Shown: in pieces, positions 1 through 35,719 of the stretch
Position numbering within the stretch: position 1 is the first letter of the stretch
How the letters are laid out: each line of letters starts with the position of its first letter
IMG/VR virus record: IMGVR_UViG_3300020215_000103
Coordinates: 1 to 35,719 of that record
DNA length: 35,719 nt
Direction: 5' to 3' (one strand)
Source: a virus
Program-made: the position numbers and the translations under genes
Notes under the pieces: model-generated
The model's input: the letters and a program-made list of their open reading frames with translations, nothing else
The model's database searches: none
Told to the model about the DNA's origin: nothing

Positions 1-525
1 AGCTTGGGCAACGCCGAGATGACGGGCGGGGAGGGCTTCAAATCCTTCATCCAGGTGCTGAAAGAAGAGGGCGTGCGCGTTCGGGCCACCAGCTATCAAG
101 ACAAAAACGATGCTGAGTGGATGGATCGCATACAAAACGCCTTGGCGCTTCCGCTTGAAAGCGACAACTTTGGCCGCAAGACGCCTGAGTTGAGGTTCTT
201 CAACTCCTGCCGCGGCATCATCGCTGACATCGAAACGGTGCAGTGGGCCAAGATGCGCAACCTCGATGAATACAAGCCAACGCTCGACATTGGCTCAAAG
301 GACTACCTGGCGTGTCTGAAATACGCGCTGGCTTGCAACGTCATGCTGTCGCGGAGAAAGACGCACGCCGTCCGCCGCCACCGAAAGGTGACGACCTATG
401 GCCAGAGGGCAGCCTCCCCCCAATTAGCCAATCGCCACATGTTAAAATCGCGCCTAAAGCAGCCAGTGCCGCGGTCGGGGTCCGCTCAGGACTTCGATCG
501 CTTTGATGATGACGATGATTTCTAA
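1..525 (+). CDS. Large terminase subunit, C-terminal part (5' end outside window)
   Basis: The frame is open from the first base, so this is the 3' end of a longer gene. Large terminases package DNA at the portal with an N-terminal ATPase and a C-terminal RNase H-like nuclease. Only the end of the nuclease domain is present here: a stretch around IIADIETVQWAK followed by KDYLACLKYALA, which resembles the last conserved acidic segment of TerL nuclease domains (D-hydrophobic-x-A-hydrophobic-x-Y). A basic, low-complexity tail follows and ends in a run of Asp (FDDDDDF). The position directly before a portal gene supports the call. The ATPase motifs lie outside the window and cannot be checked. 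Confidence 0.72.
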   Translation, partial: SLGNAEMTGGEGFKSFIQVLKEEGVRVRATSYQDKNDAEWMDRIQNALALPLESDNFGRKTPELRFFNSCRGIIADIETVQWAKMRNLDEYKPTLDIGSKDYLACLKYALACNVMLSRRKTHAVRRHRKVTTYGQRAASPQLANRHMLKSRLKQPVPRSGSAQDFDRFDDDDDF

Positions 526-544
526 GGGCTAGGGGGCCAGCTGC

Positions 545-2788
545 TTGTCCACACTCAGTGACGATAAACAGGCCATTGAAGGTGGCCGCTCACCTCTCAA
601 AGACGTTGACGCCCCCCTGCGTGACCGCATTCCGGCCCGCCTCAGAAAGCAGCTCCTTGACGATGAAGTGAATACCAAGGTGCAAAAGCTTTGGAGCGGG
701 GGCAACTCCCACCGCTCCGCTTGGCTGGACCGCCAGAAAACCTTCCTCAAAGACTGGGACGAATTCTTAGAGAGTGATGCCGAGGGCCCCTTCAGCGGCG
801 CCTCCCGCCTGCACGTGCCCATGCCGCTCACCGTGGTGAAGACGTTCCACGCGCGCATGCTCCAAGCCATCCTCGGCATGGACCCAAGCTTCACCGTGAA
901 GCCTCGCACGGAGGCGGGCACCGAGCGGGCTCCGATGATTCAAGAGCTAATGAGCTACACGCTCAAAGAGTGGATTAATCACCGCCAGGGCATGGACGAT
1001 GTGCTCGATGCCTGGCTTTGGGATTGGATTACGACGGGCGTCGGCATCCTGAAAATGCGCTGGGATTGCACCTACACCCGTTTCATGGACGTGGTGGAGG
1101 AGATTGAAACCAAATACGAGAAAGTGCCTGCTGTTCGCGGCAGGGGCCATCAAATCGTACCGGTTCGCGCCCCCGTTCAAAAAGAGAAGCTTGTCACCAA
1201 AAAAACCTTTGAGGGCCCCATCTGCGAGCACGTGCACCCAGAAGACGTGCTCATTGTGGGGGGCCAGGGTGATCCAGACCGCGCCGATGCCGTCATTCAC
1301 CGCCAGTATCTGACAGCTTCAGAGCTTTGGACGCTGGCAGACCGCAAGATTTTTGACCGCGACACGGTGAAAGCCATCATTGACGGCGGACCCGACACCA
1401 AGAGCGGCTCTTTGGGCAGCGACATCAAGGATGACAAGGCCACCAACACAGGCGTGAGCGGTGTGGACACCGACCTTGACCTGGATCGCTACGAGATTTT
1501 GGAAGCCTACCTCTCCACCGATGTGGAAGGTGATGGCATCAACAGTGAAGTGGTGGTGTGGGTGCACGCCAAGAGTGGTGCCATGCCGCGCGCCACCTAC
1601 CTTCACCGCGTCAACCGCGCCGGTGAACGCCCGTTTGTCAAAATCGATTTCCACAAGCGCGCGGGAGCCGACTACGGCACGGGCCTGGTGGAGATGCTCC
1701 ACCCGCTCAGTGTTGAGCTGGACTTCATCCACAACTACCGCCTCGATAGCGGCCTCCTTCAGAGCATGCCGTTTTTCTTCTATCGCCCCACCTCGGCGTT
1801 GGAAGCAGAGAAGATTGAAATTGAGCCCGGCATGGGCATCCCGCTCGATAACCCACAAACGGATGTCTACTTTCCGAACCTGGGCAACCGCACAGCGTTT
1901 GGCTTCCAGGAAGAGGGTGCCATCCAGCAGATGGTGGAGCGTCTCACCTCCATATCAGACATGAGCATGGGTGTGATTAGCGGCCAGCAGGGTGCTGCCC
2001 GCACCGCTTCAGGCGTTCGCGCTCTGATGGGTGAGCAGAGCAGCAGCTTGGATGTGTTCCTCCGCAGGATGAATCGCGGCTACCGCAAGTTCCTGGAATA
2101 CAACTTCCACATGCTTCAGCAGCGCATCCCGGAGGGCTTTGCCTTCCGCGTGACCGGAGATGGGGGCGCCACCTATTTCCGCGTGGTGAAGATGCAAGAC
2201 GACATTGCAGGCGATTTCGATTTCGAGATTTCGCCCAACTCCTCGCACTCAAACCCGGCCGTGCAGCAGCAGGTGGCTGACGAAATCTTGCAGCTCACTT
2301 CAAACCCGCTCGACATCCAGCTTGGTTCCATCACGCCCGGCAACCGCTATGAGGCGCTGAAAAACGCCATGGTGGCCCGGGGTGTGAAGGATTATGGCCG
2401 CTACATCACCAAGCCCCAGGGCCATGCCCGGGTGTTCACGCCCATTGAGGAGGCCAACCGCCTGCTTGCGGGCATGGACGTGCCGCTGCTGCCCGATTCC
2501 GACCATGAGGGCTTCATCCAGTGGTGGGAGATGGCCAAGGGTGATGATCAAATTCTGGGCCAGTTCAATGAGGAGCAGACCCTCCTGCTTGAGGCGCATG
2601 CCATGAAGCATGCCCAGATGCTGCAAGCCCTTCAGGCCATGCAGGCCCAGCAGGCAAACGCCGCCCAGATGCAAAGGAATGCGGCCATGAGCCAGCAACA
2701 ATCGCCAGCCGGAATGAATCCGATGGCGGCAGGGGCAGGAGGCCCACCGGCAAATGCAGGACCACCAGCACCGGCAGCCGCTGCTTAA
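545..2788 (+). CDS. Portal protein
   Basis: 747 aa, the size of the large P22/SU10-type podovirus portals, which form the dodecameric DNA channel at one capsid vertex. It begins at a TTG with AGGGGG about 8 bases upstream; no better start is nearby. The N-terminal half carries portal-like segments (SGASRLHVPMPLTVVKTFHA, WLWDWITTGVGILKMRWD). The middle has PFVKIDFHKRAGADYGTGL and the stem/wing region, and the last ~90 residues are a Gln/Ala/Met-rich helical then Pro/Ala-rich tail, perhaps a barrel-like helix. It lies between the terminase and scaffold genes, the standard order. The fold call rests on size, context and these segments and was not checked by alignment. Confidence 0.85.
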   Translation: MSTLSDDKQAIEGGRSPLKDVDAPLRDRIPARLRKQLLDDEVNTKVQKLWSGGNSHRSAWLDRQKTFLKDWDEFLESDAEGPFSGASRLHVPMPLTVVKTFHARMLQAILGMDPSFTVKPRTEAGTERAPMIQELMSYTLKEWINHRQGMDDVLDAWLWDWITTGVGILKMRWDCTYTRFMDVVEEIETKYEKVPAVRGRGHQIVPVRAPVQKEKLVTKKTFEGPICEHVHPEDVLIVGGQGDPDRADAVIHRQYLTASELWTLADRKIFDRDTVKAIIDGGPDTKSGSLGSDIKDDKATNTGVSGVDTDLDLDRYEILEAYLSTDVEGDGINSEVVVWVHAKSGAMPRATYLHRVNRAGERPFVKIDFHKRAGADYGTGLVEMLHPLSVELDFIHNYRLDSGLLQSMPFFFYRPTSALEAEKIEIEPGMGIPLDNPQTDVYFPNLGNRTAFGFQEEGAIQQMVERLTSISDMSMGVISGQQGAARTASGVRALMGEQSSSLDVFLRRMNRGYRKFLEYNFHMLQQRIPEGFAFRVTGDGGATYFRVVKMQDDIAGDFDFEISPNSSHSNPAVQQQVADEILQLTSNPLDIQLGSITPGNRYEALKNAMVARGVKDYGRYITKPQGHARVFTPIEEANRLLAGMDVPLLPDSDHEGFIQWWEMAKGDDQILGQFNEEQTLLLEAHAMKHAQMLQALQAMQAQQANAAQMQRNAAMSQQQSPAGMNPMAAGAGGPPANAGPPAPAAAA

Positions 2789-3035
2789 GCTTTCAACAGA
2801 AGAGAAGGAAGCCTTAGGTGCCCTCCTTTCGCACGATGGGCTCAAGGTGCTTCTCAAGGTGATGGAGGCCCTGGCGCGAAGCCAGGCAGAGGGCCTGCTC
2901 ACCTACGACTTAGACGGAGGCTCTGAGCGGGGATTGGCCCTGCTCAAAGCTCAATCCGATGGAGCAAGAAAGCTCCATCAATCCATTGCGGCTTATTTAG
3001 CCGCCCTCAAGCGCAAGCACGACGCCCAGGCTTGA
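2754..3035 (+). CDS. Small hypothetical protein between portal and scaffold
   Basis: 93 aa, starting 35 bases inside the end of the portal gene with GGAGG about 10 bases ahead of the ATG. The first ~10 residues (His/Gln rich) are probably forced by the overlap. The rest is a plausible amphipathic helical protein (STEEKEALGALLSHDGLKVL, then a Lys/Arg-rich end). The family is not recognised. The location between portal and scaffold suggests a head-assembly accessory, but that is inference only. A later start is possible, since residues before LSTEEKEA look atypical. Confidence 0.6.
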   Translation: MQDHQHRQPLLKLSTEEKEALGALLSHDGLKVLLKVMEALARSQAEGLLTYDLDGGSERGLALLKAQSDGARKLHQSIAAYLAALKRKHDAQA

Positions 3036-3072
3036 AGCATCGAGTGGTGACGTAATCACTAAGGAGCATCGC

Positions 3073-3762
3073 GTGAGCGAAGCGAACAACACGCCTGCTG
3101 GCGGCGAATCTAAGCCAGCAGCCCCGGCAGCCCCTGCCGTGGATGAAATCAAAAACCTGAAAGCCGAATACAGCCGAAAGATGAGCAATCTGGAGGAGCA
3201 GCTGAAGAAAACCAATGAGCTGCTGCAGGCGCGCATCGCCCCCAAGGCACCGTCTGTCGAGAAAGAGAAGATTGCCGATGTCTGGTATTCGGACCCCGAG
3301 AAAGCCGCCGCACTCATCCAAGAGCAAACGGCAGCTCAGCTTGAGGCCAAGCTTGCTGCTCAGCAGGCCCAGCAGGCCAAATATTCCCAAACCATCAACC
3401 AGCTCTATAACGAATACCCCGAGCTTCAGCAGGAAGAAGGCACGCTCACCAAGCGCGCCGCTGAAATTTATAAAGGCCTTACTGATGAGGAAAGGGCCCA
3501 CCCGCTGGCCATGCGCATGGCGGTGAAAGATGCGGCCTCGGAACTGGGCATCAAGCCACGCTCCAAGCGGGGCGAGGATGACGACTCCTTCGCCCTGGGC
3601 GGGGGCCGCGGCGGTGAGGGCCGAAAGAAAAAGGATCGGGACGGGGATTTGGACCCGGCCACCTTGGGTTTTGCCAAGGTGATGGGCCTGAACGTTTCAG
3701 ACCCCAAGGTGCTTGAGCGCCTCAAGGCGCGCAGCAAGCGTGGCTGGGGCAAATACGAGTGA
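3073..3762 (+). CDS. Scaffolding protein (head assembly)
   Basis: 229 aa, GTG start preceded by AAGGAG with 7 bases between, an excellent ribosome site. The protein has an Ala/Pro-rich N-terminus, a long coiled-coil region (about residues 25-125, with many Glu, Lys, Gln and Ala-Gln repeats such as QQAQQAKYSQTINQLY) and a basic Gly/Arg/Lys/Asp-rich C-terminal third. Scaffolding proteins are typically helical, with charged tails and a C-terminus that binds the capsid protein, and they sit between the portal and capsid genes as here. The sequence does not show whether it also has protease activity, and no protease motif is visible. Confidence 0.7.
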   Translation: MSEANNTPAGGESKPAAPAAPAVDEIKNLKAEYSRKMSNLEEQLKKTNELLQARIAPKAPSVEKEKIADVWYSDPEKAAALIQEQTAAQLEAKLAAQQAQQAKYSQTINQLYNEYPELQQEEGTLTKRAAEIYKGLTDEERAHPLAMRMAVKDAASELGIKPRSKRGEDDDSFALGGGRGGEGRKKKDRDGDLDPATLGFAKVMGLNVSDPKVLERLKARSKRGWGKYE

Positions 3763-3781
3763 GAAGGGGAGAGATTAAACA

Positions 3782-4267
3782 ATGACTATTAAATCAGGAA
3801 GAAAACCATTGTCTCAAAAGAGCCGTACCGTGGGCACCCCCGTGGTGCCTCCACCCGATTTCATGACCCCCATGGCCCTGCCCTTGGATCTGAAGAAGGA
3901 GATTGAAGAGCAGGGGTTGGTGCCTCGCTGGATTAACGCCGGGAAGCTGTACGCCAACCAGGGCTATCACGAAAAGGGCTGGGTGCCCTATCGGCGCAAG
4001 CTCGATGGTAAAATGGGCGCACATGAATTCAAGTTTGGAAATGACCCTGATGGTGTTGTCCGACGTGGCGATTGCATTCTAGCCGTTAAGAACAAAGAGC
4101 AGCATAAGCAGCACACTGACTACCTGGATTATCGAGCCCAAGCAGCAAAAGGGCTCGGCAAGCAGGAAGCCGAGAAAATCCGCCAATACCTTAAAGATTC
4201 GCGCGTTGAAGGCGTCGAATTGGAAGAGGGCTATGAGGAGGATGAGCAAGGCTTCCGGCCAATTTAG
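3782..4267 (+). CDS. Conserved-looking phage hypothetical protein upstream of capsid gene
   Basis: 161 aa with a purine-rich ribosome site (AGGGGAGAG) before the ATG. The N-terminus is Pro-rich (TPVVPPPDF). The middle contains VPRWINAGKLYANQGYHEKG and a GDCILAVKNKEQ segment, then a helical stretch and an acidic C-terminus (EEGYEEDEQ). Proteins of this length with an RW(I/V)N-type segment are common just before capsid genes in podoviruses, but no biochemical role is known to me. It may be a minor head protein or an assembly factor. It stands between the scaffold and capsid genes in one rightward unit. Confidence 0.65.
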   Translation: MTIKSGRKPLSQKSRTVGTPVVPPPDFMTPMALPLDLKKEIEEQGLVPRWINAGKLYANQGYHEKGWVPYRRKLDGKMGAHEFKFGNDPDGVVRRGDCILAVKNKEQHKQHTDYLDYRAQAAKGLGKQEAEKIRQYLKDSRVEGVELEEGYEEDEQGFRPI

Positions 4268-4277
4268 CTGAGTGTCG

Positions 4278-4304
4278 GGGCAGCCACCGTGGGGGTGGCT
4301 GCCC
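4278..4304 (+). other. Perfect hairpin in the leader of the capsid gene
   Basis: An 11-bp perfect stem (GGGCAGCCACC paired with GGTGGCTGCCC) with a 5-base loop, 31 bases before the capsid start codon. No T-run follows it, so it is not an intrinsic terminator. It could stabilise the capsid mRNA 5' end after processing, or act as a weak attenuator. Confidence 0.6.
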
Positions 4305-4335
4305 TGGCCTCGCATTGACCAGGAGACCATTTTAA

Positions 4336-5268
4336 ATGGCAGCAGGACCAGGCTTACAGACAAACTTTGCAGACTTTTTTGGCACGGCAGCGTTGCCGGT
4401 GCTCGAAGAAGTCTTCAAATCCGAAGCAGAAATGACCCCGATGAAGCGCGACATTGTCGGTAAAGTCGTTTCGCATGACCGCGAAATTTACCAGTACACG
4501 GAATGGCATGACCTTCCGAAGGCGATTTCGATCAATGAAAACGCCTCCTACACCTACTACCGTCCGGTGCAGGGATATGACAAAACCCTGAGCGTCGTGA
4601 AATACGGCCTCGGGCTGTCTTTCTCTGAAGAGCTTTTTGAAGACGCGAAGTGGGACATTGTCCAGGACAGCGTCCGCAAAATGGCTGTCTCCTGCAAAGC
4701 TACGCAGGAAGGCAACTTCTGGGACCTGTTCAACAACGGCTTCGGCTCCACCACCACTGGTGACGGCCTGGCCCTGTTCCACGCAGCTCACACGACCCCG
4801 TCTGCCTCCTACACCATCCGCAACAAGCCCAGCACCAACGCCGACCTTTCGGCCACCTCGCTGGCTGCTGCCATCGGTGATTTCGAGTCGGTTTTCGTCG
4901 GCGACAGCAACATCATCCACGTCTACCAGCCGAAATACCTGGTGGTGCCGTCCGGGCTCCGCATGTACGCAAAAGAGCTGGTTGGCTCGGAGCTGAAGCC
5001 CGACACCGCGGACAACAACATGAACAGCATCAAAGGCGAGGGCCTCACTGTCGTTTCGAGCCCCTATCTGACGGACACGGATGCTTGGTTCTTGTGCGCT
5101 GACCCCTCGGTGACTGGCCTCCGCATCATCGCCCGTAAGCCGATCGAAACCAAGGCTGCAGGCGGCGACGCTGGCTTCGACACCGACGTGATCAAGTACA
5201 AGGCACGTTTCCGCGAACAAGTTGGAGCTTTCCACCCGATGGGTGTGTTCGGCTCTGCTGGCGCGTAA
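4336..5268 (+). CDS. Major capsid protein (HK97-like fold)
   Basis: 310 aa. The ATG is preceded by AGGAGA about 10 bases upstream. Features typical of Mu gpT-like/HK97-fold major heads are visible: an N-terminal helical part (LQTNFADFFGTAALPVLEEV) and a long beta-rich E-loop-like region around residues 50-95 (TYYRPVQGYDKTLSVVKYGL). These are followed by FSEELFEDAKWDIVQDSVRK, a NPSTNADLS-like P-domain stretch and a C-terminal LTDTDAWFLCADPS...FHPMGVFG block. Position after scaffold and a strong terminator right after the gene fit a highly expressed structural protein. It may be the client of the GroES-like protein encoded in the right arm (inference). Confidence 0.85.
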   Translation: MAAGPGLQTNFADFFGTAALPVLEEVFKSEAEMTPMKRDIVGKVVSHDREIYQYTEWHDLPKAISINENASYTYYRPVQGYDKTLSVVKYGLGLSFSEELFEDAKWDIVQDSVRKMAVSCKATQEGNFWDLFNNGFGSTTTGDGLALFHAAHTTPSASYTIRNKPSTNADLSATSLAAAIGDFESVFVGDSNIIHVYQPKYLVVPSGLRMYAKELVGSELKPDTADNNMNSIKGEGLTVVSSPYLTDTDAWFLCADPSVTGLRIIARKPIETKAAGGDAGFDTDVIKYKARFREQVGAFHPMGVFGSAGA

Positions 5269-5282
5269 TCGCGTTATTCCGG

Positions 5283-5321
5283 GGGAGGTGCGCCCGTAAG
5301 GGTGCCCTCCCTCTTTTCTTT
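5283..5321 (+). terminator. Intrinsic terminator after capsid gene
   Basis: A GC-rich stem, GGGAGG-(T bulge)-GCGCCC paired with GGGTGC-CCTCCC, closes on a GTAA loop and is followed by TCTTTTCTTT. It ends or attenuates transcription just after the major capsid gene. Confidence 0.85.
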
Positions 5322-5387
5322 CCCGACTCTCCTATATGTGCGCGGCGGGATGCCGCGGCTACAGGAGCCACTGATTAGGAGCAAAAA

Positions 5388-6098
5388 ATGGCTGTTAGAT
5401 TTTCAGGACCGATTCTTAATATGGATAAATCCGCGGGTGACCGCGAATTTTTCTCCGGGCTGCCGATGGCGGTGGACCCGGATTACATCGTCTATTTCAA
5501 CGACTTCCTGGTGGCCCAGGATTTCAACACTTCCGATTGGGTCATCACCACGACGGAGGCAGGCGCCGGTGCTGCCACCGAAACCCTGGACGCTGACGTG
5601 GTTGGCGGGGCGCTGAAGCTCCTCAACGATGACGCGGACAACGACCTGGATAGCCTCCAGCTCACTGAAGAAACCTTCAAACTCGCCGCTGGCAAGCGCC
5701 TGTGGATGGAAGTGAGGGTGAAGGTGAGCGATGCCGACCAGGTGGACGCATTCGTTGGCCTGGGTATCACCGACACCACGCCGCTGGACACCTCCGACCG
5801 CATCGGCTTTCAGATTGATGACGGCAACGCCTCCATCCTCTGCAAAACCGAGAAAAACACCACGGAAACCAGTACCGACAGCGGTGTTGACGCTGCCGAT
5901 GACACCTACGTGAAGCTTGGCTTCCTGTGCGAAGGCACGGGAGCCGTGAAGTTCTTTGTTGATCGTCAGCTGGTGGCCACCCATACGGCCAACATCGTTG
6001 ACGATGAGGAGCTGTGCGTAACGCTTCACATCCAGAACGGTGAGGCTGCCGCTAAGTCGATGACCATTGATTACATCCTGGTTGCTCGGGAGCGCTAA
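5388..6098 (+). CDS. Decoration/structural protein with lectin-like beta sandwich
   Basis: 236 aa; AGGAG 7 bases before the ATG. After a ~35-residue N-terminal segment (SGLPMAVDPDYIVYFNDFLV) the protein is beta-rich. It has a pattern typical of concanavalin A/LamG-like jelly rolls: WVITTTEAGAG, LWMEVRVKVSD, VDAFVGLGITDT, DRIGFQIDDG, VKLGFLCEGTGAVKFFVDRQ. It is flanked by terminators on both sides, which fits a protein made in large amounts and separately tuned. A capsid decoration or head fibre role is the likeliest reading. A carbohydrate-binding role cannot be excluded. Confidence 0.65.
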   Translation: MAVRFSGPILNMDKSAGDREFFSGLPMAVDPDYIVYFNDFLVAQDFNTSDWVITTTEAGAGAATETLDADVVGGALKLLNDDADNDLDSLQLTEETFKLAAGKRLWMEVRVKVSDADQVDAFVGLGITDTTPLDTSDRIGFQIDDGNASILCKTEKNTTETSTDSGVDAADDTYVKLGFLCEGTGAVKFFVDRQLVATHTANIVDDEELCVTLHIQNGEAAAKSMTIDYILVARER

Positions 6099-6129
6099 TC
6101 GGTACACCCGGCCCAGTTATAATTGAGAG

Positions 6130-6160
6130 GGCCCAAGCCATGAGCTTGGGCCTTTTCTTT
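6130..6160 (+). terminator. Intrinsic terminator after decoration gene
   Basis: A perfect 9-bp stem (GGCCCAAGC / GCTTGGGCC) with a CATGA loop, followed directly by TTTTCTTTT. This is a textbook Rho-independent terminator on the + strand. Confidence 0.9.
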
Positions 6161-6182
6161 TCCAAACCAGGAGAAAAGACTC

Positions 6183-6488
6183 ATGCAGGTTACTCTTTCC
6201 CAGCTTGCCACCGTCACGCTCGATGGCACTGCTCAGCGCATCCATGCCACCCAGGGCACCTTGGCCCAATCCGTAGTGATTCAGGCCGATGACGGCAACG
6301 CAGGCAAAGTCGTGGTAGGTGACAGCGCCGTTGCTGTGGCAAACGGTGTGGAGCTTGCCGCAGGCGAAGCGCTCACCATCAAGCCCGGCGATGTCAACGG
6401 CACGGCGGTGGAAATCGACCTTTACGACATCTTTGTGCGGGGCGCGGCCGCAGACACTGTCCGAATTTCCTACATTAAGAGGAAATGA
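6183..6488 (+). CDS. Small beta-rich structural protein, copy 1 of a paralogous pair
   Basis: 101 aa with AGGAG ahead of the ATG. The sequence is predicted beta-rich and matches the protein at 7271-7582 along its length. Shared blocks include VxIxADxGNxGKVxVGDS, ANGxELAAGE, a conserved Glu-Ile/Val-Asp-Leu-x-Asp-Ile segment and a basic end (YIKRK versus YMARR). Such proteins occur near head-fibre and decoration genes in phages, and a small virion component is likely. The stop overlaps the next gene's possible ATGs, so translation is coupled. Confidence 0.65.
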   Translation: MQVTLSQLATVTLDGTAQRIHATQGTLAQSVVIQADDGNAGKVVVGDSAVAVANGVELAAGEALTIKPGDVNGTAVEIDLYDIFVRGAAADTVRISYIKRK

Positions 6489-6490
6489 GG

Positions 6491-7267
6491 ATGAGCGCTG
6501 AACTTAGGCTCACCTCAGGCATTTATGAGCTGGTAGTGGACGGCGCGCTTGTAATTCGTCGTCCTCATGCCGATGCTTTCTCCCCGGCAGATATCTCCAA
6601 CCTCCATGCGTGGCTTAAGGCCGACGCCATCACTGGCACAGCCGATGGGGCAGCATTGGCGACTTGGGAGGACAGCGGCTCGGGCAACCGGGATGGCCTC
6701 CAAGCGACAGCCGCAAACCAGCCCACCTATGTGGCGAGTTCCATCAACAGCAAGCCAGCTGTGCAGGGTGCTGCCAACAAGTATATGGCCATTCAAAGCG
6801 CGCTGCCCACGAGCAACACGCTTTTTCTGGTGTTTAAAACCACCACCCAAGCAGCCGCCAACCCCATCTTCTCCACGGGCAGCACCGCAAGCGGCGTTGT
6901 GGGCTCGCCCTACCTGCTCCTGCAAGACGATAACGGCACGCTAAGAGGCTACTCAGAGGGCAGCAACGGCAACGCATTTTGGAACCTTCAGGCCATCAGC
7001 GCAAACACGCCCTACGTGCTGACGGTAAGCTACAACCAGGCCACGGCTCGCATCAACGCCTGGGTAAATGGTGTTCAGCGCGCCACCAACCTCACGCTCT
7101 CCCAAGTGGGCAACGTCGCATCTGGCAACGCCTACGTCTACCTGCTTTCCGGCTTCAACGGCCAGTACCGTGGCGTCATTGCGGAAGCCATCATCTACAG
7201 CGCCGTGCTGGCTGATGCCGACCGGGCGAATGTCGAAAACCACTTGATGACTAAATACGGGGTGTGA
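6491..7267 (+). CDS. LamG/concanavalin-like structural protein
   Basis: 258 aa. I chose the ATG at 6491 because AGAGGA lies 7 bases before it; an in-frame ATG at 6485 overlaps the upstream stop but is too close to that ribosome site. After a ~30-residue N-terminal region a LamG-type jelly roll follows. It starts SNLHAWLKADAITG and continues with WEDSGSGNRDGLQA, TLFLVFKTTT and INAWVNGVQRAT, and ends IIYSAVLADADRANVENHL, the usual final strand and helix of LamG-like phage domains. It lies between the two paralogous small genes. A virion surface or fibre-like role is likely, and the ligand is unknown. Confidence 0.7.
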   Translation: MSAELRLTSGIYELVVDGALVIRRPHADAFSPADISNLHAWLKADAITGTADGAALATWEDSGSGNRDGLQATAANQPTYVASSINSKPAVQGAANKYMAIQSALPTSNTLFLVFKTTTQAAANPIFSTGSTASGVVGSPYLLLQDDNGTLRGYSEGSNGNAFWNLQAISANTPYVLTVSYNQATARINAWVNGVQRATNLTLSQVGNVASGNAYVYLLSGFNGQYRGVIAEAIIYSAVLADADRANVENHLMTKYGV

Positions 7268-7270
7268 GCC

Positions 7271-7582
7271 ATGCAGCCAAAACTCAAAATTCTGGCTCCA
7301 GTCACGATTGATGTTGCAGGCACAGAGGAGCCTCTCAGCGCCACCTCCATCAAAGCCGCATCCGTCCTCATCTCAGCTGATAACGGCAACACCGGCAAGG
7401 TGTACGTGGGCGACAGCACGGTGAGCAGCGCCAACGGCATTGAGCTAGCCGCCGGTGAATGCATCTCGATTGAAGGAGAGGAGCTTCGCGGCAACTTCCT
7501 GGAAGTGGACCTAGCTGACATCTATGTGGACACCGAAACCAACGGCAACGTGGTGCGCGTTGCCTACATGGCGAGGCGCTAA
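7271..7582 (+). CDS. Small beta-rich structural protein, copy 2 of a paralogous pair
   Basis: 103 aa, starting 4 bases after the LamG-like gene. It is clearly related to the product of 6183-6488: VLISADNGNTGKVYVGDS, ANGIELAAGE, LEVDLADIYV and an Arg-rich end line up with the same blocks there. The spacing (small gene, LamG gene, small gene) suggests one small subunit was duplicated around a fibre gene. Function is unknown; a virion component is inferred from context. Confidence 0.65.
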   Translation: MQPKLKILAPVTIDVAGTEEPLSATSIKAASVLISADNGNTGKVYVGDSTVSSANGIELAAGECISIEGEELRGNFLEVDLADIYVDTETNGNVVRVAYMARR

Positions 7583-7585
7583 GCC

Positions 7586-8776
7586 GTGGCCATCATTAAG
7601 CTCATCAGCGGGGGTAGCGGAGGAGGAGGGGGAGGAAACGCCTTCACCACCATTCAGCCCTCAAGCGGCACTTCTTGTGCGGCGGATGGTGCGACCGACA
7701 CGCTCACGCTGACGGGTGATGCCAACATCACCGTCACCGGCACTGCAGCCACCGACACCATCACCTTTGCAGTGCCCGGCATCGCAACGCATGCGGCACT
7801 CACCGCCACGCACGGAGTGGCAGGTGCCATCGTGGGCACGACCGACACTCAAACCCTCACCAACAAAACGATTGTTGCGGCCAACAACACCGTCACCACA
7901 GCAGCGAGCGGCAACCTCGCAGCCACGGAGCTGAACGCAGCTTTGGCCGAGCTGCAAACGGACATCGACACTCGCGCTACTAGCACGGCTTTGAGTGACC
8001 ATCTCAATGATGCATCCGACGCGCATGATGCATCGGCGATCAGTAACACGGCCATCAACGGGCTTGATGCCACCGACGTGCAGGCCGCCATCGCGGAGAT
8101 GCGCGACTACCGGAAGAACATTTTTTACTTTGATGACTTTGTCGGCACTCAGGCGAGTGGATCAGGTGCCTTTAACTGGACCCACAGCGCTAATAGCGGC
8201 TTGATCGCAAGCGAAACCGGCACCACCATTCAAGACAGCACGCATCCTGGGGTGGTGAGGCTCAGCACATCCACCAGTGCGTCATCCGCTCCGACGCTTG
8301 GTGGGGTGAGCAACTACACGTGCGGTGTGGGACTCCTGTATTTTGAGGCGCTTGTCTATTTAGGCAACCTCTCTGATGGGACGGAAACCTACCGATTCAC
8401 ACTAGGGCTTACCAACACCGTCTCGTCTGCCGCCCCGTCTGATGGTGTGTACATCACCTACACCCACGGCACCAACTCAGGTAAATTCTTATTCAACTGC
8501 ACCAATAACAGCGCAACGACAACAGCAGACATGGGCACAGCGGTGGCGGCTACCACCTGGTATCGACTCGGCATCGTGGTGAACGCCGCGGGCACGTCGG
8601 CTCAAGCCTACATCAACGGTGTAGCCGCAGGCAGCGCGATCACTGCAAATATCCCAACCGGCACACGCCGATGCGGCCCAACCATTCAAATGGTCAAAAC
8701 AGCGGGAACAACGGCAAGGCTCGCCTATTGCGACTACGCCATGTTCCGCCAAATCTTCACGGCAACGAGGGGCTAA
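7586..8776 (+). CDS. Fibre-like structural protein with Gly-rich N-terminus and lectin-like C-terminus
   Basis: 396 aa, GTG start with GAGGCG about 8 bases upstream. It has three parts: an N-terminal Gly-rich linker (residues ~9-17), a repetitive Thr/Ala/Asp-rich middle (about 20-170) containing TDTQTLTNKTI, a motif common in phage fibre shafts, and a C-terminal ~220-residue lectin-like beta sandwich (IFYFDDFVGTQASG, LLYFEALVYLGNLS, WYRLGIVVNAAGTSAQAYIN). The C-terminal domain looks like the one in the protein from 5388. A head fibre or side-fibre protein is the likeliest role. Confidence 0.68.
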   Translation: MAIIKLISGGSGGGGGGNAFTTIQPSSGTSCAADGATDTLTLTGDANITVTGTAATDTITFAVPGIATHAALTATHGVAGAIVGTTDTQTLTNKTIVAANNTVTTAASGNLAATELNAALAELQTDIDTRATSTALSDHLNDASDAHDASAISNTAINGLDATDVQAAIAEMRDYRKNIFYFDDFVGTQASGSGAFNWTHSANSGLIASETGTTIQDSTHPGVVRLSTSTSASSAPTLGGVSNYTCGVGLLYFEALVYLGNLSDGTETYRFTLGLTNTVSSAAPSDGVYITYTHGTNSGKFLFNCTNNSATTTADMGTAVAATTWYRLGIVVNAAGTSAQAYINGVAAGSAITANIPTGTRRCGPTIQMVKTAGTTARLAYCDYAMFRQIFTATRG

Positions 8777-8781
8777 CCGGG

Positions 8782-9132
8782 ATGAATGAGAAAACCCAGG
8801 TGGTGGTGTTCACCTCAAACAATGCCCGCATCCTGGTGAATCCTCCCAACGTGGATGAATTCTTGGGAAAGCCCAACGCCTTCATCAACCCGGATTTGTC
8901 CGAGGTGATTGGCACGCCTCCGCACTTCTGGAAGGTGGTGGATGGTAAAATTGTCCCAATGAGCAGGCCGGAAAAGCTTGCTCGGCTCAAGCTCCACGCT
9001 GCCAATGGCGTGGATAACCGGGTGCGCGCCATGCCGCTGCCGAAGGTGAGGGCCGAGCGTCCGATTCTCTCCCACTTGCTTGCAGCGGCGATTGGGGCAG
9101 CGGCGGGGGCGCTGGGCGTATGGCTATTGTAA
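8782..9132 (+). CDS. Hypothetical protein with C-terminal membrane segment
   Basis: 116 aa from the ATG at 8782, which follows the upstream stop by 5 bases. In-frame sequence upstream of this ATG overlaps the previous gene and is not likely coding. The N-terminal ~85 residues are soluble (VVVFTSNNARILVNPPNVDE, HFWKVVDGKIVPMSRPEK). The last ~22 residues are a hydrophobic Ala/Gly/Leu helix (ILSHLLAAAIGAAAGALGVW), a likely tail anchor. It overlaps the next gene by 13 bases. The family is not recognised. A membrane-anchored protein inside a virion operon could be a lysis or host-interaction factor. Confidence 0.6.
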   Translation: MNEKTQVVVFTSNNARILVNPPNVDEFLGKPNAFINPDLSEVIGTPPHFWKVVDGKIVPMSRPEKLARLKLHAANGVDNRVRAMPLPKVRAERPILSHLLAAAIGAAAGALGVWLL

Positions 9133-9404
9133 CCAACGGCAACAGCGCCAAGGTGGATGCCACAGGCGTGGTAATTGACCGCAAGAACGTGAAGCTCACC
9201 TGCGTGATTTTCACCCCGAACGCTTCAGGCGACTCCATCACGCTCACCGATGGCAACGGGGGTGATGAGAAGGTGACTTTTGAGGCGGATTCCACAGCCA
9301 CTGTGATGTTTGATTTGTCCAACTCGCCTTTGCTTTTTCCAAACGGCATCTATTGCAGCGCGATTAGCGCAAGCAGCAAAGCAACTCTCATAGGCATGGG
9401 GTGA
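9120..9404 (+). CDS. Small beta-rich hypothetical structural protein
   Basis: 94 aa. The ATG lies 13 bases inside the previous gene. The protein is predicted all-beta (VKLTCVIFTPNASGDSITL, KVTFEADSTATVMFDLSN), with a composition like the paired small proteins at 6183 and 7271, although I see no convincing alignment. It is probably a minor head or decoration protein by position, immediately before the head-tail adaptor gene. Function is not known. Confidence 0.6.
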   Translation: MAIVTNGNSAKVDATGVVIDRKNVKLTCVIFTPNASGDSITLTDGNGGDEKVTFEADSTATVMFDLSNSPLLFPNGIYCSAISASSKATLIGMG

Positions 9405-9410
9405 TGAGGC

Positions 9411-10343
9411 ATGGCAATCACTGATTTTCAGGACATTTATGAGGCGGTGCTGGGCGAGCTGAAAATCCAGACAGCCGACACCACCACGCTCACCCGGGTG
9501 AAGCAAGACATCAACATCATTTACACCAACGAGGTGGCCCCCTTCAAAAAGTGGGATTGGCTTAAGGGCTCAACCAAAGTGCAGGTGCCTGCTTATTATT
9601 CCACCGGCACTGCCACCGTCACCAACGCCTCCACGTCTGTCACCATCAGCTCAAGCATCGCAGCCACCAAGGCCAACTACTACTTTGCGGTGGATGGTTA
9701 CGAGGAGATTTATGTCATCTCCGCGCACACTGCGGGAACGGCAAACCTCACGCTGGATGCCGCCTACACGGGTGACTCAGGCTCGGGCCTGGCTTATAAA
9801 ATTTGGACCGACACTTTCGCGCTTCCCACTGATTGCCGCGAATCGACAGCCGTCACCCACGCCTTCCAAAATCGTCCGCTCACCCCGGTGAGTGAGGAAG
9901 AATTCGAAGAGCTGCTTGCCGCCCACGGTGCTCGCACCGAAGGGCGCCCTCAATACTATTGCACCACCGATTTCTATGATCCAAGTGGTGGCGCTGAAAC
10001 TGAATCAGACCGCTACCGGCGCATCCGGTTCTTCCCGGCAGTGAACACGGATGCCACCACCTGCAGTGTCAGCTACGCCAAAGAGGTGAGCGCCATGAGC
10101 AGCGATGGAGATGAGCCGCTCATGCCGGTTGAGGACAGGGCAGTGCTGGTTTACGGCGCCGCTCAACGCGCCTGGGCGCGCGAGCGCAACGAGGCAGAGA
10201 GTGCACGCAACGATGGTCTATTCCAGCGCAAGCTTGCTCGCATGGCTGGAAAGATGAAGGACAGCCAGGCCAAGCCCAAGCTCACCATCTCGCGCCGCTA
10301 CTTGGCCGCCAAGCGAAGGGGAAACCGGAGGAGTGACGACTGA
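9411..10343 (+). CDS. Head-tail adaptor protein (podovirus gp4/SU10-adaptor-like)
   Basis: 310 aa. It starts with FQDIYEAVLGELKIQ...VKQDINIIYTNEVAPFKKWDWL, a helical opening typical of podovirus adaptor proteins that bind under the portal. A beta-rich insert follows (about residues 50-130), then the YKIWTDTFALPTDCRESTAV segment and a C-terminal helical region (VYGAAQRAWARERNEAES), ending in a very basic tail. Its position before the gp10-like tail gene matches P22-like phages, where gp4 and gp10 complete the portal-tail junction. The stop codon overlaps the next start (TGATG). Confidence 0.7.
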   Translation: MAITDFQDIYEAVLGELKIQTADTTTLTRVKQDINIIYTNEVAPFKKWDWLKGSTKVQVPAYYSTGTATVTNASTSVTISSSIAATKANYYFAVDGYEEIYVISAHTAGTANLTLDAAYTGDSGSGLAYKIWTDTFALPTDCRESTAVTHAFQNRPLTPVSEEEFEELLAAHGARTEGRPQYYCTTDFYDPSGGAETESDRYRRIRFFPAVNTDATTCSVSYAKEVSAMSSDGDEPLMPVEDRAVLVYGAAQRAWARERNEAESARNDGLFQRKLARMAGKMKDSQAKPKLTISRRYLAAKRRGNRRSDD

Positions 10344-12415
10344 TGGCCACAGTCACCTACCGCATGCTCCCTTGGGATGGTGGGCTAAACACCTCCCTGG
10401 ATGCGGCCCTCATCGCCCCCAACGACCTCACCATTGCCGATAACGTGGTGTTTGCCGAGAAAAGCTCGCGCAAAAAGCGCCCGGGCATGGACTATTGGAA
10501 CGGCTGGGAAAGCAAGTCGCGCTCCAGCTCCACCACCACGCGAACCCTGAAATTTAATTGCGAAACCACCATTCAGGTGGGTGACACCATCCATGTCCTT
10601 GGGCCTAATGACAACTCGGACAGCACCAACCGCACCTCCTACTTAGGCACCTACACCGTCGCATCGGTGAGCACCACGACACTGGAAAACGACACCATCA
10701 CCTACACGGGTCTAAGCTCCCTCACTGAGGCCAGCACCAACGACACGGCCATCACGGTGATGAAAAGTGGAGCTGCCCTCACCACAGCCAGCCGTGCCTC
10801 AAGCGGCACCACCCGCACCCTGGTGGTGACGGGTGCCACCTATGCGGTGGGTGACCTGATTAGCGTGAACGGGCTGCCTAACGACTACAACGGCACCTTT
10901 TCAGTGACGGGTGTGAGCACCACCACGACGCTCAATGACACCATCACTTACACGGCAAGCGGAAGCTTGGCCGAAGCAACCACAGCGGACACCAATGGGC
11001 GCGTCATCGTCAACGACATGGACAGCGCAGTTGTGGCCTGCATCGATTATTGGCGAAACGCTTCTGGCACCAAAACCCAGCTCACCATTGAGGTGAGGAG
11101 TGACCAGGCCGGTGGCCGCACTAAGCTTTACAAATACGACACCAACGCCATCCGAACGCAAATTCCAATGGCAGCCGGAGCGTCCGCCTTCAGCGGCGTG
11201 ATTAACCAGGTGAGCTATGAGGTGTTTAATGAGAAGCTCATCTTGGGCTTCAACGGCACGTCAAACACTCCGAAGGTGTATGACCCGGCAAGCAGCGCCA
11301 ACCTTTCCAACCTCTCCAATGCCCCGAATTTCAGCTTGGTGAGGAAGCATTTGGGGCGCCTATTCACCAACGACAAGACCTGGCTTGATCGCCTCCATTA
11401 CTGCGAAACTTACAACGAGACGGTGTGGAACGGCGATGGCGATAGCGGGGCGCTCGACATCGAAAAAGGTAACGGCGACCCCGAGGGCTTCACCGCCATT
11501 TTTCCGCCATTCAAAGGCACCCTCTTTGTGGGCAAGCGCCAAAGCCTTTTCCGTGTGGATGGGGATGCGCCTGAAAACTTCACCCCAAACCAGGTGGGTG
11601 CAGGTATTGGGTGCGTGAGCCACAACTCGGTGGTGAGCGTCGATCAAGACGACATCTATTTTGCTTCTGAGCGCGGCTTCCACAACCTGAAAACCACGGA
11701 TGCTTATGGCGATTTCTCAGGTTCCTTCATCTCTGCCCCCATCCAAACCAGCTATAACAGCTTTGCCACGGGCCGCCTGAAGTACATCCAGGGCGCCTAC
11801 ATCAGCAGCCTCAACTCCGTGGTGTGGAGCGTGAGCGAAGACGGTTACGAGGAAAACGAACACCTCTACCTGCTCAACGTCCAGGCCCAGAAGTGGTACC
11901 GCTGGCCGGATGTTTCGGCCGCGTCCTTCATGGCCCGCAGCGAAGGCAACAACAGGGTGTTGTATATTGGAGACTACGCTGGACGCATCATTAAGACGGG
12001 CAATGTCTCCCTTACCGACTTTGGCACCCGCGGCATCAGCTACCGCGTGAAAACGGGCGTCATCTATGTGGATGGTGACCCCTACACAGTGAAGGGCTTC
12101 AAAAAGCTAGCCCTCCTGTACAAGCCGCGCGGCGCCTACTCGTTTACTGTAAAATTCACTGTCGATAACTATTCAACACAAACTCTAACTTTCTCTCAAT
12201 CTGGTTCCACCGACGCACTTGGCGATGACTTCACGTTGGGCACCTCAGAGCTGGGCAGTAGCCCCGTTCTAGCGCCCTACACGCAACCCGTGGATGGCTA
12301 CGGCCACGGTTGCACCATTGAAATCGAGCAAAGCAGTGCCGGGCAGGACATCGAGATTTACGGCTACATCATCGAATATGAGCCCGCAGGTACTGCCCAG
12401 GAAGTTGTGACCTAG
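10343..12415 (+). CDS. Tail accessory/hub protein (P22 gp10-like) with duplicated inserted domain
   Basis: 690 aa, start overlapping the upstream stop by one base. The opening (LPWDGGLNTSLDAALIAPNDLTIADNVVF) and the beta-propeller-like body (VSYEVFNEKLILGFNG, FKGTLFVGKRQSLFRVDGDAP, DDIYFASERGFHNLKTTDAY) are typical of P22 gp10-like or podovirus tail stabilisation proteins. Residues about 64-139 and 154-224 are tandem copies of a ~70-aa beta domain. Shared patterns are TTRTL, a VGD turn, G(T/S)(Y/F)(T/S)V and NDTITYT. The insertion lies after residue 60, so the phage-specific domain decorates a conserved core. Confidence 0.75.
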   Translation: MATVTYRMLPWDGGLNTSLDAALIAPNDLTIADNVVFAEKSSRKKRPGMDYWNGWESKSRSSSTTTRTLKFNCETTIQVGDTIHVLGPNDNSDSTNRTSYLGTYTVASVSTTTLENDTITYTGLSSLTEASTNDTAITVMKSGAALTTASRASSGTTRTLVVTGATYAVGDLISVNGLPNDYNGTFSVTGVSTTTTLNDTITYTASGSLAEATTADTNGRVIVNDMDSAVVACIDYWRNASGTKTQLTIEVRSDQAGGRTKLYKYDTNAIRTQIPMAAGASAFSGVINQVSYEVFNEKLILGFNGTSNTPKVYDPASSANLSNLSNAPNFSLVRKHLGRLFTNDKTWLDRLHYCETYNETVWNGDGDSGALDIEKGNGDPEGFTAIFPPFKGTLFVGKRQSLFRVDGDAPENFTPNQVGAGIGCVSHNSVVSVDQDDIYFASERGFHNLKTTDAYGDFSGSFISAPIQTSYNSFATGRLKYIQGAYISSLNSVVWSVSEDGYEENEHLYLLNVQAQKWYRWPDVSAASFMARSEGNNRVLYIGDYAGRIIKTGNVSLTDFGTRGISYRVKTGVIYVDGDPYTVKGFKKLALLYKPRGAYSFTVKFTVDNYSTQTLTFSQSGSTDALGDDFTLGTSELGSSPVLAPYTQPVDGYGHGCTIEIEQSSAGQDIEIYGYIIEYEPAGTAQEVVT

Positions 12416-12436
12416 AGACGGTCACTCGGGGGAAGC

Positions 12437-13426
12437 ATGCCAACTTTGAGCATTGGGAAAACTTACGCTGACGGTGACGTGCTCACCGAAGCGGACCTTG
12501 ACCTCATCCGCGATGACCTTGAAGACTTCTTCAACGTCACCAAAATTGACACCGACAACATCCAGGCGCTTGGCATCGCCACGGCCAACTTGGCTAACGG
12601 CATCCTCTCAGCCGACAGCACAGGCCGGGCAAAAATGGCGGATGGGTTTCTTTCTGCCGATGCCACGGGGCGCGGGAAGATGGCCGATGGGTTTGTGAAT
12701 CGTGACAAGCTCACCACGGGCGCGGTGGGAAAATCTAACGTGCTTACAGTTACGGCAGCAGGGGCCACCGCGCTGGATGGTAGCTATGACACCATCCTAT
12801 CCAACGCGGCACTCGGCGCCATTGAGCTGGATCTCCCGGCCGCGGCTTCGCACACGGGGCGCCGCCTTTTCATTAAGCACATCAGCGCCACGTCCAGCAC
12901 TAACACCACCACCGTAGACCCAAACGGCGTGGAAACGATTGACGGTGACACCGCATCCATCGTGTTGAGCCGGGAAGATGAAGTGCTAGAACTAGAGTCG
13001 GACGGCACTGGTTGGCAGCGTGTTGAGATGCGCCCTAATCGCTACCAGACAAAAATACTTACCGCCGACGTTACCTCTGCGACATCGGTAGCAGGGCTTA
13101 GCTTCTCCAACCTCGTGGTGGGCAGGGTCTATGAGCTGAAAGCTCAACTGAGAATGCAGTGTCTTGGGGCGGGCGATGACTTGGCCGTCACCTTCTCCAA
13201 CAACTCCACCACATTGATGGTGATTGAGAATGCTGGCGGCGGGGACATGCGCTTGGTTATGAGCAACTCAATTATTTTCAAGGCAGCTGCAACCTCCCTT
13301 GCTTGTGCTGTCAGTAGCTTAAGCGGCACGGCTCGCCTCACCGGCAACAACACCATGGATTGGTCATGGGCACAGCTCATTGAGCGCAATGATTTGAACA
13401 CCTCTGAAACGACGGCTTGGACCTAA
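12437..13426 (+). CDS. Tail fibre/needle-like protein
   Basis: 329 aa with GGGGGA ahead of the ATG. The N-terminal ~75 residues form a helical stretch and then a repeat typical of phage fibre shafts: SADSTGRAKMADGF, then SADATGRGKMADGF, then VNRDKL. The middle has a beta-helix-like region (GAIELDLPAAASHTGRRLFI, TIDGDTASIVL), and the C-terminal ~120 residues form a beta-rich knob (TAWT end). Position right after the gp10-like gene suits a needle or receptor-contact fibre at the tail tip. The stop overlaps the next start (TAATG). Confidence 0.7.
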   Translation: MPTLSIGKTYADGDVLTEADLDLIRDDLEDFFNVTKIDTDNIQALGIATANLANGILSADSTGRAKMADGFLSADATGRGKMADGFVNRDKLTTGAVGKSNVLTVTAAGATALDGSYDTILSNAALGAIELDLPAAASHTGRRLFIKHISATSSTNTTTVDPNGVETIDGDTASIVLSREDEVLELESDGTGWQRVEMRPNRYQTKILTADVTSATSVAGLSFSNLVVGRVYELKAQLRMQCLGAGDDLAVTFSNNSTTLMVIENAGGGDMRLVMSNSIIFKAAATSLACAVSSLSGTARLTGNNTMDWSWAQLIERNDLNTSETTAWT

Positions 13427-13803
13427 TGCAAGCCCGCTCCTATCGTCCTGAGGACCATGAAGTGATTGCGGAGTGGTGGAAGGGGCACGGCTGGCCCGTC
13501 ATCCCTCCACCCATGTTGCCCAGGACGGGCATCATCGTTGACGGATATTGTGCGGGTTTTCTCTACCGGACGGACAGCGCCGTGGCCATTTTCGAGTGGA
13601 TAGTGGCTAACCCGGCGTCTGATAAAATTGAGCGGGCAAAGGCTCTGGACACCCTCATTGAGGCGGCCCTGGCCGAGGCCAAATCCATGGGGGCAGTGGC
13701 AGTGTTCACCATGGCCAAACACCCGAAGCTTCTCAGTCGATATGAGCAGCACGGGTTTCAGCGCACCGATGAGGGCATGACCCACATGGTGAGGAGATTC
13801 TAG
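13426..13803 (+). CDS. GNAT-like N-acetyltransferase
   Basis: 125 aa from an ATG that overlaps the fibre-gene stop. The start RARSYRPEDHEVIAEWWKGHG is close to the classic GNAT opening (R-x-x-D-x-x-x-hydrophobic). The middle has IIVDGYCAGFLYRTDSAVAIFEWIVANP (strands beta 2-4) and the end has ALAEAKSMGAVAVFTMAKHPKLLSRYEQHGF, matching the C-terminal GNAT helix and Y-x-x-x-GF element. Small enzymes like this recur beside tail and internal-protein genes in podoviruses. The substrate is unknown; modification of a virion or host protein is possible. Confidence 0.68.
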   Translation: MQARSYRPEDHEVIAEWWKGHGWPVIPPPMLPRTGIIVDGYCAGFLYRTDSAVAIFEWIVANPASDKIERAKALDTLIEAALAEAKSMGAVAVFTMAKHPKLLSRYEQHGFQRTDEGMTHMVRRF

Positions 13804-13804
13804 C

Positions 13805-14788
13805 GTGGCAATCGGAACAGCAGCGGCAATCATGGGTGGTGGTGCTCTTCTGGGTGGCATTGCGGGCGCGATGGGGCAAAAAACCAGCTACGAGTCGGGT
13901 GTAAAGCTGGACCCTGCGGGCTGGGAAGAAAAAGAAGGCAACCGCCTTCAAGTGGGTCACCTCAAAAATCTTGAGAAGATGGTGCAAGCCTCTGGCGGCA
14001 CTGCTGACGTGGCAGCCGCCCGCGGCGCCGGTATGGATTTCGCCGGAATGCTCAAGCAGTACAGCGAAGGCGGCAACCTCCCAACAGATGCAGACATTGC
14101 TTCGGCTGGGGGATTTGCTCAGAAACTATTCGCAGGCCAGCGCACGGCAATGGAACAAAACTTTGCCGATCAACAGACTCAAGCCAACCGCATTGCTGCA
14201 CAGATGAATCGCGCGGGCAATGACCCCATCCTCCGCGCAAAGCTCGCCCAAGAGCAAACCCGTCAGGCCGCACTGCTTGATGCCAACCAGGGTAGCTGGG
14301 CCATGCAGCACGCGATGAACCAACCCGGCCAACGCCTGGCGTTTGCAGGCCAGCGTGCTGATGTGCTCGGTGGGCTTGCCTCTCAGGCGCTTTCTAACCG
14401 TCAGGCACTCGTGAACATGGGGCGCCAGTTGAAGCTTGACCGCGAAAGCTTCCGCCTCCAGACGGCAAAACGCTACGGCTCGCAGGAAAGCGGTGGCGGG
14501 GTTGGGGGAGCCATTCAAGGCGCGCTCGGGGGCGCTGGAATGGGCGCAAGCGTGATGGGCATGATGGGTGGAGGTGGTGGTGGCGGCGGCGGGGGTAGTT
14601 TCTCTGTGCCCACAGCCAACATGGGCAGCTTCTTTGGTGGCCTCAACCCCTACGGCCCAGGCGGTGGCGGTCTTTCGATGCCGACACCGGCACCCTCAAG
14701 CGGTTTCGGCGGTAGCTTTCAGATGAGCAATCAATTCACCGGCGCCCCACGCACGTTCAGCCTGGGCACGCAGTTCGGGGGTCAGTGA
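13805..14788 (+). CDS. Internal virion / DNA-ejection protein (T7 gp14-like position)
   Basis: 327 aa, GTG start with AGGAG 9 bases before it. The N-terminus is a hydrophobic Ala/Gly segment (GTAAAIMGGGALLGGIAGAM) like those that open T7 gp14-type core proteins and may insert into the host outer membrane. A helical Gln/Ala-rich middle follows (EQNFADQQTQANRIAAQMNR), and a Gly-rich, low-complexity C-terminal third begins near residue 235 and includes ten consecutive Gly. It is the first of three large genes ending the virion operon, an arrangement typical of ejection proteins. No enzymatic motif is visible. Confidence 0.62.
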   Translation: MAIGTAAAIMGGGALLGGIAGAMGQKTSYESGVKLDPAGWEEKEGNRLQVGHLKNLEKMVQASGGTADVAAARGAGMDFAGMLKQYSEGGNLPTDADIASAGGFAQKLFAGQRTAMEQNFADQQTQANRIAAQMNRAGNDPILRAKLAQEQTRQAALLDANQGSWAMQHAMNQPGQRLAFAGQRADVLGGLASQALSNRQALVNMGRQLKLDRESFRLQTAKRYGSQESGGGVGGAIQGALGGAGMGASVMGMMGGGGGGGGGGSFSVPTANMGSFFGGLNPYGPGGGGLSMPTPAPSSGFGGSFQMSNQFTGAPRTFSLGTQFGGQ

Positions 14789-15951
14789 TGGCGATGGATG
14801 ACCTGTTTAAAGCAATGGAGATGTTTAAAAGCGGCGTGCAGGATTTCGCGCTGAGCCGCGCCATCAATAGCGCCAATGAGCAGGTGCAGGGCATCCGTGC
14901 AGCCGAAATGGATGAGATGCAAAAGCGGCAGATGCTCAGCCAAGTGAGCAACGACCTGGTCACTCGCATGGCAGCTCTTGGCGCCCCGGCCACCACCATG
15001 GCAGCCGCGGCGGGCGCGATGGCTCCCCCCAAGTTCGCGAACGCAGCCGACATGCACATGCAGGGCATGCAAATGGGGGATCAAAGCCTGGTGGATGCAG
15101 CCGCTCAGCAGCAGGAGTTTGAGAATAACCCGAAATTTGAGCTGGCGAAGATTCGGGAGCAGGCGAAATTTAATCCGCTGGCTCAAATGAAGTTTGAGGA
15201 GCAGCAGGATCAATTCAAGACTAAGCAGTTTTCCACCTTCAGCAACAAGCTCAACCCTGAGCTTGCCGTGCGCTCAGCCTATGGACGGGCAGCGGCTGCT
15301 GTCCAGCGCGCCAACGCGCTTGAGACCCTCATCGGTAAAGCCTCCTACGACATCAGTGCTGCAAACAAGCTGCCTCCTCAGATGGTGCAGGAGCTTGCGA
15401 TGGGCCTCGCCTCGATGGTGAAAGGTGGCGTTGCCACTCAACATGAAGCTGAGGAATTCGCCCCAAGCACCCTTGGGATGGATAAGGCCAAACTGCAGCA
15501 GTACATGACGAATGGTGTTGAAGGCGCTCAAGCCGGTGAGTTTGTGCAGATGTACGCTAAAACCATCAAGCGCGAGCGAGCGGAGATGCAACGCGAGATT
15601 GACGACACCGCACTCAAAATCGCCCAAGGCAATCTGTCGCTCTATAAGCAGGACCCCGAGCTATTCAAAGAGACTGTGGCCCGTCAGCTGGGCATCTCCT
15701 CTGATGAAGTGGTGATTGACGATAAGAAGAAAACCGTCACCACCGTGCATCGGCAAATGGAAGAAAAGCGCGTGAAAGCAGCCACCGTGGGGCTGCGTGC
15801 TGCCTATGCTGCGATGAAGAGCCAAGACCCAGAAGAAGTGGCCAAAGCTCAGCGCGTGTTTCAAACCCTCCGCATTGACCCCTCCAAGCAGACCCTCCAG
15901 GAAGCCATCCAAAATACCCGCTTCCAAATCACCCGAGGGCTCCTTGAATGA
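14788..15951 (+). CDS. Internal virion / ejection protein 2
   Basis: 387 aa, ATG overlapping the previous stop (TGATG) with GGGGG upstream. The protein is largely helical and rich in Ala, Met, Gln and Lys, with possible coiled-coil regions (around residues 20-60, 105-160 and 255-300). There is no signal peptide or membrane helix. The middle contains NKLPPQMVQELAMGLASMVK. It is not recognised as an enzyme. Its place between two other ejection-protein candidates suggests part of the DNA-delivery complex (T7 gp15-like position). The stop overlaps the next start by 4 bases (ATGA). Confidence 0.6.
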   Translation: MAMDDLFKAMEMFKSGVQDFALSRAINSANEQVQGIRAAEMDEMQKRQMLSQVSNDLVTRMAALGAPATTMAAAAGAMAPPKFANAADMHMQGMQMGDQSLVDAAAQQQEFENNPKFELAKIREQAKFNPLAQMKFEEQQDQFKTKQFSTFSNKLNPELAVRSAYGRAAAAVQRANALETLIGKASYDISAANKLPPQMVQELAMGLASMVKGGVATQHEAEEFAPSTLGMDKAKLQQYMTNGVEGAQAGEFVQMYAKTIKRERAEMQREIDDTALKIAQGNLSLYKQDPELFKETVARQLGISSDEVVIDDKKKTVTTVHRQMEEKRVKAATVGLRAAYAAMKSQDPEEVAKAQRVFQTLRIDPSKQTLQEAIQNTRFQITRGLLE

Positions 15952-18077
15952 GCGGCTTTGACGATTTCTTCAAAACGTTTGGCGAAGCCCCCCAGGAAGC
16001 CTCGCAAGAGCGTGCTCCCGCGGAAGCCGCGGAGGAAAAACCCTCTGCCGCAAAGGCGGATGCCTTCGCTGATTTTGAAGCAGCCTTTGGCGCTGCAGCC
16101 CCCGCTGCAGCCCCCGGCGTCCCGGCTATGCCCTCCATGGGCACTGACGCCCCTCAGGGCCTTGATCCCTACTCGGCCATTCCAGAAAGCCCGCTTGGCA
16201 TCATTGATCGGGCACGCCTGGGGTGGGCGAAAACCCCGGCAGCGCAAAAGCAGATGCTGGAAGAGGAGTTTGGCAAAGACAACATCCAGCTCATCAAAGG
16301 TGAGCACGGTGCTGGCTTTGTGGTGAAGCAGAAAGACGGGCGCTGGTATGAGGTGGACCCTCATTTCTCTTGGGACTTGTCCGGCAAAGGGGCGCTTGCA
16401 GGCGCCCTGACGGGTGGGGCAGTGGCCGGGCCCGCGGGATTTCTGGGTGGGGGCATTGCCGGTGGGGTTGCGCCAAGTTTCATGGACGGCGGCAATCTGA
16501 AGGACTTGCCAGGCGATGTCGCCCAGTATGCGGGTGAATACGGATTGAAGACGCTTGCCGCCTTGAAGGGTGGCGCCGCGGGCGCTACATCCTTGGGGGC
16601 TGTGGGCGCAATGGGTGGCCCCATCGGTGCTGGCCTGGGCGCTGTGGTGGGTGGTGTGGCAGGAGCCGGACTTGGTGCGGTGGGCGCTGAAGGCGCCGAA
16701 ACGCTGGCTCGCATGGGCGGCTCCGTGGCTGGTCTAGGTGGTGATGCTTCCATCCCGAAGGACAACGAAGAACTTTCGCAGCAGCTGCAGGCTTCCTTCC
16801 TTTTTGGCGCGTCACAGGAAGCGGGCGGAAGGCTTCTTGGTTTTGGCGCGAAGAAGTCGGTGGACGTGCTCGCAGGCACGCTGGAGCGGCTGAAATCCTC
16901 GCCCGCTGGCAAGGCCCTGGCCTCCAAGGTGCTTGGCACCATCAGTGGGCTTGGCGAAAACCTCACGCGCGTGCGGGTGGAAAACCCTCTGGCCATGGTG
17001 CCCTTCGATAAGATGGCAGCCCAGGACGTGAAGATGGGCAAAGACACCCTCTATCAGGCGATGAAGGGCAAGGTGCTGCAGGGTTATGAGGCGCTCAAAG
17101 GCGCTCAGCGGCGATTGGGCTCCCAGTATGACCCCATTGAAGCACGCGCCATGGGTCTAAAATTCCAGCCCACCGAAGCCGTTGATGGCTTCATGTACGG
17201 CCTAAAAAACAGCCGCTTCCTCACGTCCTCTGGAAAACTCGTGGATGCCTCGAAGCCCGGTGCTGTGGAGCGAGCCATTGAGCCTTCTGAAAAGAAGGTG
17301 CTCAACATGCTGATGAATCAGGCGCGCACCATGCATCAACGCATCGCTGAGGGAAAGCACGTCACCTTCCAAGAGATTAAAAACCTCAAAGCCAACCTCA
17401 ACAACGCCATCGGCAACAGGGAGAAGGTGCTGGACCCTGAGCTGAGAAAGCTCATGATTGATTTTAGGAATGGGTTAGATGACCACTGGCAGGGGGCGCT
17501 TGAGAAGGTGGACCCTGCTAAATACCAGCTGCTTTTGGAGCTGAATAAGAAGTGGGGCCCGGTGAAGGAGATGATGGAGGATCTCGGCTCCCACGCCGAC
17601 GATGGGCGAGTGGATGCGTTCCTCAAGCGCATCATCCGCCAGGACGGCACCTTCGACTCTGGCCTCATGAGCGGTTTGTCCGAGTTGCTCGGCACGGCCA
17701 ACCCAACTGACGACATCCTCCGCATGCACGTGGCTCGCAAGAGCACCAATCTTTGGGGCGGGAAAAAGATGTTCGGTGTGCCGGTGGGGAGCCCGGCCCT
17801 GGCCCGAGGCGCTGCCACAGGTTTTAGCACGGCAAAAGCAGGCGTTACGGAGCTTGCCACAGGCGTGAAGAAGAGCTTGCCTGAGGTGCCCTACCTCGGA
17901 ATGGCACATAAGTGGATGCGCGGGCTCACTCCAGAGCAGCGCAAAGTAATGCTGAGTGACCCTGAGCTGCTTGGGCAGATGGAGCGCATCATCATGGGCG
18001 GTGTAATGGGTGAGAAGGAAGCCGAAGGGCAGCTTCTCAACCAGGCTGAGCAGGTGCTGAGCGGGAGTGGCTACTAA
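15948..18077 (+). CDS. Large internal virion / ejection protein with glycine-zipper membrane segments
   Basis: 709 aa. An Ala/Glu/Pro-rich N-terminus (to ~75) is followed by a small domain (EEEFGKDNIQLIKGEHGAGF, WYEVDPHFSW). Two long Gly/Ala-rich hydrophobic stretches come next, near residues 145-180 and 205-250, with repeated GxxxG patterns (GGAVAGPAGFLGGGIAGG, GGPIGAGLGAVVGGVAGAG). These could form membrane-spanning helices in the ejection channel. The C-terminal half is helical. No lytic transglycosylase motif is evident, unlike T7 gp16. It is the largest gene after the portal and the last major gene of the virion operon. Confidence 0.65.
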   Translation: MSGFDDFFKTFGEAPQEASQERAPAEAAEEKPSAAKADAFADFEAAFGAAAPAAAPGVPAMPSMGTDAPQGLDPYSAIPESPLGIIDRARLGWAKTPAAQKQMLEEEFGKDNIQLIKGEHGAGFVVKQKDGRWYEVDPHFSWDLSGKGALAGALTGGAVAGPAGFLGGGIAGGVAPSFMDGGNLKDLPGDVAQYAGEYGLKTLAALKGGAAGATSLGAVGAMGGPIGAGLGAVVGGVAGAGLGAVGAEGAETLARMGGSVAGLGGDASIPKDNEELSQQLQASFLFGASQEAGGRLLGFGAKKSVDVLAGTLERLKSSPAGKALASKVLGTISGLGENLTRVRVENPLAMVPFDKMAAQDVKMGKDTLYQAMKGKVLQGYEALKGAQRRLGSQYDPIEARAMGLKFQPTEAVDGFMYGLKNSRFLTSSGKLVDASKPGAVERAIEPSEKKVLNMLMNQARTMHQRIAEGKHVTFQEIKNLKANLNNAIGNREKVLDPELRKLMIDFRNGLDDHWQGALEKVDPAKYQLLLELNKKWGPVKEMMEDLGSHADDGRVDAFLKRIIRQDGTFDSGLMSGLSELLGTANPTDDILRMHVARKSTNLWGGKKMFGVPVGSPALARGAATGFSTAKAGVTELATGVKKSLPEVPYLGMAHKWMRGLTPEQRKVMLSDPELLGQMERIIMGGVMGEKEAEGQLLNQAEQVLSGSGY

Positions 18078-18259
18078 TGAGCACGCCTGGCATCAACGAC
18101 AAGTTGCTTTGGGCGCTGACAGAGAAAGCCCAAGGCGCTGTGGCACTGATGCAGGCGCGTGGCATGGACCGCGACCTGGCAGTGGCGGTGCTGGAACAGA
18201 TTTGGCCGGAGGGGGAGATTTATGAACTCCCCAGCGATGATGAGCGATGTGATGATTAA
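18077..18259 (+). CDS. Small hypothetical protein after ejection genes
   Basis: 60 aa; ATG overlaps the upstream stop (TAATG). It is an acidic helical protein (LLWALTEKAQGAVALMQARG, VAVLEQIWPEGEIYEL) that may be UBA-like in length and pattern but is not assigned. It overlaps the next gene by 38 bases and contains that gene's strong ribosome site near its end, which supports translation through it. Confidence 0.6.
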   Translation: MSTPGINDKLLWALTEKAQGAVALMQARGMDRDLAVAVLEQIWPEGEIYELPSDDERCDD

Positions 18260-18494
18260 TGTTTCAAAAATGCAGCTCATTGTCGCCCTGCTGCTTCAGG
18301 TGGGCGCTCCCATTGCCGCAGGATTTACGGCCTATCAGAAGAGTCATGCGGACATCCGAGTGCAGCTTGAAGAAATTCGCGTCGAGCGTGAGAAGGATTT
18401 TGTGCGCAAGGATGACATGCGCATCATGATGGAGAAGCTCGACATCATCGGTCAGCGCATCAGCAACATTGAGGGCTTCCTGCGTAAGCAATAG
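18222..18494 (+). CDS. Single-TM coiled-coil protein (holin/XhlA-like candidate)
   Basis: 90 aa. I chose the ATG at 18222 because GGAGGGGGA lies 5 bases upstream; an in-frame ATG at 18252 is an alternative. One membrane helix (about residues 17-34, LIVALLLQVGAPIAAGFTAY) is followed by a long charged coiled coil (HADIRVQLEEIRVEREKDFV...ISNIEGFL). The layout resembles XhlA-type haemolysins and some holin or spanin-like proteins, and the place at the end of the virion operon suits a lysis role. No endolysin is next to it, so the function stays open. Confidence 0.6.
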   Translation: MNSPAMMSDVMINVSKMQLIVALLLQVGAPIAAGFTAYQKSHADIRVQLEEIRVEREKDFVRKDDMRIMMEKLDIIGQRISNIEGFLRKQ

Positions 18495-18552
18495 GTGCGT
18501 TATGCGATTCTGGTATGCCGCCCAATATTAAGTTATTGTAATTCTTGAAAAT

Positions 18553-18569
18553 ACTTACTTGCGGTAAGT
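18553..18569 (+). promoter_or_regulatory. Left operator of the HTH switch (ACTTAC-N5-GTAAGT)
   Basis: Perfect 6-bp inverted repeat ACTTAC/GTAAGT with a 5-base spacer (TTGCG). The same dyad occurs at 19906-19922 and was not seen elsewhere. It overlaps a weak -35-like TTGCGG (18559) paired with TAACAT (18581), so the HTH protein encoded just downstream probably represses its own gene here. Confidence 0.7.
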
Positions 18570-18583
18570 CGATTTGTTGTTAA

Positions 18584-18606
18584 CATGCCCATACATTATG
18601 GGCATG
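18584..18606 (+). promoter_or_regulatory. Perfect 10-bp palindrome covering the HTH start codon
   Basis: The arms CATGCCCATA and TATGGGCATG are exact reverse complements separated by CAT. Both candidate start codons of the HTH gene (18598 and 18604) lie in the right arm, and there is no Shine-Dalgarno. The site could be an RNA hairpin that hides the start, or a second protein operator. Confidence 0.65.
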
Positions 18607-18855
18607 GCTGGGCGCACACCGGATAATCTGCCGGTGAAATACCAAAAAGCAGTGAAGCAGGAGCTGCGGAAGATTTCCGCCACCATTGCACGTTGCCGCA
18701 CGGAGGAGCTAAAGCTCACCCAGCGGGAGCTGGCAGAGCAGTTAGGCGTGAGCCCCGTGATGATCAATTTCATCGAACAGGGCCGCCGCTACCCGTCTTT
18801 GCCTATGCTCCTCTACATCCTCAAGTGGATGGGTATTCCCTGCAGGCTCGGCTAG
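18598..18855 (+). CDS. Small HTH (XRE/Cro-C1 family) repressor
   Basis: 85 aa from ATG 18598 (ATG 18604 equally possible; neither has a ribosome site, and a short or absent leader is likely). The helix-turn-helix is clear near residues 40-70: LTQRELAEQLGVSPVMINFIEQGRRYPSLPMLLYIL, where the Gln-x-x-(L/A)-A, Gly and E-x-G-x-x-x-P positions match XRE domains. There is no C-terminal protease or oligomerisation domain, so it is Cro-sized. It lies between an operator upstream and a bidirectional hairpin downstream. It probably binds ACTTAC-N5-GTAAGT and controls lysogeny (inference from position). Confidence 0.82.
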   Translation: MGMAGRTPDNLPVKYQKAVKQELRKISATIARCRTEELKLTQRELAEQLGVSPVMINFIEQGRRYPSLPMLLYILKWMGIPCRLG

Positions 18856-18879
18856 CGCCCTTGAGCTAGCCCGAGCTTT
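18846..18879. terminator. Bidirectional hairpin between convergent genes
   Basis: GCTCG-GCTAGC pairs with GCTAGC-CCGAGC around an 8-base loop, with one mismatch/bulge. TTTC follows on the + strand. The hairpin contains the stop codons of both convergent genes (18853-18855 and 18866-18868), so it can end transcription from both sides. The T-run is short. Confidence 0.55.
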
Positions 18880-19048
18880 CTTCAAGCCCGGCCACGATGT
18901 CATCCACCAAGTCAGCGACATCCTCCGCGGGCGCCACGCAAAGCTTCGGATTGGCCAGCACCCCGGCCGCCAGCATTGCCCGGCTCTGAAACCTCAGCGC
19001 CCCCACCAACTCCTTCAACAGCTCTTCCATGCTTCCCGCTTTATTCAT
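18866..19048 (-). CDS. Small hypothetical protein, last gene of leftward cluster
   Basis: 60 aa. The ATG at 19048 follows AGGGAGA and lies inside the end of the upstream small gene; the longer in-frame version has no better start. It is helical (MEELLKELVGALRFQSRAML) with an acidic end (AEDVADLVDDIVAGLEESSG). The family is not recognised. It is co-transcribed with 19041-19163 and 19176-19745 from the divergent control region. Confidence 0.6.
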   Translation of the reverse strand: MNKAGSMEELLKELVGALRFQSRAMLAAGVLANPKLCVAPAEDVADLVDDIVAGLEESSG

Positions 19049-19163
19049 TGTCGTCTCCCTGTTCCGTGCAGAGTCTTTCCATGTCTTTGAGGCGCTTTTT
19101 GAGCGCACAGATTTCCCCAGCCTGATGGACGATGATATCCATGAGCTTCTCAGTTTCAGTCAT
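19041..19163 (-). CDS. 40-aa coiled-coil protein in leftward cluster
   Basis: A very short gene with AAAGGA 7 bases before its ATG. The protein is a single charged helix (MTETEKLMDIIVHQAGEICA, then LKKRLKDMERLC), likely a small coiled coil. It overlaps the next gene's ATG by 8 bases and lies 12 bases after the previous stop, consistent with coupled translation. Similar short 'DIIVHQAGEIxxLKxRL' helices occur as small phage proteins, but I do not assign a function. Confidence 0.6.
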   Translation of the reverse strand: MTETEKLMDIIVHQAGEICALKKRLKDMERLCTEQGDDNE

Positions 19164-19175
19164 GTGAGGTTTCCT

Positions 19176-19745
19176 TTAAGGGTTAGGGTCTAAGGCTACG
19201 CCCGCAGGGTCAAAAACCTTGGTTGTAATGACTCTCTCGCCGCTAGGTGTGCGGGTGAAGGAGGTTGCCTTGGTTACAACAGGCACCGTACCAGCCAGCT
19301 GCCCTAGCGTTTTCGCCTGGGCCACCGAAGCAGCAGCTGCCTCTTTTCTCCTCTTCCTTTCCGCCCATTCTGCGCGAATAGACTTTAAGTCTTCTGTGCT
19401 GAAGAAGGTGAGCTTCTCCACTTCACGCACGCCAATGAGTCTGTACTGGACGTAACGGTTGATGTCCGAGTCACCGGAATAAAGATCAGCCTTCATCTCC
19501 TCTGACTCATTGAGACAGAAGAGGAATTCCTTGGCAGCATCTGAGGCCGCGTTCCATCCACCCTCGACAGCCACCCGGCTAAACGCCCTAGGCTCTTCCT
19601 CCTCATAGGCCCCCGGCTCGGGCCGCCCGTTCAGATACTGGATGGTTGAAAACTGGAACTCATAGACTCGGATTTCATTGCAATCAGTTAGAATGCTCGG
19701 GTCAATATCGGATTTACGGATTTGCTTTGGCTGAGAATCAGCCAT
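19176..19745 (-). CDS. Hypothetical protein, first gene of leftward cluster
   Basis: 189 aa from the ATG at 19745, chosen because AAGGAGG lies 5 bases before it (an in-frame start 36 bases upstream lacks one). The N-terminal two thirds look like a small alpha/beta domain (IRVYEFQFSTIQYLNGRPEP, VQYRLIGVREVEKLTFFS). Then a Lys/Arg/Ala helix (EWAERKRRKEAAAAS) and a Thr/Val-rich tail follow. The family is not recognised. It is divergent from the rightward cluster across the second operator, so it may be part of the lysogenic or immunity side of the switch. Confidence 0.65.
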   Translation of the reverse strand: MADSQPKQIRKSDIDPSILTDCNEIRVYEFQFSTIQYLNGRPEPGAYEEEEPRAFSRVAVEGGWNAASDAAKEFLFCLNESEEMKADLYSGDSDINRYVQYRLIGVREVEKLTFFSTEDLKSIRAEWAERKRRKEAAAASVAQAKTLGQLAGTVPVVTKATSFTRTPSGERVITTKVFDPAGVALDPNP

Positions 19746-19902
19746 GCATGCCTCCTTTTCGGGTAACGCTTGCGTGGTCATCGGGTTTTATCCCTGGGGT
19801 GGCTTTTTACGGCCCCGCCGCAAGCGGGCGTTATTCAGTTGTCCGCTGGGATTAAGGCATGACGCGAAGCTCATGCAAGGAAATTTTCAGCCCCCGCCGT
19901 TT

Positions 19903-19931
19903 TTTACTTACCTGAAGTAAGTGCCTATGTT
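19903..19931 (+). promoter_or_regulatory. Rightward promoter with the second operator in its spacer
   Basis: TTTACT (19903-19908) and TATGTT (19926-19931) are 17 bases apart, a possible -35/-10 pair. The dyad ACTTAC-CTGAA-GTAAGT (19906-19922) fills the spacer, so a bound repressor would block polymerase. It controls the rightward genes from 19976 and lies in the 230-base divergent gap that also holds the leftward promoter. Confidence 0.6.
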
Positions 19932-19975
19932 AGCTGATTTCCGCATAACGGGCACTGCCCCGAGGAGGCTTAAAC

Positions 19976-20158
19976 GTGTCAAAAGACGCCGAAATTGAGC
20001 TGTCTAGCCAGGCTCTTTTGAAGAGCTTGGAGGTGCAGGAGCAGCTCCGGGGGCGCATTCGGGAGCTTGAACGGGAGCTGGCCGAATATCGGCGCCTCTT
20101 TGGCTCACTTGAGCACGCCCACCAGGTGCTGAAAATGGCGAAGGAGAGGAAAGAATGA
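19976..20158 (+). CDS. Small coiled-coil protein, first gene of the rightward early cluster
   Basis: 60 aa; GTG start with GGAGG 8 bases before. Almost entirely a charged heptad helix (LLKSLEVQEQLRGRIRELER, ELAEYRRLFGSLEHAHQVL). It sits directly behind the operator-controlled promoter, so it would be the first product when the HTH repressor is removed. A regulatory or anti-repressor-like role is possible but not shown. It overlaps the next gene by 4 bases (ATGA). Confidence 0.65.
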   Translation: MSKDAEIELSSQALLKSLEVQEQLRGRIRELERELAEYRRLFGSLEHAHQVLKMAKERKE

Positions 20159-20424
20159 GGGTTTGCCCCACCTGCCAGCTTCCTCACCACGACAAGGGCA
20201 CGCACCTAGAGCAGCTCTTTGCCTTTGTCTCGGTGGATGCCCAGGGGAGTGAGGGCATTATTGCGGCACAGGGCACGACCGGGCCCATGCCGCTTGTGGC
20301 TACCGATGAAGCCAAGGTGGAGCAGCTTAGGCCCATTGCCATGAGTGTGGCTAAACGCTCGGGCATCACTGTGAAGCTGGTGCGCTTCCGGGGGCGCGAA
20401 GAGCTGGAAACGTATAGCCCCTGA
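20155..20424 (+). CDS. Small protein with N-terminal CxxC
   Basis: 89 aa, start overlapping the previous stop (ATGA). It opens MRVCPTCQLPHHDKGTH, a CxxC plus paired His that could bind zinc. An alpha/beta region follows (LFAFVSVDAQGSEGI, KVEQLRPIAMSVAKRSGITV, KLVRFRGREELETYSP). The family is not recognised. A short hairpin (GCCC-CTGA-GGGC) spans its stop codon and runs into the repeated TTTCTCTACTCC motif. Confidence 0.6.
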   Translation: MRVCPTCQLPHHDKGTHLEQLFAFVSVDAQGSEGIIAAQGTTGPMPLVATDEAKVEQLRPIAMSVAKRSGITVKLVRFRGREELETYSP

Positions 20425-20428
20425 GGGC

Positions 20429-20440
20429 TTTCTCTACTCC
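20429..20440 (+). promoter_or_regulatory. Repeated intergenic motif TTTCTCTACTCC, copy 1
   Basis: Exact 12-bp copy of the motif also found on the - strand at 23132-23143 and 28885-28896, and with one change at 34444-34455. It starts 5 bases after a stop codon and points in the direction of transcription. Promoter, processing or termination signal. Confidence 0.55.
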
Positions 20441-20663
20441 CTCCCGTCTGTCATTTTTCCTTTTGCGAGCGGTGGGCACGGGGACCCACGGCGGATGTCT
20501 GGCTAGTGGTGTGCACGCTGCGGCCTAGCCTCCCTTGAGCACCGGGATGACCGGAGAGTTGAAGCCGTCTTTGATCCACTCGCATAGCTGGTCTGCACCT
20601 GGAGCGTCTGGTTATGCCAGGCGTGATGAAGGGTGCGGGCCAGTGAAACTGCATTACGAAGGC

Positions 20664-20692
20664 ATACGATCGTATCGGCGGATAATACGATC
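20664..20692 (+). promoter_or_regulatory. ATACGATC inverted/direct half-sites, probable operator
   Basis: Three ATACGATC-type half-sites: a perfect 12-bp palindrome followed 9 bases later by another half-site. They lie about 107 bases before the gene at 20799. A different sequence from the ACTTAC operators, so a second regulator would be needed. Confidence 0.5.
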
Positions 20693-20798
20693 TATCCAAA
20701 AATGGTTGATATGTGTCGGAAATGAATAAAGCGGCACTTTGGTTTATCAGGATAATTTAAAGCGGCGCTGAACCGTCCCCCTCCTTGGAGAAGAAAGA

Positions 20799-21041
20799 AT
20801 GAGCCAATGCGACGACTGCTACCGATATCGGCGGACGATGGGCGGTGACGTGAAGTGTGATCGCCACGAGCTGGAAGACGTGAAAGCCGAGTACGCCCTG
20901 ATGCTTGCGGACGCTCTGGACTACATGGCCGAGATGGTGACGGCTCAGCCTTTGAGGCGCCAGGAACTAGCCGATGCGTTCTATGACAACTGGGTCAACG
21001 CCCAACCGTCCCCCGGGGAGCAGGAGAAAGAGAAACCATGA
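20799..21041 (+). CDS. Small protein with Cys-rich N-terminus
   Basis: 80 aa with GGAGAAGAAAGA just before the ATG. It opens SQCDDCYRYRRTMGGDVKCD, with CxxC and a third Cys near residue 20, then a helical body (ALMLADALDYMAEMVTAQPL) and a charged tail. A zinc-binding element is possible, but only three Cys are visible. It overlaps the next gene by 4 bases (ATGA). Function unknown. Confidence 0.62.
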   Translation: MSQCDDCYRYRRTMGGDVKCDRHELEDVKAEYALMLADALDYMAEMVTAQPLRRQELADAFYDNWVNAQPSPGEQEKEKP

Positions 21042-21277
21042 AGCTCGTCAAGCCCTGCACGTACTGCGGCGAAGACCGGAGCATCAAGGAGCTGTTCACG
21101 GGCGATGAGGGCCTGTGCTGGATGTGCGAAGAGTGGACCGTGAAGTGCGATCACTGCGGCAAGCGGTTCCAGCCAGGCGAGTACTATGACCGCATGTGGT
21201 GCAGTCGCAAGTGCGTGAAGGCGGCAGGACTGGACCCGGCAATAACGTTCCGGGTCGGCGACGACACGCCAGCTTAA
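21038..21277 (+). CDS. Zinc-ribbon/treble-clef-like small protein
   Basis: 79 aa with several CxxC pairs: CTYC (residues 7-10), CWMC (about 27-30), CDHC (37-40) and a later WCSRKC. The spacing suggests two zinc sites. Such small proteins are common in phage early operons and often bind nucleic acids or host proteins, but no specific partner is evident. Translation is coupled to the upstream gene by an ATGA overlap. Confidence 0.65.
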   Translation: MKLVKPCTYCGEDRSIKELFTGDEGLCWMCEEWTVKCDHCGKRFQPGEYYDRMWCSRKCVKAAGLDPAITFRVGDDTPA

Positions 21278-21310
21278 CAGAACATTACTTCCCGGACGCT
21301 GGGAGCGAAT

Positions 21311-21688
21311 ATGGAAGAGTTTAAGGGCTTCAAAATTCATAGCTGCAAAAATATCCCAGACGATGGGAATTTTTGGACCCAGCCGCCAGGACTCAAGCAT
21401 TGCCAGTACTGCGGTGAGAAGTTGAGAGAAGACCCCATGACCACACGGCAGGAGATGGCAAGGGCCATCCTCGATTCCCACTTCAGAAGCTACGGGATGA
21501 CGTATGAGCTGAGGCTAGTGGATGAGATCACCGCAGCACTCGACCGCGCCTATGCCGACGGGCTTGAGGCTGCGGCGAAGGTGGCGGATGAAATCGCCAA
21601 GAAGTGGGAGATCGACATGGGCGACAGGTATGTCGCATCGGCCAACGAAGCTGCCGTCAAGATCCGCGCACTCAAGGATGCAAAATAG
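21311..21688 (+). CDS. Hypothetical protein with zinc-knuckle-like N-terminus and helical C-terminus
   Basis: 125 aa; GGGAGCG precedes the ATG. Residues ~12-34 hold one Cys and then CQYCGEKL, a CxxC motif. The remainder is helical with an Ala-rich stretch (YADGLEAAAKVADEIAKKWE), of the kind seen in many phage proteins with an 'EITxALDRAYxDGLEAAA' helix. It is the last gene of the rightward cluster and ends 3 bases before the CCA end of the - strand tRNA gene, so the two units converge here. Confidence 0.65.
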   Translation: MEEFKGFKIHSCKNIPDDGNFWTQPPGLKHCQYCGEKLREDPMTTRQEMARAILDSHFRSYGMTYELRLVDEITAALDRAYADGLEAAAKVADEIAKKWEIDMGDRYVASANEAAVKIRALKDAK

Positions 21689-21691
21689 AGT

Positions 21692-21765
21692 TGGTGGCTC
21701 GGGGTGGTAACGCTCCACCGTCTATGGGTTATGAATCCATTGCTCTGCTTTTGAGCTACCGAGCC
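21692..21765 (-). tRNA. tRNA-Met-type (anticodon CAU), atypical D- and T-loops
   Basis: 74 bases read on the - strand and a full cloverleaf: acceptor GGCTCGG/CCGAGCC (7 bp), TA at 8-9, D-stem GCTC/GAGC, anticodon arm ATGGA-TTCATAA-CCCAT (one A-C mismatch at the loop end), 4-base variable loop, T-stem GGTGG/CCACC, then discriminator A and an encoded CCA. The anticodon CAU is at 21733-21731 after the invariant U33. G1-C72 pairs, so it is an elongator Met type, or an Ile2 type if the C is modified to lysidine. Oddities: the D-loop AAAAGCA lacks the GG pair, and the T-loop AGCGTTA lacks T54-T55. It lies next to the integrase. Confidence 0.8.
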
Positions 21766-21811
21766 GTATCAGCGTTTTAGGGCCTACCGGCCCCGCCCGT
21801 CAAGGGCTGCC

Positions 21812-22861
21812 TCATTCTTCTTCGTCCTCGGGCCGCCACACATCATCCCCAAAATCCCGGTGATCCTGAGCATAGCGCATGGTGGTGGCCAGGTTCTCAT
21901 GCCCAACAGCCAGCTGCACTTCGCGTGCGGAATAATCCCTCAGCGCCCGCGTGATGAACGTGGCCCGAAGGTCATGCAGGTGAAAACCCGTTTCAAGTTT
22001 GCCCCATTCATCAGCCAAGGTGTCGGGGCTCATCGGCACAAGCTGCCGGATGAGGGAATGGGCAGCCTTCGGCGTGCTGTACCAATAAGGGGTCTTTCTG
22101 TTCTTCTTTCCCTTGAGGATGGTGGGCTTGCCCATTTTCAGATTCTGCCGAGCAACTTTCAGGTAGTCTTTTCGCACGTCTTCAAGCGTGAGCCCCAGGG
22201 CCTCGGAGCGCCGAAGGCCAAAGAGGTAACAGAGACTCACCGCGGCCTTGATGTTCTTAGGTAGCCGCTTTTCAATCTCCTCCCACTCCTCTGGCCTCAC
22301 AAACCTCTCCCGCCCCTTCTTCAGCGCCCGCGTGGCAGACAATGAACGGAAGCGAGCGCGAGAAATGGGGCGAAACCGAATGGCTGCCACCTCGCCTGGG
22401 CGCTTATCGGCCAGGAATTCCATGAAGCGGTTAGCCTCTTGCACCACCTTGCGGATGGTGGAAGGGGAGAGGCGTTGCTCAAGCAGGAAGGCTGCCCACT
22501 TGGATTTGTGGACCGCATACCATTGACGGGGATCGGCCAAGCCCAGCTTGCCGATGAAGAAGTTGAGGAAATAGGTGAGCAGGTAGTTGTACTGACAGAG
22601 GGCGTTTTTCTCGCTGGGCACCTGGGCCAACAGCTGCTCGCGGTATTCTTCAAGCAGCACTGGGCTGATGAAAGCGTGCTTGAAGGCCACTGCCTCGCGG
22701 GCGAGCACCGGGGCGTTGAGCCTGTGCACCAGCGCCTTCAGCTCACCCTCATTGTCGCGGATATGGGCATATTGCTTCATAGGCAGGCGCTTGTAGCGCC
22801 CGGCCTCCCAGCGCCGTATCACCCACCGCTGCTTTTCCTGGAATAAACACCACTTCTGCAT
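21812..22861 (-). CDS. int: Tyrosine recombinase / integrase 1
   Basis: 349 aa. The C-terminal catalytic domain has the complete set: Arg217 in FGLRRSEALGL, Lys256 in the RKTPYW hairpin, His296 and Arg299 in HLHDLRATF, His321 in VGHENLATT and Tyr330 in MRYAQ. An N-terminal arm-type and core-binding region precedes it (residues 1-180). It should integrate and, with an excision factor, excise the phage genome. The tRNA gene beside its 3' end is a possible attachment locus. The ATG has no Shine-Dalgarno; a -10-like GATACA ends 8 bases before it, so the mRNA may be nearly leaderless. Confidence 0.93.
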   Translation of the reverse strand: MQKWCLFQEKQRWVIRRWEAGRYKRLPMKQYAHIRDNEGELKALVHRLNAPVLAREAVAFKHAFISPVLLEEYREQLLAQVPSEKNALCQYNYLLTYFLNFFIGKLGLADPRQWYAVHKSKWAAFLLEQRLSPSTIRKVVQEANRFMEFLADKRPGEVAAIRFRPISRARFRSLSATRALKKGRERFVRPEEWEEIEKRLPKNIKAAVSLCYLFGLRRSEALGLTLEDVRKDYLKVARQNLKMGKPTILKGKKNRKTPYWYSTPKAAHSLIRQLVPMSPDTLADEWGKLETGFHLHDLRATFITRALRDYSAREVQLAVGHENLATTMRYAQDHRDFGDDVWRPEDEEE

Positions 22862-22894
22862 GAGTTAGTTGTATCACTTTTACGTGGTTTAGAC

Positions 22895-22910
22895 TAACCA
22901 TTAGTGGTTA
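22895..22910 (-). promoter_or_regulatory. Dyad TAACCA-N4-TGGTTA before integrase gene
   Basis: Perfect 6-bp inverted repeat with a 4-base spacer, 34 bases upstream of the integrase ATG and overlapping any -35 region of its promoter. Likely operator or arm-type recombinase site. Confidence 0.5.
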
Positions 22911-23131
22911 TGCTGTCTTGAGTGATTTCAATGGGTTAGCTGATTATTTTCAGCTTATGAATCCGCCGCTTAACCGCGGCGTGCACGTAGGAATGGCGTT
23001 GGAGTGAAAAGAGAAACCTCCTGGTCAGCCCCCCGGACCATTCCGGGAAGCCGCCAGGCAGGAAGTTGTTGCTCTTCAGATTTAAAAAACTGCGAGTTGC
23101 AGCCTTACAGACAGGTAATACCTGCTGGGCT

Positions 23132-23148
23132 GGAGTAGAGAAAATTTA
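23132..23148 (-). promoter_or_regulatory. Repeated intergenic motif, copy 2 (17-bp match)
   Basis: On the - strand it reads TAAATTTTCTCTACTCC, identical over 17 bases to 28885-28901. It lies 13 bases after a stop codon, at the head of the integrase leader region. Confidence 0.6.
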
Positions 23149-23161
23149 AGTGGAGGGGGAA

Positions 23162-23362
23162 TTAGGTAGAAAGCTTGAGGGCAGAGAAAGCGACGGCATC
23201 CTGTTGCTTGCGGAGGGCGTCAGCTGCGGGCTTGAGGTACCTGTAGAAAGCCCGCCGCTCGGGCTCCCGCTGAAGGATGTCCTCAACCACCTCATCGAGC
23301 AAATCAGCCGGGATGTTGGGAACCAAGGAAAGCACCTCAATCGCAATCTCTTGGCTGGTCAT
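23162..23362 (-). CDS. Small hypothetical protein
   Basis: 66 aa; the ATG overlaps the upstream stop by 4 bases (ATGA). It is helical and acidic in the first half (IAIEVLSLVPNIPADLLDEV), then basic (REPERRAFYRYLKPAADALR). Not recognised. It is the last gene of the coupled right-arm operon before the integrase control region. Confidence 0.58.
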   Translation of the reverse strand: MTSQEIAIEVLSLVPNIPADLLDEVVEDILQREPERRAFYRYLKPAADALRKQQDAVAFSALKLST

Positions 23363-23586
23363 ACTTCTTCCTCGCCGATCAATCGCAGCTGTTCACCCAT
23401 GGGGGTGAACCATGCACCATCCCGTTCAATACCGCTTATCTGGCTTGCTGCCATCTCACGCGCCTTCTCAAAGCCCGCCAAATAAGCAGCGGCGAGAGGG
23501 ATTTCAACCCACAAGCCTTCTTTCTTGCCCATGTCCTCGAAGTGCTGAACAAACTCCAGGGCAAGCCTTTCTTTGAGCTTCATCAT
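23359..23586 (-). CDS. Small hypothetical protein
   Basis: 75 aa with GAGGAAGAA before the ATG; overlaps both neighbours by ATGA junctions. It contains LALEFVQHFEDMGKKEGLWVE and AAYLAGFEKAREMAASQI, a pattern seen in many phage 'sleeping beauty'-type small proteins with an AAxxAGF-ExAR helix. No catalytic residues are visible, and function is unknown. Confidence 0.6.
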   Translation of the reverse strand: MMKLKERLALEFVQHFEDMGKKEGLWVEIPLAAAYLAGFEKAREMAASQISGIERDGAWFTPMGEQLRLIGEEEV

Positions 23587-23870
23587 TTCTTCCTCAGGAA
23601 GCCATTGAACTTGAGAAACTGATACGTGATGCGCTCCAGCTTGTAAACCTGGGCATGGGTGAGCCCAAGCTTGTGCTCAACATCCAGGGCATGAATGATT
23701 TCATGGATGAAGCTCTTGAGCGTGGCCACTTCGCTTTGGCCCTTCTTAATCGCAATTTGCTGCGAGTAGAAGCGGCACTCAGCCAACGTATTAGGGTCCT
23801 CGAATTTGTCCACCCAAGCCAGCTCATAGAAGGTTTTGGCCTTGATCCAGTAGCGGTGCAGATAGTTCAT
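23583..23870 (-). CDS. Putative small zinc metallopeptidase (HEIIH)
   Basis: 95 aa. The segment KSFIHEIIHALDVEHKLGLT contains HExxH (residues 56-60), the zincin signature, and His66 or a residue in LTHAQVYKLE could be the third ligand. At this length it is a minimal domain, shorter than SprT or ImmA/IrrE families, and resembles small phage HExxH proteins that sit in early operons. It may cut a repressor or host protein, but no target is visible. It is coupled by ATGA overlaps to the HNH gene upstream and the small gene downstream. Confidence 0.65.
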   Translation of the reverse strand: MNYLHRYWIKAKTFYELAWVDKFEDPNTLAECRFYSQQIAIKKGQSEVATLKSFIHEIIHALDVEHKLGLTHAQVYKLERITYQFLKFNGFLRKK

Positions 23871-24199
23871 GCGGCCAGCCCCCTCCGGGCAAAGCCGCGA
23901 AGCACGGCCCCCACCACCAACATTTCATCAACGGATAACTCTTTGCCCCGGATGAAGTTGCAGCGCCCACAGCATGGCAGCACGTTATCCAGGGTGTAGC
24001 CGCGGCGGTTGTCCACGCGGTCCAGTCCGCTGCCGGTGCGGGGGGATGCGCTTTCACAGTAATGACAGGGGCGCTGAGCGAGGGCCTCAAACTCTTCCCA
24101 CGTGATGGTCCATTCCAAGCCGCGGTCCATAGCCCCGCGCACACTCTTACGGAATCGCCGCTCAAGCGTCTCCTCATAGCGGCGGATGCGCTCGCTCAT
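23867..24199 (-). CDS. HNH-type endonuclease 1
   Basis: 110 aa. The sequence carries the treble-clef HNH pattern found in phage nucleases: PCHYC (Cys45, Cys48), GLDRVDNRRGYTLDNVLPCC (Asp60, Arg61, Asp63, Asn72, Cys76) and GRCNFIRGKE (Cys80, Asn81). The usual His of the first motif is replaced by the LDR type common in this subgroup. Possible roles are homing, packaging-site nicking or recombination. The protein is encoded inside a coupled operon rather than free-standing, which argues against a recent homing insertion. Confidence 0.8.
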   Translation of the reverse strand: MSERIRRYEETLERRFRKSVRGAMDRGLEWTITWEEFEALAQRPCHYCESASPRTGSGLDRVDNRRGYTLDNVLPCCGRCNFIRGKELSVDEMLVVGAVLRGFARRGLAA

Positions 24200-24537
24200 G
24201 CGGCCTTCCTGCGTTCCTGATTCTCGCTTTGGGTCTTAAGCTTATGGCAGGGCTTGCACAGCACGGCGAGCCCCGTGGCGCTACAGAAGAGCCGCTCAAT
24301 GTAGCTGTCCCAGCTCACCCAACCGGAGGTTGGAACCACTGGATTGATGTGATCCACCTGCACCAGGGTGCGGGGGAAAGCCCCGCCGCACTCTTCACAG
24401 AAGAACTGGCCATAAGGGGCGCGCATGCGCTTGAGGGCTTCGGTCTTTGACGGCATGTAGCGTGAGGCTTTGCGGAGGGCCGCAATGACGGCACTCTTGG
24501 CATTCCACACCCGCTTTGAGCGTTTCTTCTTAGCCAC
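24196..24537 (-). CDS. HNH-type endonuclease 2
   Basis: 113 aa; GTG start with GAGGGG 9 bases upstream. A basic N-terminus (KKKRSKRVW) precedes FCEECGG (Cys47, Cys50), VQVDHINPVVP (Asp62-His63) and AVLCKPCHKLKT (Cys94, Cys97, His98). This is the canonical zinc-stapled HNH arrangement. It differs in sequence from the HNH gene downstream and overlaps it by 4 bases, so the pair is not a fresh duplication. It may work in DNA recombination or degradation, and its specificity is unknown. Confidence 0.82.
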   Translation of the reverse strand: MAKKKRSKRVWNAKSAVIAALRKASRYMPSKTEALKRMRAPYGQFFCEECGGAFPRTLVQVDHINPVVPTSGWVSWDSYIERLFCSATGLAVLCKPCHKLKTQSENQERRKAA

Positions 24538-24540
24538 GCT

Positions 24541-24795
24541 TCAGTGCCCCTCAGGCTGACTGCAGTTGGCTGCCGTGAGGGCAATTGCCTGTCCGTAGGC
24601 CACAGCCTTCTCAGCAGAGAGGCCATCCACTAGCGCCTCATAGAGAATCTCAAACGTCTCTTCGCGGTTGATGTGAGGATTCACTCCCCAGAGCAGCAAC
24701 GTGAACACCTCGGCCGCACGCAGGTGCATGGTGTCCACCGGTGGGGGCATTGTTGCAGCGGGGGCGGCCGGGGCTTTGCGTTTCTTAGCTGCCAC
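24541..24795 (-). CDS. Small hypothetical protein
   Basis: 84 aa from a GTG at 24795 that overlaps the upstream small frame by 11 bases. A Lys/Ala/Pro-rich N-terminus (AAKKRKAPAAPAATMPPP) is followed by a helical domain (EVFTLLLWGVNPHINREETF, EILYEALVDGLSAEKAVAYG). The GTG lacks a strong ribosome site, so coupling or the internal ATG near residue 16 is possible. Function is unknown. Confidence 0.52.
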   Translation of the reverse strand: MAAKKRKAPAAPAATMPPPVDTMHLRAAEVFTLLLWGVNPHINREETFEILYEALVDGLSAEKAVAYGQAIALTAANCSQPEGH

Positions 24796-24916
24796 CGGGC
24801 ACCCGCTTTTTAGTGAATTTCGGGTGGAATTCGCGGAGAAACTCCTCACGGAAGTCTTCCACCTCTTCAGGCCGCGGTGGGGGGCTGCTGCTCCACTTGC
24901 GCTTCAGCGCCTTCAT
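24785..24916 (-). CDS. Possible 43-aa protein overlapping GroES-like gene end
   Basis: A short frame whose ATG (24916) lies 50 bases inside the GroES-like gene. The product is charged and Pro-rich (KRKWSSSPPPRPEEVEDFRE, then EFLREFHPKFTKKR). The frame extends upstream to an ATG at 25015, but that part is shadowed by the GroES-like gene and is Ser/Lys low complexity. There is no clear ribosome site. Its stop overlaps the next start, which is the main support. Confidence 0.4.
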   Translation of the reverse strand: MKALKRKWSSSPPPRPEEVEDFREEFLREFHPKFTKKRVPGGS

Positions 24917-25367
24917 TGAGGCTTCGGAAGGTAGTTCGGTATCCTTCTTCCCCTTTGAATCGGATTTGGATTTCCGAATCTCGCGTGAGGCCGATGGTGT
25001 CCGCCTGGTAGCCATTAAGATCCCCGAAGGTGCTAAACCACTTCACGGACACTTGGCTAACCAGCGCGATGTCACCCGGTTGAGCGTTGAGAGGGGACGG
25101 CTCGCCCGTGTCATCGTTGTAGTAGCCCTCGCCAACGGCCAGCACCCGCACCCAATGCGGTCTGTCCTGGGCGAAGGTGCCCAGCTGATTTTTCACGTCG
25201 ATGCCGATAATGATACCAGAGGCCGTTTTCTTCTCGGCCTCCTTGATGCGCTCAACCAGAATGGCATCACCAATGATTTCGATGCCCTGGCGGTTGAGGT
25301 TTTTAAATCGCTCCAGGTAGGCGCTCTTAGGCAGCGCCTCGGGTGCCGTCGTCGTCGTTTCCGTCAT
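24867..25367 (-). CDS. Phage GroES/Cpn10-like co-chaperonin
   Basis: 166 aa from ATG 25367, chosen for AAGGAGG 8 bases upstream. Residues 33-55 (GDAILVERIKEAEKKTASGI, then IIG) match the first strand and GroEL-binding mobile loop of GroES, whose hydrophobic tripeptide here is Ile-Ile-Ile. VRVLAVGEGYYNDDTGE (73-89) and LNAQPGDIALVSQ (93-105) match the GroES VxAVGxG and xGDxVLF segments. N- and C-terminal extensions make it longer than the ~97 aa of bacterial GroES, as in T4 gp31. It probably caps host GroEL while folding a phage protein such as the capsid subunit. Its start overlaps the integrase 2 gene by 41 bases. Confidence 0.75.
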   Translation of the reverse strand: MTETTTTAPEALPKSAYLERFKNLNRQGIEIIGDAILVERIKEAEKKTASGIIIGIDVKNQLGTFAQDRPHWVRVLAVGEGYYNDDTGEPSPLNAQPGDIALVSQVSVKWFSTFGDLNGYQADTIGLTRDSEIQIRFKGEEGYRTTFRSLNEGAEAQVEQQPPTAA

Positions 25368-26115
25368 GGTCGCTTCCTCCTTGAAGCAGCTGGCGCACCT
25401 GAGCTTCCAGCTCAGCATCACGCCGGGGTTGCACGTAATACTTGGCCGTGTTGATGTCATCCCAGCCAAACACCTTGCAGAGATCGAATTCATTGAGGCC
25501 GCCTTCGGCGAGCCGCGTGGCTGCCAGGGCGCGGAGGTTGTGGGGGGTGAGGCCCGTGGCCGCCTTCAGCGCGCGGCGGAAGCTGTCATAACTCTTCTCC
25601 ATCGCCGGGCCTTCCACTGCGGGCACAAACACCGTGCGCTGCTTGTCGCCTTTGCCATGCACCTGGTTACCCTCGCGGGTGACAAACTCGGTGTAACGGG
25701 CGCCACTTCCGAGCAGCTCCAGTGCCAGCTTGCGGAAACCGGGGTTGGCCATCTGCTCGATGCGAGCCTTGGCCTCATCAAAGGCGGTGCCAATTCTTTT
25801 CCGCTTATAGACCACCTTCTGGTCAAAGAGCCGGGCGTTGTCTTCGATGTAGCGGCTGTAGCGGTTGGGGCCATTGATGTAACCGCGGTCCACGCACCAG
25901 CTCCAGAAGCTTGCCACGCGGCGGAAGGCTTGGGCCCGGGTGTAGGGCTTCATGGTTTGCTCCAGGTGCACCCACAGGGCTTCAGGGTTGCCGGTCACGT
26001 GAGGTGCCAGCGCCAGGAGCCTCTTGCTTTCTGAGCGCATCGTGGAGGGTGCCCAGCTGTTCACTTTGCTTTGGAGATACTTATTCATCAACTCTGTAAC
26101 TTGCAGTTTTGCCAT
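25327..26115 (-). CDS. Tyrosine recombinase 2 (XerC/D-like, small)
   Basis: 262 aa from ATG 26115. Catalytic residues are present: Arg140 in GSGARYTEFVT, Lys155 in VHGKGDKQRTVFVP, His192 and Arg195 in TPHNLRALAATRLAEGG, Trp218 (FGWDD) where integrase 1 has His, and Tyr226/227 in NTAKYYV. The Trp variant is active in some family members. It is not closely similar to integrase 1. Possible roles are resolving genome multimers, an invertible switch or a second integration system. There is no Shine-Dalgarno; the promoter at 26122-26149 places the start of transcription at the ATG. Confidence 0.85.
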   Translation of the reverse strand: MAKLQVTELMNKYLQSKVNSWAPSTMRSESKRLLALAPHVTGNPEALWVHLEQTMKPYTRAQAFRRVASFWSWCVDRGYINGPNRYSRYIEDNARLFDQKVVYKRKRIGTAFDEAKARIEQMANPGFRKLALELLGSGARYTEFVTREGNQVHGKGDKQRTVFVPAVEGPAMEKSYDSFRRALKAATGLTPHNLRALAATRLAEGGLNEFDLCKVFGWDDINTAKYYVQPRRDAELEAQVRQLLQGGSDHDGNDDDGTRGAA

Positions 26116-26149
26116 ATGTACATAATACATCGGCAACCATTGGAGTCAA
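26115..26149 (-). promoter_or_regulatory. Promoter of recombinase 2 (leaderless) with palindrome
   Basis: TTGACT (26149-26144), a 16-base spacer and TATTAT (26127-26122) make a good sigma70-like promoter. Six bases after the -10 comes the ATG, so the mRNA would start at or next to it. The palindrome TATGTACATA (26115-26124) covers the -10 edge and start codon, a possible operator. Confidence 0.6.
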
Positions 26150-26156
26150 CTTTAAT

Positions 26157-26453
26157 CTATTGCGCCTGGTCAAGCTTGGCTTGGCGGATGATGTAGTCCA
26201 GGGTTTGCTGAATGGTTACGAGGGCTTGGCTGTGGGCGACCTGAGCCTCTCGCACCTCGTTTAGAGCAACACCATGCTGGCCTAGGGCCCCTGCGAATGC
26301 ATCTAAGGTACCTGCAGAGATGACATGCTGCGGCTCAGGTAGCTTCTCCTCGCCTAAGGTGTTGATGGTTGCCCTAGTGAAGAGATGTATCTGCCCTGCG
26401 ATGTAGGCAAACACGGCGAGATGGCCGAAGGCCAACACGTAGGCGAGTGTCAT
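26157..26453 (-). CDS. Small membrane protein with coiled-coil tail
   Basis: 98 aa. N-terminal hydrophobic helix (TLAYVLAFGHLAVFAYIAGQ) followed by a soluble part and a C-terminal helix (QVAHSQALVTIQQTLDYIIR). Not recognised. It overlaps the upstream gene by 4 bases (ATGA), and the promoter of recombinase 2 begins just past its stop. Membrane topology suggests a host envelope or superinfection role, but that is only a guess. Confidence 0.6.
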   Translation of the reverse strand: MTLAYVLAFGHLAVFAYIAGQIHLFTRATINTLGEEKLPEPQHVISAGTLDAFAGALGQHGVALNEVREAQVAHSQALVTIQQTLDYIIRQAKLDQAQ

Positions 26454-26806
26454 AACTTATTTTCCTCATTCTCAATGACGTTGTAGGTGCGGTTGAACTT
26501 TCCGCGCCTCACCACCTTCTTCAGGAACTCCTCGAACGTGAGGCCCTGAGGGTGCCAGAATCTTCCGTGCTCATCGAGGAGGTTGCAGCTCCATAGCGCA
26601 CTCTCCAAAAGCATCGGATCAACGAACATATATTTATTGAGCTTGCGCGTGAACGTGTCGAGCGTCTCGCGGCAATCCTCAAAACCCACTTCAGCATCTG
26701 TCGCCCCCTTGTGGACATTGAATAAGAGCACTGCCACATCCAGCAGCCGAAGCGGCCTCCACCGGCCATGCTTCTTACTCAAATATCCACGAGGGAGCTT
26801 CAGCAT
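26450..26806 (-). CDS. Hypothetical protein
   Basis: 118 aa. Basic N-terminus (KLPRGYLSKKHGRWRPLRLL) then a helical domain (VAVLLFNVHKGATDAEVGFE, LDTFTRKLNKYMFVDPMLLE) and a basic C-terminus. I do not recognise the family, and no motifs are visible. It sits 3 bases after the previous gene in a coupled operon. Confidence 0.6.
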   Translation of the reverse strand: MLKLPRGYLSKKHGRWRPLRLLDVAVLLFNVHKGATDAEVGFEDCRETLDTFTRKLNKYMFVDPMLLESALWSCNLLDEHGRFWHPQGLTFEEFLKKVVRRGKFNRTYNVIENEENKL

Positions 26807-26809
26807 GGG

Positions 26810-27154
26810 TTACGCCACCTGCTTTGCTTTGCCCGCTTTAAGCTCAGCAATTTTGGCGTCCAAGTCTTGCGCCGTGCGCTTCGGAGCGAAGCGGCCTGGG
26901 CCGCCCACCGGGGCCTCAGCAACAGCCTTGATGAACGCAAAGCTGCTCTTGAAGCTGCGGCCGTCCTTCACCTTGTCCGAGGTGTGGATGTCGAGTTTAA
27001 CGCCGCGGTCATTGCCCAGAAGCGTGGTGAGGTGCTCGATGAGGCCCACCACCTGCTCTTGATCCATGTACAGCTGCAGGCGATCACCGCCCTTGCTGTT
27101 TTTGCCAACCATGGTGGAACGGAAAAGAAACATCGGGTCTTTCTGAGTGTTCAT
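26810..27154 (-). CDS. Hypothetical phage early protein
   Basis: 114 aa with AAGGAG 7 bases ahead of the ATG. Beta-strand-like opening (PMFLFRSTMVGKNSKGGDRL) then an alpha/beta region (EQVVGLIEHLTTLLGNDRGV, KLDIHTSDKVKDGRSFKSSF) and a basic C-terminal helix (DLDAKIAELKAGKAKQ). The pattern recalls small phage nucleic-acid binding proteins, though I cannot name a family. Position in the replication arm allows an ssDNA-binding role. Confidence 0.6.
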   Translation of the reverse strand: MNTQKDPMFLFRSTMVGKNSKGGDRLQLYMDQEQVVGLIEHLTTLLGNDRGVKLDIHTSDKVKDGRSFKSSFAFIKAVAEAPVGGPGRFAPKRTAQDLDAKIAELKAGKAKQVA

Positions 27155-27345
27155 TCTTTTTCTCCTTCGATTAAGTGAGCAAGGACTTGCTCCACAGTTT
27201 CTGAAACAGGGATGAGCGCGCCGCCGGTGCCGAGCACCAAGGTCGCCTTATGGGTGTCGCTCCACCAGTGGGCGAAATAGGTGCGCACGCTGATGTGCAC
27301 AGGCTCTTTGAAATTGGCATGAGTGAGGGTCATGATGCCTTTCAT
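27151..27345 (-). CDS. Small hypothetical protein
   Basis: 64 aa; GGAGG about 10 bases before the ATG at 27345, which overlaps the upstream stop (ATGA). Beta-rich (EPVHISVRTYFAHWWSDTHK, TLVLGTGGALIPVSETVEQV). An internal ATG 12 bases later is possible. Not recognised. It overlaps the next gene by 4 bases. Confidence 0.58.
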   Translation of the reverse strand: MKGIMTLTHANFKEPVHISVRTYFAHWWSDTHKATLVLGTGGALIPVSETVEQVLAHLIEGEKE

Positions 27346-27683
27346 CGGAGTTTGGCCTCCACCTTGGCGCGCACGGCCTTGAGCAGCTGCTCTTTCTCGC
27401 GTGCCTGTTCCAAGTAGGCGCCATACGTCTGAGGCTCGCCGCGGCTTTCGTATTCCTTAATCACCTTTTCCATGGCCAGCTCGCCCACAGATGCGATGCT
27501 CTGAATGGCGCGAAGTTCGTTGCGGTCCAGGTCCACCCAAAGGGCGTTGGCCCGCATTTTTGTGCAAAGGGCTTTCAGCAGCCGCTTCACTCGCTCATCG
27601 CCTGCCTTGCCACGCTTTTGGGCAAGCTTGGCCAAGTTCTTCTCCATCCACTCCAGTTCTTCTTTCTTAAATTGGATTTTCAC
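27342..27683 (-). CDS. Helical hypothetical protein
   Basis: 113 aa, GTG start with AGGAG 6 bases upstream and overlapping the nuclease gene's stop (GTGA). A highly charged helical protein (EELEWMEKNLAKLAQKRGKA, KVIKEYESRGEPQTYGAYLE) with a probable coiled coil. It follows the Cas4-like nuclease directly and may act with it, but no motif supports that. Confidence 0.6.
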   Translation of the reverse strand: MKIQFKKEELEWMEKNLAKLAQKRGKAGDERVKRLLKALCTKMRANALWVDLDRNELRAIQSIASVGELAMEKVIKEYESRGEPQTYGAYLEQAREKEQLLKAVRAKVEAKLR

Positions 27684-28861
27684 GCTTTGCTCCTACGCAG
27701 CTCATAGTGGGCACCGCCCGTCTTGAGGTATTTGGCCTCATACACACGCCCTGCGGCGGTGCGAATTTTCGGCAACTTGTGAGTGACCAGAATTTCCGTG
27801 ATGGCGGCCTCCACCTTCTCCTTGCGCTTCTCTTCAGAGGCAAGTGCCTCCCAGGTGGTAATCAGCTCTTCCAGGCGCTGGCCCGTTTGGCCGAGCTTGT
27901 GGGTGTCTTTGGGCCACTGCTTCGGCGGAAGGTTGGTGAGCCACGCACGGCGTGCATCCTCACCGCCCCAGCACTCCTGGGAGAAGGGACAGAAGGCGCA
28001 CCGCATGGAGCCCAACATGGCCTCACGGGGCACATCTTCGGGCTTCTTTGCGTCCACACACTTGCTGATGAGGTTGAACTTCTCTTGCACGCGCTTTGCG
28101 AGCGCGGGCGATGGGCGGAACCTCAGTTCATAGTGGCGGCTGTCATTTTTGTTATATTTATAGATTGCTGCATGATCGACGCCGCGAGCTTGAAGGAACT
28201 CACTGCAAGCGTACAGGTTAAGCTGATATAGATTATCGGAAAGAAAAGCGTCACCCGATTCATTCAGGAATGCCTCCAGGTTGTCAGCGTACCAGCAGGT
28301 ATCTGAAACCTTAGTTAGTGTTTTCATTTGATCGAACTTGGCCAGGGTTTCATCCCAGCGCGTGGCATAGAACGCGGAAAAGCCGTCCTTTTGGCTCTTC
28401 ACGTCCATCACGCATTTGTAATCTTTTGAGACCAGCACCACGTCACAGCTGCCCTCGATCAGTTCGCGCTCACTGTCGGGGTCCAGGCGCTCAAGCTTAA
28501 AGAACGTGAGCACCTGCTGCTTGTAGCGGGGTTGCACAATCTTCAGCAGCTCGAAATTTCGCAGCACGCTGTACTCAACGCTGTGGCCAAGCTCCAAGAG
28601 GCGGTAGACGTGCGGCTCCTTTGGCTCCTGCGGAAAATGCGCATGCCCGCGGTAGCTCATCAGGTCGTAGGCGAGCCTACGTGCACAGTAGCCCGCAGCA
28701 CTTGGGCGAAGGGGGAAGAACTTGTGGCGACCTTCCGCCTTGGCTTCTTCCTCGCGTTTCAGCTTCTCCCTGATTTCGTGGTCCAGGAGATCGGTGTAGC
28801 CAACGGGTGGGCCGAGAATCGTGGGCACTTCCGTGTTTTGGGTCATGGGCATCTTGCTCAT
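27680..28861 (-). CDS. Cas4/RecB-like PD-(D/E)XK nuclease with Fe-S cysteines
   Basis: 393 aa. Nuclease motifs: RPSAAGYCARRLAYDL (Cys59), IEGSCDVVLV (Asp140), CVMDVKSQ (Asp153, Lys155) and YQLNLYA (Gln213-x3-Tyr217). Three further Cys sit at 288, 291 and 297 (MRCAFCPFSQEC), so with Cys59 they form the one-plus-three arrangement that holds a 4Fe-4S cluster in Cas4 and AddB. It is expected to be a DNA exonuclease for recombination or host DNA breakdown, comparable in role to T7 gp6. No cas genes or CRISPR array lie nearby, so 'Cas4-like' refers to the fold only. A repeated promoter-like motif ends 24 bases before the ATG. Confidence 0.85.
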   Translation of the reverse strand: MSKMPMTQNTEVPTILGPPVGYTDLLDHEIREKLKREEEAKAEGRHKFFPLRPSAAGYCARRLAYDLMSYRGHAHFPQEPKEPHVYRLLELGHSVEYSVLRNFELLKIVQPRYKQQVLTFFKLERLDPDSERELIEGSCDVVLVSKDYKCVMDVKSQKDGFSAFYATRWDETLAKFDQMKTLTKVSDTCWYADNLEAFLNESGDAFLSDNLYQLNLYACSEFLQARGVDHAAIYKYNKNDSRHYELRFRPSPALAKRVQEKFNLISKCVDAKKPEDVPREAMLGSMRCAFCPFSQECWGGEDARRAWLTNLPPKQWPKDTHKLGQTGQRLEELITTWEALASEEKRKEKVEAAITEILVTHKLPKIRTAAGRVYEAKYLKTGGAHYELRRSKA

Positions 28862-28884
28862 GTGCTCACCTTCTCAGCTCACCC

Positions 28885-28901
28885 GGAGTAGAGAAAATTT
28901 A
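28885..28901 (-). promoter_or_regulatory. Repeated intergenic motif, copy 3 (17-bp match)
   Basis: Reads TAAATTTTCTCTACTCC on the - strand and begins 1 base after the stop of the DUF1599-like gene. It is 24 bases upstream of the nuclease ATG, where a promoter or processing site would be expected. Confidence 0.6.
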
Positions 28902-28902
28902 T

Positions 28903-29280
28903 TTAATAATGATCCGACGAAAAGGAGGCGCTTCGGTTTGGCTTAGCAGCCAGGTCCGCAAGCTCTTCCTGACGCTTGGCCTGCAGGTAGCCCGCGAAAA
29001 GGTCACAGTAGTTGGCCAGGTCCTGGAGCGTATCCATCACGCTTTCGTCCTTCACCTGGAGTGTCCCGTTTTTGACGAATGAGCCAAGCCGCGCCAGCTT
29101 GTCAGTCATGCGGGTGAGGAAGCCTTGCTCAGCCGAGCAGGCCCCAATCACTTCCACTGCTTTGAAGTTGGCGAAGGGGTCCTGGCTGCCGCCGGTGTAG
29201 TCGGCGTTCTTCGCCCGGGCGATGGCCAGGCGCTTCTCAAACTGTTCCTTCTGAAACGCGAAGAATTCTTCCTTAGTCAT
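28903..29280 (-). CDS. DUF1599 / nucleotide-modification-associated protein (MazG-like)
   Basis: 125 aa from ATG 29280, chosen for AAGGAG 7 bases upstream. It has the family pattern: KNADYTGGSQDPFANFK (25-40), TRMTDKLARL (57-65) and VKDESVMDTLQDLANYCDLF (77-95), where the Asp/Glu residues are the likely metal ligands of an all-alpha pyrophosphohydrolase-like fold. Members are frequent in phages and are thought to act on nucleotide pools or base modification. Its neighbour is the DNA nuclease gene, in line with a role in DNA metabolism. Confidence 0.8.
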   Translation of the reverse strand: MTKEEFFAFQKEQFEKRLAIARAKNADYTGGSQDPFANFKAVEVIGACSAEQGFLTRMTDKLARLGSFVKNGTLQVKDESVMDTLQDLANYCDLFAGYLQAKRQEELADLAAKPNRSASFSSDHY

Positions 29281-29410
29281 TTGTCTTCTCCTTTTGACAA
29301 AACCCGCACAGCGGGCACTTGAGCCACTCATGCAGCTCCGGGTGTGGACGCAGCAGGGCCACGTGACACTCGGGGCAAATCTTCAACTTGATGGCGGTGA
29401 GGCGACTCAA
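29273..29410 (-). CDS. 45-aa zinc-ribbon protein
   Basis: A short gene starting at TTG 29410, which overlaps the SGNH gene's stop (TTGA), with GAGG 7 bases upstream. The product contains KICPECHVALLRP and KCPLCGFCQKEK, that is two CxxC pairs about 20 residues apart, a typical zinc ribbon. It overlaps the following ATG by 8 bases and carries that gene's AAGGAG ribosome site. Start codon choice is uncertain; another TTG lies 24 bases further in. Confidence 0.6.
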   Translation of the reverse strand: MSRLTAIKLKICPECHVALLRPHPELHEWLKCPLCGFCQKEKTND

Positions 29411-30717
29411 GCGAGCGCCTCGGCCACTCCGGCAGCCAGTTCATCGGCAAGCAGGGCGCTGCCTGCGTCCTTCAGGTGCGTTTGATCGGTTTCGTAATAG
29501 GTGGTGTTGGTTTCAGCGCCGGGAGCGCCAATGCTCGCAATGGCCGCGGGGTCCGCCAGGCCATCAGCAAAAGTTGTGTAATTGCTCCTGAGCCATGTGT
29601 TGAATGCCACGCGGTCGGCTTCAAAGCTCTGGTTGTTACCTGCCACCACACGGCGGGGGAGGAGTGTAGTCACCACCACTTTCCAGCCCGCCGTCTGCCT
29701 GGCCGTGCAATAGGATTGCAGGGTGGTTTGGATTGTGCTTCGCACGGCCCCGCTTGCAATGAGTGAGTTGGTGCCTTCCACCACCACCAGCACGTTGTCT
29801 CTGCCCTCGCGCAAGAGGGCATCCGTCGCCTGGGCGTTAGATGCAATGTGCTCAGTGGTGCGCCCCACGTAGGAGCGCATGACGATGGTGCTTGGATCTA
29901 TGGAAAGGAGCCGAGCCAGCTCACACACGGGCGGCGTGTCCTTATCGTTTGAGGCCACCACCAGGCTGTTGCCCTCAATCACGATGTTGTAGAGGGATGA
30001 GGGTGAGGACGTGCCCCAATCGGTGGAGATGCGGCGCATGGCGCTTTTAAATTCCGCATCACTGAGTACCCGGCTCCACAGCCAAAGGGCTCCTAGACGG
30101 ATGTCACCAGGGTTTGAGGCACCACCGCGGGCACAAAGCTGCATCGTGGTGAGCGGGTAGCTGGCAGTCTGCCCGGTGCCAGCGAACATGGGGCGGATGG
30201 GCTCACGGTTGATGGCAGCTGTCGTGGTGCCTGCAGCCGAGCGTACACCGTAGGTGACGGCGCGGAATTTTGGAATGCCGTAGGCAGAGAAGTCATCCCC
30301 AAGAGCCCCCATGCGAAGGTTGGAAGCGAAGCCCAGCACGCGAAGCGTGTTGGTTTTATCACACAGGATTCCGTTGTAATTGTTGTCATGCTTGCTGAAC
30401 ACGGCGATGGCCGTGCAGGCGTTCGCGTCAACTGAGGAGAAGGGGACAACACTTTCCAGGTATTGGCCTAGCGCCTTACTGAAATAGATGCCGCCGCGGC
30501 CAGAAAAAAGCGTGCTGTCATAGCTGGGGTTGCGGCTCACGCCTGCCGCGGAAGTGGCGAAGTGGTGGCCGTTACCCGACATGTCGCGCATCTCATCCAC
30601 CCGTGCGCCAGTGAGTGTGAGACTATCCACACGGCGCGCATTGAGATGGCAAACCAGCCCCGTGGACGGGATGCGTCCGCGGGGCTGGCTGATGTGGATG
30701 GAGGAGTCGAAATTCAT
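29407..30717 (-). CDS. LamG-like plus SGNH/GDSL hydrolase
   Basis: 436 aa. Residues 1-230 form a LamG-type jelly roll (GLVCHLNARRVDSLT, DMSGNGHHF, LGALWLWSRVLSDAEFKSAM). Residues 240-436 form an SGNH hydrolase: block I VIEGNSLVV (Ser251, with Asn where GDS is usual), Gly285 in VGRTT, block III VEGTNSL (Asn317) and block V DQTHLKDAG (Asp411, His414). It probably removes acetyl or other ester groups from a surface glycan after binding it. It is odd that it is read leftward among replication genes, far from the virion operon. There is no signal peptide. Coupled to the FmdB-type gene by ATGA. Confidence 0.75.
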   Translation of the reverse strand: MNFDSSIHISQPRGRIPSTGLVCHLNARRVDSLTLTGARVDEMRDMSGNGHHFATSAAGVSRNPSYDSTLFSGRGGIYFSKALGQYLESVVPFSSVDANACTAIAVFSKHDNNYNGILCDKTNTLRVLGFASNLRMGALGDDFSAYGIPKFRAVTYGVRSAAGTTTAAINREPIRPMFAGTGQTASYPLTTMQLCARGGASNPGDIRLGALWLWSRVLSDAEFKSAMRRISTDWGTSSPSSLYNIVIEGNSLVVASNDKDTPPVCELARLLSIDPSTIVMRSYVGRTTEHIASNAQATDALLREGRDNVLVVVEGTNSLIASGAVRSTIQTTLQSYCTARQTAGWKVVVTTLLPRRVVAGNNQSFEADRVAFNTWLRSNYTTFADGLADPAAIASIGAPGAETNTTYYETDQTHLKDAGSALLADELAAGVAEALA

Positions 30718-30923
30718 TTCTTTCTTCCTGCAAAGGCCCCCGCGCTCTTAGGCCGGGTGCTGGCCCCGTTCTTCCCATGGATGGTGTAGCCCGCAAAGCT
30801 GAGGAGCTTTTGCATGGGGCTGCCACACTCCTCGCACGTCACCTGGGTATCGGATGCCACGTTGGCTTCCACCTGCTGCTCGCAGCTGGGATTGAGGCAC
30901 TTGAAATCAAAGATGGGGCACAT
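30714..30923 (-). CDS. FmdB-type zinc-ribbon protein
   Basis: 69 aa. The start MCPIFDFKCLNPSCEQQVEA and VTCEECGSPMQKLLSFAGYT fit the FmdB family: an aromatic-x-C-x4-C knuckle, then CxxCG-x2-M, a hydrophobic stretch and a basic C-terminal tail. Such proteins bind zinc and are annotated as regulators in bacteria; phages often carry them. Translation is coupled on both sides (TAATG and ATGA). Confidence 0.75.
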   Translation of the reverse strand: MCPIFDFKCLNPSCEQQVEANVASDTQVTCEECGSPMQKLLSFAGYTIHGKNGASTRPKSAGAFAGRKK

Positions 30924-31183
30924 TAGGCGGCCTCCTTTTCTTCCATGTAACGCTCGCCCAGCTCATACTCAGTGTTTTGGGTGATGGCGCGCTTGTAATC
31001 TGGGTCCACATGCACCAGCTGCGTGGTGCACACCCAAGTGCCGTCGGGCCGCTCTGGGTGGTTGAACACCTGGCCGATGAGGCGGTGAGTGGAGGGAGCA
31101 ATCTCCCAGTGCTCAAGCCGCGCCTTGGCCTTCACCTTTTTGACGTATTGGGGAAACAGTTCCAGCTGCTCTTCCTTTTCCAT
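30923..31183 (-). CDS. Small hypothetical phage protein
   Basis: 86 aa, AAGGAG 7 bases before the ATG. Contains RLIGQVFNHPERPDGTWVCT and TQLVHVDPDYKRAITQNTEY, a short beta-rich domain frequently seen in phage genomes but of unknown function as far as I know. It overlaps the next gene by one base. Confidence 0.65.
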   Translation of the reverse strand: MEKEEQLELFPQYVKKVKAKARLEHWEIAPSTHRLIGQVFNHPERPDGTWVCTTQLVHVDPDYKRAITQNTEYELGERYMEEKEAA

Positions 31184-31193
31184 GCTCTGCTCC

Positions 31194-31469
31194 TTAGGCT
31201 GCTTTCAGCAGCGTCTCTTCAATGAGAAATGGCTTGAAGCCCTCTTCCCTGAGCTGTCCAAGCCTCTTCCACACCAGCGCGCCCGTCCGTGCGTGCTGGA
31301 ACACATAAGCGTCTTTGGCCATGCCGACATAATGGAACACCTCAAAGCGCGAAGGCGCGTTGGCGTCTTCCCACTGAGCCCACACCCGGCAACCAAACAA
31401 GGAGTTGCCCTTCACCATGTGACGACGCTCCCAAGCATCATCAGGGCAGCCATACTGAGGCAAAACCAA
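31194..31469 (-). CDS. Small hypothetical protein after polymerase
   Basis: 91 aa if it starts at TTG 31469 (AGGAG 13 bases upstream). An ATG at 31418 with GGGAG 9 bases before it is an alternative start giving 74 aa. Beta-rich (SLFGCRVWAQWEDANAPSRF, EVFHYVGMAKDAYVFQHART). Not recognised. It lies 28 bases after the polymerase stop. Confidence 0.55.
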   Translation of the reverse strand: MVLPQYGCPDDAWERRHMVKGNSLFGCRVWAQWEDANAPSRFEVFHYVGMAKDAYVFQHARTGALVWKRLGQLREEGFKPFLIEETLLKAA

Positions 31470-31497
31470 ACGGCCAGCCGCTCCTGCGGCGACAGTC

Positions 31498-33417
31498 TCA
31501 CTTTTCCCACACTGTGCTCACTTTCCCCTCCACCGCCAGCGGGATGAGCCCGTAGGGTGTCGGCAGTTTGTAATCCGTCATCACGCGGGTGAGGATGCTT
31601 ACACAATCATCCGCACATCCCGCGGGCACTTCAGCCACAATGGCGTCGTGTTCAAGCAGCAGCACATGAGCGTCCGTGCCGCGGGCGTCCCACTCCTTTT
31701 GCGCCTTGTTCGCGGCATCGAGCACCAAATCCGAGGCACTGCCTTGCACCAGGGTGTTGAGGCCCGTCATGTGGATGTCAGCAGGCTTGATGGAAAACAT
31801 CCGGCCCATGATGTTGGTGTACGGCCCCCTGAGGAGGGCCTTCTTCAACAGCTCGCGGAACGCGAACACATCCGAATAATAGGCTTGGAAACGTGACAAA
31901 CGCCCCTTCACCTCTTCATCGCTCCACTTAAAGCCACGCTTCATGCCGCTCTGCTTGAGGATGTCCTGGCCCGCGCCGTACATGATGGCCAATCCCACCT
32001 CTTTGCCCACCTCACGGTGAAGCGGGTGAGCCTTCTTAATGTCGGCTGCCTTCACACCCTCAAGCTCCGGGAAGAAGGCAAGAGTGGTGTGGGCGTGGAA
32101 GTCCTCGCCGCTAATCAGGATGCGGCACAGGTTGTGGTCTTGAGACAGGTAGGCCAGAATGCGTGGCTCAATGGCGCTTTCATCGTAGGTGAGGAGCGTG
32201 TAGCCGGGGCGCGCGGTGAAAAGCTTTTTGAGTGAGCCGGGCACTTGCTGAAGGTTGGGGCTGCTTGAACTGAGGCGGCCCGTGCGTGCGCCGGTTGCGT
32301 TGAAGGTACAGTGGATGACGCCGTCCACGGCCTTCTCCCGGTAGGACGGAAAGAACGCGCTCACCAACTTCTTTTGCTTGCGGTATTCCAGGAAGGTGCG
32401 GATGTCCTCGCGCTCCTCAGCCAGGCGCTTGAGCACGGGTTTGCCGGTGCTTTCCTCTTCATCAAAGCCTACGATGTTGAGGCCCAAGTGCTCCTTAAGC
32501 AGCCACTTGAGTTGAGCCGGGCTATCCAAGTTGAAGGGCTCAAGCCGCTCCATGGCCTTAGCTGCCAAGTGCCGATAGCGCGCATCAATGCGGTCAATCT
32601 TCTCAGGCGTCTTCTCTTTCAGCTTCTCCACCGCGGCCAGGGCCTTCACCTGATAGGCTTCATCCAGCTCCATCTGCTGCTTGAAACGGTAGGCGGCGAA
32701 GGCCGGGGCCCAAAGGGCGTCGAGCTGTTCTTTGGTGGAGGCCGCGATCCGTGCAGCCTCTCTTTCAGCGCCTTCCATGGCTTCAAAATCGAGCCGTACC
32801 CCACGCAGCTCCATGCGAAGCAGCAGCTTGGTCCAGGGCAGGAGCTTGTCCATGTAGAAACTGAAGCTGCCCTCATTCCACGCCATGTCAGCCAGCTTGA
32901 AGTGGAGCCGGTAGGTGTACTCGGCATCCTTCAACACGTAGCTTTCGCTCGCGTGGTTGGTGGGATCTTCCCAAAAGGGCTCAACACCCAAAAAGTAGGG
33001 GGCCAGGGTTTTCAGGCTGTGGCCTTTGGCCTCGCGGTGCGTGGAGCCCCGCGGCAGCAGCTTGTTGCGCGCCTTGCGCTCTTCCTCATACTTGGCAAGC
33101 CAGGCGTCAGGAATTTTGTGCGTGCAGGTGGCAGCCAGCAGCTGCGTGTCGCCCACCCAGCGAGCCACCGGCACGTGCACGCCGTGGGTGGCTAGCTGCC
33201 GGAGGTCCCACTTCAGGTTGTGGCCAATGAAAGTGGCATCAGGATGAAAAGCAAGAAAATCATCAAACTCACCCAAATCGGTGAAAGTGACAGCATCGTC
33301 GGGGCTCCATAGTCCAATGATGGTGATGCGGTTGTGATGGGGTGAAAGCGCGTGCTCACACTTGGTGGCGCATCCGCGGGCGCATGCCGTTTCGATGTCG
33401 AGCGCGTAAAGGCTCAT
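31498..33417 (-). CDS. polA: DNA polymerase A with 3'-5' exonuclease
   Basis: 639 aa, the short phage form without a 5' nuclease. Exonuclease: Asp7/Glu9 (ALDIET), Asn67 and Asp71 (IGHNLKWDL), Tyr160 and Asp164 (YVLKD). Polymerase: TGRLSSSSPNLQQVP (379-393), motif A LLTYDESAIEPRIL (Asp412), motif B Arg468, Lys472, Leu476, Tyr480-Gly481 (HREVGKEVGLAIMYG), and motif C LLLEHDAIVAEV (His590, Asp591, Ala592). Leu476 aligns with E. coli Phe762. In virioplankton PolA, Leu at this site has been linked with temperate phages, which fits the integrase here. Ala592 replaces the usual Glu of HDE. It should replicate phage DNA. The ribosome site is GAGGGGAAG. Confidence 0.93.
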   Translation of the reverse strand: MSLYALDIETACARGCATKCEHALSPHHNRITIIGLWSPDDAVTFTDLGEFDDFLAFHPDATFIGHNLKWDLRQLATHGVHVPVARWVGDTQLLAATCTHKIPDAWLAKYEEERKARNKLLPRGSTHREAKGHSLKTLAPYFLGVEPFWEDPTNHASESYVLKDAEYTYRLHFKLADMAWNEGSFSFYMDKLLPWTKLLLRMELRGVRLDFEAMEGAEREAARIAASTKEQLDALWAPAFAAYRFKQQMELDEAYQVKALAAVEKLKEKTPEKIDRIDARYRHLAAKAMERLEPFNLDSPAQLKWLLKEHLGLNIVGFDEEESTGKPVLKRLAEEREDIRTFLEYRKQKKLVSAFFPSYREKAVDGVIHCTFNATGARTGRLSSSSPNLQQVPGSLKKLFTARPGYTLLTYDESAIEPRILAYLSQDHNLCRILISGEDFHAHTTLAFFPELEGVKAADIKKAHPLHREVGKEVGLAIMYGAGQDILKQSGMKRGFKWSDEEVKGRLSRFQAYYSDVFAFRELLKKALLRGPYTNIMGRMFSIKPADIHMTGLNTLVQGSASDLVLDAANKAQKEWDARGTDAHVLLLEHDAIVAEVPAGCADDCVSILTRVMTDYKLPTPYGLIPLAVEGKVSTVWEK

Positions 33418-33535
33418 CGCTGTCTTCCCCTCTTTGTGAGGGAGAAAGTATCAGCGGCTGGCAGCTTTGCAAGCCTGTAACTTGCAGATTTACAATTTTT
33501 CTATTGCCGCCCCACGCTAGCGCGGTGCTCGCGCT
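33418..33535 (-). promoter_or_regulatory. Leader/control region of the polymerase gene
   Basis: 118 bases without a gene. The near-palindrome CTGCAAGTTACAG (33487-33475, - strand) also occurs at the start of recombinase 2 (26106-26094). Overlapping dyads TGCAAG/CTTGCA (33468-33473, 33481-33486) lie in the same place. A weak -35/-10 pair (TTGCAA, then GATACT) follows. Possible operator-controlled promoter. Confidence 0.42.
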
Positions 33536-33853
33536 CTATTCGCCGCGTCGAATGGCAGAAATGTAGGCGCGAAACTCATCGCGATCCTCGCGGAGCTTGG
33601 CGCTGCGGCCCGTGCTCTTGCGCTTGCAGTAGCGGAAAAGCTCAAAGGCGTATTCCTGGGGCATGAGGATGTCATTGTCAGCCTCGGCAAAGGGGAGGAA
33701 AAATTCCTCCCCCGTGCCGTTGTCCGCACACCAGGCGCCCTGGTTTGCGACATCAATCACGCACACGGGCCCCTTTGGGGCCGTGCCACATGAGGTGAGG
33801 CTAAAGGTCACTAAGAATGTCAGAAAGCATCTTTGCAGCAGCTTTTTTCTCAT
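33536..33853 (-). CDS. Lipoprotein (possible outer spanin)
   Basis: 105 aa with a signal peptide type II: MRKKLLQRCF, a hydrophobic core (LTFLVTFS) and the lipobox LTSC, cleaved before Cys22. The mature part is acidic and then basic at the end. An outer-membrane lipoprotein overlapping an upstream small gene by 53 bases in another frame is the arrangement of Rz1-like spanins. However, it is longer than Rz1, and the upstream protein is not a clear inner spanin. It could instead be a superinfection-exclusion (Cor- or Llp-like) lipoprotein. Confidence 0.65.
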   Translation of the reverse strand: MRKKLLQRCFLTFLVTFSLTSCGTAPKGPVCVIDVANQGAWCADNGTGEEFFLPFAEADNDILMPQEYAFELFRYCKRKSTGRSAKLREDRDEFRAYISAIRRGE

Positions 33854-33992
33854 TGGGAGTCTTCGCGTGATTGACGGCCTTTTGCACTTCGCCGAGCTTC
33901 TGGAACCACTTCTCCCCAGCGTTCTTCTTAAAAAACTGGAAGATGTCCTTCAGCATGAGGCAAAAGCTGATGAATTCTTTAATAAGACTCAT
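33801..33992 (-). CDS. Small basic helical protein
   Basis: 63 aa; the ATG follows the upstream stop directly, with no ribosome site of its own, so translation is coupled. N-terminal mildly hydrophobic amphipathic segment (LIKEFISFCLMLKDIFQFFK) and a basic helical remainder (KAVNHAKTPNEKKAAAKMLS). The first part might sit in or on a membrane. It overlaps the lipoprotein gene. A lysis-cluster role is suggested by neighbours only. Confidence 0.55.
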   Translation of the reverse strand: MSLIKEFISFCLMLKDIFQFFKKNAGEKWFQKLGEVQKAVNHAKTPNEKKAAAKMLSDILSDL

Positions 33993-34265
33993 TTACTTTT
34001 TAGCCGGGAGCTTGATGCTGAGAATGAAGTCGGCCAGGAACGCCACCAGCTTCAACGCTTTGCTGCCTTCAGCCTTTGCCAGAAGCATGTCGTCTTTCTC
34101 TGACTTGGTGAGCTTCACCACGACACCGAGCACCTCACGCAGTGGCTTCATCACCATGCGAGCTGAGCCGATGATCATCGCGAGAAGAGCCAGGGCCTGA
34201 GCCACAGCGCCGAATTGTCCAGCCAGGGCCTCAAGCGCGGCTTTTGCCAAAAGTTCCATATCCAT
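33993..34265 (-). CDS. Small membrane protein (holin-like candidate)
   Basis: 90 aa; AAGGAG about 8 bases upstream of the ATG. A hydrophobic segment (FGAVAQALALLAMIIGSARM) is followed by a second one (VLGVVVKLT) and later LVAFLADFILSIKLPAKK with a basic end. Small size, hydrophobic helices and a basic tail are holin-like features, and the two following genes include a lipoprotein. No endolysin is adjacent, so the call is tentative. Confidence 0.55.
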   Translation of the reverse strand: MDMELLAKAALEALAGQFGAVAQALALLAMIIGSARMVMKPLREVLGVVVKLTKSEKDDMLLAKAEGSKALKLVAFLADFILSIKLPAKK

Positions 34266-34330
34266 TTTGTTTTCTCCTTAAGGGCCCCGGGCATCGGGGC
34301 GCCCCGTATTTTAACAGGGCGCTGGGTGCG

Positions 34331-34369
34331 AAAAGGGCCGCCCCTGCCGTCCTTGGCGGGAAGCGGCCC
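34331..34369 (-). terminator. Intrinsic terminator
   Basis: On the - strand GGGCCGC pairs with GCGGCCC, with an inner stem CCCGCC / GGCAGGG, followed by TTTTC. It ends transcripts from the upstream gene cluster before the holin-like gene. Confidence 0.75.
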
Positions 34370-34443
34370 CGAAGAGAGGAGTAACAGAGAGTACATGCGC
34401 CCTGGATGCAGCAGGGACACACCCATTTTGTACAGCCGCCGAA

Positions 34444-34455
34444 GAAGTAGAGAAA
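34444..34455 (-). promoter_or_regulatory. Repeated intergenic motif, copy 4 (one mismatch)
   Basis: Reads TTTCTCTACTTC on the - strand and starts 7 bases after the upstream stop codon. A short hairpin AGCGG/CCGCT spans that stop and runs straight into the motif, as at copy 1. Confidence 0.5.
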
Positions 34456-34462
34456 GCGGCGC

Positions 34463-34885
34463 TCACCGCTTTTCTTTCTTCTTCCGCTCAGCCTCTTCGA
34501 TGAATGGCTGTATGCGCGTCCACTCAAGCCCGTTGAGCTGGTAGACGTGTTCTTTCTTTCCGCGGCCAGAGAACCAATCCACCTGAATGATGTCGGGCGT
34601 GCGGGTGTCGATGCGCACCTGGAAGTCATCACCGGGGCGCACCAGGCGGTAGCCTACGCCTTGTTGCAAGTGATAGGGCGCTGCCACATAGAGGCCCGGC
34701 ATGCGGAAGCGCTTCTTTGCCACGTAACGGATGATGTCCACGTCACGCAGGCTGAATAGCTCATTCATCCAATCAGCCGCGGAAACATCCGCGGGCTTCA
34801 TGAGGAAGGTGGGGGCGAAGAACAGGTCAAAGATGCGTCGCAGGTCGCCCTGCTCCAAAGGATCAGGCCGGGGCTTTCTTCCCAA
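34463..34885 (-). CDS. Hypothetical protein
   Basis: 140 aa, TTG start with AGGAGAG 7 bases upstream. An N-terminal helical part (RRIFDLFFAPTFLMKPADVS, WMNELFSLRDVDIIRYVAKK) precedes a beta-rich domain (MPGLYVAAPYHLQQGVGYRL, VRPGDDFQVRIDTRTPDIIQ) and a basic helical tail (FIEEAERKKKEKR). Not recognised. Last gene before the terminator. Confidence 0.6.
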   Translation of the reverse strand: MGRKPRPDPLEQGDLRRIFDLFFAPTFLMKPADVSAADWMNELFSLRDVDIIRYVAKKRFRMPGLYVAAPYHLQQGVGYRLVRPGDDFQVRIDTRTPDIIQVDWFSGRGKKEHVYQLNGLEWTRIQPFIEEAERKKKEKR

Positions 34886-34943
34886 GGTGTAGCTCTCCTA
34901 GCTGTTGCAGCAACCGCTTCATGCGGCGGAAAAAGCGGGTCAT
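34863..34943 (-). CDS. Possible 26-aa basic protein
   Basis: A tiny frame whose ATG overlaps the upstream stop (ATGA) and which overlaps the next gene by 23 bases. The product is basic and amphipathic (TRFFRRMKRLLQQLGELHLG). Support is only the coupled junctions and the fact that it carries the next gene's ribosome site. Confidence 0.38.
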   Translation of the reverse strand: MTRFFRRMKRLLQQLGELHLGKKAPA

Positions 34944-35137
34944 TGAAGCATGTGCTCCTTCCAGTCCTTTAGGTGATGCTCATCCATCATATCCCACACA
35001 TCAAAATATTGAGTGGGGTGGTGCATGGCAAAGTGCCGCTTGCAGCGGCGACAATAGAGCTTCTCCAGCTCGCCTTGGTATGCGCGGTCAATACGGAGCA
35101 GGCGATGCCCTAGAAGCCAGCAGAGGAACCGCTTCAT
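34940..35137 (-). CDS. Small Cys/His-containing hypothetical protein
   Basis: 65 aa; AAGGGG about 8 bases before the ATG, which overlaps the upstream stop (ATGA). Short hydrophobic N-terminus (KRFLCWLLGHRLLRIDRAYQ), then YCRRCKRHFAMHH, a CxxC plus His pair that could bind zinc, and an acidic C-terminus. This N-terminal layout resembles small phage proteins opening 'LLGHRxxR' with a zinc knuckle. Function unknown. Confidence 0.6.
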   Translation of the reverse strand: MKRFLCWLLGHRLLRIDRAYQGELEKLYCRRCKRHFAMHHPTQYFDVWDMMDEHHLKDWKEHMLQ

Positions 35138-35406
35138 TCCTCCACCCCTTCATCCCAGGCGCTCATGCCGTAGTAGTTGCGCTGGAGCTTGGCCAGCTCG
35201 CGCTCAAGCTTCTCAATGCGCTCTTCCATGGCTTGTAACGTTGCCACTGATGTGCGTGCATCAGTGGTGCCGTTCAGGTAGACGCCCGGCGGAAGACTCA
35301 CGGAAGGGGGCATGACCGGGGCGTTGAGCTGTTCTTCAGTCGTGAAGACACGTCCGCCGCATTGCCAGCAATCCGCTTTTCCGTGGTAGGTGCAGAGTTC
35401 TTTCAT
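35134..35406 (-). CDS. Hypothetical protein with Cys pair and coiled-coil C-terminus
   Basis: 90 aa from ATG 35406 (AAGGGG 5 bases upstream; the upstream in-frame extension belongs to the previous gene). It opens KELCTYHGKADCWQCGGRVF, a Cys/His cluster likely to bind zinc. A Pro-rich linker (NAPVMPPSVSLPPGVYLNG) follows, then a coiled coil (LQAMEERIEKLERELAKLQR). Not recognised. Coupled by ATGA overlaps at both ends. Confidence 0.6.
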   Translation of the reverse strand: MKELCTYHGKADCWQCGGRVFTTEEQLNAPVMPPSVSLPPGVYLNGTTDARTSVATLQAMEERIEKLERELAKLQRNYYGMSAWDEGVEE

Positions 35407-35540
35407 GCCAGCCCCTTGCAGGTGTGCATGCAGCCCACGGCGAGAATGAACCACAGTGGGTCCCAGTCATGCACCGCAACCAGGTAGGCCGTGCCTGCCA
35501 GGAGGACTAAGTTGTAGGTGAGTGCCAGTGCCAAATTCAT
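35403..35540 (-). CDS. 45-aa membrane protein
   Basis: A short frame with ATGA overlaps at both ends. The product has two hydrophobic stretches (NLALALTYNLVLLAGTAYLV and PLWFILAVGCMHT) separated by VHDWD, so it probably spans the inner membrane twice. Not recognised. Its end carries the AAGGGG ribosome site of the next gene. Confidence 0.55.
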   Translation of the reverse strand: MNLALALTYNLVLLAGTAYLVAVHDWDPLWFILAVGCMHTCKGLA

Positions 35541-35695
35541 CCAACCACCACCAGCTTCGCACAATAGGTGAGAAAGAGGGGAAAGGGCAGGAGGGTGAGA
35601 GAACCCAGCGGCTCCATCAAAAACACGTTAAACCAGGCAATCCACATGAGGATGCAAGACACCGCAAATACGGTGAGGAAAAGCGTGCTCATCAT
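35537..35695 (-). CDS. 52-aa membrane protein
   Basis: Two ATGs open the frame (35695 and 35692) after GAGGTGAAGGA. The product is mostly hydrophobic: LFLTVFAVSCILMWIAWFNV, a short loop, then LTLLPFPLFLTYCAKLVVV, a likely hairpin of two membrane helices. ATGA overlaps join it to both neighbours. Not recognised. Confidence 0.55.
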   Translation of the reverse strand: MMSTLFLTVFAVSCILMWIAWFNVFLMEPLGSLTLLPFPLFLTYCAKLVVVG

Positions 35696-35719
35696 TCCTT
35701 CACCTCAACCAGTTTCACC
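35692..35719 (-). CDS. 3' end of an upstream gene (rest outside window)
   Basis: The last 8 codons before a TGA (VKLVEVKE), open to the window edge and overlapping the next ATG by 4 bases. The pattern of ATGA couplings suggests a real gene end, but nothing can be said about its product. Confidence 0.4.

Follow-up and report, generated by a model that had tools for sequence, protein, structure and literature searches.

Nut/boxA antitermination sites combine a boxA core with a boxB hairpin and act by an N-like or an RNA-alone mechanism. Stoperators are asymmetric 13-bp sites, which lie mainly between genes, are oriented to transcription and number 24-34 in the phages L5 and Bxb1 (PMC3029335). 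A phage that lacks its own RNA polymerase has to rely on host enzymes to set the timing and the limits of its transcription, and a tag shared by gene ends would offer a handle on such control in the uncultured phage family treated here. The tag is a 12-mer, TTTCTCTACTCC, present in three exact copies and one copy with a single change.

The phage and its genome

The 35,719 bases analysed (the window) make up an entire IMG/VR virus record, which is itself incomplete and probably a genome fragment. Its 5' end falls within a gene that relatives keep beside the portal gene and that is annotated as the large terminase in MW202601; a primase or helicase, found in all four relatives whose candidate genes were scanned, was not found in the window, which means that part of this genome is missing. 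The late genes (portal, capsid, tape measure) are encoded on the + strand and the replication genes (family A DNA polymerase, Cas4-like nuclease, two tyrosine-recombinase-like proteins) on the - strand. Based on the presence of an integrase (21812-22861) and an XRE-type repressor candidate (18598-18855), the phage is probably temperate. Two 17-bp dyads, ACTTACTTGCGGTAAGT and ACTTACCTGAAGTAAGT, are located at 18553-18569 and 19906-19922, one just before the XRE repressor gene and the other before ORF 19976-20158; they are likely to be the operators of this repressor.

A tRNA-Met (CAT) gene with encoded CCA (21692-21765, - strand) adjoins the integrase gene. The second tyrosine-recombinase-like protein (25327-26136, - strand) is distinct from the integrase, is kept in most relatives and occurs twice in one of them (G006), and a protein with a GroES-like (Cpn10) domain (24867-25493, - strand) is likewise kept in relatives. 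Regarding the host, no prophage near the window was found among 787 bacterial genomes of two phyla; a scan of genome contigs with the DNA polymerase gave distant PolA-like matches only. Scans of viral contigs with the integrase and with a lipase-like protein gave no matches, and the integrase had none among phages and plasmids either.

A 12-mer behind stop codons

All four copies are intergenic, lie in the sense orientation and follow a stop codon at a distance of 4-18 nt, exactly at the coordinates and in the arrangement of the original prediction. Copy 1 (20429-20440, + strand) is found 4 nt past the stop of ORF 20155-20424, where it opens a gap of 374 nt. Copy 2 (23132-23143, - strand), 18 nt past the stop of ORF 23162-23362, opens the 300-nt leader of the integrase gene. 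Copy 3 (28885-28896, - strand), 6 nt past the stop of ORF 28903-29331, lies in a 41-nt gap inside an operon, without leader or terminator and 23 nt ahead of the start of the Cas4-like nuclease ORF (27680-28861). Copy 4 (34444-34455, - strand), which reads TTTCTCTACTTC and carries the single change, is positioned 7 nt past the stop of ORF 34463-34885 and opens a gap of 197 nt. That three of the copies head gene-poor leaders had also been predicted, and the gaps in question turned out to be the three longest same-strand gaps found; the gap table has two longer entries, after 8776 and 25327, which were left out as artefacts caused by ORFs that overlap. The distance from the motif to the next start codon ranges from 23 to about 360 nt, and it is the upstream stop that the position of the site follows instead.

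A search of the whole record yielded no further copy at up to one mismatch, so that the count of four in the original prediction is complete at this threshold; the next-best match (29280-29291, + strand) has two mismatches and does not follow a stop codon on its own strand. Copies 2 and 3 share the 17-mer TAAATTTTCTCTACTCC, as had been noted before, with TAAAT preceding the motif in both. Otherwise the flanks of the copies agree at only 1-8 of 20 positions, which is near chance, identity ends sharply at the 12-mer, and no conservation among the copies was seen downstream of it; this suggests that the sequence itself has been kept, rather than a copied block. Six of its twelve positions are T, and the non-T positions (C and A) are fixed. 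Among words of 8 to 10 bases, this is the only family in this genome which recurs at least three times downstream of stop codons.

The surroundings of the copies differ. Copy 1 directly follows a hairpin, AGCCC-CTGA-GGGCT (20416-20429, + strand), which holds the stop codon in its loop and whose final stem base is the first T of the motif, and copy 4 directly follows GCGG-TGAGCG-CCGC (34456-34469, - strand), again with the stop codon in the loop, both as originally described; no hairpin is located directly upstream of copies 2 and 3. On the 3' side of copy 2, before the integrase gene, lies a structured leader (22862-23131, - strand): the 300-nt gap that contains it (22862-23161) has a folding z of -4.8 in comparison to shuffled DNA. 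About 30-50 nt past the motif, this leader holds a terminator-like hairpin, AAGGCUGC-AACUC-GCAGUUUUUU, and an alternative fold, which uses the bases right after the motif, is predicted to compete with this hairpin and to exclude it. A second structured leader (34266-34443, - strand) follows copy 4, where the gap 34266-34462 folds with z = -3.0 against shuffles and a terminator-like hairpin ends in UUUUCG. The leader after copy 1 (z = -1.5) folds only slightly better than its shuffles and is not unusual. An Rfam search of the leaders returned the tRNA only.

Recurrence against chance

A chance expectation of 0.004 copies had been given for the motif; the figure is correct for a 12-mer named beforehand, but it is not a proper measure for one chosen after looking, since three different 12-mers reach three copies across the whole window (shuffles: mean 0.33, maximum 2), the others in coding DNA. 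Restricted to intergenic DNA, none of 3,000 dinucleotide shuffles contained any 12-mer in at least three regions or any 10-mer in at least four, and small variations in the gene set or the counting rule changed this to 1 in 100 shuffles for the 10-mer statistic and 1 in 200 for the 12-mer statistic counted by copies. The strength of the signal is thus owed to the restriction to intergenic DNA, and counts of repeated words generally need the correct null: the 12-mer is unremarkable genome-wide and clear between genes. On a simple positional model, the probability that every one of the four copies is in sense and no more than 18 nt past the preceding stop is about 1e-5, for a feature that was itself picked once the data had been seen. 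The recurrence in intergenic DNA is therefore not due to chance, as originally claimed.

It is rather unlikely that the copies are chance matches or remnants of a dispersed sequence without present function. Such an origin would suit a set of just four copies, chosen post hoc and absent from relatives, in a genome whose coding DNA also holds 12-mers at three copies. However, the intergenic shuffles and the consistent placement of the copies, in sense and beside stop codons, oppose it, and a mobile block would leave shared flanks, which are not seen here.

Relatives

The same layout, with proteins roughly 30-55% identical, is seen in six relatives, namely five IMG/VR records (G004-G008) and MW202601. 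Together with 27 IMG/VR records found via the capsid, these six, which had been found via the polymerase, the portal or the nuclease, make up the 33 relatives searched whole. The exact motif occurs in none of them (41-57% capsid identity where measured), and matches with one mismatch are few, either single or at control level. Conservation at syntenic sites had been proposed as a check; the motif is indeed absent from these 33 records, but at up to 57% capsid identity they are so distant that one would not expect a short control site to have persisted, and its absence from them says little about conservation at close range. G008 retains, at 65% identity, the gene that precedes copy 3, but its stop codon there runs directly into an ATG, leaving no gap. 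The product of this gene, a DUF1599-like protein (28903-29331, - strand), is far more similar in G008 than other shared proteins are, which suggests a recent exchange.

In viral contigs the 17-mer TAAATTTTCTCTACTCC gave three matches with one exact copy of the 12-mer per record, which is consistent with chance, and in the literature the exact 12-mer was encountered in one unrelated paper only. Another relative, G007 (IMGVR_UViG_3300045391_004734), carries a dispersed palindrome near GTATATTAATATAC in 7-8 intergenic regions, a number reached by none of 100 shuffles. It looks like a genome-wide operator set, and dispersed sites thus occur elsewhere in this phage family, with another sequence.

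A proposed recognition site at transcription-unit ends

The reading we favour, tentatively and at somewhat less than even confidence, treats the 12-mer as a lineage-specific site of recognition that marks the downstream end of a transcription unit. Some factor of the phage or the host would recognise it as UUUCUCUACUCC in the nascent RNA, where translation has just stopped and ribosomes are absent, and would then decide the fate of transcription at the boundary, that is, stop, read-through of the structured leader or 3'-end processing; an RNA processing site, as also suggested originally, or another RNA-level site is possible within this class. Reading by sequence, reading in RNA and an effect on transcription are the inferred parts of this proposal. 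We consider RNA likelier than duplex DNA as the form in which the motif is read and put it first, because an element that has to be in ribosome-free RNA would naturally lie always in sense and near the stop codon, as the copies do even where the gap is long.

In its favour, each copy occupies a separate intergenic region, is in sense and stays next to the stop codon even in gaps of 197-374 nt, and the fixed non-T positions are not needed by a U-tract. The structured leaders predicted after copies 2 and 4, with their terminator-like hairpins, would likewise be expected at controlled boundaries. Against it stand the small number of sites (four, in an incomplete record), the absence of the motif from all 33 relatives, the position of copy 3 inside an operon without leader or terminator, and the ordinary folding after copy 1 (z = -1.5). 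It should also be noted that recognition in DNA by a binding protein acting in one orientation would look identical, and that the scanned proteins included no candidate for an antitermination or an RNA-binding protein. Still less certain, though worth considering, is the further step that the motif represents a previously undescribed sequence-specific control element, which would act in nascent RNA just after stop codons, set the ends of transcription units and be read by some protein or RNA, in a little-known uncultured phage family without a recognisable RNA polymerase of its own. Through the tag, a new factor of termination, antitermination or prophage silencing could come to light.

Alternative readings

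Among the alternatives, the strongest competitor of recognition in RNA is a stoperator-like block of elongation by a DNA-bound protein, although we regard it as doubtful. Here the asymmetric site would be bound as DNA by the phage repressor, which would block the elongation of stray prophage transcription from positions between genes and in one orientation. The observed 12-bp asymmetric sites, intergenic and with a single orientation relative to transcription, have this arrangement, and the integrase and the XRE-type repressor make a temperate phage probable. However, there are only four sites at up to one mismatch in this incomplete record, as opposed to 24-34 in L5 and Bxb1, the sole repressor candidate (18598-18855) has nearby 17-bp dyads of its own (at 18553 and 19906), which are unlike the motif, and stoperators need not sit close to stop codons. 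A promoter element recognised by an RNA polymerase of the phage, or by a modified one of the host, had been among the suggestions of the original prediction; it would agree with the three copies that head long gaps before genes, and the core CTACTCC of the motif is also contained in the promoter of the phiKMV polymerase, CGACCCTTCCCTACTCCGGCCTTAAAT (PMC11475235). We nevertheless consider it unlikely, given that a PF00940 polymerase was found neither in the window (an incomplete record) nor in seven relatives (T7, as the control, was found at E=1e-109), that the full phiKMV consensus is absent, and that the sites follow the upstream stop, at 23 to about 360 nt from the next start and with no conserved start region downstream.

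Another suggestion, that the motif is the U-rich tail of intrinsic terminators, spread by the reuse of similar terminators, accounts for half of the set: copies 1 and 4, which both open with TTT, stand directly 3' of GC hairpins that enclose the stop codon. For copies 2 and 3, which have no hairpin directly upstream, it fails, a U-tract does not explain fixed C and A positions in a sequence with only six T in twelve, a consensus scan did not list the motif sites as terminators in the direction of the genes, and the region has no excess of terminator-like sites (20 versus 18.8 expected), so that we hold this explanation to be improbable. Least probable is a programmed single-strand nick site of the type that T5-, phiKMV- or tf-like phages have in their virion DNA; CTACTCC or TACT is common to the motif and to the phiKMV-like CGACxxxxxCCTA/CTCCGG or tf TACT/RTGMC consensus (PMC3517423), but so many motifs are known that a 7-base core shared with one of them proves little, neither the CGAC element nor the whole consensus is present, and known nicks fall on one strand only, whereas here one copy is on the + and three on the - strand. 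Three further candidates were rejected. A Rho rut site would require a C-rich, G-poor stretch around and downstream of the stop, for which copy 2 ranks in the top 0.3% of windows but the other three, at 17%, 45% and 45%, are unremarkable; origin iterons do not match the dispersed copies, whereas G004 and G006 show local clusters; and an inverted-repeat element would fit copies 1 and 2, whose 17-nt inverted arms enclose the integrase region, but not copies 3 and 4, which are found elsewhere, nor the unrelated flanks.

Comparison with known systems

Stoperators, nut sites and phiKMV-type sites serve here as analogies. Closest in layout are the stoperators of the Cluster A mycobacteriophages L5 and Bxb1 (PMC3029335, PMC6550527), which are likewise short, asymmetric, repeated, intergenic and of one orientation, and the phage described here also looks temperate. 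They differ in sequence (GGTGGMTGTCAAG in L5, GTTACGWDTCAAG in Bxb1), and the present motif has four sites tied to stop codons and no matching repressor identified. The phiKMV-like nick sites and polymerase promoter, CGACNNNNNCCTACTCCGG (PMC3517423, PMC4482731, PMC11475235), have the core CTACTCC in common with the motif, but here the CGAC element and the full consensus are absent, both strands are used and a T7-like polymerase gene was not found. PB1-like phages such as JG024 also possess repeated intergenic motifs of unassigned function and no RNA polymerase of their own; these motifs, AT-rich boxes and others, are likened to the 12-mer by description and not by sequence (PMC3008698). Like lambda nut/boxA, copies 2 and 4 would be elements of the sense RNA that come directly behind a gene and ahead of terminator-like hairpins. 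The motif matches the boxA core GCTCTTTAA at about 5 of 9 positions, a weak likeness seen by eye, and it differs from nut/boxA in that no constant boxB-like hairpin follows it and the scan of proteins gave none that is N- or Q-like.
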